Positions 1 through 64,000 of a DNA stretch of 64,000 nucleotides are shown one piece after another. Below the pieces are notes generated by a model that saw only the letters and a program-made list of their open reading frames with translations, was not told the origin of the DNA and ran no database searches. The position numbers and the translations under genes were made by a program. The stretch's first letter is position 1. Every line of letters begins with the position of its first letter. Origin of the DNA: Actinophytocola gossypii (GTDB taxonomy: Bacteria; Actinomycetota; Actinomycetes; Mycobacteriales; Pseudonocardiaceae); assembly GCF_025165815.1 (NCBI RefSeq), contig NZ_JAFFZE010000015.1:372001-436000 (forward strand), written 5' to 3'.

Positions 1-551
1 AGCCGTCGGTAGATCTCCAGCCACACCCCGGTCGCCGCCCGGGAGGTGGGCAGCAGCGACCCGGCGAGCTGCGGGTGCCGGGGCAGCAGCGGCCCGAGGT
101 GCAGGACCAGGTAGCTGCGCGGATGCCTGGACAGCTCGGCGAGCAGGTCGTCCGCCGCGGCGGAGATCAGCCGGGAGACCGACGCCGCGGGCGCGGGAAC
201 GAGCGGGTCCTGTTCCCGCAGCAGGGTGTAGACCACCGCGTCCGGCAGGAACTCCGCCCTGGTCGGCCACCGGTTGAAGAACGCGCGCCGGCTCGCGCGC
301 TCGCCGGTCCAGGTCTGCGCCAGCCGGATGACGTCCTCGGCGCGCAGCCAGTCCAGGGCGGCGGGGAAACGGACGTGCCGCAGCCGCCGCGACTGGTGCG
401 CGTCGACGGGCTCGGCCTGCAGGTACGTGTCGATCAGCTCGGCCGCCACGGCCAGGAACTGTTGTGCCGCGGCATCGTGGCGCGAGGGGCGTGTGCGCGG
501 ACCCACGCCGACCAGTGTGCGGGTCACGCGAGATCGAACACAGTCCGGCAT
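1..551 (-). CDS. TetR-like transcriptional regulator, 3' end cut by window edge
   Basis: The reading frame opens at an ATG at 551 and runs without a stop to base 1, so the C-terminus lies outside the window (183 codons visible). The stretch ASRRAFFNRWPTRAEFLPDA, followed by VVYTLL, resembles the end of a TetR recognition helix and the following helix (family pattern: S-x-R-x-F-Y-x-x-F-x-S/T-K-x-x-L). The rest looks all-helical, as expected for a TetR ligand domain. It is divergent from the membrane beta-propeller gene at 649, with 97 bases between them. I see no clear ribosome binding site at the ATG, so the true start could be a later GTG. The regulated target is unknown. The family call is moderate because the N-terminal HTH is weakly conserved. 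Confidence 0.55.
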   Translation of the reverse strand, partial: MPDCVRSRVTRTLVGVGPRTRPSRHDAAAQQFLAVAAELIDTYLQAEPVDAHQSRRLRHVRFPAALDWLRAEDVIRLAQTWTGERASRRAFFNRWPTRAEFLPDAVVYTLLREQDPLVPAPAASVSRLISAAADDLLAELSRHPRSYLVLHLGPLLPRHPQLAGSLLPTSRAATGVWLEIYRR

Positions 552-648
552 CAGGGTGACGCACCTCTTACGGAACGTGCTTGCCGGAACTTCCACGCCG
601 AGGTGTTCGTCTCGAAGGTGGATCACGCCGAGGCGGAGGAGTGGGCGC

Positions 649-2172
649 ATGGTGCGACTGGTCGCGATGGTCGGTGCGGTGGGTGGCGTGGTCGCGGTCC
701 TGTTGCCCGGCGGCGCGGCCCGGCCGGACCGGCCGGACACCGGCGTGCTCCTCGGCGCGGCGGCGCTCGTCGTGGTGGCCGTGCTCGGTTTTCTCCGGCG
801 TACCAGGGCCGTTCGGTCGACGGCGGGGCTGCTCGCCGCCGGTGCCGCCGGGTGGGCGGTGTACTGCCTGTACCGCGACCTGACCGGCGGCCTGCCCGGT
901 TCCGGGACGGCGGTGCTCGCGGTGTGCGCGGTCGGGGTGCTGGTCGCCCTCGTCGCCGCGGCGGTGCGCCCGCTCGGGGTTCCGGTGGCGGCGGGGCTGG
1001 TCGTGGTGCTCGCCGCGGCCGCGGTCGCCGGCGGGCTGCTGGCGCCGCGGGTGCCGTTGCGGGCGAGCACCGCCGGTGTCGCCGAGCCCGCCGCGATGGC
1101 CGGGCAACCGGGGGAACGCCGGTGGACGTGGCGTACCGAGGACCCGGTGCTCGGCGTCGTGGCCGCGGGGGCCGGAGTGGTGGTGGCGGTCGAGGGCGGG
1201 CAGCTCGCCGCGCTGGACGGCCCGACCGGGGCGGTGCGGTGGCGCTACGCGCACCAGGGCGCGCACGTTCGCGCGCTCGCGGTGACACCGGACCGGGAGC
1301 TGGTGCTGGCCGCGTTCGCGCCGGGCGGTGACCGGGAGACCGGCGCGGAGCTGCTCGTCGTGCTGGACGCGGTGACCGGCGAGGTGCACTGGAAGTCCAC
1401 AGTGGACGAGTGGGTGGCCGACCAGGACTTCCTGGTGCCGACGAACAGCGTGCTGCCGGTCCGCGACCTGGTGGGGGAGAACGACCACACCGTTCGCGCG
1501 CTGGAGCTGCGCACCGGCGAGGAACTGTGGCGGTGGCGGCCGCCGAGCGGGTGCACGTCCCCGTTCCTGTTACCCCGCAGCGGCGCCGACGTGGTGCTCA
1601 CCTCGATCCACTGCGACGACCGCGCCGGCGTGCTCGCCCTGGACGACCGCACCGGCGAGCGCCGCTGGTCCCACGAGTCCACAGTGGACTCGCCGGTCGA
1701 CCACCACCTGTCCACCAACCCGGCCGGCGACCTGGTCTCGGTGGACCTGGCCGGTGAGCGTGCCGTCCTGCGCACCGCCGACGGCACGCCGCTGTCCACG
1801 CCGGACGCCCGGGTCGACGCCGGCCTCCGACCGCTGCTCCCCGACGAACCGGACGACACCCTCGGTCCCCGGGTCGTCGACCCGGCCACCGGCGACACCA
1901 GGGAACTCCCGGTCACCACCTGCGACAGCCCCCGTGCCCACACCACCACCGAGACCGCCTACCTCCGGATCTGCGGCCCGGACACCGAGGCGTCCCTGGT
2001 CTGGCAGACGATCGCCGACCGCCGCGTCGCCCGCACCCCGATCACCTGGGGCACCCCGGAGATTCTGTCGAGGATGCTCGGGACCGACGCCCGGGCGGTC
2101 GTCGTGCCGGCCCCGGGCGCCATCGTGGTCGCGAAGGCCACGGACACCACGGTCAGCGGCTACCCGGCCTGA
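649..2172 (+). CDS. Membrane-anchored PQQ-type beta-propeller protein
   Basis: The protein has 507 residues. The ATG at 649 is preceded by GGAGGA at 635-640. About five hydrophobic segments fall within residues 1-132 (roughly 1-20, 32-50, 60-76, 87-106 and 111-132). After them come Trp/Gly-rich blades such as LAALDGPTGAVRWRYAHQG and VLALDDRTGERRWSHES, typical of PQQ-like (Pyrrolo-quinoline quinone repeat) propellers. Expected topology is a membrane base carrying an extracytoplasmic propeller. No quinoprotein active-site residues can be assigned, so a binding or scaffold role is more likely than dehydrogenase activity. The 3' end overlaps the convergent phosphatase gene by 13 bases. The gene contains two copies of the near-palindrome GTCCACAGTGGAC. 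Confidence 0.75.
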   Translation: MVRLVAMVGAVGGVVAVLLPGGAARPDRPDTGVLLGAAALVVVAVLGFLRRTRAVRSTAGLLAAGAAGWAVYCLYRDLTGGLPGSGTAVLAVCAVGVLVALVAAAVRPLGVPVAAGLVVVLAAAAVAGGLLAPRVPLRASTAGVAEPAAMAGQPGERRWTWRTEDPVLGVVAAGAGVVVAVEGGQLAALDGPTGAVRWRYAHQGAHVRALAVTPDRELVLAAFAPGGDRETGAELLVVLDAVTGEVHWKSTVDEWVADQDFLVPTNSVLPVRDLVGENDHTVRALELRTGEELWRWRPPSGCTSPFLLPRSGADVVLTSIHCDDRAGVLALDDRTGERRWSHESTVDSPVDHHLSTNPAGDLVSVDLAGERAVLRTADGTPLSTPDARVDAGLRPLLPDEPDDTLGPRVVDPATGDTRELPVTTCDSPRAHTTTETAYLRICGPDTEASLVWQTIADRRVARTPITWGTPEILSRMLGTDARAVVVPAPGAIVVAKATDTTVSGYPA

Positions 2173-3722
2173 TCGACCCCCTGGATGCCCGGGTTCCCGG
2201 CCTCGAGGTGGACGGTGGCGCGGGTGCCGACGGGCGCGCCGGGGCGGTCGACGTAGGGGACGACGCGGTAGTCGGTGCGCCAGTGCGTGTCGGTCAGGTG
2301 GCAGCGGGCGTAGCCGCGTTGGGAGTTGTGGAACTTCATGTGCGGGTTCTCCGCGAGCCAGGTCCGGCCCCAGTCGTCCTGGTCCTGCCCGTTGCCGCCG
2401 GAGCTGACCGACGTGCCGAGGAACTCGGCGCCGACGGTGGCCGAGTCCGGGTCGTCGAAGTCCGCCTTCAGGTCCGCGGCCACGCTGCGGTGCGCGTCGC
2501 CGGTGATGACGACGAAGTTGTCGACGTCGCGACTACGGATCCCGTCGAACAGGCGCTGCCGCGCGGCGGCGTAGCCGTCCCAGGTGTCCATGCCGAACGC
2601 CTGCTCCGGGCCGGCGGCCGAGTCGCCCTGCATCACGAAGATCTGGTTCGCCAGCACGTTCCACGTGGCCGTGGACCGCCCGAGCCCGTCGAGGAGCCAG
2701 CGCTCCTGCTCGGCGCCGAGCATCGTGCGGTCCGGGTCCCACCGCTCCGCGCAGCCGGACACGTTGCCGTCGCCGCAGGCCTGGTTGTCCCGGTGCTGCC
2801 GGGTGTCCACCACGTTGAACCGGGCGAGCCGCCCGTAGCCGAGTCGCCGGTACAGCCGCATGTCCGGCCCGCGCGGCATGGCGGCGCGACGCAGCGGCAT
2901 GTGCTCGTAGTAGGCGCGGAAGGCGGCGGCCCGGCGGGCGAGCACGTCGTTGTCGTGGCCGTCGAGCTCGTCGGCCCAGTTGTTGTCCACCTCGTGGTCG
3001 TCGAGCACCACCACCCACGGAGCGGCGGCGTGCGCGGCGCGCAGGTCCGGGTCGCTCTTGTACTGCCCGTACCGGATCCGGTAGTCGGCGAGTGAGAACA
3101 CCTCCGCCTCCGGCAGGTGCCCGCGTCCGATCGAGCCCTGGCCGCCGCCCTCGTAGATGTAGTCCCCCAGGTGGACGACGAGGTCGAGGTCCTCCTCGGC
3201 CAGGTGCCGGAACGCCGTGTAGTACCCGTCCGCGTAGTTCTGGCAGCTGACGAACCCGAAGTCCACCGAGGACGGGTTGGCCCCGTGCGCCGGGGCCGTC
3301 CTGGTGTGTCCGGTCTCGCTGACCTCGTGGCCTGTCCGGAACCGGTACCAGTAGTCCCGGCCCGGCCGCAGCCAGGACACCTCGGCGTGCACCGAGTGCC
3401 CGAGCTCCGGGGAAGCCCAGGCCAGGCCGCTGCGCACCACCCGCTGGAAGCGGGGGTCCTCGGCGACCTGCCAGAGCACCGGGACGGTCCGGTCCGGCAT
3501 GCCGCCGCGGCCGTCCGCCGCCAGCGGGTCCGGCGCGAGCCGGGTCCACAGCACGACTCCGTCCGGTGTCGGGTCGCCCGAGGCCACCCCGAGCGTGAAC
3601 GGGTCGTCCGGGAAGCGGGGGTTGTTCCAGGCCGAGGCGGTCGAGGCGGTGGTGAGCGGGATCGCCAGCGCACCGGCGCCGGCCATCCCGAGAAAGCCAC
3701 GACGGCTGATTCCCCGTGACAA
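2160..3722 (-). CDS. phoD: Tat-exported alkaline phosphatase D (PhoD) family
   Basis: The protein has 520 residues. The start is a TTG at 3722 behind the strong site GGAGGAG; no ATG or GTG lies between it and the twin-arginine motif SRRGFLG, so TTG is the best choice. The signal peptide ends near ASTASA. PhoD landmarks follow in order: the N-terminal Fn3-like domain, LVVHLGDYIYEGGG (about residue 186), VVVLDDHEVDNNW (about 243), VVITGDAHRSVAADL (about 405), then the conserved EFLGTSVSSGGNG. These residues bind the Fe/Ca cluster in this phosphodiesterase/phosphomonoesterase family. It probably acts outside the membrane on phosphoesters or teichoic acids to release phosphate. I see no obvious PHO box in the 56 bases upstream. 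Length is normal for the family. Confidence 0.9.
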   Translation of the reverse strand: MSRGISRRGFLGMAGAGALAIPLTTASTASAWNNPRFPDDPFTLGVASGDPTPDGVVLWTRLAPDPLAADGRGGMPDRTVPVLWQVAEDPRFQRVVRSGLAWASPELGHSVHAEVSWLRPGRDYWYRFRTGHEVSETGHTRTAPAHGANPSSVDFGFVSCQNYADGYYTAFRHLAEEDLDLVVHLGDYIYEGGGQGSIGRGHLPEAEVFSLADYRIRYGQYKSDPDLRAAHAAAPWVVVLDDHEVDNNWADELDGHDNDVLARRAAAFRAYYEHMPLRRAAMPRGPDMRLYRRLGYGRLARFNVVDTRQHRDNQACGDGNVSGCAERWDPDRTMLGAEQERWLLDGLGRSTATWNVLANQIFVMQGDSAAGPEQAFGMDTWDGYAAARQRLFDGIRSRDVDNFVVITGDAHRSVAADLKADFDDPDSATVGAEFLGTSVSSGGNGQDQDDWGRTWLAENPHMKFHNSQRGYARCHLTDTHWRTDYRVVPYVDRPGAPVGTRATVHLEAGNPGIQGVDQAG

Positions 3723-3778
3723 GGGCTCCTCCAGGCTCGTGAACTATCAACAGGCAACGCGAGTTTGCCGGCACAGTT

Positions 3779-6304
3779 TCACCCACGCGGCCCGGGATGT
3801 CCACGGTTGGTGCGGGCCGTCGGGGTGGCGAGGGCCGGGTCGGCCGGCCAGGGGTGCTTCGGGTAGCGCCCGCGCAGCTCGGCGCGGACCTGGTGGTACC
3901 CGTTGCGCCAGAAGGACTCCAGGTCGCGGGTGACGGCCACCGGGCGGCCGGCGGGGGAGAGCAGGTGCAGCACCACGGCGACCCGGCCGTCGGCGATCGT
4001 GGGGGTCTCGGTCCAGCCGAAGGTCTCCTGCAGCTTGACCGGGAGCACGGGTTCCTCGGCGCCGTAGTCGACCCTCGGCCGCGCGCCGGACGGGACGCGG
4101 AGGCGGTCCGGGGCCAGTTCGTCGAGCCGCGCGGCCTCGGGCCAGGGGAGCAACCGGGACAGCGCGGCGTGGGTGTCCACCCGGGACAGATCGGCGCGGC
4201 GGCGTGCGGTGGTCAGCTCCGGGCCGAGCCAGGTGTCGGCGGCGGCGAGCAGGGCGTCGTCGGACACCGGCGGCCACGGGTCGCCCATGGCCCGGTGCAG
4301 CAACGCCATCCTGGCGCGGAGCCTGCTCGCCCGCTCCGGCCACGGGAGGAGCCGGAGCCCTTCCGCACGGAGCCCGTCGGCGACGGCGGCGCGGACCGCG
4401 GCGGGGTCGGGGTTGGCCAGCGGCCGTTCGCGCAGGACGATCGCGCCGAGACGGACGGTGTGGTTGGCGGTGACGTCACCGCCGGACCAGGTCACCTCGT
4501 CCGCTTCGGACAGGAGGGTGGGGGCGGCCCGGCGGGCCAGTGCCTCGTCGGCGGGGGCGGCCAGCCGGATCGTGCCGTGCGCCTGCCCTGGCCGCCGATC
4601 GGCACTCGCGACGGCGAGCCACTCGGCGTGGGCCGGCCCGGGCAGGTCGACCGCGGTGCCGTTGGCCATCAGGTATGTGCGCGAGCCCGACCCACGGCGG
4701 CGGGCGAGTCGTTCGGGGTACGCGAGGGCGACCACCAGGGCCGGATCACCCGCGTCGGCGGGATCGACGGTGGCTGGGTCGGTGGTGGTCCGGTCACCCG
4801 GAGCCGGCTCGGCGGCGTCGACGGTGGCTGGGTCGGTGGTGGTCCGGTCACCCGGTGCCGGCTCGGCGGCGTCCTGGTCGGTGGAAACCAGGCGGGAGAG
4901 GCGCTTCACCTCGCGTCGCCAGCGGGTGGCGGTGGGGCCTGTGTCGGTGCGGAGGCGGCGGAGCGTGTCCGCGACGTCGGTGCCGGTGGCCAGGGTGTCG
5001 TCGTCGAGGAGGGCGACGACCTCGGCGGCCAGGGTGCTTCCCGCGTCGAGCAGGGCTCGGGCCAGCCGGGGGTGCAGGCCGATTTCGGCGATGCGCCGCC
5101 CGCGCGGGGTCACGGCGCCCGCGGGGTCCAACGCGCCCAGCGCGGTCAGCACCTCGCGCCCGGCCGCGAGCGGTCCCGGCGGGGGCGGGTCCCACCAGTC
5201 CAGGCCACCGCCGTCGGGCGTACCCCAGCACGCCAGTTCCAAGGCCAGCCTGGTCAGGTCGGTGGTGCGGATCTCGGGTTCCGGCTGGGCGGGCAGCGTC
5301 CCGTGCTCGTGCTCCGGCCAGCAGCGGTACACCCGCCCGGGCGCCTCCCGGCCCGCGCGGCCGGCGCGCTGCTCCGCCACCGACGCGGACACCCGGGTGG
5401 TGACCAGACCGGCCAGGCCCCGCCGGTGGTCCGTCCGGGGCACCCTGGCCAGACCCGAGTCCACCACCGCCCGCACCCCCGGCACGGTCAGGCTGGACTC
5501 GGCCACCGCGGTCGCCAGCACCACCCGCCGGTCCGTCCCCGGCCGCAGCGCGGCGTCCTGCCTGGCCGGGGGCAGCCTGCCGTGCAGGGGCGCCACCGGA
5601 ACGTCGTCCAGCAGCGCGGCGGTGCGGGCGATCTCCCCGGCACCGGGCAGGAACGCGAGCACGTCACCGTCCCCTTCGGACAGCGCGCGGCGCGCCGCCC
5701 GCGCCACACAGGACTCCACCCGTTCGCCGCGGGTCGGCGGGGTGTGGGTCACCGTGACGGGGAACGTCCTGGCCTCCGCGCGGACCACCGGGCCGAGCAG
5801 GGCGGCCACCCGGTCGGTCGCGACGGTGGCCGACGTGGCCAGCAGTTTGAGGTCGTCGCGCAGGCCGGCGCGGGCGTCCAGCAGGAGCGTCAGCAGCAGG
5901 TCGGCGTCGAGGTGGCGTTCGTGGCACTCGTCGAGGAGCACGGCGTCTACGCCGGGTAGGTCGGGGTCGCGCTGGAGCCGCCGGACCAGCAGGCCGGTGG
6001 TGACGACCTCGATCCGCGTCTCCCGCGACACCTTGCGGTCGCCGCGGATGGCGTAGCCGACCGTCCCGCCCACCGGCTCGCCGAGCAGGGCGGCCATCCG
6101 GCCGGCGGCGGCGCGGGCGGCGAGCCGGCGTGGCTCGGCGACCACCACGCGGCCGAACTCGGCCAGCGCCAGCGGGACGATCGTGGTCTTGCCGGTGCCG
6201 GGCGGCGCGACCAGGACCGCGGCGCCGCGCTCGCGCAGCACGCCGAGCACGTCGTCGAGGACGGCGCGGACCGGGAGGTCGGGCAGGTCGGCGGGGACGA
6301 GCAC
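3779..6304 (-). CDS. hrpB: ATP-dependent RNA helicase HrpB
   Basis: A DEAH/RHA-type helicase of 841 residues from a GTG at 6304, six bases after the stop of the sulfotransferase gene, so probably translationally coupled to it. Walker A is APPGTGKT (33-40), motif II is DECH (125-128) in LLDECHERHLDAD, motif III is SAT, and QRAGRAGR-type motif VI appears as EQRAGRAGREAPGRVYR. The C-terminal half matches the HrpB-specific region, ending in the conserved ELRGRYPKHPWPADP. The cellular role of HrpB is still poorly defined. About residues 480-515 lie a low-complexity linker made of two nearly identical 18-residue units, encoded by a 54-base tandem duplication. The open frame extends far upstream through the sulfotransferase gene, but that part is not protein-like. 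Confidence 0.9.
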   Translation of the reverse strand: MLVPADLPDLPVRAVLDDVLGVLRERGAAVLVAPPGTGKTTIVPLALAEFGRVVVAEPRRLAARAAAGRMAALLGEPVGGTVGYAIRGDRKVSRETRIEVVTTGLLVRRLQRDPDLPGVDAVLLDECHERHLDADLLLTLLLDARAGLRDDLKLLATSATVATDRVAALLGPVVRAEARTFPVTVTHTPPTRGERVESCVARAARRALSEGDGDVLAFLPGAGEIARTAALLDDVPVAPLHGRLPPARQDAALRPGTDRRVVLATAVAESSLTVPGVRAVVDSGLARVPRTDHRRGLAGLVTTRVSASVAEQRAGRAGREAPGRVYRCWPEHEHGTLPAQPEPEIRTTDLTRLALELACWGTPDGGGLDWWDPPPPGPLAAGREVLTALGALDPAGAVTPRGRRIAEIGLHPRLARALLDAGSTLAAEVVALLDDDTLATGTDVADTLRRLRTDTGPTATRWRREVKRLSRLVSTDQDAAEPAPGDRTTTDPATVDAAEPAPGDRTTTDPATVDPADAGDPALVVALAYPERLARRRGSGSRTYLMANGTAVDLPGPAHAEWLAVASADRRPGQAHGTIRLAAPADEALARRAAPTLLSEADEVTWSGGDVTANHTVRLGAIVLRERPLANPDPAAVRAAVADGLRAEGLRLLPWPERASRLRARMALLHRAMGDPWPPVSDDALLAAADTWLGPELTTARRRADLSRVDTHAALSRLLPWPEAARLDELAPDRLRVPSGARPRVDYGAEEPVLPVKLQETFGWTETPTIADGRVAVVLHLLSPAGRPVAVTRDLESFWRNGYHQVRAELRGRYPKHPWPADPALATPTARTNRGHPGPRG
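4764..4871. repeat. 54-bp tandem duplication inside hrpB
   Basis: Two adjacent copies, 4764-4817 and 4818-4871, differ at a single visible base (GGAG versus GGTG near the end of the unit). Each encodes the 18-residue unit AAEPAPGDRTTTDPATVD on the minus strand. The length is a multiple of three, so the frame is kept. It sits in a Pro/Thr/Asp-rich linker of HrpB. It looks like a recent slippage or unequal-crossover duplication. Confidence 0.9.
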
Positions 6305-6309
6305 CCGGG

Positions 6310-7485
6310 CTAGCGGCCGTTGCGGATGGCGCGTACCGCCGCCTTGGCGTTGCGGTAGCCGCGCAGCATCCAGCGCATCCGGGGGTCGCCCTCGTACCGT
6401 TCGAGCAGGACGCCGCGCACGCTCGCCGGCGGGGGCGGCTTCCGCGCGGCCGCCCGCCTGCGCTCCGTCTGCACCAGCCGCAGCGTCGAGGCCAGCGCGT
6501 ACACCGCCGCGTCGAGCAGTTCGGCGTCGGTGGCGCTGTCGGGGTGACCGGTGTCGTGGTCCACCCGCCACGTCGGCAGCAGGTCGCCGAGGTCGCCGAC
6601 GACGTGGTACCCGGCCGCGCGGATCGCCTCCACCGTGTCCTTGCACCACTGCTCGACCCACGGGCGGTCCTCGACCGGCAGCGTCAGCGGCACCGAGCCC
6701 GGCCGGCCGGCGAGCACCTCCAGCGCGAGGAACTCCTTCACCAGGTTCTCGTACCCCGGCCAGCCGAGGTCCTCGCGCACCCCCGCGCGGTTCAGCAGCC
6801 GCAGCAGGTTCGTCTCCACCACGCCGGTGGACGGGTTCCGCACGTCCACCTCGACCGGGCGCACCGGGTCGACGCCGACGACCTCGGCGAACCGCCGCCA
6901 CAGCGTGTCGCGGGCCGCCCCGCGCGGCAGGGTGATCACGTGCACCCGCTCCGGCGGCAGGTCGGCGGCCCAGGTGCGCAGGAACGCCGGGATGTCCTGG
7001 TAGCCCCAGAACGTGTTCGCGAAGTACGGGTTGACCGTGGTGTCCCCGCGCAGCGAGCGGCTGAACTCGTCGAACGTGAGCTGGCCGGAGTTCTTGACGT
7101 CCTCCTGCCACACCGCCGGCAGCTGCCTGGCCAGGTCCCGGGCGGTGCAGACCACGTGCACCTCCGCGTTCCCGAACGAGTTCATCGCCCGCCGCACCAT
7201 CTCCGGGGTGGCCGGTGCCAGCATCTCGTGCGAGATCACCGAGGTGCCGTGCCAGGCGCGGGCCTCGGTGGAGATCCGCTCCCACGCGTCCCGGACCGCC
7301 GGGTCGGACACCCCGTGGAAGTCACGTTCGAGCAGATCGAGGGTGGCGAGGAACTGCTCGTCCGGCCGCGCACCGGGGTACCGGACGCCGTCCGCGCGCA
7401 GGCTGTCCCGGTTGCGCCACAGGACCTCCTGGAGGTAGGTGGTCCCGCTCTTCGGCGTGCCGACGTGGAGGAAGACGCGGTGCAT
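6310..7485 (-). CDS. Sulfotransferase family protein (PAPS-dependent)
   Basis: The protein has 391 residues from the ATG at 7485. The N-terminus MHRVFLHVGTPKSGTTYLQE carries the 5'-phosphosulfate-binding loop TPKSGTTYL (10-18). Downstream, HVVCTARDLARQLPAVWQE matches the 3'-phosphate-binding region with its conserved Arg. Such enzymes move sulfate from PAPS onto hydroxyl or amino groups of lipids, glycans or natural products; the substrate here is unknown. It is cytoplasmic, with no signal peptide. The gene immediately precedes hrpB on the same strand (five bases between stop and start) and is divergent from the chitinase gene. A sulfatase gene lies at the far right of the window, but nothing links the two. 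Confidence 0.85.
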   Translation of the reverse strand: MHRVFLHVGTPKSGTTYLQEVLWRNRDSLRADGVRYPGARPDEQFLATLDLLERDFHGVSDPAVRDAWERISTEARAWHGTSVISHEMLAPATPEMVRRAMNSFGNAEVHVVCTARDLARQLPAVWQEDVKNSGQLTFDEFSRSLRGDTTVNPYFANTFWGYQDIPAFLRTWAADLPPERVHVITLPRGAARDTLWRRFAEVVGVDPVRPVEVDVRNPSTGVVETNLLRLLNRAGVREDLGWPGYENLVKEFLALEVLAGRPGSVPLTLPVEDRPWVEQWCKDTVEAIRAAGYHVVGDLGDLLPTWRVDHDTGHPDSATDAELLDAAVYALASTLRLVQTERRRAAARKPPPPASVRGVLLERYEGDPRMRWMLRGYRNAKAAVRAIRNGR

Positions 7486-7548
7486 GCTGCGTCACAATAG
7501 GCGACCACGGACAGTGACCACTTCGCCGCCCTACGAAGGTAGGTTGTG

Positions 7549-7573
7549 TGGTTTAGACCAATCATGGTCTAGT
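7549..7573 (+). promoter_or_regulatory. DasR-type (dre) operator repeats upstream of the chitinase
   Basis: TGGTTTAGACCA at 7549-7560 is a near-perfect palindrome and is followed by a second half, TGGTCTAGT, at 7565-7573. Established knowledge: the GntR regulator DasR of streptomycetes binds ACTGGTCTAGACCAGT-like sites upstream of chitinase and GlcNAc-uptake genes, often as direct repeats. The site lies about 45-70 bases before the chitinase start. This predicts repression relieved by phosphorylated amino sugars. Binding itself is inferred. Confidence 0.75.
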
Positions 7574-7616
7574 GGCCGCGTAACGCTCCGCAGAGCACTC
7601 GGCACGAGGAGTGATG

Positions 7617-8339
7617 ATGTCCCTACGTCGCATCGGCGCGGCCCTGACCGTGCTCGCCTTCGCCGTCGTCGCGGCGCCGTCGGTCTCGGCCGCACCGGCC
7701 GCCCCGGCTCCGGAACCGGCCGCCTTCGTGGTGTCCGAGGCCCAGTTCAACCAGATGTTCCCCAACCGGAACGCCTTCTACACCTACAGCGGGCTGACCA
7801 CGGCCCTGTCCGCCTACCCCGCGTTCGCCAACACCGGCTCGGACACCGTGCGCCGGCAGGAGGCCGCCGCGTTCCTGGCCAACGTGTCGCACGAGACCGG
7901 CGGTCTGGTGCACATCGTCGAGCAGAACGAGGCCAACTACCCGCACTACTGCGACACCAGCCAGCCCTACGGCTGCCCAGCGGGCAACGACGCGTACTAC
8001 GGCCGCGGCCCGATCCAGCTGAGCTGGAACTTCAACTACAAGTCGGCCGGCGACGCGCTCGGCCTTGACCTGCTCAACGACCCGTGGCTGGTGCAGAACG
8101 ACGCGGCGGTGGCGTGGCAGACCGCGCTCTGGTACTGGATGACCCAGAGCGGCCCCGGCACGATGACCGGCCACGACGCGATGGTCGGCGGGCACGGCTT
8201 CGGCCACACCATCCGCAGCATCAACGGCGCCATCGAGTGCGACGGCGGCAACCCCGGCCAGGTCCAGTCCAGGGTGGACAAGTACACCCAGTTCACCCAG
8301 CTGCTGGGCGTCCCCACCGGCGAGAACCTGTACTGCTGA
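7617..8339 (+). CDS. Secreted GH19 chitinase
   Basis: The start is one of two in-frame ATGs at 7614 or 7617; 7617 is better spaced from GAGGA at 7606-7610, giving 240 residues. A Sec signal peptide (LRRIGAALTVLAFAVVAAPSVSAA) is followed by a short Ala/Pro linker and a single GH19 catalytic domain. Landmarks are FLANVSHETGG, carrying the catalytic Glu, then YYGRGPIQLSWNFNY, the substrate-binding signature, and the typical end RVDKYTQFTQLLGV. There is no carbohydrate-binding module, so it probably acts on accessible chitin chains outside the cell. The upstream DasR-type site fits induction by chitin breakdown products. It ends just before a strong terminator. Confidence 0.93.
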   Translation: MSLRRIGAALTVLAFAVVAAPSVSAAPAAPAPEPAAFVVSEAQFNQMFPNRNAFYTYSGLTTALSAYPAFANTGSDTVRRQEAAAFLANVSHETGGLVHIVEQNEANYPHYCDTSQPYGCPAGNDAYYGRGPIQLSWNFNYKSAGDALGLDLLNDPWLVQNDAAVAWQTALWYWMTQSGPGTMTGHDAMVGGHGFGHTIRSINGAIECDGGNPGQVQSRVDKYTQFTQLLGVPTGENLYC

Positions 8340-8346
8340 CCCGCGA

Positions 8347-8380
8347 ACCCGGCCCGGCGGCCCGCACCGCCGGGCCGGGT
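8347..8380. terminator. Bidirectional intrinsic-type terminator
   Basis: A perfect 14-base inverted repeat (ACCCGGCCCGGCGG at 8347-8360 and its complement at 8367-8380) encloses a 6-base loop. It lies eight bases after the chitinase stop and eight bases after the convergent htpG stop. There is no clear U tract, as is common in high-GC actinomycetes. Confidence 0.8.
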
Positions 8381-8387
8381 TCCGGCG

Positions 8388-10265
8388 TCAGAGCGCCTGC
8401 TCCAGGCGGCTCGCCAGGACCTTGACGAACTTCGCCGGGTCCGGCAGGTCGCCGCCCTCGGCGAGCAGCGCCATGTCGTGCATCAGCTGGGCGGTCTCGG
8501 TCAGCCGGGGGTCGTCGGCGCCGCGCTCGGTGTGCGCGGTGCGCAGGCCGGCGACCAGCGGGTGCGTCGGGTTCAGCTCGAGGATCCGCTTGACCGGCGG
8601 CAGTTCCTGGCCCATCGCCCGGTACATCTTCTCCAGGGTCGGCGTCAGGTCGTGCTCGTCACCGACGATGCAGGCGGGCGAGGTGGTCAGCCGGGAGGAC
8701 AGCCGGACCTCCTTGACCGTGTCGCCGAGCGCCGTGGTCATCCAGTCGAGCAGCGGCTTGAACTCCTCGGTGTGCTCGGACTCCTGCTCGTCCAGGTCGA
8801 GCTGACCCTTCGCGACCGACTGGAACTGCTTGCCCTCGAAGCCCTCGACCGCGTCGACCCACATCTCGTCGATCGGGTCGGTCAGCACCAGGACCTCGTA
8901 GTCCTTGGCGCGGAACGCCTCCAGGTGCGGCGAGTTCTCGATGGCCTGCCGCGACTCGCCGGTCAGGTAGTAGATGTGCTCCTGGCCGTCCTTCATCCGC
9001 GCCACGTAGTCGGCCAGCCTGGTCGGCTCGTCGGCGGAGTGCGTCGAGGGGAACGAGCAGATCTCCAGGATCGAGTCCCGGTTGCCGGCGTCGGAGACCA
9101 GACCCTCCTTGACCGCCTTGCCGAACTCGGTCCAGAACGTCCGGTACTTCTCCGGCTCCAACGCCTTGACCGTGGACAGCACCTTGCGCACCAGCCTGCG
9201 GCGGATCAGCTCGATCTGCCGGTCCTGCTGCAGGATCTCCCTGGACACGTTCAGCGACAGGTCCTGCGCGTCCACCACGCCCTTGACGAAGCGCAGGTAC
9301 TCCGGGACCAGCGCCTCGCAGTCGTCCATGATGAACACGCGCTTGACGTAGAGCTGCACGCCGCGCCGCGCGTCCCGCATGAACAGGTCGAACGGCGCCC
9401 GCGACGGCAGGAACAGCAGCGCCTGGTACTCGAACGTGCCCTCGGCCTGGAGGCGGATCGTCTCCAGCGGCGGGCTCCAGTCGTGGCTGACGTGCCGGTA
9501 GAACTCGGTCAGCTCGTCCTCGGTGACCTCGCTCGCCGACCGCGCCCACAGCGCCTTCATCGAGTTGACGGTCTCCAGCTCGCCGTCCGTCGACTCGTCC
9601 GACTCCTCGGCGGGGGCGGCCTTGGCCATCCGGATCGGCCAGGTGATGAAGTCGGAGTACCGCTTGACGACCTCCCGGACCTTCGCCGGCGAGGCGTAGT
9701 CGTACAGCTTGTCCTCGGTGTCCTCCGGCTTGAGGTGCAGGACGACCGAGGTGCCCTGCGGCGCGTCCTCGGCCGGCTCGATCGTGTACGTGCCCTCGCC
9801 GGCCGACTCCCAGCGCACGCCCTCGTCCGCGCCGGCGCGCCTGGTCACCAGCGTGACCTTGTCGGCCACCATGAAGCTGGAGTAGAAGCCGACGCCGAAC
9901 TGGCCGATCAGGTCCGCCGACGCGGCGGAGTCCTTGGTCTCGCGCAGCTTCGCCAGCAGCTCGGCGGTGCCGGACTTGGCGATCGTGCCGATCAGGCTCA
10001 CGACCTCGTCGCGGGTCATGCCGATCCCGTTGTCCCGCACGGTGAGCGTACGCGCGACCGGGTCGGTCTCCAGCTCGATGTGCAGGTCGGAGGTGTCGGC
10101 CTCCAGGTCCTTGTCGCGGTAGGTCTCCAGCCTCAGCTTGTCCAGCGCGTCGGAGGCGTTGGACACCAGTTCCCGGAGGAACACGTCCTTGTTCGAGTAG
10201 ATGGAGTGGATCATCAGCTGCAGCAGCTGACGTGCCTCGGACTGGAACTCGAGGGTCTCGGTCAC
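8388..10265 (-). CDS. htpG: Molecular chaperone HtpG (Hsp90)
   Basis: The protein has 625 residues. I chose the GTG at 10265 because AGAAGGAA lies about five bases upstream and it gives the usual N-terminus [20 protein letters not shown]. An ATG at 10295 is in frame but has no site. The GHKL ATPase domain shows [24 protein letters not shown] and [18 protein letters not shown]. The middle domain includes [10 protein letters not shown] and LNVSREILQ, and the C-terminal dimerisation domain is present. It is a cytosolic ATP-dependent folding chaperone. It is divergent from the amylase gene, and their promoters share the 129-base gap. Confidence 0.97.
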
Positions 10266-10313
10266 GGGGATTTCCTTCTGGGTCGAGAAAGTCATGCCGA
10301 TGGTAGCCAGCCG

Positions 10314-10343
10314 TTTACAGCGGCAGGCGCCGGACGCTAGTCT
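10314..10343 (+). promoter_or_regulatory. Predicted sigma-70-type promoter of the alpha-amylase gene
   Basis: TTTACA at 10314-10319 and TAGTCT at 10338-10343 are separated by 18 bases, close to the consensus of the main actinomycete sigma factor. Transcription would begin near 10350, about 45 bases before the ATG. A candidate operator starts at the last base of the -10 box. Confidence 0.5.
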
Positions 10344-10370
10344 GCAAGATGTTGCAGTCCCTTGCGCAAG
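10343..10370 (+). promoter_or_regulatory. Candidate LacI/MalR-family operators at the amylase promoter
   Basis: Two inverted repeats lie back to back: TGCAAGATGTTGCA (10343-10356) and the perfect palindrome CTTGCGCAAG (10361-10370). Streptomyces alpha-amylase genes are known to be controlled by a LacI-family maltose regulator through TTGC/GCAA-type repeats. The LacI-family gene just downstream has a related CTTGC-N11-GCAAG pair before its own start. Position over the predicted transcription start fits repression. Confidence 0.65.
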
Positions 10371-10394
10371 ACTCTCAACGAGGAGAGAACGGCA

Positions 10395-12119
10395 ATGCGA
10401 CGAACCCTGCGCTTCGCCCTGCCCACGATCGTCCTCGCCGCCATGGTCACCGCCCCCTCGGCAACCGCCGACGTCCGGGTCGCCGACACCGGCGTGCCCA
10501 ACGGCGACGTGATCGCCAACCTGTGGTCGTGGAACTGGCCCTCGGTGGCCCGCGAGTGCGTCGACCACCTCGACCCGGCCGGCTACGGCGCGGTCTGGGT
10601 CGCCCCGCCCGCGGAGTCGCTGCGGCACCCCAGTGGCGTGTGGTGGGACGTCTACCAGCCCTACAGCTACCGCCTGGACAGCCGCTTCGGCAGCGCGGCC
10701 GAGTTCGCCGCGATGGTCGACGCCTGTCACGGCGCCGGCATCGAGGTCTACACCGACGCCGTGGTCAACCACACCGGCGCGCAGACCGGCACCGGCTACG
10801 ACGGCACCGTGGTCACCGACAAGTACGACCCGCCGATGTACGACCGGGGCGACTACAACGTCGACGTCTGCGACCGGGACATCAGCGACTGGACGAACCA
10901 GTGGGAGGTCCAGCACTGCGAACTGCTCGACCTGCCCGACCTCAAGACCTCCGACCCCGGGGTGCGCGCGGAGCTGGCGGGCTACCTGAACTCCCAGCTC
11001 GCCCTCGGCGTCGACGGTTTCCGGGTCGACGCGGCCAAGCACATGCCGGCCGGTGAGCTGGCCGCGATCGTCGACCTGCTCGACGACACGACCGCGGGGG
11101 ACCGCCCGTTCGTGTTCCACGAGGTGTTCCCCGGCGAGCCGCCCGCGCCCGGCGACTACTACGGCAGCGGCGACGTGCTCGACTTCTTCTACGCCGACCG
11201 GATGAGGAGCGCGTTCACCGGTGACATCGCCAGCCTGGCCGGCTTCGGCCCGGGCCAGGGGATCCTGCCGGCGGAGAACTCGGTCTCGTTCGTCACCAAC
11301 CACGACACCGAGCGCAACGGCAGCCATCTGTCCTACAAGGACGGTCGGACAGCGGTGCTGGCCAACGTCTTCCAGCTGGCGTGGGAGCACACCAGGCCGA
11401 CCGTGTACGCCGGGTTCGAGTTCACCGACCCCGAGGGCGCGCCGCCGAACGCGAACGGCTTCGTCACCGACACGGACTGCGGCTCCGGCTGGTACTGCCT
11501 GAACCGCGATCCGCTGGTGGCCGGCATGGTCGGCTGGCACAACGCGGTCGGCGACGCGGACGTGGCGAACTGGCGGTCCCCGGCGTCGAACGTGATCGGC
11601 TTCGGCCGGGGGAGCACCGGCTACGTCGTGATCAACAACTCCGGCGCCGCGCACACCGCCCAGTACCCGACCGGCCTGCCGGACGGCTCCTACTGCGACG
11701 TGCTGAACGACTGCGCGACCAGCGTGACCGTCACCGGCGGGCAGGCCACCGTCACCGTGCCGGCCAAGGGCGCCGTCGCCTTCCACACCGGCCGCCCCGG
11801 CGAGCCGAACCCCGACCAGGTCACCGCGTCCTACACCGTCGAGGCCACCACGAACTGGGGCCAGAACGTGTACGTCGTCGGCAACGTGCCGGAACTCGGC
11901 GGCTGGGATCCCGCCGCCGCGGCCCCGCTCACCACCGGCACCGGCACCTACCCGCGGTGGCACGGCGCCGGCGTACTGCCAGCGAACACCGACGTGGAGT
12001 ACAAGTTCGTGATCCGCCAGGACGGTCAGCCGGTGATCTGGGAGACCGGAGCCAACCGCACCCTGCGCACGCCCGCCTCCGGTCAGGTCACCGTGGACGG
12101 CGGCACGTTCCGTCGGTGA
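10395..12119 (+). CDS. Secreted alpha-amylase (GH13) with C-terminal starch-binding CBM20
   Basis: The protein has 574 residues from the ATG at 10395, behind GAGGAGAG. A Sec signal peptide (RRTLRFALPTIVLAAMVTAPSATA) is followed by the GH13 barrel. The conserved regions are VYTDAVVNH (I), GFRVDAAKH with the nucleophile Asp212 (II), FHEVFPG with the acid/base Glu243 (III) and VTNHDTERNG with Asp304 (IV). Residues about 475-574 form a CBM20 module (VTASYTVEATTNWGQNVYVV, NVPELGGWD). It cleaves alpha-1,4 bonds of starch outside the cell. Its 3' end is three bases from the convergent LacI-family gene, which probably controls it. Confidence 0.95.
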   Translation: MRRTLRFALPTIVLAAMVTAPSATADVRVADTGVPNGDVIANLWSWNWPSVARECVDHLDPAGYGAVWVAPPAESLRHPSGVWWDVYQPYSYRLDSRFGSAAEFAAMVDACHGAGIEVYTDAVVNHTGAQTGTGYDGTVVTDKYDPPMYDRGDYNVDVCDRDISDWTNQWEVQHCELLDLPDLKTSDPGVRAELAGYLNSQLALGVDGFRVDAAKHMPAGELAAIVDLLDDTTAGDRPFVFHEVFPGEPPAPGDYYGSGDVLDFFYADRMRSAFTGDIASLAGFGPGQGILPAENSVSFVTNHDTERNGSHLSYKDGRTAVLANVFQLAWEHTRPTVYAGFEFTDPEGAPPNANGFVTDTDCGSGWYCLNRDPLVAGMVGWHNAVGDADVANWRSPASNVIGFGRGSTGYVVINNSGAAHTAQYPTGLPDGSYCDVLNDCATSVTVTGGQATVTVPAKGAVAFHTGRPGEPNPDQVTASYTVEATTNWGQNVYVVGNVPELGGWDPAAAAPLTTGTGTYPRWHGAGVLPANTDVEYKFVIRQDGQPVIWETGANRTLRTPASGQVTVDGGTFRR

Positions 12120-12122
12120 CGT

Positions 12123-13148
12123 TCAGGGCATCCGGGGCCGGGCGGCGGTGGAGCCGCGCACGACCAGCTCCGGCAGGAACACGAACTCCGCGTGCGGGGC
12201 CGGGGTGCCGGCGATCTCCTCGAGCAGGGCGTTGACGGCGGCCTGGCCCATCGCCTCGACCGGCTGGCGCAGGGTGGTCAGCGGGGGGTCGGCGAACACG
12301 ATCAGCGGCGAGTCGTCGAACCCGACGACCGAGACGTCGGCCGGCACCGAGAGCCCGCGCTGCCGGGCCGCCCGGATCGCGCCGAAGGCCATCAGATCGC
12401 TGCCGCACACGATCGCCGTGCAGTCCTCGTCCAGCAGGGCGTTCGCCGCGGCCTGGCCGCCCTCGACGGTGAACAGCGAGTGTGCGACCAGCCCCTCGGC
12501 CTGCTCGGCGGTGAGCGGCAGCAGCGTGCGCACGGACTGCACGAAGCCCTCGATCTTGCGCAGTACCGGGACGAACCGGCGCGGGCCGACCGCGAGCCCG
12601 ATCCGCTCGTGGCCCAGCTCCACCAGGTGCGAGACGGCCAGCCGCACCGCGGCGCGGTCGTCGGTGGACACGAACGGCGCCGACACCGCCTCGGTGTACC
12701 CGTTGATCATCACGAACGGCACGCCCCGCCCGGCGAGCTTGACGTACCGGTTCGGGTCGGCGGTGGAGTCGGCGTGCAGGCCCGACACGAAGACGATCCC
12801 GGCGACACCGCGGTCCACCAGCAGGTCGGTCAGCTGGTCCTCGGTCGACCCACCGGGGGTCTGCGTGCACAGCACCGGGGTGTAGCCGCGGCTGGTCAGC
12901 ACCTGCTCGATGACCTGGGCCAGCGCCGGGAAGATCGGGTTGGACAGCTCGGGGGTGATCAGGCCGATCAGCCCGGCACTGCGCTCCCGCAACCGGGACG
13001 GGCGCTCGTAGCCGAGCACGTCCATGGCCGCCACCACGGCCTGCCTGGTCGGCGCGGACACCCCCGCCTTGCCGTTGATCACCCGGCTGACCGTGGCCTC
13101 ACTGACCCCGGCCTGCGCGGCGATGTCGCTCAGACGCCCGACGCTCAC
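12123..13148 (-). CDS. LacI-family transcriptional regulator (probable maltose/starch repressor)
   Basis: The protein has 341 residues from a GTG at 13148. The N-terminal HTH RLSDIAAQAGVSEATVSRVI (about 4-24) and hinge helix are followed by a periplasmic-binding-protein-like sensor with DVSVVGFDDSPL and FADPPLTTLRQPVEAMG, classic for LacI/GalR repressors. It lies convergent to the amylase gene with a three-base gap. A CTTGC-N11-GCAAG element 16 bases upstream of its start resembles the repeats at the amylase promoter, suggesting autoregulation and control of the amylase. The effector, maltose or a maltodextrin, is inferred from context only. Confidence 0.85.
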   Translation of the reverse strand: MSVGRLSDIAAQAGVSEATVSRVINGKAGVSAPTRQAVVAAMDVLGYERPSRLRERSAGLIGLITPELSNPIFPALAQVIEQVLTSRGYTPVLCTQTPGGSTEDQLTDLLVDRGVAGIVFVSGLHADSTADPNRYVKLAGRGVPFVMINGYTEAVSAPFVSTDDRAAVRLAVSHLVELGHERIGLAVGPRRFVPVLRKIEGFVQSVRTLLPLTAEQAEGLVAHSLFTVEGGQAAANALLDEDCTAIVCGSDLMAFGAIRAARQRGLSVPADVSVVGFDDSPLIVFADPPLTTLRQPVEAMGQAAVNALLEEIAGTPAPHAEFVFLPELVVRGSTAARPRMP

Positions 13149-13163
13149 CGCACAATGAAAGCC

Positions 13164-13184
13164 CTTGCGGCTACTTTCAGCAAG
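13164..13184 (-). promoter_or_regulatory. Candidate autoregulatory operator of the LacI-family gene
   Basis: CTTGC (13164-13168) and GCAAG (13180-13184) form an inverted repeat spanning 21 bases directly upstream of the regulator start at 13148. A second pair, GAAAG and CTTTC, is interleaved (13157-13161 and 13174-13178). The half-sites match those at 10343-10370. The element abuts the stop codon of the upstream DivIVA-domain gene. Confidence 0.5.
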
Positions 13185-13640
13185 TCAGTGCTGGCCGGCG
13201 GCGAGCGCGTCCTCCAGCCTGCCCAGCTCGGCGGTGATCCCGTCGCGCAGCATGTGCAGCCGATCGACGACCTCGACGACGGTGGCGAGGTGGTCGGTGT
13301 GCACGATGTGCTGCGCGTTGCTCACCGCGAGCCGACGGATCTCCTCGGCGGAGACCCGGGCGGCCGCGATGATGTTGTCCGCGCGTGCCCTGGCCTCCTG
13401 CTCCAGGGTGTCCGCGGCCGTGCGCTCCATCGGGCCGGTGGTCTGGCGCCAGTGCTTGAGCCGGTCGATCTCCTGCCGCTGCTGGTCGAGGGTGGCGGTC
13501 AGCACGCGGATCGTGTGCACGACGACGTCGAGGAAGTCGTCGACCTGGTCCTCGTTGTACCCGCGCGACGGAAACCGCGCCGGGTCGAACCGCGCGTTCT
13601 CGACGGCGTCGGCCGTCAACAGCGGCGAATCGTTACCCAT
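13185..13640 (-). CDS. DivIVA-domain protein
   Basis: The protein has 151 residues. The ATG at 13640 was chosen because AGGAGT lies just upstream; an in-frame start ten codons earlier lacks a site. The N-terminus contains the DivIVA signature: VENARFDPARFPSRGYNEDQ then VDDFLDVVVHTI, the region that senses curved membrane in DivIVA/Wag31. A coiled coil follows (residues about 50-110) and then a helical tail. It is shorter than Wag31 and is therefore probably one of the accessory DivIVA-like proteins of actinomycetes, acting in polar growth or division. It is followed by the LacI-family gene, 36 bases on. Confidence 0.8.
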   Translation of the reverse strand: MGNDSPLLTADAVENARFDPARFPSRGYNEDQVDDFLDVVVHTIRVLTATLDQQRQEIDRLKHWRQTTGPMERTAADTLEQEARARADNIIAAARVSAEEIRRLAVSNAQHIVHTDHLATVVEVVDRLHMLRDGITAELGRLEDALAAGQH

Positions 13641-13671
13641 CAGTGCGACTCCTAGGTGACCGGTCGACAAC

Positions 13672-13706
13672 CGTGGGCGCCGCCGACGTTGCCGCCGACG
13701 CCCACG
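13672..13706 (-). terminator. Possible terminator of the ESX-substrate operon
   Basis: CGTGGGCG (13672-13679) and CGCCCACG (13699-13706) form an 8-base GC-rich stem with a 19-base loop. It lies about 60 bases past the stop of the last operon gene and 32 bases before the DivIVA-domain gene. It could equally be a leader structure of that gene. Confidence 0.35.
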
Positions 13707-13768
13707 CCATCCCGCACCTAACTATCGACTGTAGTCACATGTCCAGACCAGTGTCGGCGCGTGTCGGC

Positions 13769-15535
13769 TCAGTTCGTGCCGGCGGCCTCCCGCGCGTCGT
13801 CCTTGTTGTCGTCCTCCTTGGTGGCCTCGTTACCCACCTGGCTGGCCATCGCACCGAACATGCCGAGGGGCATCTCCACGCCACCGACGTTCACGGTCCA
13901 CTTCGGGTCGCGAACGCTGTTCAGCGTGTCCAGCGCGTCCATGAAGCTGTTGGCCTGCTTGTTGCCGAACAGCCGCTGGGCCGCCGCCCGGATGACGTTC
14001 TGCGGCAGCCGGTTGAGCTGGTTGATCGGACGCATCAGCTGCGCGTGGTTGCGGTAGCCGTCCTTCGACCAGCCCGTCCACGGACTGTCCTGCTTGCCCG
14101 GCGGTGGCGGCGGCGTGTTCGGCGCGGTGTCCGCCCTCGGCGGCGGCGCGGGCGGTCCGTCCGGCTTGGGCGGGGCGCCCGACGGCGTCGTGGTCCCCGG
14201 CGGTGCCGTGTCCACCCGCTGGGGCGGTGGCGGCGAGCCGGACGGCGTGGTCGGCGGTGGCTCGACCGATCCGCCGGGTGGGGCGGAGTCGGTGCGTGGG
14301 GGTGGCTTCGGTGGGCCGTCGGCGGGCTTCGGTGGCGGCGCCACTGATCCGCCGGGTGGGGCGGAGTCGGTGCGTGGGGGTGGCTTCGGTGGGCCGTCGG
14401 CGGGCTTCGGTGGCGGCGCCACTGATCCGCCGGGTGGGGCGGAGTCGGTGCGTGGGGGTGGCTTCGGTGGGCCGTCGGCGGGCTTCGGTGGCGGCGCCAC
14501 TGATCCGCCGGGTGGGGCGGAGTCGGTGCGTGGGGGTGGCTTCGGTGGGCCGTCGGCCGGCTTCGGCGGCGGCTCGACCGATCCGCCGGGCGGGGCGGAC
14601 TGGGTGCGTGGCGGCGGCTTCGGCGCGTCGCCCTCGGCGGGCTTCGGCGGCGCCCACTGGTCCAGGTTGTCCGACGGCCGGTCCCAGCTGCCGCCCGGCC
14701 GCCACGGGTTGAGCTTCGCCGCGACCGCGCGGTCCTCCATGCGCTTGGCGATGTCGGCCATGTGCTTGGAGACCTCGGCCAGCCGGCTGGACTGCCGGCC
14801 GAGCAGGCCGGTCAGCTTCGAGATCAGCCGGGCGATCTTGGCGGCGGTGGAGCAGGCCACGCCGATCGCGGTGGCGACGAACCCGGCGATCGACGCGCCG
14901 AACGTGAAGAACGCCGCCGCGGCGGCCACCAGCGCGCCGGCGATGAGGCCGCCGATCACCGCGGCGATGATGTCGCGGACCACGGCCCGGCCGGCGGCGA
15001 TGCCGACCCCGGCCTGCACGGTGAGGTCCGAGGTGCCGGACACGGCCACGCCGAGGGACCGGATCTCCTCGGTCAGCTTGTTCATGCTGGCGCGCCAGTT
15101 GTCGGCCGCCTCGCCCTGCCACGCCTTGACCGCGTTGAGCGCGGTCTCGTGCTCGTCCGCGCAGGCGTTGATCTTGGCGACCTCCATCTGCAGCAGGGCG
15201 GCGTTGGCCTTGATCGCCTCCGGGTCGCCCATCAGCAGGTCCAGCGGCTCGCGCAGGAAGCCGATGTGCTCGATCAGCCAGCCGACGCCCGCCGCGAACA
15301 CGGACCCGAGCGGGTCGAGCACCATGCCGAGGGTGTCGAGGCCGACGGTGACCGAGGCGACCGCGATCTGCGCGGCGTCCTTCTCGCCCTCCTCAGTCGC
15401 CGCGCCGATCAGCTCCGAGTAGGACTCGAAGATGCCGGCACCGGCGAACTTGTTCTCGTCGTCGAGGCGGAAGTTGTCGTACCCGTAGGCTTCCCGGACC
15501 TCTTCCTCGGTCTTCGGGCCCTCTTCTTCGCTCAC
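13769..15535 (-). CDS. Large WXG100/ESX-type protein with Pro-rich repeats
   Basis: The protein has 588 residues from a GTG at 15535, whose GTGA overlaps the stop of the EspC-like gene upstream. The N-terminal third is helical with an AWQGEAADNW motif like the WxG turn of ESX substrates. A strongly hydrophobic helical stretch follows (IGGLIAGALVAAAAAFFTFG and on). Next come about five copies of a 26-residue repeat built on PPKPADGPPKPPPRTDSAPP. The tail is a conserved-looking globular region (LNRLPQNVIRAAAQRLFGN). No toxin motif is recognisable. It is probably an ESX substrate or cell-surface protein spanning the wall by its Pro-rich region. Function is unknown. Confidence 0.65.
   Translation of the reverse strand: MSEEEGPKTEEEVREAYGYDNFRLDDENKFAGAGIFESYSELIGAATEEGEKDAAQIAVASVTVGLDTLGMVLDPLGSVFAAGVGWLIEHIGFLREPLDLLMGDPEAIKANAALLQMEVAKINACADEHETALNAVKAWQGEAADNWRASMNKLTEEIRSLGVAVSGTSDLTVQAGVGIAAGRAVVRDIIAAVIGGLIAGALVAAAAAFFTFGASIAGFVATAIGVACSTAAKIARLISKLTGLLGRQSSRLAEVSKHMADIAKRMEDRAVAAKLNPWRPGGSWDRPSDNLDQWAPPKPAEGDAPKPPPRTQSAPPGGSVEPPPKPADGPPKPPPRTDSAPPGGSVAPPPKPADGPPKPPPRTDSAPPGGSVAPPPKPADGPPKPPPRTDSAPPGGSVAPPPKPADGPPKPPPRTDSAPPGGSVEPPPTTPSGSPPPPQRVDTAPPGTTTPSGAPPKPDGPPAPPPRADTAPNTPPPPPGKQDSPWTGWSKDGYRNHAQLMRPINQLNRLPQNVIRAAAQRLFGNKQANSFMDALDTLNSVRDPKWTVNVGGVEMPLGMFGAMASQVGNEATKEDDNKDDAREAAGTN
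14268..14657. repeat. 78-bp tandem repeats encoding a Pro-rich segment
   Basis: Units begin at 14268, 14346, 14424, 14502 and 14580. The first four are nearly identical at the nucleotide level; the fifth has diverged. Each encodes 26 residues on the minus strand (PPPKPADGPPKPPPRTDSAP plus PGGSVA or E). The period keeps the frame, so copy number can change without breaking the protein. Confidence 0.92.
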
Positions 15536-15843
15536 TTGTCGCCTCCGAACCTGCCGGCGATGTCTTCCTCGACGTTCAGGTAGGTCTGGATCGTGTTGTC
15601 GACGCCCTTGGACGTGTCGCGCAGGGAACTGGAGCAGGCCTCCAGGTCGTCCCCGGCACTGTTGGTCGCGTCCCGCACGTTCTTGACGGCGAACATCTCG
15701 CCGACGATGCCCCAGGTCGTGATCCCGTAGCTGACGCCGCGCACCGCGCCGGCGCACGCGGTCAACGTGTCCGCGGTGCTGTTCAGGTCCTTCGCGAACG
15801 TGCGCAGCTCGTTCTCCGCGACGGTGTATCCGTCATCGGCCAC
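15532..15843 (-). CDS. EspC/WXG100-like ESX secretion target
   Basis: The protein has 103 residues from a GTG at 15843 behind GGGGAGGA. It is all-helical, and its N-terminus YTVAENELRTFAKDLNSTAD resembles the EspC-like (ESX-1 secretion-associated) family, which forms a helical hairpin and is exported by type VII systems. A WGIVGEMF turn replaces a strict WxG. It overlaps the downstream large Pro-rich protein by four bases, so the two are probably made and exported together. Confidence 0.7.
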   Translation of the reverse strand: MADDGYTVAENELRTFAKDLNSTADTLTACAGAVRGVSYGITTWGIVGEMFAVKNVRDATNSAGDDLEACSSSLRDTSKGVDNTIQTYLNVEEDIAGRFGGDK

Positions 15844-15858
15844 TGTGTCCTCCCCTGG

Positions 15859-16446
15859 TCACCACGGCTGTTCGAAGTCGTCGTCGTCGTTGGTCGGACG
15901 ACGGGGTGGGCGCGCCGGTGGCTGCGGCGGGGCAGGCGGCGGTTGCTGTTGCTGTGGCGGCGCTGGTGGCGGCGACTGCGCCGGCGGCGCCTGCTGGTCG
16001 AGCTCGTCGACACCGGCCAGGCCGTCCTCCGGCGCGTCGGAGGCCTCCTCGGGCGGCGCGGGCAGGAACGACCGGAGCATCCCCATCGCGTCGGTGCCCT
16101 CGGCGATCGGGGCGAACGCGGCGGCGACCTGGTGGGCCGCGACGCGCTGCGCCTGCGCGGCGGTGCGGTTGATGATCCCCGCCAGCTCCGCCGGTGCGAA
16201 CCGGGTGACCGACGGGGCCAGCTGCACGTCCTGCAGCGCGCCGGTCGGCCCGACGGTCACCCGCACACCGCCGTCCGGGGAGGCCGCGGTGGCGCCGGAG
16301 TCGGCGAAGTTCTGGGTCAGCTGCTCCGACTTCTCCCGCATCTCGGCGATGCGGTTCTCGAAGCCCGTCAGCCACGTGTTCAGGCGATCGGCGGGGTCGT
16401 TCCCCGGGTTCTTCGCGCCGTTCGCCGGGTCGTTCGCTGGGTCCAT
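15859..16446 (-). CDS. YbaB/EbfC-like protein with Pro/Gln-rich tail
   Basis: The protein has 195 residues from the ATG at 16446. The core (about 20-125) contains RIAEMREKSEQLTQNFADSG, then GVRVTVGPTGALQDVQLAPS, the helix-strand pattern of the YbaB DNA-binding family. In actinomycetes, YbaB-like proteins are common inside ESX loci. The C-terminal 60 residues are a disordered Pro/Gln run (PPQQQQPPPAPPQPPARPP) ending in an acidic DDDDFEQPW. It lies 15 bases upstream of the EspC-like gene in the same operon. Role within the ESX locus is unknown. Confidence 0.7.
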   Translation of the reverse strand: MDPANDPANGAKNPGNDPADRLNTWLTGFENRIAEMREKSEQLTQNFADSGATAASPDGGVRVTVGPTGALQDVQLAPSVTRFAPAELAGIINRTAAQAQRVAAHQVAAAFAPIAEGTDAMGMLRSFLPAPPEEASDAPEDGLAGVDELDQQAPPAQSPPPAPPQQQQPPPAPPQPPARPPRRPTNDDDDFEQPW

Positions 16447-16456
16447 CGTCTCGCTT

Positions 16457-17236
16457 TCAGGCAGTCTGGAGCAGTACGTCGATGCGGTTGGCGATCCGGC
16501 CGCCGTCGGCGGGAGCGACGCTGACCCAGGCACCGTCGTGCACCATCAGGTAGCGGCCCTCGTTGGTGTCGAACCAGGTCACCATGGTCGTGGCGCGGAC
16601 GCGGGAGCCAGGCCCGATCCGGCTCGCGCGGCCGGTGGTGGTGATGCCGAACTGCCCGCCGCCGACGCGGCGCTCGGCCAGCTCGATCACGGTGGACGCG
16701 TCGTCCTCGCTGACCCCGTTGGCCACCAGGACGTCCCGTTCCTCGCCACCGCCGAACGGGTCGTCGTCGTCACCGTCGACCGCGCGCCGCATCGCCTGGT
16801 GCGGCAGCGAGATCGCGAGCCCCGGCCCGGCCTCGCCCGCGGGCAGCACCTCGACGATCGACGCGGCGAGCGCGGTCGGCCGGATCGCGGCGAACGACAG
16901 CCGGTCGTCGGCGAGCGCGACCAGGACGCCCTGGGTCCGGTCGGCGGCGGCGATGCCCCGGATCGGACGCTCCAGGAACCCGACCGTGTCCACCGAGACG
17001 GTCGGCGCGGCCAGCACGAACAGCAGATCGGCGAGCGCGGGCTGGACCCGCTCGTCGTGCAGCACTCCCTTGTCGCGCAACACGTCGAAGGTCTCGTCCC
17101 GCAGCCGGGCGCGGTCCTCCTTGGTCTCGCCGTTGCTCGGCACGTCGACCGGGTACGGCATCGGGCCGAGCCCGAGGTGCGCCCAGACGAAGTCGAACTC
17201 GCGCTGGGTCAGCTCGAAGTCGGGTTCGACGGTCAT
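16457..17236 (-). CDS. EspG-family ESX secretion chaperone
   Basis: The protein has 259 residues. Its opening, FELTQREFDFVWAHLGLGPM, and later blocks LFVLAAPTVSVDTVGF, GVLVALADDRLSFAAIRPT and TWFDTNEGRYLMVHDG match the EspG family. EspG binds the tip of PPE proteins in the cytosol and keeps them soluble for type VII export. Here its start overlaps the end of the PPE-like gene (17233-17236), which supports a chaperone-client pair. Confidence 0.88.
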   Translation of the reverse strand: MTVEPDFELTQREFDFVWAHLGLGPMPYPVDVPSNGETKEDRARLRDETFDVLRDKGVLHDERVQPALADLLFVLAAPTVSVDTVGFLERPIRGIAAADRTQGVLVALADDRLSFAAIRPTALAASIVEVLPAGEAGPGLAISLPHQAMRRAVDGDDDDPFGGGEERDVLVANGVSEDDASTVIELAERRVGGGQFGITTTGRASRIGPGSRVRATTMVTWFDTNEGRYLMVHDGAWVSVAPADGGRIANRIDVLLQTA

Positions 17237-19062
17237 TCCGGCGACCGCTCCTCGCGCAGCTGGCGGGCGGACTTCTCGCCGATCACCTGCGGCACCATCC
17301 GGCCCGGCTCCTCGACGATCTTCTCGCCGGTGGCGTACTTGTTGCGGTGCTCCTTGTCGTCGTCACCGCCGCGGCCTCCCGCGCCCGCGCCCATGCCGCC
17401 GGCACCCATGCCACTCGCGCCCGGGGTGCCCGGCATGCCCGGGCGACCGGCGCCGAGGTGCCCGCCGCGGGCGGCGTTCTCGGCCGGGACGGCGCCGATG
17501 GCCGTGCCGGGCCGCGCGCCCGTGGGCTCGCCGAAGCCGCCACCGGGGACGGTGCCGCGCGGACCGAAGCCGCCCGCGCCACCGGGACCGCCGCCGGGGA
17601 CGCCGCCGGGACCCCCGCCCGGGATGCCGGGGAAACCGCCCGGTCCCCGGCCGCCGGGGCCGCCACCCGGACTCCCCGGGCCGCCGATGACCGGCATGGT
17701 GGGCGGGGTGACCTTCGGTGGCACGTAGTTGGGGACGTTGCGCTGGGAGTCGCCGCCGGTGCGGGGCAGCCCGCCGGGCAGGTAGGGGTTGCCCGGTTGG
17801 TACTGGCCGGGGTTTCCCGGGATGTTGACGTTCGGCGGCGTGTACGGCGTGCCGCCCGGCTGGTTCCCGATCTGCGGGGGCGTGTAGCCGGAGACGTTCG
17901 TGTCGCCGGTGATGTGCGGCATGTTCGGCACCTGGACGTTCGGCGGAACGTACGACTGCGGCCGGAACGCGGACTGGTCGCCGGGCAGCTCCGGAACGGG
18001 CGGCATGGCCGCCGGCTGGTACCCGCCGCCGGGGATCTGGTTCGGCAGCTGGCCGGGGCCACCCGGCACTCCGCCCGGCGCGTACCCACCGCCCGGGAAC
18101 CCGCCGGGAACGCTCCCCGGCCCGCCGGGAACACTGCCCGGCCCGCCGGGGCCGCCGGGAACGGCGTTGACCCCGCCGGGGGCGTTGAACGCCGCCAGGG
18201 GTGCGTCGCCGGCGGTGACGTGCTCGCCTGCGACGTTGGCCAGCGGTTCGGCGAGGGACCGCGCCGCGTTGGGCGCCACCGGCTCACTCAACCGCATCAT
18301 GGTCAGCGGGGTGGCCTCGTTGGTCGGGTCCGGCGGGCGCACGAACCGCGGGGTGCTCTCGTCGACCGTGCGCGACTCCGTCTCCATCGTCGCCATCACC
18401 TGCGCGGCGTGTGCGTGCGCGGAGTTGGCGCGCTCGCTGGCCACGTGCACGTCGTTCAGGGCCATCATGAACCCGGGAAGCCCGCCCCGGGTGAACCCGT
18501 CGCGCAGCATCGCGTTGTAGTCGAACTCCACCGGCTCGGGCATCGCGGCCTTGGCGCGTTCGGCGGTCAGCCCCTGCTCGGCGATCCGGGTGCCCATGTA
18601 CTGGGAGGTCTGGGCCGCGTCCCCGCCCCAGGTGGCGAGCTTGAGCGTCGCCGTGCGGGCGGCCTGCGCGGCGGTGCCCTGCCAGCCGGACTCGGTCTCG
18701 CGGATCGCCGCGTCCATCTCCCGGGAGTTCTCGGCCATCATGTTGCCGAGGTCGGTCCACTCCCTGGCCAGCGCGTAGGCCGCGGCCGGGTCGTTGTTGG
18801 TGTGTACCGACTCGTAGAGCTGACGGTGCGGCACCGCGGCCCAGTTTCCGGTCTGGGTGAGCGCGCGGTCCTGGCCGATGGAGACGTTCTCGTCGAGCTT
18901 CTCGGCGGCGAGGTCGATCTTGATCTGGTCGATCAGCCGCCCGATCGCGCCACCGAGGCCGGTCCGGTTCGGGTCGACTTCGTCGCCGATCGTGTCCTCG
19001 AACGTGTCGTAGCGGTCGAACTCGTCCTCGTCGAGCGCGCTGTTCCGGCCGTCCTCAGCCAT
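17233..19062 (-). CDS. PPE-like ESX substrate with long Gly/Pro-rich tail
   Basis: The protein has 609 residues from the ATG at 19062. Residues about 60-230 are helical with SGWQGTAAQAARTATLKLAT, the WxG turn of a PPE-type domain. From about residue 270 it becomes a low-complexity Gly/Pro/Asn-rich tail (many PGGxPGG and YxPP units) and ends in a charged region. The tail is likely disordered and surface-exposed. It overlaps the next gene, espG-like, by four bases and the upstream WXG-like gene by eight. Export by a type VII system encoded elsewhere is inferred. Confidence 0.75.
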   Translation of the reverse strand: MAEDGRNSALDEDEFDRYDTFEDTIGDEVDPNRTGLGGAIGRLIDQIKIDLAAEKLDENVSIGQDRALTQTGNWAAVPHRQLYESVHTNNDPAAAYALAREWTDLGNMMAENSREMDAAIRETESGWQGTAAQAARTATLKLATWGGDAAQTSQYMGTRIAEQGLTAERAKAAMPEPVEFDYNAMLRDGFTRGGLPGFMMALNDVHVASERANSAHAHAAQVMATMETESRTVDESTPRFVRPPDPTNEATPLTMMRLSEPVAPNAARSLAEPLANVAGEHVTAGDAPLAAFNAPGGVNAVPGGPGGPGSVPGGPGSVPGGFPGGGYAPGGVPGGPGQLPNQIPGGGYQPAAMPPVPELPGDQSAFRPQSYVPPNVQVPNMPHITGDTNVSGYTPPQIGNQPGGTPYTPPNVNIPGNPGQYQPGNPYLPGGLPRTGGDSQRNVPNYVPPKVTPPTMPVIGGPGSPGGGPGGRGPGGFPGIPGGGPGGVPGGGPGGAGGFGPRGTVPGGGFGEPTGARPGTAIGAVPAENAARGGHLGAGRPGMPGTPGASGMGAGGMGAGAGGRGGDDDKEHRNKYATGEKIVEEPGRMVPQVIGEKSARQLREERSPE

Positions 19063-19534
19063 TCTGGTCCCCTGTCACTCCCTGGTAGAGCCGGCTGTCG
19101 AGGCGGCGCATCAACGTCTCGTTGCCGTCCTCGGTCTCCTGGTAGCGGCGCATCGCCTCCCGCACCGCGTCCAGCGCCTGGAGCAGCATCCGGTGGTACT
19201 GGTCGAGTACGGACGTGAACGAGACGTCCTCGCCCGCGGCGCGGCCCTGGAACTTGCCGGACATGGCCTCGCCCACCCAGTTGCTGCCGAGCGGGACCGG
19301 GCGGGACATGCCGCGCAGCCGCTGCAGCCAGTCGGCGGCGGCATCGGCCTGGCGGCGCAGGGTGGTGACCAGCTTGTCCCCGGCCTCCGGCTCGAGCACG
19401 ACGTCGCCGGACCGGACCGCCGAGTTGAGCGCCGCGACGTCGGCCATCCGCTCCCCTAACGTGGTGGCGGCCTGGTCGAGCCGCCGCATACCTCGTTGCT
19501 GGTGGGTTGGCGCCGCGTTCTCGTCGACGTACAC
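19055..19534 (-). CDS. Helical WXG100-like protein, first gene of the ESX-substrate operon
   Basis: The protein has 159 residues. I chose the GTG at 19534 because GGAAGGGA lies six bases upstream; an earlier in-frame start exists at 19591 but lacks a site. The protein is almost entirely helical, with Trp in DWLQRLRGMSRPVPLGSNWVG, and would pair with the PPE-like product as PE/WXG partners do. Family assignment rests on position, size and helical pattern rather than on a clear motif. Operon order is WXG-like, PPE-like, EspG, YbaB-like, EspC-like, Pro-rich protein. Confidence 0.6.
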   Translation of the reverse strand: MYVDENAAPTHQQRGMRRLDQAATTLGERMADVAALNSAVRSGDVVLEPEAGDKLVTTLRRQADAAADWLQRLRGMSRPVPLGSNWVGEAMSGKFQGRAAGEDVSFTSVLDQYHRMLLQALDAVREAMRRYQETEDGNETLMRRLDSRLYQGVTGDQNG

Positions 19535-19653
19535 GGTTGTCCCTTCCGTGTCGATCCCCAAATGCGTGGGCAAGGTACCAAACGTAACCAACCCAACACC
19601 ACGGAGACGGTGTTTCGATCTCGACGACCCGTGAGCAAACGATTACCAGATGG

Positions 19654-20580
19654 TTACGCCGGTAGTCGCGGAAGGAGTAGCCGGGCGATGTCGGTGGCGC
19701 GGCTGAGCGGGGACCGGTCGCCCGGCCGCCAGTCCTCCGCGTTCCACACGTCCGACAGCACGCATGCCACGAACCCCCACGCCACCACCCGCTCCACCGG
19801 CACCGCCACCGCGTCGGCGAGCTGTTCGACCCGCGCCGGCACGAGCGCGGTCAACGCCGGGTCCCGGACGTCCGGCTCCGGGTTGTAGAGCAGCGGTCCC
19901 AGCTCGTAGCCGGGGTCGCCGACGAGCCCGTGCGGGTCGATCGCCAGCCAGGGCTCCCTGGTGCCGCGCAGGATGTTGTCGTGGTGCAGGTCCCCGTGCA
20001 GCACCACCCGCTCGCCCGACGCGCACAGCTCCCGCATCAGCCCGGCCGCGCGCGCCACGAGGTCCCTCGGCAGCGGCCCCCGGTCACCGTGCTCGGCGAG
20101 ATAGCGGTCGAAGCCGAGGGCGTGGGACGTCAGGTCGGTCAGCCGGTCCGGCGGCTCCGGCACGGGCGCGGCGTGCAGGCGGCGCATCAGCTCCGCCGCC
20201 ACCGCGGTCGCCGCCGCGTCGTCGTGCGGGACGAGGTCGCGCAGCCGGTCGCCGGGGGTCGCCCGCTCCAGCAGCAGCGCCCCGCGGTCCAGGTCGGCAC
20301 GGAGCAGCCGGACCGCGCCGCGCCCACCGAACGCCGCCAGCGCGGGTGCCTCCGTGCGCAGCGAGTCCCCGCTCGGCACACCCAGCTTGAGCACGGCCGG
20401 CGCACCGTCCGCGCGGGTCACCTCGGTGACGTAGTGGAACGACAGGTCGAACGGCTCGCCGACGGTGAGGTCCCAGTCCGCCGCCACCTCGTCGAGCACC
20501 GCCGGCAGACCGGCCAGCCAGCGGGTCCCGGCCCGCCCCCACACCTGGCGGACGTTCCGCGCCAGCGCGCTCTGTTCCAT
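19654..20580 (-). CDS. APH(6)/hydroxyurea-type aminoglycoside phosphotransferase
   Basis: The protein has 308 residues from the ATG at 20580. The family pattern WDLTVGEPFD at the N-terminus, GALLLERATPGDRLRDL in the middle, and the catalytic loop VVLHGDLHHDN (Asp197), then AIDPHGLVGDPGYELGPLLYNP, match the APH(6)-I/hydroxyurea kinase family, which includes StrA/Aph(6) streptomycin kinases. It would phosphorylate an aminoglycoside or a related alcohol with ATP, as resistance or in biosynthesis. It is divergent from a double-HTH MerR regulator 13 bases away, suggesting drug-responsive control. The natural substrate cannot be read from sequence. Confidence 0.85.
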   Translation of the reverse strand: MEQSALARNVRQVWGRAGTRWLAGLPAVLDEVAADWDLTVGEPFDLSFHYVTEVTRADGAPAVLKLGVPSGDSLRTEAPALAAFGGRGAVRLLRADLDRGALLLERATPGDRLRDLVPHDDAAATAVAAELMRRLHAAPVPEPPDRLTDLTSHALGFDRYLAEHGDRGPLPRDLVARAAGLMRELCASGERVVLHGDLHHDNILRGTREPWLAIDPHGLVGDPGYELGPLLYNPEPDVRDPALTALVPARVEQLADAVAVPVERVVAWGFVACVLSDVWNAEDWRPGDRSPLSRATDIARLLLPRLPA

Positions 20581-20593
20581 AAGCTGCGACCAT

Positions 20594-21295
20594 ATGCGTG
20601 ACAAGCCACTCCGCCCCGTCGACCTGGCCAGGGACGCCGGGCTGTCGGTCCAGCAGGTGCGCAACTACGAGGCGGCCGGGATCCTGCCGGCCGCTCCGCG
20701 CAGCCCGGCCGGGTACCGGGGGTACGGCGAGCGCCACCTGGCCGCCCTGCACACCTACCGGGCGCTGGCCGCCGCGCACGGAACCGGAACCGCCCGGGAC
20801 ATCATGCGCGCGGCCAACGCGGGGGACACCCCGCGCGCGCTGCGCCTGGTCGACGCGAGCCACGCCGTCCTGCACGACCAGCGCCTGGCCACCGACGCCG
20901 CGAGCGAGGCACTGGAGTCGATCGCCGGCACGGTTGCCGTGGAGCCGGGCCCGCCCCTGCTCGTCGGCGAGCTCGCCCACCGCCTCGGCATCCGCCCGTC
21001 CGCCCTGCGCGTGTGGGAACAGGCCGGCCTGCTCGCCCCGGACCGCGAACCAGGGACCGGTCACCGCCGCTACGGCCCCACGCAGGTCCGCGACGCCCGG
21101 ATCGTCCACCTGCTCCGCCAGGGCGGGTACCTGTTCGCCCGCATCCGTCCCGTCCTCGACGGCCTCCACCGCACCGGCAGCCCGGACGCCCTCCGCGCCG
21201 TCGTCGCCGAACGGCGCGCCGCCCAGGACACCCGCACCCTCGCCATGCTCGAGGCCGCCCCCCTCCTGCACGCCTACCTCATGGCGGTCAGGTGA
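20594..21295 (+). CDS. MerR-family regulator with two HTH domains (TioE-like)
   Basis: The protein has 233 residues. The first MerR HTH is LRPVDLARDAGLSVQQVRNY (about 6-25) and is followed by EAAGILPAAPRSPAGYRGYG. A second complete MerR HTH occupies about 118-185 (LLVGELAHRLGIRPSALRVW, then TGHRRYGPTQV). This duplicated layout is known for TioE-type regulators found near antibiotic genes. The ATG at 20594 lies 13 bases from the divergent phosphotransferase start, so the two probably share a control region. Its 3' end overlaps the convergent helical-protein gene by eight bases. Confidence 0.85.
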   Translation: MRDKPLRPVDLARDAGLSVQQVRNYEAAGILPAAPRSPAGYRGYGERHLAALHTYRALAAAHGTGTARDIMRAANAGDTPRALRLVDASHAVLHDQRLATDAASEALESIAGTVAVEPGPPLLVGELAHRLGIRPSALRVWEQAGLLAPDREPGTGHRRYGPTQVRDARIVHLLRQGGYLFARIRPVLDGLHRTGSPDALRAVVAERRAAQDTRTLAMLEAAPLLHAYLMAVR

Positions 21296-21764
21296 AGGCC
21301 TCGGTGCCGGCCAGGACGCGGAAGGGCTCCAGTTGGGCCCGCTGGTCCTCGGCGCGGCGGATCAGGGCGTCGAAGTCGATGTCGGGGAGGCGGATGGACA
21401 GGCCGGCGAGGTCGCGGAGGGTGGTCCAGAGCTGCTTCTTGCCGTCGATGCCCATGGTGAGGATCTCCAGCTCCTCGAAGCGGCTCAGCGGCGAGTAGCC
21501 GCTCAGCTGCCCGTTGAACTTGAACCGGCCGAGCCACTCGGCCGCCATCGCCAGTCCCGGCTTGATCGGGTCCCTCCGCACCCCGAGCCGGGACATGATG
21601 TCGCGGAACGTGTCCACGTCCTCCGCGATCGCGGAGGCGACGGCGCGCAGGGCCGTTCCGGCGTCGCCGTCCGGGTTGTTTCGGGCCGACCGGCGGGCCA
21701 GCTCCCGCCACGCCACGCCCATGGCCAGCTGGTCGTTGAGGTAGATGTCCAGAAACTTTGCCAT
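21288..21764 (-). CDS. Conserved helical protein of unknown function
   Basis: The protein has 158 residues. It opens MAKFLDIYLNDQLAMGVAWR and is predicted to be nearly all helical, with a ferritin-like or four-helix look but no clear metal ligands. I do not recognise the family with certainty. It is soluble, with no signal peptide or membrane segment. It converges on the MerR gene with an eight-base overlap and has its own promoter region (21765-21856) facing away from the DUF4383 gene. Confidence 0.55.
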   Translation of the reverse strand: MAKFLDIYLNDQLAMGVAWRELARRSARNNPDGDAGTALRAVASAIAEDVDTFRDIMSRLGVRRDPIKPGLAMAAEWLGRFKFNGQLSGYSPLSRFEELEILTMGIDGKKQLWTTLRDLAGLSIRLPDIDFDALIRRAEDQRAQLEPFRVLAGTEAFT

Positions 21765-21856
21765 GCGGAGCGTTTACCCCTGCCGTGGTCACTCCATGTG
21801 TGTACGTCCGATCCGCGGGTATTTCCCTGTTCTCCCACTACACGAGGAGCGAGATC

Positions 21857-22306
21857 ATGGCCACGACTACACAACGGACCCATCCGGTTCGCACGGCCGC
21901 CACAGTGGTGTCGGCGGTGTTCCTGCTGGTGGGGATCGCCGGCTTCATCCCCGGGGTCACGACCGACTACGACGGCATGACCTTCGCCGGCCACGAGTCC
22001 ACGGCGATGCTGCTCGGGATCTTCCACGTGTCGATCCTGCACAACATCGTGCACCTGCTGTTCGGCATCGTCGGCCTCGCGATGGCCCGCACGGTTCCCG
22101 GCGCGTCCGCGTACCTGATCGGCGGCGGCGTCGTCTACGCGCTGCTGTGGATCTACGGGCTGGTCATCGACCACGACAGCGCCGCGAACTTCGTACCGCT
22201 CAACGGGGCCGACAACTGGCTGCACCTCATCCTGGCGATCGGCATGATCGGTCTCGGCGTCGCACTGCGCCGCGCCGGCACCGCCGGCCGGACGGCCAGG
22301 GCCTAG
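21857..22306 (+). CDS. DUF4383 integral membrane protein
   Basis: The protein has 149 residues from the ATG at 21857, behind GAGGAGCGAG. There are four hydrophobic helices. The conserved HVSILHNIVHLLFGIVGL, with the paired His residues, and FVPLNGADNWLHLILAIGMI mark the DUF4383 family. These proteins are common in actinomycetes and have no known function. The next gene, the LigD polymerase domain, begins ten bases later, so both are probably in one transcript. Confidence 0.85.
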   Translation: MATTTQRTHPVRTAATVVSAVFLLVGIAGFIPGVTTDYDGMTFAGHESTAMLLGIFHVSILHNIVHLLFGIVGLAMARTVPGASAYLIGGGVVYALLWIYGLVIDHDSAANFVPLNGADNWLHLILAIGMIGLGVALRRAGTAGRTARA

Positions 22307-22316
22307 GCAGGCGACC

Positions 22317-23288
22317 ATGAGCAGGTCCACCACCCTCCGGCGCCTCGCGGCCGCGCCGGGCGACGACGAACTCGCCGCGCTCGACGACCTCGGCCGCGAG
22401 GGTCGCTGGGCGGTGGACCACCACGTGGTGCGGGTGACCAACCTGGACAAGGTGCTGTTCCCCGGCGACCCGCCGGTGACCAAGCGGGAGCTGATCGGCT
22501 ACTACGCGCGGATCGCCCCGTTCCTGTTGCCCTACCTCGCCGACCGGCCGGTGAACGCGCACCGCTACCCGGACGGCGTGCACCGGCCCGGCTTCTGGCA
22601 CAAGGAGGTTCCCGACCACGCGCCCGACTGGCTCACCCGGTGGCACAACCCGGACGCCGACCCGGACGAGACCCAGTGCTACGCCGTGCTCGACAGCGTC
22701 CCGGCTCTCGTGTGGATGGCGAACTTCGCCGGCGTCGAGCTGCACCCGTGGACCTCCGCGCTGCCGGACACCCACCAACCGACCTGGGCCCTGGTCGACA
22801 TCGACCCCGGCGCGAAGACCACCTTCGACGAGGTGCTCGTGCTCGCCCGCCTCTTCCGCACCGCGCTCGCCCACCTCGGCGTCGGCGGGATGCCGAAGGT
22901 CACCGGTCAGCGCGGCATCCAGATCTGGATCCCGATCCGCCCCGGCTACACCTTCGACCAGACCCGCCGCTGGGTGGAGATCGTCTCCCGCACCGTCGGC
23001 CGCACCGTGCCGGACCTGGTCAGCTGGGAGTGGTACCGCGACCGCCGCGGCGGCCTCGCCCGGCTCGACTACACGCAGAACGCGATCAACAAGACCCTGG
23101 TGGCCCCGTTCAGCGTCCGCCCGAAGCCGAACGCGCCGGTGTCGGTCCCGATCACCTGGGACGAGCTCGACGACCCGGACCTGCGCCCGGACCGCTGGAC
23201 CATCCGCACCGTGCTCGACCGGGTGTGCGCGGTCGGCGATCCGTTGGCCGAGCTGATCGGCTGCCCGCAGGACCTGCCCGAGCTGTAG
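22317..23288 (+). CDS. Stand-alone LigD-type polymerase/primase domain
   Basis: The protein has 323 residues. Landmarks of the archaeo-eukaryotic primase-like LigD-Pol domain are VRVTNLDKVLFPGDPPVTKR, ALVDIDPGAKTTFDEVLVLA with the metal-binding Asp pair, KVTGQRGIQIWIP, and LDYTQNAINKTLVAPFSVRP. In bacterial non-homologous end joining this domain fills gaps and adds ribonucleotides. Here neither the ligase nor the 3'-phosphoesterase domain is fused, and no ku gene is in the window. Split LigD-Pol proteins are known in actinobacteria. It may also act in base-excision repair. Confidence 0.9.
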   Translation: MSRSTTLRRLAAAPGDDELAALDDLGREGRWAVDHHVVRVTNLDKVLFPGDPPVTKRELIGYYARIAPFLLPYLADRPVNAHRYPDGVHRPGFWHKEVPDHAPDWLTRWHNPDADPDETQCYAVLDSVPALVWMANFAGVELHPWTSALPDTHQPTWALVDIDPGAKTTFDEVLVLARLFRTALAHLGVGGMPKVTGQRGIQIWIPIRPGYTFDQTRRWVEIVSRTVGRTVPDLVSWEWYRDRRGGLARLDYTQNAINKTLVAPFSVRPKPNAPVSVPITWDELDDPDLRPDRWTIRTVLDRVCAVGDPLAELIGCPQDLPEL

Positions 23289-23357
23289 GCGCGCGGCGGC
23301 CCCGAACCTGAGGTAGTTTCGGAGTCGACGGGGGGTTTCCGGCGCAGGGAGGCTCTC

Positions 23358-23546
23358 GTGTTCGCCATCGTCGCCGCGGTCGTCTTCGGCCTCGCCCTCA
23401 TCCTCGACCTGGCCGACGCCAGCATCGGCACCACGATCGACGGCGCGACGCTGCTGGTCGCCGGCCTGCTGTGCGTCGCGCTGCACCTGGCCGGCGTCGG
23501 CACCTCCGTGCGCGGCCGCGCGACGGCTTGGCGCCGCCGCCGCTGA
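23358..23546 (+). CDS. Small membrane protein
   Basis: The protein has 62 residues from a GTG at 23358 behind GGGAGG. Two hydrophobic segments (about 2-18 and 29-48) flank a short polar turn, and the C-terminus is strongly basic (RGRATAWRRRR), expected on the cytoplasmic side. No family is recognised. It sits between the LigD-Pol and SpoOM genes on the same strand. Confidence 0.5.
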   Translation: MFAIVAAVVFGLALILDLADASIGTTIDGATLLVAGLLCVALHLAGVGTSVRGRATAWRRRR

Positions 23547-23571
23547 TCCGACATTCCGGTACGATCCCGGC

Positions 23572-24519
23572 GTGTTCAAACGGATGCTCTCTGCTTTCGG
23601 TGTCGGCGGTCCCTCGGTCGACACGGTCCTCGACAACGCCGACGTCACCCCCGGCCAGATCGTCACGGGGCGGGTGAGCATCCAGGGCGGCAGCAACGAG
23701 GCCGTGATCGACGAGGTCGCCCTGTCGCTGGTCACCCGTGTCGAGGTCGAGCACGGCGACCGCGAGGCCCGGGGCAACGCCGAGTTCCACAAGGTCGTCG
23801 TGCGCCGCGACGTGCGGGTGCCCGCCGGCGAGCAGGTCGACGTTCCGTTCGAGCTGGCGCTGCCGTGGGAGACCCCGATCACCGCCGTCGGCCCCACCCA
23901 GCTGCCCGGCGTGGCGGTGGGCGTGCGCACCGAGCTGGTCATCAAGGGCGCCCCGGACAAGGGCGACCTGGACCCGCTGCTGGTGCGGCCGCTGCCGTCC
24001 CAGGACCGCGTGCTGGAGGCCTTCGGCGAGCTGGGCGCGACGTTCCGCGCCACCGACGTCGAGGTGGGCCGGCTGCACGGCGTGCCACAGGAGTTCGCGT
24101 TCTACCAGGAGCTGGAGTTCTTCCCGCCGCAGCGGCACGCCGGTCGGCTCACCCAGGTCGAGCTGACCTTCGTGGCGAACGCCAGCGACCTGTGGGTGAT
24201 CCTGGAGGCCGACAAGCGCGGCGGCCTGTTCCGCCAGGGCGGCGACACCTTCGGCCGCTTCCACCACACCCACGCCGACGCCGAGCAGGCCGACTGGGCG
24301 CCGCTGATCGACGACTGGCTCACCCAGGCCGCGAACCGCGCCCCCCAGGGCAACCCCGCGTTCGGCGGGCACGGCCACGGACACGGTCGTCGCGGCCCCG
24401 GTATGGGCGCGATGCTCGGCGGCGCCGCGGCCGGCATCGCCGGCGGCATGCTCCTCGGCGACATGATGGACGGCGGCCTCATCGACGGCGAGGACGGCGG
24501 CGACTTCGCCGAGGAGTGA
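23572..24519 (+). CDS. SpoOM-family sporulation control protein
   Basis: The protein has 315 residues from a GTG at 23572. The arrestin-like SpoOM fold is recognisable from the start, FKRMLSAFGVGGPSVDTVLD, then ADVTPGQIVTGRVSIQGG, to FELALPWETPITAVG and LEFFPPQRHAGRLTQVELTF. The C-terminal 70 residues add a His/Gly-rich stretch (GGHGHGHGRRG) and a glycine-zipper-like segment (AMLGGAAAGIAGGMLLGDMM), which may touch membranes. SpoOM proteins affect sporulation in Bacillus and are widespread in actinomycetes without a proven role. It is convergent to the large LuxR regulator, 14 bases apart. Confidence 0.88.
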   Translation: MFKRMLSAFGVGGPSVDTVLDNADVTPGQIVTGRVSIQGGSNEAVIDEVALSLVTRVEVEHGDREARGNAEFHKVVVRRDVRVPAGEQVDVPFELALPWETPITAVGPTQLPGVAVGVRTELVIKGAPDKGDLDPLLVRPLPSQDRVLEAFGELGATFRATDVEVGRLHGVPQEFAFYQELEFFPPQRHAGRLTQVELTFVANASDLWVILEADKRGGLFRQGGDTFGRFHHTHADAEQADWAPLIDDWLTQAANRAPQGNPAFGGHGHGHGRRGPGMGAMLGGAAAGIAGGMLLGDMMDGGLIDGEDGGDFAEE

Positions 24520-24533
24520 CGCCATCGGCCGAC

Positions 24534-27278
24534 CTACCCGTCCGGGTCGAGCAGGTCGGCCAGGTCGCGGCGGGAGCGGCCGCCGAGCTTGCGGAGCACC
24601 CGCGCGACGTGGCTCTCCACCGTGCGCTGCGACAGGTACAGCCTGGCCGCGATCTCCCGGTTGGAGCGGCCCTCGGCGGCCAGTGCGGCGACCTCGTACT
24701 CGCGCGGTGACAGCGACGACCCGTACGAGCGCCGCCCGCCGCGCCACGGGTACGGGATCGGGAGGCCGAGGTCGCGCAGAACCCGGCACACCCGGGACAC
24801 GTCGAGGGTCGCGCCGAGGTCGGCATAACGGCGCAGGGCGCGCTCCAGCGGGTCGGCGGATCCGCGCCACGTACCCAGCCGCACCCACACGCCTGCCTCG
24901 TCGTAGGCGAAGCCGAGGCGGCCCAGCTCGTCGGCCACCGCCGCGGCGGTGGCCTCGTCGCGGTCGAGCACGGCGCGGCACAGTCTGCCGATGGCCTGGG
25001 GTCTCGGGGCGTCCGCGGTGCCGAGACCGGCCAGCAGCTCGTCGACGACCCCTCGGGCGTCCGCGCCGACGGCGTCGACCAGGCACAGGGCCGCCTCCGC
25101 ACCCCACACCCAGGTGCCCTTCGCCCGGACCTCGGCCAGGCACGCCTCGGCCTCCCGGACGGCCGACGGAACGTCGCCGAGGGTGAGCAGCAGGCGGGCC
25201 AGCGCGGCGCGGGCCGGCACCAGCGGGCGGACCGCGCCCACCTCGTCGGCGGTGGCGACCACCTCGCGCAGGCACGTGAGCGCCTCCTCGGCGTCGCCCT
25301 GGACGGCGAGTACCGAGCCGAGCAGGAACCTCGTGTCCAGTTCGGCGGCGGCGAAGTCGTTCGGTTCGCGCACCAGCGCCCTGGCCCTGGTCGCCAGGTC
25401 CGTCCACCTCCCGGCCTCGCGGTCGATCGACACCGCGACCAGCTCCACCACCCGCGCCACCCGCAGGTAGCCGGCGTCCTCGGCCACCTGCCTGCCCTCG
25501 GTGAACAGCGCCTCCGCCCGGGCCAGGTAGCCGACGTACAGCGCGCTCTGCGCCCAGTTCAGGCACGCCCGCGCGTGCTCGCGCGGCTCCGCGCGCAGCG
25601 CCGGGTCACCACGCAGCTCGTCCACGAGGCGCCAGCCGTCCGGGGCGCCGACCGCCACCCGCAGCGACGCCACCGCGATCCGGTGCGCCAGCCGCACTCC
25701 GACCGCACCGCTCGCGGCCGCCGCCTCGCCCGCCGCGGCACCGCGCGCCAGGTGTTCGGCGACCGTCCGGCCGGTGACCACGTCCGGCACGGCGAGGATC
25801 GCGAGTGCCCGCCCCAGCAGGTCCGGCCGGTCGGCGACGTCGGCCACCGCGCGCTCGATCTCCTCGTACCCGCGCCTGGCCTCGCCCTGCTGGCGCAACA
25901 GCCGGCCGAGCAGGAACCGCAGCTCACCTCGGACCGGGCGGGGGAGCCGTTCGTCGGCGAGCAGCCGGCCCAGGATCGGCATGGCCGCGGAGTGCGCGAG
26001 CCCGTCGACGGCGGCGCGCGCCATCGTGCGGACCAGCCGCACGCGGTGTTCCAGCGCGAGCCCCGGCGCGTCCAGGGCGTCCAGCAGGAACCGGGCCGCG
26101 GTGGCGTCGTCGCCGTGGGACAGCGCCAGGTCGGCGGCGGCCTCGGCGTAGCGCACCGACTCGGCCGCGCGCCCGGCGCCCCGGTAGTGGTGCGCGAGCC
26201 GCGCCACCGGGTGCGGGCCGGGACCGGCCGCGAGGGTCTCGGCGGCCCGCAGGTGCAGCAGCCGGCGCGCCGGTGACGGCAGCGCCTCGTACACCACCTG
26301 CCTGGCCAGCGCGTGCCGGAACCGGGCACGGCCGCCGTCGTCGTGCATCAGGCCGACGGCGAGCGCCTGCCCCAGCGCGTGGGCCACCGCGGCCGCGCCG
26401 ACCCCCGCCACGGCGACCAGCGTGTCGTCGTCGGGAGCCGGTCCGAGCACGGCCGCGGCGCCGAGCACGTCGCGGGCCCGCTCGTCCAGCGCCCGCCAGC
26501 GGTGCAGCAGCACGTCCCGCAGCGCGGTCGGCACCGCGAGCCCGTCGAGTCCGCCCGCGCCGCCGGTGGACGCGCACGCGACCAGGACCTCCTCGACCAT
26601 GAACGGGATCCCCGCGGTCAGGTCCACCAGGCCGTCGACGAACCGGTCCGGCACCTCGTCGAGCGCGTCCTCGGCGAGCGCGCGGACCTCCGGCGCCGCC
26701 AGCGGGCGCAGGGTGATCCTGGTCGTGCCGCCGGCCAGCGCCTCCCACACCGGGAGCCGGCCGTGGTCCTCACTGCGCAGCGTCAGCACCACCCGCAGCT
26801 CCGCCGGCATCCGGGCGGCGAGGAACGCGACGAACTCGGCGGTGCTCGCGTCGGCCCAGTGCACGTCCTCCACGACCAGCACCGCCGGCCCCAGCTCGGC
26901 GAGCAGGGCGGTGGTGGCGCGGAACAGCCGGTGCCGCTCGGCGGCCTGGTCGGCCAGCGGCGGCGGCGCGGGCGGCAGCCGGTCGGCCAGCTCGGGCAGG
27001 TAGGGCGCCAGCGCGCCGAGCACCGGGTTGAGCCGCCCTGGTGCCCGCAGCCGGCCGGCCACCCTGGTGACCGCGTCGAGCACCGGCCCCAGCGGGAACG
27101 GCTCCTGGACCGGCTCGCACTGCCCGAGCAGCAGCGGCCGGTCGTCGCCGGTGAGGGCCTCGCGCACCAGCCGGCTCTTGCCGACCCCGGCCTCGCCGTC
27201 GACCAGCACCATCGCGGGTGCGGTCGCGACGGCCTCGCGCAGCGCGCCGAGTTCGGTCACCCGCCCAACGAACTGCAT
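24534..27278 (-). CDS. LAL-type LuxR-family regulator (large ATP-binding)
   Basis: The protein has 914 residues from the ATG at 27278; an in-frame TTG at 27299 is an alternative. The N-terminal AAA/STAND module shows Walker A DGEAGVGKSRL (28-38) and Walker B AVLVVEDVHWADAST. A long TPR-like helical middle follows. The C-terminus carries the LuxR HTH LSPREYEVAALAAEGRSNRE, then IAARLYLSQRTVESHVARVL. LAL regulators often activate sugar-use or antibiotic genes. The gene is divergent from the secreted S8-Kelch protease gene, with about 100 bases between starts, so that pair is a candidate target. Confidence 0.92.
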   Translation of the reverse strand: MQFVGRVTELGALREAVATAPAMVLVDGEAGVGKSRLVREALTGDDRPLLLGQCEPVQEPFPLGPVLDAVTRVAGRLRAPGRLNPVLGALAPYLPELADRLPPAPPPLADQAAERHRLFRATTALLAELGPAVLVVEDVHWADASTAEFVAFLAARMPAELRVVLTLRSEDHGRLPVWEALAGGTTRITLRPLAAPEVRALAEDALDEVPDRFVDGLVDLTAGIPFMVEEVLVACASTGGAGGLDGLAVPTALRDVLLHRWRALDERARDVLGAAAVLGPAPDDDTLVAVAGVGAAAVAHALGQALAVGLMHDDGGRARFRHALARQVVYEALPSPARRLLHLRAAETLAAGPGPHPVARLAHHYRGAGRAAESVRYAEAAADLALSHGDDATAARFLLDALDAPGLALEHRVRLVRTMARAAVDGLAHSAAMPILGRLLADERLPRPVRGELRFLLGRLLRQQGEARRGYEEIERAVADVADRPDLLGRALAILAVPDVVTGRTVAEHLARGAAAGEAAAASGAVGVRLAHRIAVASLRVAVGAPDGWRLVDELRGDPALRAEPREHARACLNWAQSALYVGYLARAEALFTEGRQVAEDAGYLRVARVVELVAVSIDREAGRWTDLATRARALVREPNDFAAAELDTRFLLGSVLAVQGDAEEALTCLREVVATADEVGAVRPLVPARAALARLLLTLGDVPSAVREAEACLAEVRAKGTWVWGAEAALCLVDAVGADARGVVDELLAGLGTADAPRPQAIGRLCRAVLDRDEATAAAVADELGRLGFAYDEAGVWVRLGTWRGSADPLERALRRYADLGATLDVSRVCRVLRDLGLPIPYPWRGGRRSYGSSLSPREYEVAALAAEGRSNREIAARLYLSQRTVESHVARVLRKLGGRSRRDLADLLDPDG

Positions 27279-27381
27279 GCCCACCCGCGGTTTTCCCAAA
27301 GTTCAGTAGCCCGTACGGATGATGGCACCCGCGGCCACGTGGTTTCTATACCGGAGATCCGCTGTGGACGGAGGTTCCGGT

Positions 27382-30300
27382 ATGACGGTCGGCACATCCC
27401 GGCTGCTCGGCGTCGCCCTGACCGCGATCGTCGGGGTCGGCCTGATCGCCACCCCGGCGCAGGCCGCGCCCGCGCCCCCACCGGCGCCGTCGGCGCCGTC
27501 GGCGAAGGTCGACCGGGACCTGCGCGCCGCGCTCGACACCGGCCGGCAGGACTTCCTCGTGTCGTTCACCGCGCGGGCCGACCTGTCGGCCGCCGCCGCG
27601 ACCGACGACTGGACCGCCCGGGGCGAGGCCGTGGTCGACGCGCTGGACCGCACCGCCGAGCGCAGCCAGCGGGCCGTGCGCCAGCGGCTCGACGCGGCGG
27701 GCGTGCAGTACCGCGCCTTCCACGCCTCGAACACCATCTACGTCTTCGACGGCACCGAGCAGCTCGCCGGCACCCTCGCCGCCAGCACCGAGGTGTCCAG
27801 CCTGTACCCGGCCCGCACCTACGCCCTGCCGCACCCCGAGCCCGAGCCGGCGCCCGCCTCGGCCGCCGGGGTCGAGTGGGGCGTGGCGGACATCGGCGCC
27901 GACGACGTCTGGCGGGACTTCGAGGCCGACGGCACCGGCATCGTGGTCGCCAACATCGACTCCGGCGTGCAGTACGACCACCCCGCGCTGGTCGGGAGCT
28001 ACCGGGGCAGCAACGGCGACGGCACCTTCGACCACGACTACAACTGGTACGACCCGGCCGGGGTGTGCTCGTCGTCGACGCCGACGCCGTGCGACAACTC
28101 CGGGCACGGCACGCACACAATGGGCACCATGACCGGCGGCGGCCCCGGTGGTGGGATCGGCGTCGCCCCCGGCGCGACCTGGATCGCCGCGAAGGGCTGC
28201 GAGGCCGACTTCTGCTCCAGCTTCGCGCTGCTCGCCTCGGGGGAGTGGCTGCTCGCGCCCACCGACGCGGACGGGCGGAACCCGCGGCCGGGCCTGCGCC
28301 CGCACATCGTCAACAACTCCTGGGGCGCGTCCAACGGCCCGATCGTCGACCCCTGGTACGACGACGTCGTCGCCGCCTGGCTCGCCGCTGGCATCTTCCC
28401 ATCGTTCTCCAACGGCAACTCCGGCCCCGGCTGCGACACCGCCGGCACCCCCGGCGACGCGGCCGCCACCTACAGCGCCGGCATGTACGACGCCGACGGC
28501 GTGATCGCCCCCGGCTCCAGCCGTGGCCCCGGCGCGAACGGCCAGGTCAAGCCGAACATCTCCGCGCCGGGCGTCAACGTCCGCTCCGCCTACCCCGGCG
28601 ACGCCTACGCCGCGCTCACCGGCACCTCGATGGCCGCGCCGCACGTGTCCGGCACCGTGGCCCTGCTGTGGTCGGCCGCCCCGGCGGTCATCGGGGACAT
28701 CGCCGAGACCCGCCAGCTGCTCGACACCACCGCGATCGACGTCGGCGACACCAGCTGCGGCGGCACGCCGGCGAACAACAACGTCTACGGCCAGGGCAGG
28801 CTCGACGCCCACCGCGCGGTCGAGTCCGCGCCGCGTGACGTCGCCGCGGGCCGGCTCACCGGCACCATCACCGACGCGGCCACCGGCGACCCGGTCGACG
28901 GCGCCGAGGTCGCGGTCGGCGACCGCACCCTGACCACCGGCCAGGACGGCACCTACTCGCTCGTGCTGCCCGCCGGCGACCACACCGTCACCGCCACCCG
29001 GTTCGGCTACCGCACGGGCACCGCCGAGGTCACCGTCACCCGCGACGGCACCACCACCGGCGACCTCGCGCTCACCGCCCTGCCCACGGTCGTCGTCAGC
29101 GGCACCGTCCGCGCGGGCTCGGCGCACGGCTGGCCGCTGGCCGCCACCGTCGAGGTCGAGGACGTGCCCGGCGGCACCGTGCACACCGACCCGGAGACCG
29201 GTCGCTACACCATCGAGCTGCCTGCGGACGCCGAGTACGCCCTCACCACCAGCGCCACCTACCCCGGCTACACCCCGCACACCGAGCGGCTCACCGTCGC
29301 CGGCGACGACGTGACCCGCGACGTCGAGCTGCCCGCCGACCGCTACACCTGCACCGCCCCCGGCTACCGAGCCGGCGAGACCGACGTGGCCCTCACCCAG
29401 ACCTTCGACGAGCCGGCGGTCCCGGCCGGCTGGTCGGTCGTGGACGACGCCGGCACCGGCGAGGTGTGGCGGTTCGACGACCACCGGAACTTCGGCAACC
29501 GCACCGGCGGCGACGGGCTCTACGGCTGGGTGTTCAGCTCCGGCTTCGGCCAGGACGGCCGCCAGGACACCTCGCTGGTCTCGCCCCCGGTCGACCTGTC
29601 CGCCGCCGAGCTGCCCGCGGTCTGGTTCGACAACGACTTCAGCACGTCCGGCCGGGCCACGGCGTATGTCGACGTGTCCACCGACGGCGGCGCCACCTGG
29701 ACGACCGCGTGGCAGCGCCGGGACACCGACCTGCGCCGCCAGCCCGTGATGGTCCCGCTCCCGACCGCCGCCGGCGCCGCCGACACCCGCGTCCGGTTCC
29801 GCTACGCCGGCGGGTTCGACGGGTGGTGGCAGGTCGACACCGTCCGCGTCGGCGACCGGGTCTGCGAGGTCGTGCCGGGTGGCCTGGTCACCGGGCACGT
29901 GCGCGACGCCAACACCGGCGAACCACTGGCCGGCGCCACCGTCCGCCACCCCGGCGGCACCGTCACCACCGCCGAGGACGGCTCCTACTGGCTGTTCACC
30001 GGCCCGGGCGAGGGGGAGGTGACCGCGACCAAGGAGCGCTACCACCCGCACACCGAGCGGATCGCGGTCACGGCCGACGCGGTGACCGGCGCCGACCTGG
30101 CGCCCCGCGCTGGCGTGGTCACCGTGCTGGACACCGAGGTGGAGGCCACCACCACGCTCGGCGGCGCCGCCACCGGCCGGGTGACCGTCCGCAACGACGG
30201 CACGGCGCCGGTGCGCGTCGACGTCACCGAACGGCACGGCGACATCCAGGTCGCCGGGGAGTCCGCCACCCTCGCCGCGACCGCGCCGGGCGCCCCCGTG

Positions 30301-31722
30301 CAGCGGGTGCGCGGCCGGTTCTCCCCGGAGCCGACGGCGGTCCAACGGGCGACCGCGCCCACCGCGACAACGGCCCCGTGGACCTCGGTGGCCGACTACC
30401 CGATCGCCGTCATGGACAACGCGGTCGGCTACCACGACGGCGAGCTGTACTCCGCCGGCGGCCGCTCCTGGTCCGGTGTCGTGCGCGACGCCTACGTCTT
30501 CGACCCGGAGACCGCCGGCTGGACCAGGATCGCCGACGCACCACGGGTCAGGCAGGCGCCGGCCGCGGGGTTCATCGGCGGCCGGTTCTACCTGGCCGGC
30601 GGCTGGGCCGACGGCGGCGCCGAGCGGTTCGACGTGGACGTCTACGACCCGCACACCGACACCTGGACCTCGGGTCCGGCGGCGCCGGTGGCGCGGGCGG
30701 GCGCGGGCAACGCGGTCCTCGGCGACCGGCTGTACGTGGTCGGTGGCTGCGGCACCGGTTGCGGCACCCAGGAGGTGCACCGGTTCGACCCGGCCGACGG
30801 CACCTGGACCCGGCTCGCCGACTACCCCGAGGACGCCGCCTGGCTGTCCTGCGGCGGCATCGGCACCGCGCTCTACTGCACCGGCGGCATGGCCGACGAG
30901 GAGCCGTCGAGCCGCGCCACCTACCGCTACGACCCGGCCGGTGACCGCTGGAGCCGGCTGGCCGACCTGCCCATCGACCTGTGGGGCGCCGGCTCCGCCG
31001 TGGCCGACGGCCGCCTGCTGGTCTCCGGCGGCGTCACCGACAACGGCCGCGCGATCACCAACCAGGGCTTCGCCTACGACCCGGTGACCGACACCTGGTC
31101 GGCGCTGCCGAACGCGGCCACCGCGCTCTACCGGGGCGGCAGCGGCTGCGGCTTCTACCGGATCGGCGGCGCGAACGCCTCCGGCACGGCCGCCGCGACC
31201 GCGGAGCTGCTGCCCGGCTTCACCCGGTGCGACGACCGCGACCCCGTGTCCTGGCTGTCGGTCCGGCCCGGCACCACGACGCTGGCGCCGGGGGAGAGCG
31301 TCACGGTGACCGTGTCGATGAGCGGCGCCGTCGCCCAGCCCGGCCGTTACACCGCCGCCGTACAGCTCCGCGACGACGGTCCCTACGACACCCACACGGT
31401 GCCGGTGACGCTGACCGTGGACCCGCCGAGGAGCTGGGGCGTACTCACCGGCACCGTCACCGGGGTCGCCTGCGACGGCACCGAGACCCCGCTGCCCGGC
31501 GCCACCGTCCGGATCACCGAGGGCGGCACCGGCCACACCCTGCGCACCGACGCGCACGGCACCTACCGCATCTGGCTCGACCGCCGGGCGGACATCCAGC
31601 TGGTCGTCGCCAAGAGCGGCTACCTCGCCACCGTCGAGACGGCCCGCGTCCGTGCCGGCCGGACCACGGTCACCGACGTCGCCCTCACCCAGGCCGCCTG
31701 CTCCCCGAGGAGAACCGCATGA
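27382..31722 (+). CDS. Secreted S8 (subtilase) protease with Kelch propeller and carboxypeptidase-regulatory-like domains
   Basis: The protein has 1446 residues. The ATG at 27382 follows ACGGAGG with seven bases spacing. A Sec signal peptide ends at TPAQA/A (28). Residues about 40-145 look like an I9-type propeptide. The S8 catalytic triad is Asp193 (NIDSGVQ), His242 (GHGTHTMG) and Ser416 (GTSMAAPH). Behind it lie two carboxypeptidase-regulatory-like beta domains (about 490-653), a MAM/jelly-roll-like domain (about 673-830), a third regulatory-like domain (833-910), a Kelch propeller (about 997-1283), an Ig-like domain and a last regulatory-like domain to the C-terminus. The stop overlaps the next gene's start (ATGA). 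Substrate is unknown; the array suggests binding to large glycans or proteins. Confidence 0.92.
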   Translation: MTVGTSRLLGVALTAIVGVGLIATPAQAAPAPPPAPSAPSAKVDRDLRAALDTGRQDFLVSFTARADLSAAAATDDWTARGEAVVDALDRTAERSQRAVRQRLDAAGVQYRAFHASNTIYVFDGTEQLAGTLAASTEVSSLYPARTYALPHPEPEPAPASAAGVEWGVADIGADDVWRDFEADGTGIVVANIDSGVQYDHPALVGSYRGSNGDGTFDHDYNWYDPAGVCSSSTPTPCDNSGHGTHTMGTMTGGGPGGGIGVAPGATWIAAKGCEADFCSSFALLASGEWLLAPTDADGRNPRPGLRPHIVNNSWGASNGPIVDPWYDDVVAAWLAAGIFPSFSNGNSGPGCDTAGTPGDAAATYSAGMYDADGVIAPGSSRGPGANGQVKPNISAPGVNVRSAYPGDAYAALTGTSMAAPHVSGTVALLWSAAPAVIGDIAETRQLLDTTAIDVGDTSCGGTPANNNVYGQGRLDAHRAVESAPRDVAAGRLTGTITDAATGDPVDGAEVAVGDRTLTTGQDGTYSLVLPAGDHTVTATRFGYRTGTAEVTVTRDGTTTGDLALTALPTVVVSGTVRAGSAHGWPLAATVEVEDVPGGTVHTDPETGRYTIELPADAEYALTTSATYPGYTPHTERLTVAGDDVTRDVELPADRYTCTAPGYRAGETDVALTQTFDEPAVPAGWSVVDDAGTGEVWRFDDHRNFGNRTGGDGLYGWVFSSGFGQDGRQDTSLVSPPVDLSAAELPAVWFDNDFSTSGRATAYVDVSTDGGATWTTAWQRRDTDLRRQPVMVPLPTAAGAADTRVRFRYAGGFDGWWQVDTVRVGDRVCEVVPGGLVTGHVRDANTGEPLAGATVRHPGGTVTTAEDGSYWLFTGPGEGEVTATKERYHPHTERIAVTADAVTGADLAPRAGVVTVLDTEVEATTTLGGAATGRVTVRNDGTAPVRVDVTERHGDIQVAGESATLAATAPGAPVQRVRGRFSPEPTAVQRATAPTATTAPWTSVADYPIAVMDNAVGYHDGELYSAGGRSWSGVVRDAYVFDPETAGWTRIADAPRVRQAPAAGFIGGRFYLAGGWADGGAERFDVDVYDPHTDTWTSGPAAPVARAGAGNAVLGDRLYVVGGCGTGCGTQEVHRFDPADGTWTRLADYPEDAAWLSCGGIGTALYCTGGMADEEPSSRATYRYDPAGDRWSRLADLPIDLWGAGSAVADGRLLVSGGVTDNGRAITNQGFAYDPVTDTWSALPNAATALYRGGSGCGFYRIGGANASGTAAATAELLPGFTRCDDRDPVSWLSVRPGTTTLAPGESVTVTVSMSGAVAQPGRYTAAVQLRDDGPYDTHTVPVTLTVDPPRSWGVLTGTVTGVACDGTETPLPGATVRITEGGTGHTLRTDAHGTYRIWLDRRADIQLVVAKSGYLATVETARVRAGRTTVTDVALTQAACSPRRTA

Positions 31723-34463
31723 CTCCGCTGTCCAGGGCCGGCACACTGGCCGGGCTGACCGTGCTCGGCCTGCTCGCCGGCGTCACCCCCGCGCTCGCCG
31801 GCGCCGAGGTCGAGGTCACCGTCACCGGCGTCGTCCGCGACGACTCCGGCCAGGGCTGGCCGCTGTGGGCGGACGTCGCGGTGACTGGCGAGGACGGGCG
31901 GCCGCTTGCCACCACCACCAGCGACCCGTGGACCGGCCGGTACCGGGTGACCGTGCCCGCCGACGAGGCGGCGACCGTGCGGGCGACCGCGCGCTACGCC
32001 GGCTACCGGGAGACCACCGCGCCGGTGACCGGCCGGGTCAGCGATGTCGCGGTGCCGGTCGACACCGACACCTGCGTGGCGCTCGGCTACCGGCACGTCT
32101 CCGCCGGGCTGTTGGAGTCCTTCGACGGCGTGCCGGCCGAGTGGACGGTCACCGACGCCATCGGCGCGGGCCAGGGCTGGCGGTTCGACGACCCGGACGG
32201 GCACGGCAACCGCACCGGCGGCACCGGCGGGTTCGCCATCGTCGACAGCGCGTACTACGGCTACATCAACCGGCAGGACACCGCGCTGGTGTCACCTCCG
32301 GTCGACCTGACCGACGTCCCCGACCCCAGCATCGGGTTCGCCAGCGACTTCCCGATGTTCGACTACGGCCCTGGCCGGTCCGGCATCGGCGAGGTCGACC
32401 TGTCCCTCGACGACGGCGCCACCTGGCGGAACGTGTGGCGCGTCGACGACAACGCCCCCGGCCCGGAACGCGTCGTGGTGCCGGTGCCGGACGCGGCGGG
32501 CGAGCCGGACGTGCGGGTCCGGTTCCGCTACTCCGAGGGCGACCTGACCGCGGGCCGCTGGTGGCAGGTCGACGACGTGTTCGTCGGCGACCGGTCCTGC
32601 GACCCGCTGCCGGGCGGTCTGGTCGCCGGCGTCGTGTCCGACCGCAACACCGGTACCCCGCTGACCGGCGCCACCGTCCGCGGCGGCGACACGGCCACCA
32701 CCACGGTCGACGACGGCTTCTACTGGACGTTCTCGCCGGCCACCGGCGGGCGTTCGTTCACCGCGTCGAGCCTGCTGTACCGGACCGGCACCGAGCCGGT
32801 GCGGGTGGCGCCGAACCAGGTCAACCGCCTGGACTTCGCGCTCGCCGCCGGCCGGATCGAGGCCGCCGTCGACGAGGCGACCACGGACGTCGCACTCGGT
32901 GGACGCGGCAACACCCGGCTGCGCCTGGCGAACACCGGCACCGCGCCGGCGACGGTGACCGTGGTCGAGCGACCCGGCGAGTTCACCCTCCAGGACATCT
33001 CCTCGCCGGTCCGCACGGCGTCGGCGGCGGGCGCGGAGCCCAGGCTCGTGCACGGCGACTTCACCCCCGGCCGCCTCGACCCCGGCACCTCCTCCCCGGC
33101 ACCCGCGGCGACCCGGGCCGGCACCGAGTGGGTGCCCCAGGGCGACCTGCCGATCCCGGTGGTCGACAACGCCGCCGCCGCGCACGACGGGATCGTGTAC
33201 TCGCTGGGCGGCCGATCGGGCATCCGCCAGGCGATTCAGGACGTGTACGCCTACGACGCCGGGGTGTGGACGCGGCTCGCCGACCTGCCACACGGCCGGG
33301 AGAAGCCGGCGGCCGGTTTCGTCGACGGCAGGCTGTACGTCGTCGGCGGCTGGGGCACCGGCATTCCGACCGACCTCGTGGAACAGCTGGACATCTACGA
33401 CCCGGCGACCGGCACCTGGTCGGCCGGCGCGCCGATGCCCGATCCGGTGGCCGGTGCCGGCACCGCCGTGCTCGACGGCGCGCTGTACGTCATCGGCGGC
33501 TGCCCCGCCGACGCCGACTGCGGCACGACGGCCGTGCACCGCTACGACGCCGCGTCGAACACGTGGGACCGGGTCGCCGACTACCCGGAGCCGGTCGCCT
33601 GGTCGTCCTGCGGTGGCCTGGAAGCGGCGGTGTACTGCGCCGGCGGGATCGGGAACGACACCAGCAGCCGCGCCGGCTACGCCTACGACCCCGGCCTCGA
33701 CCGCTGGACCCCGCGCGCCGACCTGCCGATCGACCTGTGGGGCGCGGCGACGACCGTGGCGAACGGCAGGCTGCTGGTCTCCGGCGGCGTGACCGACGGC
33801 CGCGCGACGATCACCAACCAGGGCTTCGCCTACGACCCGGCGGCCGACACGTGGTCCGCGCTGCCGAACGCGAACAGCAGCGTGTACCGAGGCGCTGGGG
33901 CGTGCGGCTTCCTCAAGTTCGGCGGCCGGCAGGGCGGTGGATCCCCCACCCCGTTCGTGGAACTGCTGCCCGGCCACACCGCGTGCGGCCCCGACCGCGA
34001 CGCCGACTGGCTGGCGGTGAGCCCCCGGTCGGTGACCCTGGCACCCGGTGAGCGGGTGACCCTCACCGTCCGCTTCGACGCGCGGCGGGCCGACCAGCCC
34101 GGCGAGTTCGCCGCGGACCTGTTGGTGCGCACCGACACCCCGTACCGGACCAGCGAGGTGCCAGCGGCCATGACGGTCGCGGCACCGCGCGGCTGGGGCC
34201 TGCTGACCGGGGCGGTGACGGGTCTGACGTGCGCGGGCGTCACCTCCCCGGTCCGCGGGGCCACGGTCACGCTCACCGACCGCACCGGCTCCCGGGCGCT
34301 CGGGACGGGGCCGGACGGCGAGTTCGCGCGCTGGCTCCCGGCCAGGAGGTACTCGCTGATCGCGTCGGCGGACGGCTACCTCCCGGCCGTCGCCGAGTCC
34401 CGGGTCCGCCGGGGGCAGGAGACGACCGTGGACCTCACGCTGGATCGTCTGGACTGCGCCTGA
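31719..34463 (+). CDS. Secreted Kelch/carboxypeptidase-regulatory-like protein, protease-less paralogue
   Basis: The protein has 914 residues; the ATG at 31719 overlaps the previous stop and is preceded by GAGGAG. The signal peptide is MTPLSRAGTLAGLTVLGLLA to about residue 27. From there it aligns by eye with the preceding protein from its second regulatory-like domain onward: jelly-roll-like domain (QDTALVSPPVDLTD matches QDTSLVSPPVDLSA), regulatory-like domain, Kelch blades (LPIDLWGAATTVANGRLLVS against LPIDLWGAGSAVADGRLLVS), Ig-like and final regulatory-like domain. The propeptide, S8 domain and first regulatory-like domain are absent. It is probably a partner or adhesin arising by tandem duplication. 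Confidence 0.88.
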   Translation: MTPLSRAGTLAGLTVLGLLAGVTPALAGAEVEVTVTGVVRDDSGQGWPLWADVAVTGEDGRPLATTTSDPWTGRYRVTVPADEAATVRATARYAGYRETTAPVTGRVSDVAVPVDTDTCVALGYRHVSAGLLESFDGVPAEWTVTDAIGAGQGWRFDDPDGHGNRTGGTGGFAIVDSAYYGYINRQDTALVSPPVDLTDVPDPSIGFASDFPMFDYGPGRSGIGEVDLSLDDGATWRNVWRVDDNAPGPERVVVPVPDAAGEPDVRVRFRYSEGDLTAGRWWQVDDVFVGDRSCDPLPGGLVAGVVSDRNTGTPLTGATVRGGDTATTTVDDGFYWTFSPATGGRSFTASSLLYRTGTEPVRVAPNQVNRLDFALAAGRIEAAVDEATTDVALGGRGNTRLRLANTGTAPATVTVVERPGEFTLQDISSPVRTASAAGAEPRLVHGDFTPGRLDPGTSSPAPAATRAGTEWVPQGDLPIPVVDNAAAAHDGIVYSLGGRSGIRQAIQDVYAYDAGVWTRLADLPHGREKPAAGFVDGRLYVVGGWGTGIPTDLVEQLDIYDPATGTWSAGAPMPDPVAGAGTAVLDGALYVIGGCPADADCGTTAVHRYDAASNTWDRVADYPEPVAWSSCGGLEAAVYCAGGIGNDTSSRAGYAYDPGLDRWTPRADLPIDLWGAATTVANGRLLVSGGVTDGRATITNQGFAYDPAADTWSALPNANSSVYRGAGACGFLKFGGRQGGGSPTPFVELLPGHTACGPDRDADWLAVSPRSVTLAPGERVTLTVRFDARRADQPGEFAADLLVRTDTPYRTSEVPAAMTVAAPRGWGLLTGAVTGLTCAGVTSPVRGATVTLTDRTGSRALGTGPDGEFARWLPARRYSLIASADGYLPAVAESRVRRGQETTVDLTLDRLDCA

Positions 34464-34686
34464 GCCACAGCGGGTCGCCGGGTGCCCTGGAGGGCGCCCG
34501 GCGTTCCTGCTGAACCCGGACCTCCTGCTGCGGCTCGTACGCCGCGGGGTGCCAGATCTCGTCGAACACGCTCACCGCGGAACTGGCGATCCCGCGCCGC
34601 CGGGCCCGCTTCGCCAGCCGCATGAGCACGGCCATCACCAACCCGTAGGCGACCGCGACCCCGAGGAACGCCAGGACGACACCCAT
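34435..34686 (-). CDS. Small single-span membrane protein
   Basis: The protein has 83 residues from the ATG at 34686. One membrane segment at the N-terminus (GVVLAFLGVAVAYGLVMAVL) is followed by basic RLAKRARRRG and the conserved-looking SVFDEIWHPAAYEPQQEV. Similar short proteins with FDE-x-W-HP-A-A are common in actinomycetes, without known function. Its last codons overlap the end of the Kelch gene by 29 bases and contain that gene's terminator hairpin, so the tail is probably not conserved. Confidence 0.65.
   Translation of the reverse strand: MGVVLAFLGVAVAYGLVMAVLMRLAKRARRRGIASSAVSVFDEIWHPAAYEPQQEVRVQQERRAPSRAPGDPLWLRRSPDDPA
34477..34502 (+). terminator. Terminator of the S8-Kelch operon, inside the opposing gene
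   Basis: An 11-base stem (34477-34487 with 34492-34502, one G-T wobble) with a TGGA loop lies 13 bases after the stop of the Kelch gene. It falls inside the coding end of the small convergent membrane protein gene. Confidence 0.7.
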
Positions 34687-34773
34687 GCGTCCAGGCTAGC
34701 CACTTCCGAGTACCCCGGGGTTTGACGCCGCCAGCCGGAGGTAGTCGGCGAGGTGAGCCAGGGGAGGTACCTG

Positions 34774-34932
34774 ATGCGGAAGCTCATGGTTCTGGCGTTG
34801 GTGATCCTCGCGATCGGTGGCGGTGGAATGGCCACGCACTGGTTGTGGACGCGGGTCGTGCTCCTGTTCGCGTGCTGTGCCCTCGGACTGTTCTGGATCT
34901 CGGGTCGGCGCAAATCATCCGACGACTCTTGA
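34774..34932 (+). CDS. Short membrane protein (52 residues)
   Basis: ATG at 34774 follows the strong site GGGGAGG (34761-34767). The product MRKLMVLALVILAIGGGGMA continues with a second hydrophobic stretch (RVVLLFACCALGLFWI) and ends SGRRKSSDDS. Two membrane helices in a hairpin with a charged C-terminal tail are predicted. No family is recognised. It stands alone between the small reverse gene and the fucosidase gene. Confidence 0.6.
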   Translation: MRKLMVLALVILAIGGGGMATHWLWTRVVLLFACCALGLFWISGRRKSSDDS

Positions 34933-34984
34933 TAATTCGGCCGCGTAGACCCACTATGAAAAGGCATTGGTGGTTGATACGTCG

Positions 34985-35030
34985 GACGAGTGATCGGAGT
35001 TGCTCGTGTTCGGAAATCGGATCACTCGTC
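34985..35030 (+). promoter_or_regulatory. Hairpin enclosing the fucosidase ribosome binding site and start
   Basis: GACGAGTGATC (34985-34995) and GATCACTCGTC (35020-35030) are perfect 11-base inverted repeats. The 24-base loop holds the GGAG site (34996-34999) and the GTG start (35006). If it forms in the mRNA it could gate translation; as DNA it could be a repressor operator. Whether it is functional is inference. Confidence 0.4.
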
Positions 35031-36424
35031 GGACCCTCCTCGCCGGTTCGGCCGCCGCGGCGGGAATCGGCACGCTGTCGCCGACCATCGCGACGGCGGC
35101 CACGGCACCGCGCAGGTGGTACGAGCCGACCTGGGAGTCGCTGGACACCCACCCGCTGCCGTCCTGGTTCGACGACGCGAAGCTGGGGATCTTCATCCAC
35201 TGGGGTGTCTTCTCCGTGCCGGCGTGGGCACCACGCGGCGAGTACGCCGAGTGGTACCCGAGCGCGATGCGGAACCCGAACAACCCCACCCACGCCTACC
35301 ACCGCCGCACCTACGGCGCCGACTTCGCCTACCGCGACTTCATCCCGATGTTCCGCGCGGAGCGCTGGGACCCGGCGGAGTGGGTCGACCTGTTCGCCGC
35401 CGCCGGCGCCCGCTACGTCGTGCCGGTCGGCACCCACCACGACGGCTTTCCCCTGTGGCGCACCAGGACCACCGACTGGAACAGCACGACCATGGGCCCC
35501 CGCCGGGACATCCTGCGTGAACTCGGCGACGCCGCCCGCGCCCGCCGGATGCACTACGCGCCCTCCTACCACCAGTTGCTCAACTACTACGCGCCCGAGT
35601 TCGACGCGCCGCATCCCGACTACCTCAGCGAGAAGTACCTGCGGGAGTGGATGCACCCGCAGATGCGCGAGCTGGTCGAGGACATCGGCAGCGAGATGCT
35701 CTGGCTCGACGGCGACTGGAACGACCCGGCGGAGTCCTTCGGCACCAAGGAGTTCGTCGCCTGGTACTACAACCGCGCTGCCGCCCACCGCGAGCAGGTC
35801 CTGGTCAACGACCGGCTCGGCATGGTCCGCAGCGAGCACGGCGACTTCTACACCCAGGAATACGACTACGACACCGGCCAGGGCCCACAGCACAAGTGGG
35901 AGAACACCCGCGGTTGCGGCCTGTCCTTCGGCTACAACCGCAACGAGCCGCTCGAGGACTACCTGACGATCGACCAGCTCGTCACCATGTTCGTCGACAA
36001 CGTCGCGCACTGGGGCAACCTGCTGCTCAACGTCGGCCCGCGCGCGGACGGCACGATCGACGACGTCCAGGTCGACCTGCTGCGCGGACTCGGGCGCTGG
36101 CTGGAGGTCAACGGCGAGGGGATCTACGGCAGTCGCGTGTGGACGGTGCAGCGCGGAACCACCGCCGAGGGCCTCGAGACCAGGTACACCACCAGGGACG
36201 GCGGGGACCGGGTGTACGCGTTCCTGCTCGGCCGCCCTGGCCGCACGGTGACCATCCCGGCCGCCGACCTGCCGCCGCTGCGCCGGGGCGACCAGGTCCG
36301 CCTGCTCGGCCGGCCCCGCCCGCTGCGCTGGACGCGCCGGGGCGACCAGGTGCTCGTCGACCTCCCGGACGCCCCGCCCGACCAGCCCGTGCACACCCTC
36401 CGGTTCCGGCGCGAGCGGCGCTGA
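35006..36424 (+). CDS. Tat-exported alpha-L-fucosidase (GH29)
   Basis: The protein has 472 residues. The GTG at 35006 is placed by GGAG seven bases upstream; a TTG two codons earlier overlaps that site. The twin-arginine signal [20 protein letters not shown] ends near ATA. GH29 landmarks are [42 protein letters not shown] and the nucleophile Asp235 in LWLDGDWND, then [14 protein letters not shown]. It removes alpha-linked fucose from glycans outside the membrane. Length is normal. A hairpin surrounds its translation start. Confidence 0.95.
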
Positions 36425-36428
36425 CGGG

Positions 36429-36971
36429 TCAGGAGCTCGGCTTCGCCCGGTCGTAGAGGAGCTGGATCGCGTCCGAGCCGGCGACCGCGGTCAGCCCGGT
36501 CAGCACGACCCGGGTGGCGCGCGGGGCGAGGACCAGGCCGGCGGTGAACCCGCCCGAGATCCAGACCCCGAGACAGAACGGGCAGCTGACCAGCTCACCG
36601 ACCGCGTGCCGCGCCCCGGTACCGCGGACCGACTCGTTGACCTCGCCCTCCCCGGCCGGCTCCTCGTACCGGGTGAACGGCGCCCGCAGCGGGCTGGTCA
36701 CCGCGTCCTTGGACAGCAGCCGGCTCGCCTTGTGCGTGGCCAGGCACAGCAGCACGGTGTCCTGCACGCCGATCCGCTGGGGCAGCCGGACGCCGAACGC
36801 CCGTCCGGCCGCGGTCAGCAGGCCGAGGACGGCGGCGTAGACGCCCATGACCGCGGCATATCCGCCGAGCGGCCGGTCCTTGTCCCCGGCGTAGTCCCGC
36901 TGGATCCGGCGCGCGGCCCGGAACAGCGCTGTGCGTGGTTTCGTCTTCGGTTCCGTCTTCGTCGTGGTCAC
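36429..36971 (-). CDS. DUF1360 membrane protein
   Basis: The protein has 180 residues from a GTG at 36971. Conserved features of DUF1360 are [34 protein letters not shown] and the Cys pair in [15 protein letters not shown]. Three or so membrane helices are predicted. The family is widespread in actinomycetes and bacilli, and its role is unknown. It converges on the fucosidase gene with four bases between stops. Confidence 0.85.
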
Positions 36972-37034
36972 CTGCGTGAGCTACCCGCGTTCGCGCCGGG
37001 TATGCCTGCGCGGTCGGCTGGGTACACGGGCGGG

Positions 37035-38042
37035 ATGAGCGATCGACGAGTGGTGGTGGTGACGGGAGCCAGCGGCGGGGTCGGTCGCGCGGTGGCCAGG
37101 GGGTTCGGCGCGTGCGGTGACCGGGTCGCGCTGCTCGCCCGAGGCGACGACGGGCTGGCCGCGGCCGCCCGCGACGTCCGGCACGCCGGCGGCGAGGCCG
37201 TGCCGCTGACCGTCGACGTGGCGGACCCGGACGCCGTGGAGCGGGCCGCCGACGAGATCGAGGAGCGCCTCGGCCCGGTGGACGTGTGGGTCAACAACGC
37301 GTTCGTCGGGGCGCTGGCGCCGGTCGCCGAGATGGACGCCGCCGAGTTCCGGCGGATCGTCGAGGTCACCTACCTGGGCTACGTGCACGGTACCCTCGCC
37401 GCCCTGCGCCGGATGCGGCCAAGGGACCGCGGCACGATCGTCCACATCGGATCGGCGCTGGCCTACCGGGCGATCCCGCTGCAGTCGGCGTACTGCGCGG
37501 CCAAGCACGCGATCAAGGGCTTCCACGAGTCGCTGCGCTGCGAGCTGCTGCACGCCGGCTCGAACGTGCACACCACGATGGTCCAGCTGCCCGCGATGAA
37601 CACGCCGCAGTTCGACTGGGTGCGCTCCACGATGCCGCGCCGTCCGCAACCGGTGCCGCCGATCTACCAGCCCGAACTCGCCGCCGAGGCCGTGCGCCAC
37701 GCCGTCGAGCACCCGGGGCGGCGCGAGTTCTGGGTCGGCGGCTCCACCGTCGGGACCATCCTCGGCAACCGGATCGCGCCCGGCCTGCTGGACCGGTACC
37801 TGGCCAGGACCGGCTTCGGCGCGCAGCAGACCGACGAGCCGCACGACCCCGACGCCGGCAACCTCTGGCGGCCCGGCGACGAGGCCCCCGGTACCGACCA
37901 CGGCGCCCACGGCCGGTTCGACGACCGCGCTCACGCCGGCAGCCCGCAGCTGTGGGCGTCCCGCCATCGCGGCGGGCTCGCGGCCGTGGCCGGCGGCGCG
38001 CTGGCCGCCGGCCTGCTCGGCCTGGTCAGGCGGCGTCGATGA
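37035..38042 (+). CDS. Short-chain dehydrogenase/reductase with membrane tail
   Basis: The protein has 335 residues from the ATG at 37035. The Rossmann motif TGASGGVG (about 9-16), NNAF, the Ser of IGSALAYR, and Tyr153/Lys157 in SAYCAAKHA form the classical SDR site; NADP preference is likely from the ARG after strand two. The sequence [20 protein letters not shown] and the long C-terminal extension match the large SDR group common in actinomycetes. The extension ends in a hydrophobic segment ([17 protein letters not shown]) with a basic end. Substrate is unknown. Its end overlaps the convergent cutinase-like gene by 17 bases. Confidence 0.85.
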
Positions 38043-38964
38043 TCTTGTACCAGGGGGAGGTCGCGGTCAGCCGGTCGATCAGGTCCTGACCGACGAGCGC
38101 GGCGAGCCCGTTCCGCGCGGCGACCAGTTCGGCCCGGCCGGCGTCGCCGCCGAGCAGCTGCTGGATCTGCCACGGGGTGCCGATCGGCAGCGGCAGCGGC
38201 GCACCGTGCGGCACCCGCTGCGGCTGGCGGTGCAGGACCAGCCCGCGGCCGAGGTCGCGCGCCGGGTCCAGGACGTAGCCGTGGTCACCGCTCGCGTAGC
38301 CCACCAACCCGTTCGCGAACGCGGCCAGGTTGGTGATCATGTTGGTGGAGTTGCAGATGCCGTCGTTCTCGTTGCACACGTTGCGCACCGCGAGGTCGCC
38401 GTAGTCCTGGCCGCCGTACATCGTCACGCCGGGCAGGATCGTCGGCACGTTGGTCTCGATGCCGCCCGCGACACCACCGGCCCCGCCGTCGCCGAACGGC
38501 CGGCGCGGGTTGCCGTACAGCACGCCGTGCAGCAGGTGGTGCGGGACCGTCGCCTCGTGCGCGAACTTCTCCAGCACGTCACCCGCGACGACCGCGCCCT
38601 CGGAGTACCCGGCGAGCACCAGGCGCGCGCCGGGGCAGGCGGCGTGGAGGTCCCGCACCGCGCGCTCCAGCTTGGCGGTGCCCTCGGCCACCGACGCGTC
38701 CAGCGCCTTGCGGTCCACCACCGGGAACACGCCCGCGTAGTACGGCACCTGGACGATCTGCCAGCCGGCAGGCGAGTTCGCGTTGAACCCGGACGCGTTC
38801 CAGTTGGTCAGCGTCTCGCCGTGCCCGTAGCCGTCGGTCTCGAACACCGCCGTGCCAGGACAGGCCGCGCTGCTCGTGGCCTGTGCCGCCGGCACCGTGA
38901 ACACCGCCGCGGCCACCGCGACCACCGCGGCGGCGACGAGCCCCCGCTTCCCGAACCAGCGCAT
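38026..38964 (-). CDS. Secreted cutinase / PE-PPE-like alpha/beta hydrolase
   Basis: The protein has 312 residues; the ATG at 38964 follows GGAGGCAGGGA. A Sec signal peptide ([20 protein letters not shown], then AAQA) is followed by an alpha/beta-hydrolase core. The nucleophile elbow is [15 protein letters not shown] with GYSEG, then [15 protein letters not shown], the region seen in PE-PPE and cutinase-like esterases of mycolate-containing actinobacteria. Cys residues suggest extracellular disulfides. It would cleave ester bonds of lipids or polyesters outside the cell. Choosing between cutinase and PE-PPE hydrolase needs a profile search. Confidence 0.75.
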
Positions 38965-39082
38965 TCCCTGCCTCCGTGTGCCTGCTCGACTCCACTCCGC
39001 GATCATCCTGCCCGGCTGGGACGCCGCCGGACCAGCGAACGCCGTGGCGCACCTGCGCCATCACCCACATGCGCCACCGCGA

Positions 39083-40036
39083 TCAGAGCCAGCCCCGGTG
39101 GGCCGCCTGCACCCCGGCCTGGAACCGCGTGGTCGCGCCGAGCCGGTCGAGCAGCGCGGCGACGCGGCGGACGACCGTGCGCCGGGACAGCCGCAGCCGC
39201 CGCGCGATGACGTCGTCGGTGACCCCGGCCGCCAGCAGCGTGACGATCGCCCGGTCCGGTTCGGACAGCGGCTCGTCCGCGCCACCGGACGTGAGCGGGA
39301 CCCCGAGCGTCCAGAGCGTCTCGAACACGCCGGCCAGCGCGGTCACCAGCCCCGGCGTGCGCACCGCCAGCGCGCCGGACAGCCCGGTCCCGTCGGGGTC
39401 GGGCACGAGCAGGGCGGTGTCGTCGTCGCCGATGGTCAGCTTCACCGGCAGGTCGGCGAGCACCCGGGCGTCCTCGCCCAGCCCGACCATCCTGGTCATG
39501 CTGGCGAACAGGTCCGGATCGGAGTAGACGGCCTGGTGGTACACCGCGCGGTACCGCAGCCCGGCCGCCATCCGCCGGGTCTGCAACTCCTCCTGAGCCA
39601 GGAAGTCCTCCTGGCGGCTGCGGTAGGGCGGCCGGTCCAGCCACCGGATCCGGTCGGTCGCCCGCTCCTGCAGGTCCCGGGTCAGCGCGATCAGCTCCAG
39701 CGGGTCCGGCACGGCCAGCACCCCGTCCCCGGCATCCCGTCTGGCGTGGTGGTAGAGCCGATCCAGCTCGGCCCCCGCGCGCCAGAGCCGTTCGCGCCGG
39801 GCCTCCTCCGCCCGCAGCAGCTCGGCCAGCACGAGCCCGGGGGACCGCGCCGCCCAGGTGTCGCCGTCGACGCGGACCACCACGTCCAGGTCGGCCAGCT
39901 CGGTGAGTGCCCGGCCGACGTCGGCCGCCGGCAGCCCGGTGTGCCCGGCGAGCCGCTCGGCCCCGCACCGTCCGTGCCGCGTCAGCGCGCGGTACACCCG
40001 GCCGAGGTCGGTGTCCGGGTCGAGGACGTCGAGCAC
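39083..40036 (-). CDS. TrmB-like/LuxR-type transcriptional regulator
   Basis: The protein has 317 residues. The GTG at 40036 is chosen for GAGGAGAGG just upstream; an earlier in-frame ATG lacks a site. The N-terminal winged helix (LGRVYRALTRHGRCGAERLA, then GHTGLPAADVGRALTELADL) is TrmB-like. A phospholipase-D-like effector domain follows in the middle, and the C-terminus is a LuxR HTH (LSEPDRAIVTLLAAGVTDDV, then IARRLRLSRRTVVRRVAALL). This architecture is common in actinomycetes. It is divergent from the lexA gene, with 58 bases between the starts. Targets are unknown. Confidence 0.8.
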   Translation of the reverse strand: MLDVLDPDTDLGRVYRALTRHGRCGAERLAGHTGLPAADVGRALTELADLDVVVRVDGDTWAARSPGLVLAELLRAEEARRERLWRAGAELDRLYHHARRDAGDGVLAVPDPLELIALTRDLQERATDRIRWLDRPPYRSRQEDFLAQEELQTRRMAAGLRYRAVYHQAVYSDPDLFASMTRMVGLGEDARVLADLPVKLTIGDDDTALLVPDPDGTGLSGALAVRTPGLVTALAGVFETLWTLGVPLTSGGADEPLSEPDRAIVTLLAAGVTDDVIARRLRLSRRTVVRRVAALLDRLGATTRFQAGVQAAHRGWL

Positions 40037-40094
40037 GGGCCTCTCCTCGTGTCGGTCCGGCCGGCCGGGAGCGCCGACCTCTATCATTCCGGCG

Positions 40095-40748
40095 GTGTAC
40101 GACGATCTTGATGTCTTCGACCACCTGGACGCCTCGAGCCTGCCGCCGCGGCAGCAGCGGATCCTGGCCGCGATCCGGGACTGGGTGGTCCGGCACGGCT
40201 ACTCGCCGAGCACCCGGCAGATCGGCGACGCGGTCGGCCTGCGGTCGTCGTCCTCGGTGTCGAGGCATCTGACGAGCCTGGAGGAGAAGGGGTTCCTCCG
40301 GCGCAGCACGAGTGTGTCCCGCCCGATCGACGTGCGGATGTTCCTGCGCTCCGCCGCACCGGAGCCGGCCGCCGACTCGGTGACCGTGCCGGTGGTCGGC
40401 GACATCGCCGCCGGCGTCCCGATCGCGGCCGAGGAGCACGTCGACGACCTGCTCACCCTGCCGCGCGGGATCACCGGCCGCGGCACCGTCTTCGGCCTCC
40501 GGGTACGCGGCGACTCGATGGTCGACGCCGCGATCTGCGACGGCGACATCGTGGTGGTGCGCCAGCAGCACGAGGCCCACTCCGGCCAGATCGTCGCCGC
40601 GATGATCGACGGCGAGGCGACGGTCAAGGTGTACCGCCGCCGCAACGGCCACGTCTTCCTCGAGCCGCGCAACCCCGCCTACGACGTGATCGACGGCGAC
40701 GAGGCGGTCGTGCTCGGCGTGGTCGCCTCGGTGCTGCGCAGCGTCTGA
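40095..40748 (+). CDS. lexA: LexA repressor
   Basis: The protein has 217 residues from a GTG at 40095. The winged helix PPRQQRILAAIRDWVVRHGY, STRQIGDAVGLRSSSSVSRH, is followed by the S24 peptidase domain with the self-cleavage bond Ala106-Gly107 (DIAAGVPI), the nucleophile Ser141 (RGDSMVDA) and Lys178 (EATVKVY). In the SOS response RecA filaments trigger cleavage. I see no GAAC-N4-GTTC-like box in the 58 bases upstream, so either this copy is not autoregulated or it is a second LexA-like protein. Its last 70 bases overlap the convergent AraC gene. Confidence 0.93.
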   Translation: MYDDLDVFDHLDASSLPPRQQRILAAIRDWVVRHGYSPSTRQIGDAVGLRSSSSVSRHLTSLEEKGFLRRSTSVSRPIDVRMFLRSAAPEPAADSVTVPVVGDIAAGVPIAAEEHVDDLLTLPRGITGRGTVFGLRVRGDSMVDAAICDGDIVVVRQQHEAHSGQIVAAMIDGEATVKVYRRRNGHVFLEPRNPAYDVIDGDEAVVLGVVASVLRSV

Positions 40749-41491
40749 GCCGCCCGCTGGTGCGTGCCTGGGGTGTGCCCGAACGCGCGGCGGAACACGT
40801 CGATGAACGCGCTGGTGGACGACCAGCCGCAGGCGTGCGCCACGGTGGTCACCGGCGTGCCGTCGGCGAGCAGGGTCAGCGCGTGGTAGAGCCGTAGCTG
40901 GGTGCGCCACTGCGGGAACGTCATCCCGAGGTCGGACCGGAACAGCCGGGCCAGCGTGCGCGCGCTCGCGCCGACCACGGTGCCGAGAGCGGTCAGGGTG
41001 CGGTCGTCGGCCGGGTCGGCACGCAGGATCGCGCACAGCGCCCGCAGCCGCGGGTCGGCCGGGGTGGGCAGGTGCACCGGCTGCTGCGGGGACGCGCGCA
41101 GCTGGTCGAGCAGGACCGCGCGCAGCCGTCGCCGCTGCGGGGTGTGCGCGTGCGGGGTGCGGGTGTAGGTGAGGATCAGCTCCCGCAGCAGCGGGCCGAC
41201 GGCCAGCACGCTCGGCTCGGTCAGGCCGAGCGGGTTCTCGGTCGCGGGCAGCCCGACCAGGTGCAACTCGAGCTCGCCGTGCGCGCGGTGCGCGTGCACG
41301 GTTCCGGCCGGCACCCAGATCGCGCGGGTGGCGGGCGCGACCCAGGACCCCCGGTCGGTGGTGATCGCCAGCACGCCTCGGGCGGCGTAGACGATCTGGT
41401 GCTCGTCGTGGTGGTGCGCGTCGATGCCGGTGCCCGAGGCGAGCGTTTGCGCCAGGGTCGGGGCGACCGGGGTGTGGCGGATCTCCGTCAT
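40679..41491 (-). CDS. AraC-family transcriptional regulator
   Basis: The protein has 270 residues from the ATG at 41491; an ATG at 41503 is also in frame. The cupin sensor (DAHHHDEHQIVYAARGVLAI, then VPAGTVHAHRAHGE) is followed by two HTH motifs (ALGTVVGASARTLARLFRSD; VTTVAHACGWSSTSAFIDVF, then RRAFGHTPG). The Thr/Ser-rich final 20 residues are read from the antisense of the lexA 3' end, an overlap of 70 bases. It is divergent from an MFS exporter, 53 bases away, the usual layout of a regulator and its transporter. Confidence 0.88.
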   Translation of the reverse strand: MTEIRHTPVAPTLAQTLASGTGIDAHHHDEHQIVYAARGVLAITTDRGSWVAPATRAIWVPAGTVHAHRAHGELELHLVGLPATENPLGLTEPSVLAVGPLLRELILTYTRTPHAHTPQRRRLRAVLLDQLRASPQQPVHLPTPADPRLRALCAILRADPADDRTLTALGTVVGASARTLARLFRSDLGMTFPQWRTQLRLYHALTLLADGTPVTTVAHACGWSSTSAFIDVFRRAFGHTPGTHQRAAQTLRSTEATTPSTTASSPSITS

Positions 41492-41544
41492 CGGTTGGCA
41501 CATTATCGGAAGTGCGACACGCCGCCGGCCGCGAGCATGGTGCG

Positions 41545-42678
41545 GTGTCGTGGACCAAGCCGATCGTCCTGCTGGCCGTCGGTCACTCCTGTGTGGACGT
41601 CTACCAGGGCGCGGTGGCCGCGCTGGTGCCGTTCTTCGTCGCCGAGCGCGACTACGGCTACGCCGCCGCGTCCGGCATCGTGCTCGCCGCGTCGCTGCTG
41701 TCGTCGGTGGCGCAGCCGGTGTTCGGGGCGCTGACCGACCGGTGGGCGATGCCCTGGCTGCTGCCGGTGAGCACGGTCCTCGGCGGGGTCGGCGTCGCGC
41801 TGTCCGGCGTCACGGGCTCCTACGCGCTGACATTGGCCTTCGTCGCGGTGTCCGGGCTCGGGGTGGCCGCCTACCACCCGGAGTCGGCGCGGGTCGCCCG
41901 GCTCGTCAGCGGGCCCGGGCACACCGGGATGAGTTGGTTCTCCCTCGGCGGCAACGTCGGGTTCGCGCTCGCGCCCGTGCTGGTGGCCGCGGCCCTGGCG
42001 GCCGGCGGGCTCCGGTTCACCCCGCTGCTCGTCCTGCCGGCGATCGTCGGCAGCGTGCTGTGCCTGCCCGTCCTGCGCGCGCTCGGCTCGCGCGCCCCCG
42101 CGAGGTCCGGCCGGGCGGACGCGGCCGGGACCGACGACATCGCCTCGTTCCTGCGGCTGTCGGCGGCGGTGGTGTTCCGGTCGATCGTGTTCGTCGGCCT
42201 GAGCGCGTTCGTCTCGCTGTACGCCCAGGAACGCACCGGGGGCGGCGTCGCGGCCGGCGGGGCCGCGCTGTTCCTGCTCTACCTCGGCGGGGCGGTCGGC
42301 ACGGTGCTGGGCGGCCGGTTGGCGAACCGGTGGGACCGGGTCACCGTCGTGCGCCGGTCGTACCTGCTCACCGTCGGCGCGGTCGCCGGAGTCGTGTTCG
42401 TGCCCGGCCCGGCCGTGTACGTGTTCGTCGCGCTGACCTCCGCCGGCCTGTACGTGCCGTTCTCCCTGCAGATCACGCTCGGCCAGGACTACCTGCCCAC
42501 CCGAGTGGGCACCGCGAGCGGCGTCACCCTCGGGCTGACCGTCAGCGTCGGCGGCCTCGCCAGCCCGCTCGTCGGTACGCTGGCCGACCACACGTCCCTG
42601 CGGACCGCCCTCGCCCCGCTGATCGCCATGCCCGTACTGAGTTGGCTGGCGATCCGCACCCTGCGCGAACCCGGGTGA
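41545..42678 (+). CDS. MFS transporter, fosmidomycin-resistance-like
   Basis: The protein has 377 residues from a GTG at 41545. Twelve hydrophobic helices are expected. The opening, PIVLLAVGHSCVDVYQGAVA, then ALVPFFVAERDYGYAAA, and AYHPESARVARLVSG match the Fsr-like group of drug:proton antiporters (family pattern GHxxxD...Q.A..AL.P and FHP.). It sits just left of the biosynthetic cluster and could export its product, though the adjacent AraC gene could equally make it a separate unit. Confidence 0.85.
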   Translation: MSWTKPIVLLAVGHSCVDVYQGAVAALVPFFVAERDYGYAAASGIVLAASLLSSVAQPVFGALTDRWAMPWLLPVSTVLGGVGVALSGVTGSYALTLAFVAVSGLGVAAYHPESARVARLVSGPGHTGMSWFSLGGNVGFALAPVLVAAALAAGGLRFTPLLVLPAIVGSVLCLPVLRALGSRAPARSGRADAAGTDDIASFLRLSAAVVFRSIVFVGLSAFVSLYAQERTGGGVAAGGAALFLLYLGGAVGTVLGGRLANRWDRVTVVRRSYLLTVGAVAGVVFVPGPAVYVFVALTSAGLYVPFSLQITLGQDYLPTRVGTASGVTLGLTVSVGGLASPLVGTLADHTSLRTALAPLIAMPVLSWLAIRTLREPG

Positions 42679-42823
42679 CCCTCCGCGACCGGACGTCGCA
42701 CGCCCGGTGAAGAACGGTGCGGAACAATGGTGCGCGCGACGACTCAGGGTGGTCGCGTTCTCGGGACGATCACTCCGGACCGAATCCCAGTCCACCCTTT
42801 ACGGGCAATTCCTTCTGCCCTCC

Positions 42824-42852
42824 CTGACATGCCCGGAAACCATTGCTAGCTT
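42824..42852 (+). promoter_or_regulatory. Predicted promoter for the left arm of the biosynthetic cluster
   Basis: CTGACA (42824-42829) and TAGCTT (42847-42852) are 17 bases apart. Transcription would start near 42859, about 30 bases before the small secreted-protein gene. This AT-richer stretch contrasts with the coding DNA around it. Confidence 0.5.
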
Positions 42853-42888
42853 CGAACGCGGACGTTCCCGACCAATCGGAGAGGAACC

Positions 42889-43197
42889 ATGCGCAAATTC
42901 GTCGTTGCGGGTCTGGCGACATTTCTTGTCGTGGCTGGATCGCCGGCTTCCGCGGACACCGCCGAAGCCCAGGGAGAAGTCACGGTTTTCTCCACGGAAT
43001 TTCAGGAGCTGAGCGTGTACGAGAACCCGAGTGGTTGCCAGGTGCTTCCGCTTGGCGCACACGTGCTCGTCAACCGGACCGACCAGCCGGTGCGCATCCA
43101 CGCCGACCCGTTCTGCGCGACCCCGAGCCTGGTGGTGCCCCCCGCGTACGGCTCGCACGTTCCCCCCGACTCCGGATCCTTCTCGGTCGACGCGTGA
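42889..43197 (+). CDS. Small secreted protein of unknown function
   Basis: The protein has 102 residues; the ATG at 42889 follows GGAGAGGAA. The signal peptide MRKFVVAGLATFLVVAGSPA ends near ASA. The mature part is about 80 residues with two Cys (SGCQVL and PFCATP), possibly one disulfide, and beta-rich sequence. No family is recognised. Its stop overlaps the start of the nucleotide-sugar dehydrogenase gene (GTGA, 43194-43197), so it is part of the cluster transcript. The codon use in its first half is less GC-rich than its neighbours. Confidence 0.65.
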   Translation: MRKFVVAGLATFLVVAGSPASADTAEAQGEVTVFSTEFQELSVYENPSGCQVLPLGAHVLVNRTDQPVRIHADPFCATPSLVVPPAYGSHVPPDSGSFSVDA

Positions 43198-44453
43198 CGA
43201 CCGGCCGCGACCTGGTCGTGGTCGGTCTCGGTTACGCCGGCATGCCGCTCGTGCGGCAGGCGTGCCGGGCCGGCCTGCGCACCGCCGGCGTCGACGTCGA
43301 CCCGCACGTCGTCGCCGAGCTGACCGCCCGCCGCTCGCACGTCTCCGGCATCTCCGCCGCCGACGTCGCGGCCATGGCCGACGCCGGGTTCACCGCGGGC
43401 ACCGACCCGGCCGTCGTCGCCGGCGCGGACACCGTCGTGATCTGCGTGCCCACCGGCCTCGCGCCGGACCGGACCCCGGACCTGGACCCGTTGCGGGCCG
43501 CGACCACGAGCGTCGGGCGGCACCTGCGCCCCGGCGCCCTGGTGGTGGTCGAGTCCACCAGCTTCCCCGGCACCACCGACGACGTGGTGCTGCCGATCCT
43601 GGAACGGCACAGCGGACTCCGCGCCGGCGAGGACTTCTACCTGGCCTTCGCGCCGGAGCGGATCGACCCGGGCAACACCCGGTACGGCCTGGTCGACACG
43701 CCGAAGGTGGTCGGCGGGCACACACCGCTGTGCGCCAAGTACTGCGCCACCTTCTACAGCCGCCTGGTGGACACCGTCGTGGTCGCCAGGGGCACCCGGG
43801 AGGCCGAGCTCGCCAAGCTGCTGGAGAACACCTACCGGTTCGTGAACATCGCCCTGGTCAACGAGTTCGCCCGGTACTGCGACGCGGTCGGCATCGACGT
43901 CTGGGACGTGCTGCACTGCGCGGGAACCAAGCCGTTCGGGTTCGCCCGGTTCGAGCCCGGCCCGGGCGTCGGCGGCCACTGCATCCCGGTCGACCCGCTG
44001 TACCTGACCGGCCGGGCCGTCGAGGAGGGCTTCACGTTCTCCCTCGTCGAGGCCGCGCGCACGGTCAACGACGCGATGCCGGCACACGTCGTGCGCCGGG
44101 CCGCCGCACTGCTCGGCGACCGCGGCCCGGCCGGCGCGTCGGTGCTGCTGCTCGGCGTGACCTACAAGGCCGACGTCCCGGACACCCGGGAGTCGCCCGC
44201 CGTGCCGATCGCGGCCGGCCTGGCCGAACTCGGCGCGCACGTCGCCTACCACGACCCGCACGTACCGAGCCTACGAGCGGACGGTGTCGAGCTGCGCCGC
44301 GAAACCGACCTCCGCGCGGCCGTCGCCCGTGCCGACCTGAGCATTCTCCTGCAGAACCACACCGGTTACGACCCCATTCTGCTGGCCACGGCCCCCCGGC
44401 TCCTCCTGGACACCAGGGGCAGGATTTCCGGATGCCGCGTCCAGTATTTGTGA
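43194..44453 (+). CDS. Nucleotide-sugar 6-dehydrogenase (UDP-glucose/UDP-HexNAc dehydrogenase family)
   Basis: The protein has 419 residues from a GTG overlapping the previous stop. The Rossmann motif VVGLGYAGMPLV begins near residue 8; VVVESTSFPGTTDDVVLPIL and FAPERIDPGNT follow. Lys in ELAKLLENTYRFVNIALVNE and the catalytic Cys263 in GPGVGGHCIPVDPLYL identify the four-electron NAD-dependent oxidation of a 6-hydroxyl to a uronate. The GHCIPVDP form and ERIDPGN suggest the WecC/WbpA branch (UDP-HexNAc) over UDP-glucose. It may feed a Wbp-like route with the Gfo/Idh and DegT enzymes nearby. No glycosyltransferase accompanies it. Confidence 0.88.
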   Translation: MTTGRDLVVVGLGYAGMPLVRQACRAGLRTAGVDVDPHVVAELTARRSHVSGISAADVAAMADAGFTAGTDPAVVAGADTVVICVPTGLAPDRTPDLDPLRAATTSVGRHLRPGALVVVESTSFPGTTDDVVLPILERHSGLRAGEDFYLAFAPERIDPGNTRYGLVDTPKVVGGHTPLCAKYCATFYSRLVDTVVVARGTREAELAKLLENTYRFVNIALVNEFARYCDAVGIDVWDVLHCAGTKPFGFARFEPGPGVGGHCIPVDPLYLTGRAVEEGFTFSLVEAARTVNDAMPAHVVRRAAALLGDRGPAGASVLLLGVTYKADVPDTRESPAVPIAAGLAELGAHVAYHDPHVPSLRADGVELRRETDLRAAVARADLSILLQNHTGYDPILLATAPRLLLDTRGRISGCRVQYL

Positions 44454-44490
44454 AACAAGGGCAAATTCAACGGAAGGGATCCCCGAAGCC

Positions 44491-45024
44491 ATGACCACGT
44501 CGATGGCCAGTGACCGACTCAGGCAGCGTTTCGCCAAATGGGACACCAACGGCAACGGTTCGCTGGAACGTACGGACTTCGAGCAGGAGGCCGAGCGCAT
44601 CTGCGCCGCGTTCGGCGCCCAGCCCCAGTCCAAACAGGCGAAGAACCTTCGGGCCGCCTTCGGCAATCTCTTCGACTTCCACGCCCGCGAGGCCGGGGTG
44701 GGACCGAACGGTTCGGTGAGCGAGGACGACTTCGTCCGCGTCAACGACAAGCTGATGTTCACCGACGGCGAGGCGAGCTTCAACCGCGTGCTCCGCCCGG
44801 TGATGCAGGCGCTGGTCGGGCTGTGCGACCGGAACGCCGACGGCATGATCAACCAGCAGGAGTTCAGCGCCTGGCTCGACGGTGTCGGCGTCGGCGAGAC
44901 GCAGGCCCGCGAGGCCTTCCGGCAGATCGACACCGACAACGACGGCGAGCTGTCCGTCGAGGAACTGCTCGGCGCCGTGCGCGCCTTCCACTACGGCAAG
45001 CTGGACGTGCCGCTGCTCGGCTGA
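44491..45024 (+). CDS. EF-hand calcium-binding protein
   Basis: The protein has 177 residues. Three intact EF-hand loops are visible: Asp18-Asp29 (DTNGNGSLERTD), Asp113-Glu124 (DRNADGMINQQE) and Asp147-Glu158 (DTDNDGELSVEE). The second hand (about 69-80) is degenerate. The layout matches calerythrin-like cytosolic proteins of actinomycetes, which buffer or sense calcium. The gene starts 37 bases after the nucleotide-sugar dehydrogenase on the same strand. Why a calcium sensor would sit at a biosynthetic cluster is unclear. Its 3' end overlaps the opposing gene by 34 bases. Confidence 0.9.
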   Translation: MTTSMASDRLRQRFAKWDTNGNGSLERTDFEQEAERICAAFGAQPQSKQAKNLRAAFGNLFDFHAREAGVGPNGSVSEDDFVRVNDKLMFTDGEASFNRVLRPVMQALVGLCDRNADGMINQQEFSAWLDGVGVGETQAREAFRQIDTDNDGELSVEELLGAVRAFHYGKLDVPLLG

Positions 45025-45476
45025 GCCGGCCGGCGCCCGGGGCGGTTCCGTCGGGAGCCGCCCCGTGCGCCTTTCCAGGTCGCGGCCCGGAACGTCACCG
45101 GCAGCTCCGGGGCCAGCTCCAGGTCCGCGCCCGACACCGGCACCGGGGCCGCGACCAGGATGTTGTAGTGGTTCGGGAAGTGGCACGCGTCGAATCCGTG
45201 CACGGTGCCGACCAGCCGGTCGCCGATCCACAGCTCGTCGCCCCGGTCGATCACGCCGGCGTTGTGCAGCTCGGCGAACCCGAGGAACCCGACCCGGTCG
45301 ATCCGCGTCCCCGGCGCGGTCTCGGCATGGTCGGTGGTGACCAGCTCGTGCACCTCACCCGCCCGCACGCACCGGCTGGCGTGCGGCTCCAGGGTCATCC
45401 CACGCTCGTCCCGCCGGTGCAGCAGCACCTTCACCAGCGCGCCGCGCACCACCCGCTTCTCGCCGTTCTCCCTCAC
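44991..45476 (-). CDS. Small conserved protein, DUF6917-like, last gene of the leftward operon
   Basis: The protein has 161 residues from a GTG at 45476 that overlaps the stop of the Gfo/Idh gene. The core reads VKVLLHRRDERGMTLEPHAS, GEVHELVTTDHAETAPGTRI, DRVGFLGFAELHNAGVIDRG and HFPNHYNILVAAP. I recall this pattern as an uncharacterised family (DUF6917), but could not check. It is soluble and beta-rich; the HFPNHYNI motif may be a binding site. The last 30 residues (GGSRRNRPGRRPAQPSSGTS) are read through the opposing terminator and gene end, so the natural core probably ends near ATWKGA. Confidence 0.6.
   Translation of the reverse strand: MRENGEKRVVRGALVKVLLHRRDERGMTLEPHASRCVRAGEVHELVTTDHAETAPGTRIDRVGFLGFAELHNAGVIDRGDELWIGDRLVGTVHGFDACHFPNHYNILVAAPVPVSGADLELAPELPVTFRAATWKGARGGSRRNRPGRRPAQPSSGTSSLP
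45038..45065 (+). terminator. Terminator of the EF-hand transcript, inside the opposing gene
   Basis: A 12-base stem (45038-45049 with 45054-45065, one G-T wobble) with a GTCG loop lies 14 bases after the EF-hand gene stop. It falls within the C-terminal coding part of the opposing small gene, the same design as at 34477-34502. Confidence 0.75.
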
Positions 45477-46369
45477 GCCGTACCCACCATGCCTTCCGTC
45501 CGATAACAGGACTCGACCAGCGCCAGCGCCGCCAACCCGTCCTCCGCCGCGGACCGCCCGGCCTCGACCAGCCCGGCGAACTCCGCCACCACACCCCGGT
45601 ACTCGTGCCGCAACGACTCCTTGAACCCCGGGTGCCCGGCCAGCAGGTCCGCGTGCCGCCGAGTGCCGTCGGCCAGCTCCACCACCACGTCCTTCACCTC
45701 GCCGGGGTACGACCAGTCCAGCTCCACCCGTGCCGTCGCTCCGTCCCCGGCGCGCAGGTCGACCGTCGCCCGCCGGTCGACCCCCGCCTCGCGGACGACC
45801 GACACGTCGGTGACCTCGACGTCCCCGAGCACCCGGCGGACCAGGTCGAAGGCGTTCGGCCCGTTGTCGGCGACGCACCCGCCGCCGCACCGCCGAGGAT
45901 CCAGGTACCAGGCGTCCACCCCGACGTGCTCCTCGATCCGTTCCAGGTACCGCACCGCCACGTGCGTCGGCCGCGTGTCCACAGCGGACAGCAGCGCGCG
46001 GAAGTTGTCGTTGTAGCGCCGGTGGAACGCGGTGAACAGCGGCACCCCCGCCGCCCGCGCCCGCCGGTCCAGGTCGGTCGCGTCCGCCATCGTCGTGGCC
46101 AACGGCTTCTCCACGCACACCGCCACCCGTTCGGCCAGTGCGTCCGCGCACACCGCGTGGTGCGCGTCGTTCGGCACCGTGACCACCACGGCGTCCAGCC
46201 CGGCCTCGGCGAGCATCCGCCGGTGCTCGGTGAACCGCGCCGCCGGCCCGTCGAGCAGCTCCGCCCGGACGTCGCAGACCGCCGCGAGCGTCAGCCCGGG
46301 GTGGTCGCGCACGGCGTCCAGGTACAGCCGCCCGATCACGCCGAGCCCGACAACGCCGACCCGGGTCAC
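45473..46369 (-). CDS. Gfo/Idh/MocA-family oxidoreductase (first copy)
   Basis: The protein has 298 residues from a GTG at 46369 overlapping the stop of the Ldh2-type gene. The NAD(P)-binding motif is VGVVGLGVIGRLY (4-16) and the catalytic EKP is at 87-89 (VCVEKPLATT). FHRRYNDNFRAL and GGGCVADNGPNAFDLVRRVL carry the later conserved His/Asp region. The family oxidises or reduces sugar and cyclitol hydroxyls (for example inositol 2-dehydrogenase or UDP-GlcNAcA 3-dehydrogenase). In this cluster it could produce the keto group aminated by a DegT enzyme. Confidence 0.85.
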   Translation of the reverse strand: MTRVGVVGLGVIGRLYLDAVRDHPGLTLAAVCDVRAELLDGPAARFTEHRRMLAEAGLDAVVVTVPNDAHHAVCADALAERVAVCVEKPLATTMADATDLDRRARAAGVPLFTAFHRRYNDNFRALLSAVDTRPTHVAVRYLERIEEHVGVDAWYLDPRRCGGGCVADNGPNAFDLVRRVLGDVEVTDVSVVREAGVDRRATVDLRAGDGATARVELDWSYPGEVKDVVVELADGTRRHADLLAGHPGFKESLRHEYRGVVAEFAGLVEAGRSAAEDGLAALALVESCYRTEGMVGTA

Positions 46370-47457
46370 CGGGAGAACCCCGCCGCCACCAGGTCCCGGT
46401 ACACGTCCGGCGCGAGCGGCACCCCCGTCTCCCGGTGCCGCTCGGCGCGCTCGGCCTCCAACCAGCCGGGGTATCGCACCGGCCCCGACCCGGGCGTCGT
46501 CGGGCAGTCCAGCAGCGTCCCGAACAGCGACCACGCGTCGGCGGCGAACCCGCCATCGGGCCGCACGGTTCCCGGCGCGATCGCGAGCACCAGGTAGCCG
46601 ATGTCGTCGTCGGTACCGTGCGGGCGGCCGTCGCCGGTCAGCGCGGCGGGGGAGGGGCCGAGCGCGGCGCCGGGCAGCGCCGCGGCGAGCAGCTCGACCG
46701 CGACCGCGAGCCCGAACCCCTTGTACGCGCCGGTCTCCGGGCTGCCGCCGAGCCACCGCAGGTGCGCCTCGCCCCGGTCGAACGCCGCCGGATCGGTGAC
46801 CGGCTCGCCGTCCTCGCCGGCCAGCCAGCCCTCGGGCACCGGCTCGCCCGCGCGGGCCGCGGCCCGCACCCGGCCGGTCGGCACCACCGTCGTGCTCATG
46901 TCCAGCACGAACGGCCGGCCCGGCAGCGCGGGCGCGGCGACGCTGAGCGGGTTCGTGCCGAGCATGGCGACCGCGCCGCCGGGGGGCCGCGCGATCCGCT
47001 GGTCGCCGCAGTTGCTGGCCACCACGCCGATCATGCCCCGGTCGGCCGCCACCCCCGCGTGGTGCCCGGCGCAGCCGAAGTGCGTGCCGCCACGGACCGA
47101 GACCAGGCCGATCCCGTGCGCGTGCGCCCGGTCCGCCGCCACGTGCACCGCCTCGGTGGCCGCCCACAGGCCCAGCGCCTGCCGCGCGTCGAGCAGCACC
47201 GCGGGCCCGGTGTCGCGGACCGCGAGCGGCTCGGCGGCCGGGTCGCAGCGGCCGGAGTCGAGCAGCGGCAGGTACAGCCGGCACAGATTGGCCAGCCCGT
47301 GTGAGCCGAGCCCGTGCAGGTCGCCGTACAGCAGCGCGTCGGCGGCCGTCGCGGCGCGCTCCGCCGGCACGCCGCGCTCGCGGAACACCTCCGCGGTGAA
47401 CGAACGCAGCTCCTCGTACGGCACGCGGACGCGGGTGTCATGAAGCGTCAGGGACAT
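46366..47457 (-). CDS. Ldh2-type (malate/L-lactate dehydrogenase family) oxidoreductase
   Basis: The protein has 363 residues; the ATG at 47457 follows GGAGGAGGA. Family blocks are LLYGDLHGLGSHGLANLCRL, IGLVSVRGGTHFGCAGHHAG with the conserved His, GMIGVVASNCGDQ, GTNPLSVAAP and YKGFGLAVAVELL. The fold is distinct from classical LDH. Members reduce 2-oxo or cyclic imine acids with NAD(P)H (malate, ureidoglycolate, 2,3-diketogulonate, piperideine-2-carboxylate). It overlaps the M20 gene by 20 bases. Here it could reduce a 2-oxo acid building block; the substrate is not deducible. Confidence 0.85.
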   Translation of the reverse strand: MSLTLHDTRVRVPYEELRSFTAEVFRERGVPAERAATAADALLYGDLHGLGSHGLANLCRLYLPLLDSGRCDPAAEPLAVRDTGPAVLLDARQALGLWAATEAVHVAADRAHAHGIGLVSVRGGTHFGCAGHHAGVAADRGMIGVVASNCGDQRIARPPGGAVAMLGTNPLSVAAPALPGRPFVLDMSTTVVPTGRVRAAARAGEPVPEGWLAGEDGEPVTDPAAFDRGEAHLRWLGGSPETGAYKGFGLAVAVELLAAALPGAALGPSPAALTGDGRPHGTDDDIGYLVLAIAPGTVRPDGGFAADAWSLFGTLLDCPTTPGSGPVRYPGWLEAERAERHRETGVPLAPDVYRDLVAAGFSR

Positions 47458-48715
47458 GGTCCTCCTCCGGCCGGCACCGCGCCGCGAACTCGGTGAGCAC
47501 GCGGGTCACGGTGCCGGCGAACGTGTCCAGTTGGGTCAGTTCGGCGAACTCGCCGCCGGCGTGGGCGTTGTTGTCGGCCAGGCACCCGGGGCCGAGTACG
47601 ACGGTCGCGGCGTCCGGCACGCCGGCCAGCCAGATGGCGTCGCAGGTGAACGCCGGCTCGCCGGCGGGCCACGGGGCGACCCCGGCGTCGTCGAGCAGCG
47701 CGGTGGCCCAGGTGTCCCGGCAGTCCAGGGCGGGCAGCCCGCGCTTGGCCCAGCGCAACGACACGACCCGGGCGGCGTCCTCGGCGGTGCGACGCAGCTC
47801 CCGCGTGCCGGCGAACCGCCGGCGGAACTCGGCCACCCCGGACCACACGGCCTCGGTGACGCGCCGTTCCAGCCGCCGGCCGGCGTCGCGGGTCGGGTAG
47901 GACAGGTTGAACAGCAGCCGCCCCGACCCGTACACCCGGTTGTGCGCGTCCCCGGTGTGCAGCCCGGCGACGCACACCCGGCCGCCCGGCTCGGCGCCGT
48001 CCAGCTCGGCGGCCAGGTGCTGGGCCAGGAACCCGAGCAGCACCGTCGCGTTGTGCCCGGCGTCCGGCCGGTCGTCGATGCTGCCCGTCCCGTCGGCCTC
48101 GACGCACGCGGTCATCGCGGCCGTCGACCTGGTGGCGTAACGCAGCCCGGTCGGCTCGCAGAACACGTTGAGCCGCCCGGTGAACCCGGCCTCGACGAGT
48201 GGCCGCGTGCCGTAGGTGCCCATCGCGCCGCCCTCCTCGCCGGCCACCGCCTGCACCAGCACCCCGACCGAGTCGAGCACCGGCCGGGCGGCCCGCACCC
48301 CGGCGAGCAGGGCGACGGCCGGGCCCTTGGCGTCGATGGCGCCCCGCCCGGTGAACCGGGCACCGTCGAACCCGACCGGCTCCTGTCCGGCGACGGTGTC
48401 CAGGTGCACGTTGAACATCACCGTGGGCAGGCCGGGCGGCCCGAGGCGCAGCACCAGGCTCGGCTGCGCGGCGAGGAACCCCGGCTCGGCGGCCCGCTCC
48501 CGCACGACCAGCGGCACGTCGTCCCGGTCGAGCACCGCCGGATCGGGGGCGGCGTGGAGGACCGTGCGGAACCCGGCCTCGGCCGCCGCGGCCGCGTACA
48601 GCCGCTGGGCGCCGGGAAGGTCGTTGTCCGCGCGCTCGGACTCCAGCGGGTTCTCGGTGGGGATCCGGAGCAGGCGCAGCAGCAGCTCGTGGTCCGCCGT
48701 GGAGAGTGCGGTCAT
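47438..48715 (-). CDS. M20-family metallopeptidase/amidohydrolase
   Basis: The protein has 425 residues from the ATG at 48715, whose ATGA overlaps the TIM-barrel gene stop. Metal-binding residues are in FNVHLDTVAG (His104, Asp106), GRGAIDAKGP (Asp128) and AVAGEEGGAMG (Glu160, Glu161), the pattern of ArgE/DapE/carboxypeptidase G2. These enzymes hydrolyse amides of acylated amino acids. In a biosynthetic operon it may remove an N-acyl protecting group or release an amino acid from a conjugate. The C-terminal half contains an extra Gly/Asp-rich insertion region but is otherwise of usual length. Confidence 0.88.
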   Translation of the reverse strand: MTALSTADHELLLRLLRIPTENPLESERADNDLPGAQRLYAAAAAEAGFRTVLHAAPDPAVLDRDDVPLVVRERAAEPGFLAAQPSLVLRLGPPGLPTVMFNVHLDTVAGQEPVGFDGARFTGRGAIDAKGPAVALLAGVRAARPVLDSVGVLVQAVAGEEGGAMGTYGTRPLVEAGFTGRLNVFCEPTGLRYATRSTAAMTACVEADGTGSIDDRPDAGHNATVLLGFLAQHLAAELDGAEPGGRVCVAGLHTGDAHNRVYGSGRLLFNLSYPTRDAGRRLERRVTEAVWSGVAEFRRRFAGTRELRRTAEDAARVVSLRWAKRGLPALDCRDTWATALLDDAGVAPWPAGEPAFTCDAIWLAGVPDAATVVLGPGCLADNNAHAGGEFAELTQLDTFAGTVTRVLTEFAARCRPEEDHVPDAS

Positions 48716-49563
48716 TCGGTACCGCGGACCAGCTCGGCCAGGCGGCGTCCCGCTGCGACGAACGCCGCCGCGCCGCCCGCGTCCGCCCACCGGCCCTCGT
48801 GCGGACGGGTCGCGAGGTGCGGCTCGATCGACAGCGCGCCGGCGTATCCGTTGGCGCGCAAACGCTTCAGACAGTCCACGACCCCGGCCTGGCCGTCGCC
48901 CGGCAGCGTGTACGCGGTGTCCTCCCCGCCGCCGACGGCGTCCTTGACGTGCACGTGCGCGACGAACGGCACCAGGTCGGCGAGCAGCCCGGCGGCGTCG
49001 TAGCCGTGCGCGATCCCGTTGCCGACGTCGAACAGCAGCCGCAGCGCCGGGCTGCCGACCGCGTCCAGCAGCTCGATCGCCCGCTCGGCGCTGGTGCCCG
49101 CCCAGCCGGCGCAGTTCTCGTGCAGCAGGGTGATCCCGGCACGCTCCGCCACCTCGGTGAGCCGGCGCACCCGGTCGAGCACCGTCGCCCGCCAGTCCCG
49201 TTCGGGCAGCCCGGCGTTCGGGTAGGACATGATCCGCACGTACGAGGTGTCCAGGTCGGCACACAGCTCGGCGAGGGTGGCCAGCTCGGCCAGGTCGCGG
49301 TCGAACGGTTCGGCGACCGACCCGGACCAGGACCCGATCCGCGAGTCCAGGCAGGGCACTCGCAGCCCGGCGCGGGCGACCGCGAGCACCAGCTGGTCGC
49401 GTGCCGACCGGTCCAGGTCAGCGAGCGCCCGCCCGTCGACCGTGCGCAGCTCCACGCCCGGCCAGCCGAGCGCGCCGATCGCGCGGAGCTGCCCGGCCAG
49501 GTCCGGGGCCGCCTCGTCGCCGATCCCGGCCAGCCCGCCGGGCGGCCAGTACTCAGCCGGCAC
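48712..49563 (-). CDS. Sugar phosphate isomerase/epimerase-like TIM barrel
   Basis: The protein has 283 residues from a GTG at 49563 that overlaps the Gfo/Idh gene by 11 bases. The xylose-isomerase-like (AP_endonuc_2) pattern is clear: LRAIGALGWPGVELRTVDGR, TLLHENCAGWAGTSAERAIE with the metal-binding Glu, LRLLFDVGNGIAHGYDAAGL with Asp, VAHVHVKDAVGG with His, and ALSIEPHLATR. Members isomerise or epimerise sugars and inosose (IolE/IolI) or keto acids. Next to two Gfo/Idh enzymes, it fits a sugar or cyclitol interconversion. Confidence 0.85.
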   Translation of the reverse strand: MPAEYWPPGGLAGIGDEAAPDLAGQLRAIGALGWPGVELRTVDGRALADLDRSARDQLVLAVARAGLRVPCLDSRIGSWSGSVAEPFDRDLAELATLAELCADLDTSYVRIMSYPNAGLPERDWRATVLDRVRRLTEVAERAGITLLHENCAGWAGTSAERAIELLDAVGSPALRLLFDVGNGIAHGYDAAGLLADLVPFVAHVHVKDAVGGGEDTAYTLPGDGQAGVVDCLKRLRANGYAGALSIEPHLATRPHEGRWADAGGAAAFVAAGRRLAELVRGTE

Positions 49564-50527
49564 AGGCGTCCTCGTGGTGGTCCGCCACCCGCCGTGCCTC
49601 GGCCAGCAGCCGGACCACGTCGGCGTGCACGGCGAACGAACCGGGTGGCGCCGGTTCCACACCCGCGAAGTACCGGTACGCGGCGAGCAGGAACGCGCCG
49701 AGCGCCTCGTCCTCGAACACCTCGCGGCGGGTGGCGCCCACCCGCAGCTGAGCGTGGTGGTCGTCGGCGGACACCGGGTAGTGGCCGACCGCCACCGCGT
49801 CGCGCAGGCGCAGCGTGATCTTTCTGCGGCGCACCGGCGAGGTCAGGTCGGACCGGATGGTCGTGCGCACCCCGCCGGCGTGCCGCATGGTCAGCCACGC
49901 GCCGGCGAGCGGACCGGTGGCCGCGTCGGTCCAGCCGGCCGCGGTCAGCTCGGCCGGCCCGGCCAGGGTCAGCGCCACGGCCAGCGCGTGCGGAATCTCG
50001 ACGACGAACGCGTCGGTGTGCGACCGGCTGTGCGCCGAGCGAGTGAATCTCGGCTTCTCCTGGTGCACGGTGATCAGCTCGAGCGGCCCGGCGTCGCCGG
50101 AACGCACCAGCGCGTCGAGCCGACGGGTCAGGGTCGCGGCGAGCCAGTGGGTGACGACCACGATGTCCAGCCCGTGCCAGGCACGCAGGTGTTCCACCTC
50201 GGCCAGCGACGCGAGGTCCTCGACGAGCGGCTTCTCCACGACCACTCGCCGGAAGCCGAGGCGGGCCAGCCGGTCGAGCACGTGTACGCGGACGTCCGGC
50301 GGAGTGCAGACGTGCGCGACGGTGTCGGCGGGCGGAAGGAGCACGGCCGCGTGGTCCAGGGAGTCGACGGTGATGCCGTCACCGAGAGTCAACCCGGGCC
50401 GGGGGTCGAACCCAACGATCGGATGAGCGGGAAACAACTCGGGATGCGCGTGGCGCAGCCGGCCGAGCACCGGGACGTGCAAGTCGCCGCCCGATCGGCC
50501 CAGCCCGACGACCAACGTGTGCGGCAT
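49553..50527 (-). CDS. Gfo/Idh/MocA-family oxidoreductase (second copy), first gene of the leftward operon
   Basis: The protein has 324 residues; the ATG at 50527 follows GAAGGA, whereas an ATG two codons earlier overlaps that site. The Rossmann motif LVVGLGRSGGD (5-15) and EKP at 98-100 (VVVEKPLVED) place it in the family. It is only distantly similar to the first copy and shows VVVTHWLAATLTRRLDALVR and EIPHALAVALTLAGPAELTA instead of the usual middle region. It is divergent from the DegT gene at 50779. It begins a six-gene leftward unit (Gfo/Idh, TIM barrel, M20, Ldh2, Gfo/Idh, small protein). Confidence 0.8.
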   Translation of the reverse strand: MPHTLVVGLGRSGGDLHVPVLGRLRHAHPELFPAHPIVGFDPRPGLTLGDGITVDSLDHAAVLLPPADTVAHVCTPPDVRVHVLDRLARLGFRRVVVEKPLVEDLASLAEVEHLRAWHGLDIVVVTHWLAATLTRRLDALVRSGDAGPLELITVHQEKPRFTRSAHSRSHTDAFVVEIPHALAVALTLAGPAELTAAGWTDAATGPLAGAWLTMRHAGGVRTTIRSDLTSPVRRRKITLRLRDAVAVGHYPVSADDHHAQLRVGATRREVFEDEALGAFLLAAYRYFAGVEPAPPGSFAVHADVVRLLAEARRVADHHEDACAG

Positions 50528-50778
50528 CGACATCCTTCGTTCGAGGTGGGGAACACCTGTGTGCCGACAGGACATGACCGACCGTAGCACCGGGACGCAC
50601 CCAACTGGACTGTCCACAGTGGTGCAACTGCGGCCGATCCGTAGCGCTGTGTCGCAACCGCGCGCCGATCGTGTCACGAGGTCCGCGCGACCGGATGATT
50701 CCCGTTCCGTCACCTCCCGCCGGGTCGTGTCGCGCGGTTAGTTTGAGACCGAGTCGATCCGCGACGGACGAGGGGCCG
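50528..50778. promoter_or_regulatory. Divergent control region between the two cluster operons
   Basis: This 251-base gap separates the starts of the leftward and rightward biosynthetic operons and must hold both promoters. A TAGTTT at 50739-50744 could be the -10 box of the rightward operon, but no convincing -35 box is 16-18 bases upstream. The inverted element GTCCACAGTGG lies at about 50630. I find no regulator gene inside the operons. Confidence 0.5.
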
Positions 50779-51984
50779 ATGTCCGTAATATCTCTGCCGC
50801 ACAGGAAAAACCTCGATATCGACGGTTCGCCGGCGATCCCGTTCTTCACCCAGGCGGCGACGTTCGCCCAGCTGTGGCCGCTGGTCGAGTCCGGCGTGCA
50901 CCGGGTGGCCGACAACGGGAAGTTCTCGCACGGCGCGCAGGTCGCCGCGCTCGAACGGCTGCTGTCCGACTACACCGGCGCCGCGCACGTCGTCGGCGTG
51001 AACAGCGGCACCGACGCGCTGATCCTGCTGCTCCGCGCCTGCGGCCTCGGCCAGGGCGACGGTGTGGTGGTGCCCGCGTTCACGTTCGTGGCCACCGCGA
51101 CCTCGGTGGTGCACGCCGGCGGCCGGCCCGAGTTCGCCGACATCGACCCGGACACCTACCAGCTGTGCCCCGAGTCGGCGGAACGCGCGATCACGCGCGA
51201 CACCAGGGCGGTCATGCCGGTGCACCTGTTCGACCGGATGGCCCCGATGGCGTCCTTCGCGGCGCTCGCCGACAGCCACGGGCTCACCCTGGTCGAGGAC
51301 AGCGCGGAGGCCATCGGCATGTGGCAGGACGGTCGGCACGCCGGCCTGCACGGCACCGGCGGGGTGCTCTCGTTCTTCCCCAGCAAGACCCTCGGCGCGA
51401 TCGGCGACGCGGGCGCGGTGCTCACCGACGACCCGGACGTCGCCGCCAGGGTCGCCGCGCTGCGCCACCACGGCCGCCCCGGCCCGACCATGGACGACTT
51501 CCCGATGATCCGCACCGGCAGCGCGTTGGCCGGGATCAACAGCAAGATGGACGACATCCAGGCCGCGATCCTGGCCGCCAAGCTGACCGTGCTGGAGCCC
51601 GACATCACCAGACGCGCCGTGCTCGCCGACGCCTACACCGAGCGCCTGTTCGGGGTGCCGGGCATCCGCCGGCTCCCCGGCCCGGCCGGCACCGGACCGG
51701 GTGACCGGAACGTCTGCTACGTCTACGTGATCGAGGTCGACGACCGCGACCGGCTCGCCGCCGCGCTCACCGCCGCCGGCATCGGTACCGAGGTCTACTA
51801 CCCGGTCCCGCTGCACCTGCAGCCCTGCTTCGCCGGCCTCGGCCACCGCCCCGGCGACTTCCCGCACGCCGAGGCGGCCTGCCGGCACACGATCGCGCTG
51901 CCGCTCTACCCCGACCTCGACCCAGCCCGCGTCGACCGGGTGTGCGCCGAGATCACCCGCTTCTACACGGGCGCCGCGTCGTGA
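50779..51984 (+). CDS. DegT/DnrJ/EryC1 PLP-dependent aminotransferase (first copy)
   Basis: The protein has 401 residues from the ATG at 50779. Sugar aminotransferase signatures are ADNGKFSHGAQVAALERLLS, VVGVNSGTDALILLLRACGL, VVVPAFTFVATATSVVHAGG, LTLVEDSAEAIGM and the PLP-binding Lys203 in SFFPSKTLGAIGDAGAVLTD. It then has HHGRPGPTMDDF and INSKMDDIQAAIL. The family aminates keto-sugars, usually nucleotide-bound, or keto-cyclitols. With the 6-dehydrogenase and Gfo/Idh enzymes it could make a 3-amino uronate (WbpE-like). Its stop overlaps the second aminotransferase. Confidence 0.92.
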   Translation: MSVISLPHRKNLDIDGSPAIPFFTQAATFAQLWPLVESGVHRVADNGKFSHGAQVAALERLLSDYTGAAHVVGVNSGTDALILLLRACGLGQGDGVVVPAFTFVATATSVVHAGGRPEFADIDPDTYQLCPESAERAITRDTRAVMPVHLFDRMAPMASFAALADSHGLTLVEDSAEAIGMWQDGRHAGLHGTGGVLSFFPSKTLGAIGDAGAVLTDDPDVAARVAALRHHGRPGPTMDDFPMIRTGSALAGINSKMDDIQAAILAAKLTVLEPDITRRAVLADAYTERLFGVPGIRRLPGPAGTGPGDRNVCYVYVIEVDDRDRLAAALTAAGIGTEVYYPVPLHLQPCFAGLGHRPGDFPHAEAACRHTIALPLYPDLDPARVDRVCAEITRFYTGAAS

Positions 51985-53120
51985 CGGCGACGCTGCCGTT
52001 CTTCCCGCCCGACCTGTTCGAACACGACCGCGCGGCCCTGCTGGACATCGTGCACACCCTCGGCACCGGCACCGAACAGCGGTTCATCCTCGGCCAGCAC
52101 ACCGCCCGGTTCGAGAACGCCCTCCGCGACACCGTGGACGGCGCCGAGGTGGTCGCCTGCGGCAGCGGCACGTCCGCGCTGACCCTGGTCCTCGCCGCGC
52201 TCGGCGTCGGACCGGGCGACGAGGTCGTGGTCCCCGCGTTCGGCTGCGCGCCGATCGCCGCGACCGTCGTCAACGCCGGCGCCACCCCGGTGTTCGCCGA
52301 CGTCCACCCGGACACGATGACGCTCGACCCCGCGCTCGCCGAGGCCGCGATCACCCCGCGCACGAAGGCCGTCCTGCCGGCACACCAGTTCTCGATCATG
52401 GCCGACATGCCCGCGTTCGAGGCGCTCGCCGCCCGGCACGGGCTGCGCCTGGTCGAGGACTCGGCGGTCGCCCAGGGCGCGGTCCTCGCCGGCCGGCCAG
52501 CCGGGACCTGGGGCGACGCCGGCGTGTTCTCCTTCGTCCAGGTGAAGTCGTTCGGCATGCCGGGCGAGGGCGGCGCCGTCGTCACCCGCGACGCCGACCT
52601 CGCCACCACCGTGCGGATGCTGCGCAACCACGGCCAGGACGGCCACCGCCGGTTCGTGCACCACCTGGTCGGCCACAACAGCCGGTTCGACGAGCTACAG
52701 GCCGCGTTCCAGCTGCACCGCCTGCCCGGTCTCGCCGCACGTCTCGAACGCCGCGCCCAGATCGCCGCCTACTACGACGCCCGGTTCACGCCCCTGGCCG
52801 ACCGGGGCGTCCGCCCACCGCCCCCGCTCGCCGACGGCCGCTGCCACTACGTCTACTGCCTGCGTGCCGAACGCCGTGACGCGCTCGCCGAGTACCTGGC
52901 CGCGCGGGGCGTCGGCACCCACGTGTACTACCCGGCGCCGCTGCCGGCCCAGCCCGCGTTCGCCCGGTACGCGCCGCCGTACGCCGCCTGGCCGAACGCG
53001 GTCGCCGCCAGCGCCACCATCCTCGCCCTGCCCGTCTACCCGCACCTGAGCGACGCCCAGGTGGAGCACATCGCCGACGCCGTGTGCGCGTTCGCCGACC
53101 GGAAGGACCCCCATCCGTGA
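51981..53120 (+). CDS. DegT/DnrJ/EryC1 PLP-dependent aminotransferase (second copy)
   Basis: The protein has 379 residues from a GTG overlapping the previous stop. VVACGSGTSALTLVLAALGV, VVVPAFGCAPIAATVVNAGA, LRLVEDSAVAQGAVLAGRPA and the PLP Lys189 in FSFVQVKSFGMPGEGGAVVT define the fold. Key loops differ from the first copy (QVKSFGMPGEGG against PSKTLGAIGDAG), so the two probably act on different keto groups and are not a recent duplication. A single molecule with two introduced amino groups, or a heteromeric enzyme, are both possible. Confidence 0.9.
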   Translation: MTATLPFFPPDLFEHDRAALLDIVHTLGTGTEQRFILGQHTARFENALRDTVDGAEVVACGSGTSALTLVLAALGVGPGDEVVVPAFGCAPIAATVVNAGATPVFADVHPDTMTLDPALAEAAITPRTKAVLPAHQFSIMADMPAFEALAARHGLRLVEDSAVAQGAVLAGRPAGTWGDAGVFSFVQVKSFGMPGEGGAVVTRDADLATTVRMLRNHGQDGHRRFVHHLVGHNSRFDELQAAFQLHRLPGLAARLERRAQIAAYYDARFTPLADRGVRPPPPLADGRCHYVYCLRAERRDALAEYLAARGVGTHVYYPAPLPAQPAFARYAPPYAAWPNAVAASATILALPVYPHLSDAQVEHIADAVCAFADRKDPHP

Positions 53121-53785
53121 GCACCATGACCGGCGGGCCCGACACCGTCACCGACGAGGACGTCGCCGTGGAGTGGGTGCGGCGGGCCAGCCGCCCCGGC
53201 CTGCGCCCGGTGATGCGCGCCTCCCAGCCGGACTCCCTCGACGCCGGCGTGACCGAGCTGACCCGCACCGTGGTCGGTACCCAGCTCGGCCTCGTCGCCG
53301 ACCGGCTCGGTCACCGCCCCCGGCGCACCCTGGAGATCGGGTGCGGCATCGGCCGGCTCACCCCGACCCTCGCCCAGCACAGCGACCGGGTGCACGCGAT
53401 CGACATGACCCCGGCGATGCTCGACCGGGCCAGGACGGCCTGCCGCCACCTGTCCACCGTGGACTTCGCACAGGCCAGGCTGGACCGGTTGCCGCCGCCG
53501 GGGGAGCGGTTCGACGCCGCGGTGTGCGTGTGGGTGCTCATGCACGTGCTCGACGAGGACCAGCTCGCCGAGAGCTGCCGGCGCGTCGCCGCGTCCACCC
53601 GGTACCTCACGCTGGTCGAGTACGACCACGCGCACATCCCGGTCAGCCGCTGGTCCCGGCTCCGCCCGCTCGAGCACTACCTCCGGCTGCTGCCCGGCGC
53701 CGAGGTCGTCGACGAGCGGACGGTGGAGTACGGCGGCGACCACTCGTTCGCCGCGCTGATCGCGTTCCCGGAGGCCACGCGATGA
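53117..53785 (+). CDS. SAM-dependent methyltransferase (first copy)
   Basis: The protein has 222 residues from a GTG at 53117, overlapping the previous stop. Motif I is TLEIGCGIGRLTP (71-83), with acidic post-I VHAIDMTPAML and motif IV region DAAVCVWVLMHVLDEDQ. It is a class I methyltransferase, cytosolic. The acceptor (N, O or C) cannot be inferred from sequence. It lies between the aminotransferases and the membrane UbiA enzyme, which favours N- or O-methylation of the amino sugar or cyclitol. Confidence 0.88.
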   Translation: MSTMTGGPDTVTDEDVAVEWVRRASRPGLRPVMRASQPDSLDAGVTELTRTVVGTQLGLVADRLGHRPRRTLEIGCGIGRLTPTLAQHSDRVHAIDMTPAMLDRARTACRHLSTVDFAQARLDRLPPPGERFDAAVCVWVLMHVLDEDQLAESCRRVAASTRYLTLVEYDHAHIPVSRWSRLRPLEHYLRLLPGAEVVDERTVEYGGDHSFAALIAFPEATR

Positions 53786-54738
53786 CCGACCTCGCGGCTC
53801 CCGCCACCCGGACGTCCGCCGAGCCGAAGCTGGTCAGCTACGCCCGGCTGGCCAAACTGGACGTGTACGACTACTACCTGAGCCTGCTCGTCGTGCTGTC
53901 CGCGGTCCTGCTGCCGCTGGCCGACTTCGACCCGGCGGTGCTCGTGACGCTCGCGGTGTTCGGCGTCGGCTCGGTGTTCATGACCGCCTCGATGGTCGCC
54001 TTCGACGACCTCACCGGCTACCGCGACGGCAGCGACACCGCGAACTACACCGCCAACCCGACCCTGCGCCGCGCCAGGCGCAAACCCCTGGTGGCCGGCA
54101 ACCTGACCGAGCGCGAGGTCGTGCGGTTCGGCTGGGTCACGGGCGTGATCGGCGCCGCGATCCTCGCCGCGGCGGTGCTCACCGCGCCCTTCGCTCCACA
54201 GTGGGCAATCTGGGTGACGGTGGCGATGTTCGTGCTCGCCATCCAGTACTCCTACGGCCTCAAGATCAGCTACCACGGGTTCCAGGAGGCCTTCATCGCC
54301 GGCCTCGGCTGGGCGATGGTGCTCGCGCCGTACGGGCTGGTCACCGGTCGGTTCGACGGCTTCGTGCTGGTACAGGCCCTGCTGTTCGGGCTGGGCCCGC
54401 TGCTGTTCGGCGTCTACTCCAACACCAACGACATCGAGGGCGACCGCGCCGTCGGCCGGCCGACGGTGGCCGCGCTGACCACACCACGCGGCAACCGGCG
54501 GTTCGTGGTGGCGCTGTCGGTGGGGGAGTTCCTGCTCGGCGCCGTCGCGTCGCTGACCGGGATCGCGCCGTGGTGGTTCGTGCTGCTGATGCTCCCGGTC
54601 ACGGTCCTGCGCGTCCGCCAGCTCGGCATCGGGTTCGGCCCGCGCGGCGACATCCTGCTCGCCCGCTCGATCGGCTTCACCGCCCACCGCCTCGGCGCCG
54701 TACTCCTGATCGCCGCCAACCTCGTCCACACCTCGTGA
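53782..54738 (+). CDS. UbiA-family membrane prenyltransferase
   Basis: The protein has 318 residues from an ATG overlapping the previous stop. Eight or nine membrane helices are predicted. The two Asp-rich motifs of the UbiA superfamily are present: DDLTGYRDG (75-83) and NDIEGDRAVGRPT (216-228). These bind the Mg-diphosphate of a prenyl donor. Established members prenylate aromatic acids, chlorophyllide or haem, or transfer to phosphoribosyl diphosphate (DprE pathway). The acceptor here is unknown. In an operon with a FAD oxidase and acid-activating enzymes, an aromatic or cyclic acid acceptor is plausible. Confidence 0.88.
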   Translation: MTDLAAPATRTSAEPKLVSYARLAKLDVYDYYLSLLVVLSAVLLPLADFDPAVLVTLAVFGVGSVFMTASMVAFDDLTGYRDGSDTANYTANPTLRRARRKPLVAGNLTEREVVRFGWVTGVIGAAILAAAVLTAPFAPQWAIWVTVAMFVLAIQYSYGLKISYHGFQEAFIAGLGWAMVLAPYGLVTGRFDGFVLVQALLFGLGPLLFGVYSNTNDIEGDRAVGRPTVAALTTPRGNRRFVVALSVGEFLLGAVASLTGIAPWWFVLLMLPVTVLRVRQLGIGFGPRGDILLARSIGFTAHRLGAVLLIAANLVHTS

Positions 54739-56081
54739 GTACGGACCTGGACGTCGCGGTCGTCGGCGCCGGGATCGCCGGGCTCACCGCCGCGCACGAA
54801 CTCACCAGGGCGGGCCTGGCGGTGCGGGTGTTCGAGGCCCGCGACCGGGTCGGCGGCCGGATGGCCAGCCACCGGCGCGCCGGCTACACCATGGACGAGG
54901 GCGCCGAGCAGCTCCCGGCGTACGGCTACCGTGCCACCTGGGAGCTGGTGCGGCGCACCGGACTCACCGACGACGAGGTGCCCCGCATCGGCGCCCCGCT
55001 CGCCATGTGGCGGGACGGCGCCGCCCACCCTGGCGTGTCCGACCCGCGCGCCCTGCTGACCGGAGCCGGCCTCTCCCCGGCGGCCCGGCTCGACCTGGCC
55101 CGATTCCTGGCCTCGGCCGCCCGGCACCGGCACCGGTTCGACCCGGACCGCCCAGAGCGGACACCGCTGGGCACCGCGACCGTCGCCGAGCTGGCCCGCC
55201 GCTACCACCCGGACCTGCACGACTACCTGTTCCAGCCGGTCGTCGGCAGCTTCTTCGGCTGGCACCCCGAACGTTCCGCCGCGGCGCCGTTCGTGAGCCT
55301 GCTCCTCGCCGTCGGCCCGCCGTCGACCTGGCGCACCTACCGGGACGGCATGGACACCCTCGCCCGCCGCCTCGCCGACGACCTGGACGTCGCCACCGCC
55401 ACCGTTGTGTCCGAAGTGGACACCGCGGGCGACATCGCCGTGCTGACCACCGACCGCGGTCCGGTCACCGCCCGGGTCGCGCTGCTGTGCGTGCCGGCAC
55501 CGGTCGCCGCCCGGCTGCACCGCGACCCCGCCGAGCCGGTGCGCGAGTTCCTCGACGCGTGCACGTTCACCCCCACGCTCAAGGTGTCCTGCCTGCTGAA
55601 CCGCCCGCTGGCGCCACCGTCCCCGCGTCCGCTCTACACGCTGCTCACCCCACGCACCGAGGAACCCGTGCTGGCCGGGATCATCGTCGACCACGTCAAG
55701 CACCCCTGGCGCGCCCCCGCCGGCCGGGGCCTGCTGACCCTGATGACCACGCCCACGGCGATCCCCGCGCTGCTCGACGTGCCCGACCACGAGGCCGCCG
55801 CCACCCTGCTCACCCCGGCCGCCCGGCACGTGCCAGGACTGGACACCGCCGTCACCGCCACCGTCGTGCACCGGTTCCGGCATGGCCTGCCCGAGGCCAC
55901 CCCGGCCGCGCTCCGGCTGCGCGCCGGGTTCGCCGCCCGGCCGCCGGGACCCGTCGACTACGCCGGGGACTGGGAGTACCTGCGGCCGAGCAGCGAGGGC
56001 GCGGTCCGTTCGGCCGCCCGCGCCGCGTCCCGCGCGCTCGCGCACCTGCGCGCCACGACCCGAACCAGGGAGCCGGTGTGA
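54735..56081 (+). CDS. FAD-dependent amine-oxidase/protoporphyrinogen-oxidase-like enzyme
   Basis: The protein has 448 residues from a GTG overlapping the UbiA stop. The N-terminal dinucleotide-binding fold VAVVGAGIAGLTAAHELTRA (7-26), then FEARDRVGGRMASHR and YTMDEGAEQLPA, match the amine oxidase/HemG/phytoene desaturase group. The end (VDYAGDWEYLRPSSEGAVRS) is the second FAD-binding segment. It dehydrogenates C-C or C-N bonds. It sits right after the UbiA gene, so it may act on the prenylated product or the prenyl chain itself. No membrane anchor is seen. Confidence 0.85.
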   Translation: MSTDLDVAVVGAGIAGLTAAHELTRAGLAVRVFEARDRVGGRMASHRRAGYTMDEGAEQLPAYGYRATWELVRRTGLTDDEVPRIGAPLAMWRDGAAHPGVSDPRALLTGAGLSPAARLDLARFLASAARHRHRFDPDRPERTPLGTATVAELARRYHPDLHDYLFQPVVGSFFGWHPERSAAAPFVSLLLAVGPPSTWRTYRDGMDTLARRLADDLDVATATVVSEVDTAGDIAVLTTDRGPVTARVALLCVPAPVAARLHRDPAEPVREFLDACTFTPTLKVSCLLNRPLAPPSPRPLYTLLTPRTEEPVLAGIIVDHVKHPWRAPAGRGLLTLMTTPTAIPALLDVPDHEAAATLLTPAARHVPGLDTAVTATVVHRFRHGLPEATPAALRLRAGFAARPPGPVDYAGDWEYLRPSSEGAVRSAARAASRALAHLRATTRTREPV

Positions 56082-57649
56082 GACTCCACGACATGGGCGT
56101 GCTGTTCGACGAGTGCGCCGACCGCGACCAGGCGACGACGATCCACCTGGACCGGCCGTTCGACATCGCCCCCGAGTCCGGCGTGGACCACGACCTGCCC
56201 GGCCTGGCCCGGCTGGTGTGGACCACCGCCGGCTGGCTGGCCGCGGCCGGCGTCCGGCGCGGCGACCGGGTGGCCATCGTCAAGGACAACCACTGGGACT
56301 ACGACCTGCTCGCCTGCGCCGCCGTGCGGATCGGCGCGGTGCCCGCGAAGCTGTCCGGCCACCTACCGCCGGAGTCGCTCGCCGTGCTGCTGCGCCGGGT
56401 CGGCCCGGCGGTGCTCGTCACCACCGCGGGCGTGCTGACCGCCGGCCGGGACGCCGGCGTCGACCTGACCACGCTCGCCCGCACCACGGTCGACCTGAAC
56501 GGCACCGACCCCAGCGCACTGAGCGTCCCCGACCTCCTCGGCCACGGCACCCCGCCCCCGGTCCGACCCCGCGACGACGACCCCCTGGTGGTCATGCACA
56601 CCTCGGGCACCACCGGCCTGCCCAAGCTCGTGGTGCACTCCACGGCCACCATCATCGGCGCGCTCGCCCAGCTGGAGGCACGCCGGATCCCGGTCATCGG
56701 CGTGCGCGGCACCGACACCCTGGCCAACGCCAGCGCCTACTCCCACGGCCGCACGTTCTGCTGGACCGCGAGCGCCCTGGCCCTGGCCCCCAGCCGGATC
56801 GTCGTCCTGACCCGGGACGACCCCGACCTCGCCGACCCCGTGCTGCGCAACCACCCGCCGACCGTCGTCGAGGCGCTGCCCGCGACCTACGTGCGGCTCC
56901 GCCCGCTGACCACCCGCCTGGACAACGCGTTCCGCGCGGTCCGGCTGTTCATGAGCACCTACGACGCCATCCACCCGCCGGTCGTCCGCGCCTACCTCGA
57001 CGCATCCGCCCGCCGGCGTCCACTGTGGATGCAGGGCTGGGGCCAGAGCGAGACCGGGCCGATCACGTTCCGGTTCCTCGACAGGCGCGTCACCGCCCCA
57101 CGCGACCTCGGCCGACCGATCCCGCTACGCACCCGGCTGCGTGTGGTCGACCCCGCCACCCTGACCCCGGTCGGTCGTGGCGAACCGGGTCTGGTCCAGG
57201 TCCGCACCCCCGCTCGCTGCCTCGGCTACCTCGGCGAGGACGAGCGCTTCGCCGCCAAGTCCGACGGCGGCTGGTGGAACACCGGCGACCTTGCCGTGCG
57301 CGGCCGGACCGGGCGGGTGCGGCTGCTCGACCGCGAGGTCGACCTGGCCCCCGGCATGAGCTGCCTCGCCGCCGAGGACACCATCGAGGACCGGCTCGAC
57401 GCGGTCGTCGAGTGCGTGCTGCTCGGCGTGTCCGGGCGCCCGCCGGTGCCGGTGGTCGTCACCGCCGACGGCACCCTCGACCAGCGCGCCTGGACCAGGG
57501 CCGTCGCGGACCTCCCCCCGCTGGCCGACCCGGTGGTGCGCACCTGGGACCAACTGCCGCGCACCGGAACCGGCAAGGTCCGCCGCCACGACCTGCTCAC
57601 CGCGCTCGCCGCCGACGCCACCCCCGCCGGCTCCGGCCGCTGGACCTGA
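56078..57649 (+). CDS. Adenylate-forming acyl-CoA synthetase-like enzyme (first copy)
   Basis: The protein has 523 residues from a GTG overlapping the previous stop. Core motifs are VVMHTSGTTGLPKLVVHS (P-loop from Met173), MQGWGQSETGP, WWNTGDLAVRGR and the C-terminal catalytic Lys500 in RTGTGKVRRHDLL. It activates a carboxylic acid with ATP and transfers it to CoA or an amine. No carrier protein is present, so free CoA or an amine acceptor is likely. The acid cannot be predicted. It is immediately upstream of the second methyltransferase. Confidence 0.9.
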   Translation: MRLHDMGVLFDECADRDQATTIHLDRPFDIAPESGVDHDLPGLARLVWTTAGWLAAAGVRRGDRVAIVKDNHWDYDLLACAAVRIGAVPAKLSGHLPPESLAVLLRRVGPAVLVTTAGVLTAGRDAGVDLTTLARTTVDLNGTDPSALSVPDLLGHGTPPPVRPRDDDPLVVMHTSGTTGLPKLVVHSTATIIGALAQLEARRIPVIGVRGTDTLANASAYSHGRTFCWTASALALAPSRIVVLTRDDPDLADPVLRNHPPTVVEALPATYVRLRPLTTRLDNAFRAVRLFMSTYDAIHPPVVRAYLDASARRRPLWMQGWGQSETGPITFRFLDRRVTAPRDLGRPIPLRTRLRVVDPATLTPVGRGEPGLVQVRTPARCLGYLGEDERFAAKSDGGWWNTGDLAVRGRTGRVRLLDREVDLAPGMSCLAAEDTIEDRLDAVVECVLLGVSGRPPVPVVVTADGTLDQRAWTRAVADLPPLADPVVRTWDQLPRTGTGKVRRHDLLTALAADATPAGSGRWT

Positions 57650-57661
57650 CCGGGAGAACCG

Positions 57662-58450
57662 TTGACCTCGCTCGCCGGGCACCGCTACGTCTTCGACAAC
57701 GACAGCACGCACAGCGACGAGCAGCACCGCTGCCTCGCCGCCGCCTACGACCCGCCCACCACCGCCGCGCTCGCCGCCACCGGCGTCGGCCCCGGCTGGC
57801 GCTGCCTGGAGGTCGGCGCGGGCGGCGGCAGCGTCGCGCACTGGCTCGCCGACCGGGTCGCGCCGACCGGCGCCGTGCTGGCCACCGACCTCAACCCCCG
57901 GCACGTCCGCGCCGCCCCCGGCCTGACCGTCGCCCGCCACGACGTCACGCGCGACCCCCTGCCCGAGGCCGAGTTCGACCTGATCCACGCCCGGCTCGTG
58001 CTCCTGCACCTGCCCGACCGCCTCGCCGTCCTGGACCGGCTCGTCCGCGCGCTGAAACCGGGCGGTTGGCTGCAACTCGACGAGTTCGACATCTCCTACG
58101 GCCCCGCCCTCGCCGGCCCGGACCTCCCGCTGTACGAACGTTTCCTGACCGCCAAGGCCGAGCTGATGGAAGCCGCCGGCGCACTCGGCACCTGGGGCCG
58201 GTCGGCCGGCGCCGCCATGACCGCGGCCGGGCTCGAGGCGGTCGAGGCAAGCCCGCACGTGTGGACCTGGGACCGGAACTCCCCGGGCCTGCACCTGCTG
58301 GTGCACCACACCCACCACCTGCGCGACAAGTTCCTCGCGTTCGGGTTCACCGACGACGACCTGACCCGCGTGCGCGCCGTCATGGCGGATCCGGCGTTCC
58401 GCGCCTGCTCCTGCGTCTTCTACACCGTGCGGGGCCGGCGTCCGGCATGA
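57662..58450 (+). CDS. SAM-dependent methyltransferase (second copy)
   Basis: The protein has 262 residues. The start is a TTG at 57662 after GGGAGA, 12 bases past the previous stop; it is the only junction in this operon without a GTGA or ATGA overlap. Motif I is CLEVGAGGGSVAHWLA, post-I VLATDLNPRH, motif IV FDLIHARLVLLHLPD. It resembles UbiE/methyltransferase-25 types acting on small molecules. Its late position next to the acid-activating genes suggests O-methylation, but the acceptor is unknown. Confidence 0.87.
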   Translation: MTSLAGHRYVFDNDSTHSDEQHRCLAAAYDPPTTAALAATGVGPGWRCLEVGAGGGSVAHWLADRVAPTGAVLATDLNPRHVRAAPGLTVARHDVTRDPLPEAEFDLIHARLVLLHLPDRLAVLDRLVRALKPGGWLQLDEFDISYGPALAGPDLPLYERFLTAKAELMEAAGALGTWGRSAGAAMTAAGLEAVEASPHVWTWDRNSPGLHLLVHHTHHLRDKFLAFGFTDDDLTRVRAVMADPAFRACSCVFYTVRGRRPA

Positions 58451-60036
58451 CCACCGCACTGCGCACCGTCCATCCGGCCGCCGCTCTCGCCCGCGAGCAC
58501 CTGCGCGGGCTCGGATCCGGCATCGACCTGACCGTCGACTGGGCCGGCCCGGTCGAGTCGCCCCTGGTCGACGAGTACCTGGTGCAGGCGGCCTGCGGGA
58601 TCATGCACGTACACGGCCGGGCGCGCGGAGAGCCCGTGCCGCTCGCCGTCGACTACGCCACCGCGGTGGCCGGCGTGCTCGCCGCACAGGGCGTGCTCGC
58701 CGCGGTGTTCGGCGGAGCGCGGGCGGTCCGCACGTCGGTGGCCCAGGCCGCCCTGCTGTCCGTCGGCCAGTACGTCGTGTCGGAGCAGCCTCCCGAGATC
58801 GACGGCGACCCCCCGCCGTTCGTGTCCGCCGACGGCGTCCGGTTCGAGCTGGAAACCCTCCGAGCCGAGGACTGGCAACGGTTCTGGCGCCACGTGGGCG
58901 CCCCCGAGCCGGCGTTGCGCCGCGGCTGGGACCCGTTCGTCCGGCGGTTCGCCACCGCGGTCTGCCCCCTGCCCGCCGCCCTGCACGACACGCTCTCCCG
59001 GCAACCGTTCGCGGCCGCCGTCGCCGCGGGTCGGGCCGGCGGTGTCAGCGTCGTACCGATGGCGAACGTACCCGCGGGTCCACTGTGGGCACTGCGACCC
59101 CTGCCCGGCTCGTCCGCCCGCTGCGTGTCCCCGGACGTATCGGCGCCGCTGCGTGGACTACGGGTCGTCGAGGCCACCCGACGCGTGCAGGGACCACTCG
59201 CCGGCCACGTGCTTCGGATGCTCGGCGCGGACGTGCTGCGGATCGAACCACCAGGCGGCGACCCGGCCCGGGGGACCGCACGCTTCGCCGCCCTGAACGC
59301 GGGCAAGGCAGTCGTGGAACTCGACCTCGCCACCACCGGCGGCCGAGCGGCGGCCCGCGAGCTGGTCGCGAACGCCGACGTGTTCGTGCACAACTGGGCA
59401 CCCGGCCGCGCGGAGTCGTGGCGCCTGGACGCCACCGACCTCGCCGCCGTGCGCCCCGGCCTGGTGTACGCGGCCGCCTCCGGCTGGGGCTCGGCGATGG
59501 GGGAGGACCCGCCACTGGGTACCGACTACGTGGTTCAGGCGCACAGCGGACTGGCCGCCGCCGTACGGCCACCGGGCGAGCCACCGGCACCGTCCCTGAT
59601 GACCATCACCGACGTACTGGGCGGCCTGGTCTGCGCGCTCGGCGTGCTCACCGGCCTCACCCGCCGAACCGGCACCAGAGTGGACAGCTCGCTCCTGTCC
59701 GCCACCGGCGCGATCTCCGGACGGCGAAGGGACTTCCGTCGTCCACTCAGGACCGCCGACGGGTACGTGGCGATTCCTCGCGCCGCCACCGGACCGGCAC
59801 TCGGCGGCACCACGGCGAGTTGCCGCGAGTCCACGGAAGCAGTCGTCGGCCACTGTGTGGCGTTCTACCACATCGGCGAACACTCGCCATCCGCCGCCGA
59901 GTCGACCGACGACGTCCTGGCCCGCCTCGCCGAAGCCGGTGTGCCGGCCGTCGCCGTGACCACCGATCTCGGCATCCTCGCCACCGATCCGCGCTTCGCC
60001 GCCGCCCACCACCGGCCCCCGTGGGAGTTCTCGTGA
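58447..60036 (+). CDS. Family III (CaiB/BaiF) CoA-transferase-like protein, two-domain
   Basis: The protein has 529 residues from an ATG overlapping the previous stop. The C-terminal half (from about 238) matches family III CoA-transferases: LRGLRVVEATRRVQGPLAGH, VLRIEPPGGDPARG, ALNAGKAVVELDLATTGGRA, DVFVHNWAPGRAESWRLD, YVVQAHSGLAAAV and Asp389 in MTITDVLGG, the position of the catalytic aspartate that forms the CoA anhydride. The N-terminal half is a diverged domain without that site. The enzyme could exchange CoA between acids, or has been recruited as an acyl transferase in this pathway. Confidence 0.85.
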   Translation: MTTALRTVHPAAALAREHLRGLGSGIDLTVDWAGPVESPLVDEYLVQAACGIMHVHGRARGEPVPLAVDYATAVAGVLAAQGVLAAVFGGARAVRTSVAQAALLSVGQYVVSEQPPEIDGDPPPFVSADGVRFELETLRAEDWQRFWRHVGAPEPALRRGWDPFVRRFATAVCPLPAALHDTLSRQPFAAAVAAGRAGGVSVVPMANVPAGPLWALRPLPGSSARCVSPDVSAPLRGLRVVEATRRVQGPLAGHVLRMLGADVLRIEPPGGDPARGTARFAALNAGKAVVELDLATTGGRAAARELVANADVFVHNWAPGRAESWRLDATDLAAVRPGLVYAAASGWGSAMGEDPPLGTDYVVQAHSGLAAAVRPPGEPPAPSLMTITDVLGGLVCALGVLTGLTRRTGTRVDSSLLSATGAISGRRRDFRRPLRTADGYVAIPRAATGPALGGTTASCRESTEAVVGHCVAFYHIGEHSPSAAESTDDVLARLAEAGVPAVAVTTDLGILATDPRFAAAHHRPPWEFS

Positions 60037-61556
60037 CCCGTCCCTGGACCTCCACCGCCGGCGTCGAGATCCCCGACCTCGTCCCCGCCCGGCTGCGTCG
60101 CGAGTGGGCCGCCGCCGGCCGGTACCCCGACAAGGACCTGTACCGCCTGTTCACCGAGCACGCCGACACCCACCCCGACCGCGCCGCCGTCATCGACGAG
60201 ACCGGCACGGTCACCTACGCCGAACTCGACCGCCTCGTCATCGCCGCCGCCGAGACCATGGCGGGCGCGAACCTCGGCCCCCGCGACATCATCGGCATCC
60301 GCGTCCGCAACGGCCGGCTCGGCGCCGTCGCCGAACTCGCCGCCGCCGCGCTCGGTGCCGTCTCCATGCCCTTCCCGCCGGGTCACGGCTCCCGCGACGC
60401 CCGCAGCCTCCTGCGCCGCTCCCGCGCCACCGCCCTCGTCGGCGACCCCGGCGCCCACCCGCGAACCATCACCCTCACCCCCCACCACCCCTCCGGCGCC
60501 CGCCCCCGTCCGACGATCGACCCCGACTCCCCGGCCAGGATCCTGGTCTCCTCCGGCTCCGAGACCGAGCCGAAGATGGTCGCCTACTCGCACAACGCCT
60601 TCGCCGGCGGCCGCGCCGCCTACGTCCGCGCCCTGCACCACGACGACACGCCGATGCGCAACCTCGTGCTGGTACCCCTGTCGTCGTCGTTCGGCTCGTG
60701 CGGTGTGCCCGTGACCGTCGCGGCGCTCGGCGCGACGCTGATCACCCAACCCCGCTTCGACCCCGCCGACGCCCTCCGCCTGATCCACGAACACCGGCCG
60801 ACCCACGTCTTCGGCGTGCCGACCATGCTCGACCGCCTGGCCGCCCGGACCACCGCCCGCCCACCCGGCCTGCGTGCCCTGGTCGCCAGCGGCGCCGCCC
60901 TGCCGCCCGCCACCCGCCGCCGCTGCGCCGCCGCCTTCGGTGTCCCGGTGATCTCCGTCTACGGCTCCACCGACGGCGTCAACTGCCACGACGCCACCAC
61001 CGCCCGCCCCGACCCGGCCGTGGCGACGATCGTCGTCACCGACGCCGACGGCACCCCGCTCCCACCCGGCACTCCTGGGGAGATCCGCGCCCTCGGCCCG
61101 ATGACCCCCCTGTCCTACGTGGCGGACCCCGCCCTGAACACCCGGCACCGCACCCCCGACGGCTGGGTCCGCACCGGCGACCAGGGCATCCTCGACGAGC
61201 GAGGCGTCCTGCACGTCACCGGTCGCCTGCGCCCGACCGTCATCCGCGGCGGCCGGACCATCAGCCCCGCCGAGGTCGAGCTTGTCCTTGCGGACCACCC
61301 GGCCGTCCAGGAGGCCACCTGCGTGGCCGTCCCCGACCTCGAACTGGGGGAGCGGCTGTGTGCCTGCGTGGTGCCCCGTCCCGGCCGGCCGCACCCGACG
61401 CTGACCGATCTGACCACCTACCTCCGCCTCCGTCACGACCTGGAGCCGGCCAAACTCCCCGAACGCCTCCTGGTCCTGGACGCCCTCCCGCTCGGCCCGA
61501 CCGGAAAGGTCTGCCGCACCACCCTCACCGAGCTGGCGACCGAGGCGCCGGTGTGA
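60033..61556 (+). CDS. Adenylate-forming acyl-CoA synthetase-like enzyme (second copy) with atypical P-loop
   Basis: The protein has 507 residues from a GTG overlapping the CoA-transferase stop. The usual SGTTGxPK loop reads SGSETEPKMVAYSH, an unusual Glu-containing form. VYGSTDGVN, GWVRTGDQGIL and the catalytic Lys492 in GPTGKVCRTTL remain. The fold therefore looks intact, but ATP handling may differ. It is the last gene of the rightward operon and converges with the TetR gene, overlapping by 32 bases. It is likely an acid activator working with the CoA-transferase-like enzyme. Confidence 0.88.
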   Translation: MTRPWTSTAGVEIPDLVPARLRREWAAAGRYPDKDLYRLFTEHADTHPDRAAVIDETGTVTYAELDRLVIAAAETMAGANLGPRDIIGIRVRNGRLGAVAELAAAALGAVSMPFPPGHGSRDARSLLRRSRATALVGDPGAHPRTITLTPHHPSGARPRPTIDPDSPARILVSSGSETEPKMVAYSHNAFAGGRAAYVRALHHDDTPMRNLVLVPLSSSFGSCGVPVTVAALGATLITQPRFDPADALRLIHEHRPTHVFGVPTMLDRLAARTTARPPGLRALVASGAALPPATRRRCAAAFGVPVISVYGSTDGVNCHDATTARPDPAVATIVVTDADGTPLPPGTPGEIRALGPMTPLSYVADPALNTRHRTPDGWVRTGDQGILDERGVLHVTGRLRPTVIRGGRTISPAEVELVLADHPAVQEATCVAVPDLELGERLCACVVPRPGRPHPTLTDLTTYLRLRHDLEPAKLPERLLVLDALPLGPTGKVCRTTLTELATEAPV

Positions 61557-62097
61557 GGACGAGGTCGATCCAGGCGTCCATCGCGGCGTCGGCGGCCTCG
61601 CGGTCGCCGGTCAGGAGCAGGTCGTGCAGCAGCCCGCGCGCGACGGCGAGCCCCAACCTGGCGTGCGTCGCCGCCGTGTCGCGATCCTGCCCGGCCCGGG
61701 TCAGCAGGTCGGTCAGTGGCTCCAGCCACGGCTCGACCAGGCTCGTGCGCAGCGGCGTCGCGTGCGGCTGGCCCTGCATCGCGTGCGCGGACAGTTCGAA
61801 GAACAACGGCCCGTAACGCAGCGCCGGTCCCACCACCAGCGACCAGAACCGCCGGGCCGCCGTCCGCGGATCGGCGTCCTCGGTGGCGGTGAGGGCGGCG
61901 AAGGTGTCCCGCTGGTGGCCCTCCACGACCCGGACGACCTCGGCGAGCAGGCCCTCCCGCGTGCCGAAGTGGTAGATGAGCATGCGGTGGCTGGTGCCCA
62001 CGGCCGCCGCCAGCCCGCGCAGGCTGTGGTCGCTCACCCCGTGCCGGGCGAAGTACCCGATGACCTCTCCCAGCAGACGTTCCCGCGCACTCGACAT
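61525..62097 (-). CDS. TetR-family transcriptional regulator
   Basis: The protein has 190 residues from the ATG at 62097. The HTH is DHSLRGLAAAVGTSHRMLIY, then HFGTREGLLAEV, typical for TetR; the rest is a helical ligand domain. A perfect palindrome GTACCATATGGTAC begins directly before its start and lies between it and the divergent SRPBCC gene. Control of itself and of that gene is most likely. Regulation of the adjacent cluster is possible but not shown. The last 32 bases overlap the end of the cluster's final gene. Confidence 0.88.
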   Translation of the reverse strand: MSSARERLLGEVIGYFARHGVSDHSLRGLAAAVGTSHRMLIYHFGTREGLLAEVVRVVEGHQRDTFAALTATEDADPRTAARRFWSLVVGPALRYGPLFFELSAHAMQGQPHATPLRTSLVEPWLEPLTDLLTRAGQDRDTAATHARLGLAVARGLLHDLLLTGDREAADAAMDAWIDLVLTPAPRSPAR

Positions 62098-62111
62098 GTA
62101 CCATATGGTAC
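62098..62111. promoter_or_regulatory. Palindromic TetR operator
   Basis: GTACCATATGGTAC is a perfect 14-base palindrome immediately upstream of the TetR gene start and 22 bases before the SRPBCC gene start. Position and symmetry fit an autoregulatory operator that blocks both divergent genes. Confidence 0.7.
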
Positions 62112-62133
62112 AACTCAGGCCGAGGAGGAAACG

Positions 62134-62574
62134 ATGACCGGTGTGACCGTCGTGGTCGATGTCGACGCCCCACCCGCGACGCTCTGGACGATCCTGACGC
62201 AGCCGTCCACCTGGCCGGCGTGGACCGAGTCGATGGACACGGTCGACCTGCTCGACGGCGACCTGCGGCTCGGCGCGCGGGCGCGGATCGTCCAGCCCGG
62301 CCTGCGACCGATGGTGTGGACGGTGACGGCCTTCGAGCCGGGTCGCGCGTTCACCTGGACGGCGGAGGCCGCCGGCGTGCGCACGGCCGGCACCCACGAG
62401 GTCGAGGCACTCGACGGGGGAGCCCGCTCCCGCCTCACGCTCGGGCTGACGCAGCGCGGTGCGCTCGCGCCCCTGATCCGGCTCCTGCTCGGCCGCCGGT
62501 CCCGGCGCTACGTCGGGCTGGAGGCCGCCGGACTGAAGGCCGCGGCCGAGGACCGCGCCAGAACGTCCGTGTGA
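62134..62574 (+). CDS. SRPBCC (START-like) family protein
   Basis: The protein has 146 residues; the ATG at 62134 follows GAGGAGGAA. The opening TVVVDVDAPPATLWTILTQP, WPAWTESMDTV and the later FEPGRAFTWTAEAAG and VEALDGGARSRLTLGL match polyketide cyclase/dehydrase-type SRPBCC proteins, which bind hydrophobic ligands in a helix-grip cavity. It is under the palindromic operator shared with the TetR gene. It may bind or detoxify the TetR ligand. A catalytic role cannot be assigned. Confidence 0.8.
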   Translation: MTGVTVVVDVDAPPATLWTILTQPSTWPAWTESMDTVDLLDGDLRLGARARIVQPGLRPMVWTVTAFEPGRAFTWTAEAAGVRTAGTHEVEALDGGARSRLTLGLTQRGALAPLIRLLLGRRSRRYVGLEAAGLKAAAEDRARTSV

Positions 62575-62656
62575 TCCCGTTCCACACCCACCCAGCTGAG
62601 TGCTTCTGTTTGCTGCCACCGGTTTTGTTCGCTTTTCGAGTGACACAGATGGCCGA

Positions 62657-62685
62657 TTGACGGAGAAGAACTGGGACCATAGCGT
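62657..62685 (+). promoter_or_regulatory. Predicted sigma-70-type promoter of the sulfatase gene
   Basis: TTGACG (62657-62662) and TAGCGT (62680-62685) are separated by exactly 17 bases. It lies in an AT-richer stretch after the SRPBCC gene and about 50 bases before the sulfatase ATG. Confidence 0.6.
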
Positions 62686-62732
62686 CGTTTCGCGGGTGAC
62701 GAAGTCGGCTATGGACACCGGAGGTCGTCGGC

Positions 62733-64000
62733 ATGACGTCAGGTAGTTTGGGTCGGCGTACCGTCCTCCGCGGCGGACTCGCGACCGTCGGGCTCGGAAC
62801 CATGGCCGGCACCGCGACGGCCGAGCCGAGGCCAAGGACCAACGTCATCGTCATCCTCATCGACGACCTCGCCCGCCGGGAACTCGGCTGTTACGGCAAC
62901 ACGTTCAACGAGACCCCGAACATGGACCGCCTCGCCGCTGACGGCATCCGGTTCGACACCGGCTACGCCGCCGCCCCGGTCTGCTCCCCGACCAGGGCGA
63001 GCATCATGACCGGCCAGTACCCGGCGCGCGTGGGCATCACCGAGTACCTCGAGTCCACCGGCGACGACTTCCTGCCCACCAGCCATCGGGTCCTGCCCGA
63101 GACGCTCCGCGACGCCGGCTACCGCACCGGCCTGATCGGCAAGTGGCACCTCAGCGAGACCTACACCGGACCGCCGCGCGAACGTCCGGGAAACCCGTGG
63201 TCGCACGGTTTCACCGAGGTCATCGCGTCGGAGCAGAAGTACATCGCCAACGGCGACTACTTCCACCCGTACTTCATGCTCCCGGGCCTGCCCGCCCGGA
63301 TGGAGAACGAGTACCTCACCGACCGGCTCAACCTGGAGGCCACGGACTTCATCACCCGCGCCCACCGGGACCGGACACCGTTCTTCCTCTACCTGTCGCA
63401 CTACGCCACCCACACCGCGCTCGCCGCGCCGCAACCACTGATCGACAAGTACGTGGCCAAGCCCGGCGCCGGGCAACCGGGCCGGAACCCCGTCCTCGCC
63501 GCCATGCTGGAGGTCATCGACAACGGCGTCCGCGCGGTCCGGGACACCCTGCGCCGGCTCGACATCGCCGACGACACCGTCATCCTGTTGCTGTCCGACA
63601 ACGGCGGCGACAACGCGGTCGCGACCAGCGATCCCCTGCGCGGCAGCAAGGCGACCCTGTACGAGGGCGGCGTCCGGGTACCGATGATCGCCTACCACCC
63701 GAGGGGACGCGGCGGCCGGACCGTCCAGACCCCGTTCAGCACCGTCGACTTCCTGCCCACCCTGCTCGACACCGTCGGCGTCCGCCGACCGCCGGGGCAG
63801 CACCTCGACGGCGTCAGCTTCGCCGGCCTGCTCGCCGGCGGCGCGGCACCACGACGGCGCTCGCTGTTCTGGGTGTACCCGCACTGGCACAACCCCGGCC
63901 GCCCCAGCGCGTCCGTCCGCAGCGGCCGGTACAAACTCCTGCGCTACCTGCACGACGGCCGGTCCGAACTGTACGACCTGCATACGGACCCCGGCGAGTC
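62733..64000 (+). CDS. Tat-exported sulfatase (arylsulfatase family), 3' end cut by window edge
   Basis: About 422 residues are visible from the ATG at 62733, behind GGAGGT. The twin-arginine signal is GRRTVLRGGLATVGLGTMAG. Metal ligands are in VILIDDLARRELGCYG (Asp44, Asp45). The formylglycine motif is CSPTR with Cys84, requiring a formylglycine-generating enzyme encoded elsewhere. IGKWHLSETY, SHYATHTALAAP, LLSDNGGDN and RGSKATLYEGGVRVPMIAYH are further active-site blocks. It hydrolyses sulfate esters, probably on glycans, outside the membrane. The reading frame stays open to the last base. Confidence 0.93.
   Translation, partial: MTSGSLGRRTVLRGGLATVGLGTMAGTATAEPRPRTNVIVILIDDLARRELGCYGNTFNETPNMDRLAADGIRFDTGYAAAPVCSPTRASIMTGQYPARVGITEYLESTGDDFLPTSHRVLPETLRDAGYRTGLIGKWHLSETYTGPPRERPGNPWSHGFTEVIASEQKYIANGDYFHPYFMLPGLPARMENEYLTDRLNLEATDFITRAHRDRTPFFLYLSHYATHTALAAPQPLIDKYVAKPGAGQPGRNPVLAAMLEVIDNGVRAVRDTLRRLDIADDTVILLLSDNGGDNAVATSDPLRGSKATLYEGGVRVPMIAYHPRGRGGRTVQTPFSTVDFLPTLLDTVGVRRPPGQHLDGVSFAGLLAGGAAPRRRSLFWVYPHWHNPGRPSASVRSGRYKLLRYLHDGRSELYDLHTDPGE

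Follow-up and report, generated by a model that had tools for sequence, protein, structure and literature searches.

In the pathway of UDP-GlcNAc3NA, a nucleotide-sugar dehydrogenase, a Gfo/Idh oxidoreductase and a DegT aminotransferase (WbpA, WbpB and WbpE) are found together. The same combination occurs in the locus described here, located at positions 42889-61556 of a 64,000-nucleotide stretch of Actinophytocola gossypii DNA (hereafter the window). Compared with WbpA/B/E, this block has in addition a TIM barrel, an M20 hydrolase, an Ldh_2 dehydrogenase, a second Gfo/Idh and a second DegT protein, and neither a WbpD-like acetyltransferase nor a glycosyltransferase was found among the cluster genes scanned with Pfam.

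Three further systems resemble parts of the locus. The product proposed for the ebo operon, in the available text of its description, combines an isoprenoid with a cyclitol, and the operon shares with our block a UbiA-superfamily enzyme and a xylose-isomerase-like TIM barrel, the likeness to EboC/EboE being one of family and not of sequence (PMC5133447). However, the operon as presented there also includes a sugar phosphate cyclase, EboA and two hydrolases, EboB of CL0034 type and EboF of PF01663 (PMC5133447). The block contains none of these and has additional UGD (nucleotide-sugar dehydrogenase), Gfo, DegT, AMP-ligase and CoA-transferase genes. The sugar phosphate cyclase EboD (PF01761) was absent from the cluster genes scanned by Pfam. 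A sulfatase encoded at 62802, outside the block, passes the PF01663 cut-off. The BE-40644 cluster of Actinoplanes, likewise actinobacterial, joins a cyclitol-derived unit to a farnesyl group by a UbiA-family enzyme (PMC5133447, PMC4044012); as outlined in the accessible parts of these papers, and compared by description rather than by sequence, it begins with a 2-epi-5-epi-valiolone synthase that is absent here. Finally, among the xiamenmycin genes ximA-E, the UbiA prenyltransferase XimB is paired with the adenylate-forming amide synthetase XimA, which we count as a precedent for coupling by a UbiA enzyme and an AMP ligase, but there a chorismate lyase supplies 4-hydroxybenzoate as the acceptor, and the five genes, in the portion of the paper at hand, include no sugar genes (PMC4053376).

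We found no paper describing the present gene set in the open-licence literature, although subscription journals may hold one. Its product is most likely an undescribed small molecule that combines an isoprenoid part with an amino sugar (or related ring) and is made without the usual assembly-line enzymes.

Gene content

Gene calling and Pfam/NCBIfam profile searches identified an intact gene set between 42889 and 61556. All the enzyme classes that an earlier note on this DNA had named were recovered where it had placed them, namely a nucleotide-sugar dehydrogenase, two Gfo/Idh proteins (the second one barely), a TIM barrel, two DegT aminotransferases, UbiA, a FAD oxidase, two AMP ligases and a CoA-transferase. 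To these we add an Ldh_2 dehydrogenase, an M20 hydrolase, a DUF6917 protein, an EF-hand protein, two SAM methyltransferases and a small secreted-looking protein.

The block starts at 42889 with the ATG of this last gene (42889..43197, + strand), which encodes 102 amino acids with a signal-peptide-like start and without a Pfam family (no match at E<=1). Relatives were detected by tblastn in 14 of 110 loci; of the 14 loci for which the DNA upstream of UGD is covered, five carry the gene there and nine lack it. UGD itself (43194..44453, +) is a nucleotide-sugar, perhaps UDP-HexNAc-type, 6-dehydrogenase (TIGR03026, 391 bits against a cut-off of 190) with a conserved GGHCxPxDP motif, and its best solved relative is Cap5O (205 bits). 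The EF-hand calcium-binding protein (44491..45024, +; PF13405/PF00036) has three EF-like loops, and its gene occurs in 64/94 loci.

Six genes follow on the minus strand. They encode the DUF6917 protein (44991..45476; PF21891, 188 bits), the Gfo/Idh/MocA oxidoreductase Gfo1 with a conserved EKP motif (45473..46369; PF01408, 74 bits), an Ldh_2-type NAD(P) dehydrogenase (46366..47457; PF02615, 321 bits), an M20 amidohydrolase/deacylase with conserved HLDT, DAKG and GEEGGA motifs (47438..48715; PF01546, 50 bits), a xylose-isomerase-like TIM barrel that may be an isomerase, epimerase or dehydratase (48712..49563; PF01261, 108 bits), and the second Gfo/Idh-like oxidoreductase, Gfo2 (49553..50527). 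As the PF01408 score of Gfo2 is below the cut-off (18.5 bits against 24), its assignment leans on synteny and motif: the gene is present in 84/94 loci and the EKP motif is kept. The profile search gave no NCBIfam match for it. Back on the plus strand lie two DegT/DnrJ/EryC1/StrS aminotransferases, DegT1 (50779..51984; PF01041, 344 bits; SFFPxKTLGA conserved), with 2oga, 7b0d and WbpE as best solved relatives, and DegT2 (51981..53120; PF01041, 319 bits; SFVQVK conserved), with 2oga, WbpE and QdtB. The TIM, Gfo, DegT, Ldh_2 and M20 scores all fall under every NCBIfam cut-off shown.

The remaining genes, all on the plus strand, begin with an optional SAM methyltransferase, MT1 (53117..53785; PF13649, 65 bits), found in 18/94 loci. 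Next come the UbiA-superfamily membrane enzyme (53782..54738), a FAD oxidoreductase of the amine oxidase/HpnE-like group (54735..56081; PF01593, 141 bits), the adenylate-forming enzyme AMP1 (56078..57649; PF00501, 163 bits), which is the usual partner of UbiA (89/94 loci), and a second SAM methyltransferase, MT2 (57662..58450; PF08241, 54.5 bits; 88/94 loci). The family III CoA-transferase (58447..60036; PF02515) has swapped halves, residues 235-420 matching profile positions 1-199 and residues 43-207 matching positions 135-313. The block ends with the AMP-dependent acyl/aryl ligase AMP2 (60033..61556; PF00501, 159 bits), which carries a C-terminal domain (PF13193, 53 bits).

Both AMP-binding proteins are free-standing, and among the cluster genes scanned by Pfam there was no ketosynthase, condensation or carrier domain and no RiPP enzyme. 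The claimed absence of PKS, NRPS, carrier, RiPP-type and glycosyltransferase genes holds for the genes scanned. The claim that no terpene cyclase is present applies to canonical cyclases only, because UbiA itself could be one.

Conservation and modularity of the cluster

A scan of named genomes for the UbiA gene yielded 176 confirmed stretches. Among the 80 of these that were listed, 68 contain all seven core genes and 38 contain sixteen genes. The distribution is patchy: orthologues of DegT2 occur in 12/100 relatives, the window's own genome included, all 12 of which also have such a UbiA, and the class-wide figure is 13/394 genomes. The 17 genes compared are under purifying selection (dN/dS 0.11-0.59 in four comparisons each). 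Because of the block synteny in dozens of genomes, these dN/dS values and the conserved catalytic motifs, we regard the gene set as more than a chance assembly. The description of the locus as a compact biosynthetic cluster, conserved across genera, is well supported, and the homologues, far from being scattered in other genomes, are found together.

The catabolism of sugars and amino acids likewise makes use of enzymes of the Ldh_2, M20, Gfo and TIM families, and two loci with distant relatives (L157 and L158) look catabolic. Nevertheless, the idea that the block is a catabolic locus, or a set of unrelated neighbours, is largely refuted by the synteny over many genera, the gene fusions and the strict co-occurrence, and we consider it very improbable.

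The TIM relatives in L157 and L158 share 31-35% identity and were set aside as their loci look sugar-catabolic, judging from protein starts only.

Returning to the biosynthetic cluster, it falls into two separable parts, a sugar module and a UbiA module. One genome (G015) has the sugar module alone, without the UbiA module. Within the former, the TIM-M20-Gfo1/DUF6917 trio is present in three genomes, among them G918 and G960, for which the analysis covered the surroundings of the trio. The UbiA-AMP1 pair, for its part, recurs near isoprenoid-supply genes. UbiA relatives lie beside a prenyl synthetase in L046, beside IspH in L047, and beside IspG, DXS, IspH and a prenyl synthetase in L173; AMP1 is also near UbiA relatives in L051, L052, L173 and L176.

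The UbiA enzyme

The UbiA protein belongs to its superfamily by a PF01040 score above the curated cut-off (75.7 bits against 34.2) and by a helical, multi-helix membrane model (pLDDT 92.8). In PDB structure comparison, this model most resembles prenyltransferases, with DGGGP synthase 7bpu as best match and 4tq3 and 4od4 also matched. The single sequence-based PDB match, at E 0.73, was taken as chance.

The phosphoribosyltransferase 8j8j is also among the structural matches, and UGD, DegT and Gfo genes are typical of polysaccharide loci. The block could then be a cell-envelope sugar locus with a UbiA acting on polyprenyl phosphate like DPPR synthase. We place this reading low, as DGGGP synthase, AfUbiA and UBIAD1 outrank 8j8j, albeit by a modest margin, no glycosyltransferase, flippase or polymerase was found in the block by Pfam, and the distribution is patchy, as given above.

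In the UbiA tree the own-genome paralogues sit on long branches and 12 of 26 forks are open, and we therefore used motif columns only. In each of the 24 clade rows aligned, motif I is DDxxGxxDG(S/T/C)D and so departs from the classical prenyltransferase motif NDxxDxxxD, the usual central Asp being replaced by Gly; an own-genome paralogue (L180) has Asp at this position. The classical DxxxD of motif II is present, with D217 and D221 invariant in an alignment of 46 rows. In full, motif II is NxxDxxxD (SNTNDIEGD in the window). The UbiA-type terpene synthases Tps1A, Fma-TC and EriG share the UbiA fold and a Gly/Ala at position 5 of motif I, but their motif II, in the available part of the source, is QDxxDxxxD (PMC9835599). 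Further UbiA-type enzymes, described in PMC13307353 and PMC4044012, do not enter into the argument. Set against their motif I, NXXX(G/A)XXXD, our clade has Gly at position 5, Asp at positions 1, 8 and 11, and Gly at position 9.

The Gly in 24/24 clade rows, so like that of the fungal enzymes (PMC9835599, as far as the source is available), raises the possibility of a non-canonical terpene synthase. In that case UbiA would cyclise FPP or GGPP, the FAD enzyme would convert the product into an acid, and AMP1, AMP2 and the CoA-transferase would activate this acid for coupling to the amino sugar of the sugar module. A bacterial UbiA-type synthase, StlTC, has been reported (PMC10301674, in the text available), the UbiA relative of L176 is accompanied by a P450 that fits the pentalenene oxygenase and albaflavenone synthase models best, a PtlE-like oxygenase is encoded in L052, and farnesyl/geranyl-type synthases in L046 and L173. 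However, none of the NCBIfam matches behind these assignments (the P450, the PtlE-like oxygenase and both prenyl synthases) reaches its cut-off, motif II is NxxDxxxD, and another UbiA relative belongs to a cluster of isonitrile type, in which there is probably an acceptor. On balance we hold cyclisation to be unlikely, if worth keeping in mind.

A proposed pathway

We tentatively favour, at somewhat short of even chances, a two-module hybrid product, namely an amino sugar or cyclitol that carries an isoprenoid, with the linkage made via an adenylate-activated carboxylate. The analysis establishes the gene content, conserved motifs, purifying selection, synteny, separability of the modules, gene fusions and, in divergent clusters, isoprenoid-supply genes; every substrate, the order of the steps and the product class we infer. 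The sugar module would make an amino-bearing ring: UGD would oxidise C6 of an NDP-hexose (probably HexNAc), Gfo1 (with DUF6917) and Gfo2 would convert ring carbinols to ketones, and DegT1 and DegT2 would aminate these, a chemistry in which UGD, Gfo and DegT resemble WbpA, WbpB and WbpE. The M20 enzyme could remove an N-acyl substituent, with isomerisation or dehydration, and reduction, left to TIM and Ldh_2. In the second module, UbiA would attach an isoprenoid from a prenyl diphosphate, the FAD enzyme would oxidise, MT1 and MT2 would methylate, and AMP1, AMP2 and the CoA-transferase would activate a carboxylate and couple it to an amine or hydroxyl.

Several features argue against this scheme. 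The central Asp expected in motif I of UbiA is missing; the block shows no gene for an aromatic acceptor, although most characterised UbiA prenyltransferases use aromatics; no nucleotide-release or sugar-transfer enzyme was recognised; the NCBIfam scores of TIM, Gfo, DegT, Ldh_2 and M20 are under cut-off, as stated above; and the EF-hand and 102-aa secreted-looking proteins have no role in it.

Another reading is an aromatic meroterpenoid. Starting from a sugar or from inositol, the sugar module would form an aromatic ring bearing an amine, with TIM as an IolE-like dehydratase, UbiA prenylating and MT1/MT2 methylating the ring, as in quinones or BE-40644. The spacing of the UbiA motif residues is MenA-like. 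Gfo1 and TIM have weak matches to IolG and IolE, but these are far under cut-off (74 bits against 355 for Gfo1, 36 bits against 290 for TIM); no sugar phosphate cyclase was found in the block by Pfam, and UGD would have no clear place in such a route. Even with the precedent of BE-40644, in whose available description a UbiA-family enzyme farnesylates a cyclitol (PMC5133447), we judge this route rather improbable.

The prenylated and acylated aminosugar or aminocyclitol previously suggested for this locus is partly supported. That suggestion fits the separable modules as well as the genes for isoprenoid supply seen in divergent clusters, but UbiA may be a terpene cyclase instead, and the ring may be either a sugar or a cyclitol. 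More broadly, and with a little less confidence than we would need to call it an even bet, the locus may represent a widespread, undescribed product class, in which an isoprenoid (or UbiA-cyclised terpene) is combined with a diamino sugar acid or aminocyclitol by the DDxxG UbiA clade and a two-part Gfo/Idh-DUF6917 oxidoreductase of new chemistry, in Streptomyces, Amycolatopsis, Saccharopolyspora, Lentzea and other genera, overlooked for want of an assembly-line core. If so, an orphan pathway would be common to many well-known producer genera and accessible in strains from culture collections; we found no described member of the class in the open-licence literature. It would also define a UbiA clade with either prenyl transfer or cyclisation as its chemistry.

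DUF6917 and gene fusions

The structure model of DUF6917 is all-beta (pLDDT 89), with no PDB match at E<=0.001. Among 396 genomes of the phylum, the family was found in one, the window's own. As a pointer to another pathway, DUF6917 was dropped, its context having come from the fusion only. Four genomes (L196, L210, L211 and L156) encode DUF6917 and Gfo1 as one fused protein, and DUF6917 is probably, from sequence, the partner of Gfo1; if this reading is right, it gives DUF6917 a first functional lead, as a Gfo/Idh partner. TIM and M20 are likewise fused, in L096.

Gene organization of the block

Genes of the block (42889-61556), which we read as an isoprenoid and amino sugar or cyclitol cluster, were called by codon usage and then assigned with Pfam and NCBIfam; the host genome comprises 7.38 Mb in 53 contigs. 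A 102-aa protein that begins like a signal peptide (42889-43197) was recognized as a gene from its relatives, present in 14 of the 110 loci examined. It precedes a nucleotide-sugar dehydrogenase (UGD, 43194-44453) and an EF-hand protein (44491-45024), both encoded on the plus strand. A minus-strand run extends from DUF6917 (44991-45476) through a Gfo/Idh-type oxidoreductase (Gfo1, 45473-46369), Ldh_2 (46366-47457), an M20 amidohydrolase/deacylase (47438-48715) and a xylose-isomerase-like TIM barrel (TIM, 48712-49563) to a second Gfo/Idh-type oxidoreductase (Gfo2, 49553-50527). Divergent from it, a plus-strand run encodes the aminotransferases DegT1 (50779-51984) and DegT2 (51981-53120), the methyltransferase MT1 (53117-53785), UbiA (53782-54738), a FAD oxidoreductase (54735-56081), the adenylate-forming ligase AMP1 (56078-57649), the methyltransferase MT2 (57662-58450), a family III CoA-transferase (58447-60036) and the ligase AMP2 (60033-61556). 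With starts as called, seven of the eight junctions of this run overlap by 4 bases, as might be expected in a translationally coupled operon. The Pfam score of Gfo2 is weak, which counts against our reading, and the sugar enzymes reached none of the NCBIfam cut-offs shown, except that of the broad TIGR03026 subfamily for UGD.

In the CoA-transferase, the N-terminal part corresponds to the later half of the family profile and the C-terminal part to the earlier half, which suggests a permuted or tandem origin.

Conservation and distribution

The block is more than a chance neighbourhood. The UbiA alignment matched 253 stretches in named bacterial genomes, of which 176 were confirmed and the best 80 analysed. 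A gene was scored as present where a called gene had it as best window-protein match at E<=1e-8, and the counts take in a few distant paralogues. The earlier note had named a block conserved across genera as what would support its reading, and such conservation is seen: Gfo2, DegT1, DegT2, UbiA, FAD, AMP1 and MT2 are all present in 68 of these best 80 loci, and all sixteen genes besides MT1 in 38. Carriers among the 80 include Amycolatopsis, Streptomyces, Saccharopolyspora, Lentzea, Saccharothrix, Kitasatospora, Umezawaea and others; the nearest UbiA proteins belong to four Amycolatopsis records (79-83%). Gene loss was tallied in the 68 of the 80 loci spanning at least 20.8 kb, which are not the same 68 as those with the seven genes. 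DegT2, UbiA, FAD, AMP1 and MT2 are never absent there; absences number 1 for DegT1, 3 for Gfo2, 4 for M20, 11 for Ldh_2, 12 each for TIM and AMP2, 14 for the CoA-transferase, 15 for the EF-hand gene, 16 for Gfo1, 17 for DUF6917 and 18 for UGD, some because of the 10-kb flank limit and some because of a TIM-M20 fusion (shown for locus L096). Adding 14 loci from our sampled genomes to the 80 named ones gives a set of 94 with some repeats: L038 is the same contig as L100, and L111 and L041 are apparently also a single one.

Among 100 relatives, UbiA was matched in 19 at E<=0.001 (own genome included), and around the best matches the block, complete or partial, shows the gene order and orientation of the window. 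A DegT2 ortholog (E<=1e-110) occurs in 12, all of which also have UbiA at E<=1e-58 (Fisher p 9e-14, uncorrected for kinship); two more genomes reach this UbiA level without a DegT2 ortholog, G016, where the match lies on a 3-kb fragment, and G032, where it lies in a different context. Twelve of the 100 also have M20 at E<=1e-40, two of them (G015 and G049) through a divergent copy. The cluster is sparse in class-wide samples: the UbiA alignment matched 13 of 394 genomes at E<=1e-30 (own included). Among the others whose surroundings were inspected, seven (G049, G549, G650, G700, G717, G751 and G812) have the complete block or part of it, and in G625 and G635 the match lies in other contexts; the remaining matches are in G796, G833 and G839.

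Selection on the cluster genes is purifying, with dN/dS from 0.11 (DUF6917) to 0.59 (MT1) over 17 genes in four Amycolatopsis comparisons. The PLP-lysine motif is conserved in DegT1 and in DegT2, as are the cysteine motif of UGD, the metal motifs of M20 and the EKP motif of Gfo.

Two genomes (G056:C1 and G027:C1) each have two places with DegT2, M20 and UbiA matches, which means that the cluster, or at least its core, is present twice. The 3-kb contig G016:C338 (L100, also L038) carries the cluster UbiA and FAD; its genome is labelled Candidatus Melainabacteria but is classified in the window's family, so that it is probably a mislabelled or mixed assembly.

The sugar enzymes as a module

Locus L196 (G015:C48) holds UGD-Gfo2-DegT1-DegT2-TIM-M20-Ldh_2-Gfo1 at 32-48% identity, some genes being called short. 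UbiA, FAD, AMP ligase and CoA-transferase were not matched among the genes called there, and the search of the 100 relatives gave no match to the window UbiA in the G015 genome. A separate TIM-M20-Gfo1 trio occurs in G918, G960 and G049, the last with most remaining cluster genes on another contig, and Gfo1 is fused to DUF6917 in these three genomes and G015. DUF6917 is therefore likely a working partner of Gfo1, and the stand-alone stretch, trios and fusions together argue that the sugar enzymes form one module. In L196 this module is followed by genes that resemble, judged from the protein starts, a regulator of the MocR type and a large one of the SARP type.

UbiA and isoprenoid supply

The predicted UbiA structure (pLDDT 92.8, 46-row alignment) matches best the DGGGP synthase 7bpu (E 1.7e-6), then AfUbiA, ApUbiA and UBIAD1, with the phosphoribosyltransferase 8j8j lower (E 8.8e-4). 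The host genome has seven UbiA-family genes; one paralogue, L180, which we take to be MenA-like, bears the motifs NDYSDGVRGTD and NNLRDVPTD. In 24 rows of the window's clade motif I reads DDxxGxxDG(S/T/C)D, and motif II is SNxxDxxxD (GNxxDxxxD in L051, L052 and L176). The replacement of a motif-I Asp by Gly counts against our reading. Fungal UbiA-type terpene synthases have a similar motif I (PMC9835599), which would point to terpene cyclization; their motif II is different, and prenyl transfer is therefore tentatively favoured over cyclization.

UbiA and AMP1 recur without the sugar module in four loci. L173 (G625:C1:3328300-3348200), apparently an isoprenoid cluster, combines a UbiA relative and an AMP1-like ligase with IspG, DXS, IspH and a prenyl synthetase. 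Methyltransferase-, AMP2- and CoA-transferase-like matches (33-39%) accompany the pair in L176, together with genes for a P450 and an MMPL protein. In L051 (G014) its neighbours are a small carrier protein, PEP-utiliser/PPDK-like proteins and a flavin oxygenase, as well as an MMPL gene. L052 (G032) shares this layout; the family scan covered two of its proteins. Two DegT genes, a methyltransferase, UbiA and UGD persist in the variant clusters L046 and L047 and, by annotation, on plasmid NZ_CP107870.1. An AMP1-type ligase accompanies them in L046 and on the plasmid, a prenyl synthetase in L046 and IspH in L047. The isoprenoid-supply genes of these divergent clusters give the strongest support for an isoprenoid part in the product.

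A second UbiA of the DDxxG clade lies in L049 (G000:C28:615000-634900) with a P450, DJ-1/PfpI, a PvcA/DIT1-like protein and a TauD dioxygenase (Pfam, run on L049 only), apparently an isonitrile cluster; L050 of G002 is similar in layout.

Proposed pathway

The nearest solved relatives of UGD include Cap5O and UDP-HexNAc-type dehydrogenases, whose functions we take from their names. Those of DegT1 and DegT2 include the C3 aminotransferases WbpE and 2oga; for DegT1, 7b0d, annotated as glutamine--scyllo-inositol transaminase, is a similarly close relative, so that a cyclitol substrate is possible. In the simplest scheme, UGD would oxidize C6 of an NDP-HexNAc, the Gfo enzymes would form ketones, the DegT enzymes would aminate them, M20 would deacylate, and TIM and Ldh_2 would isomerize and reduce. 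Isoprenoid attachment, oxidation and methylation would follow the ring steps, with AMP1, AMP2 and the CoA-transferase forming an amide or ester. XimB/XimA provide a biochemical precedent for a UbiA and AMP-ligase pair (PMC4053376). No acceptor-transfer enzyme was recognized in the block, which counts against our reading.

PMC5133447 proposes an isoprenoid-cyclitol as the product of the ebo operon, to be made by a UbiA enzyme with a xylose-isomerase-like protein, and cites BE-40644 as a compound of this type whose synthesis also uses a UbiA enzyme. The block is similar to both in outline, but we keep it apart because it lacks a sugar phosphate cyclase. A search of open-licence papers found no description of the gene set; if our reading is right, the block would carry out isoprenoid-hybrid biosynthesis in a new form.

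The EF-hand and small secreted-looking proteins have no role in this scheme, which also counts against it, as does the finding that 9 of the 14 loci where this could be tested lack the small protein ahead of UGD. The conserved motif of the small protein, GC..LP..H...N.T, was found by pattern in 10 of 94 related loci. Three Streptomyces clusters (L069:5735-7488, L128:6433-8040 and L130:7837-9440) have two copies of the EF-hand gene, on either side of a small protein (134-144 aa) that in L069 gives a weak DUF4345 match below cut-off (E 0.044).
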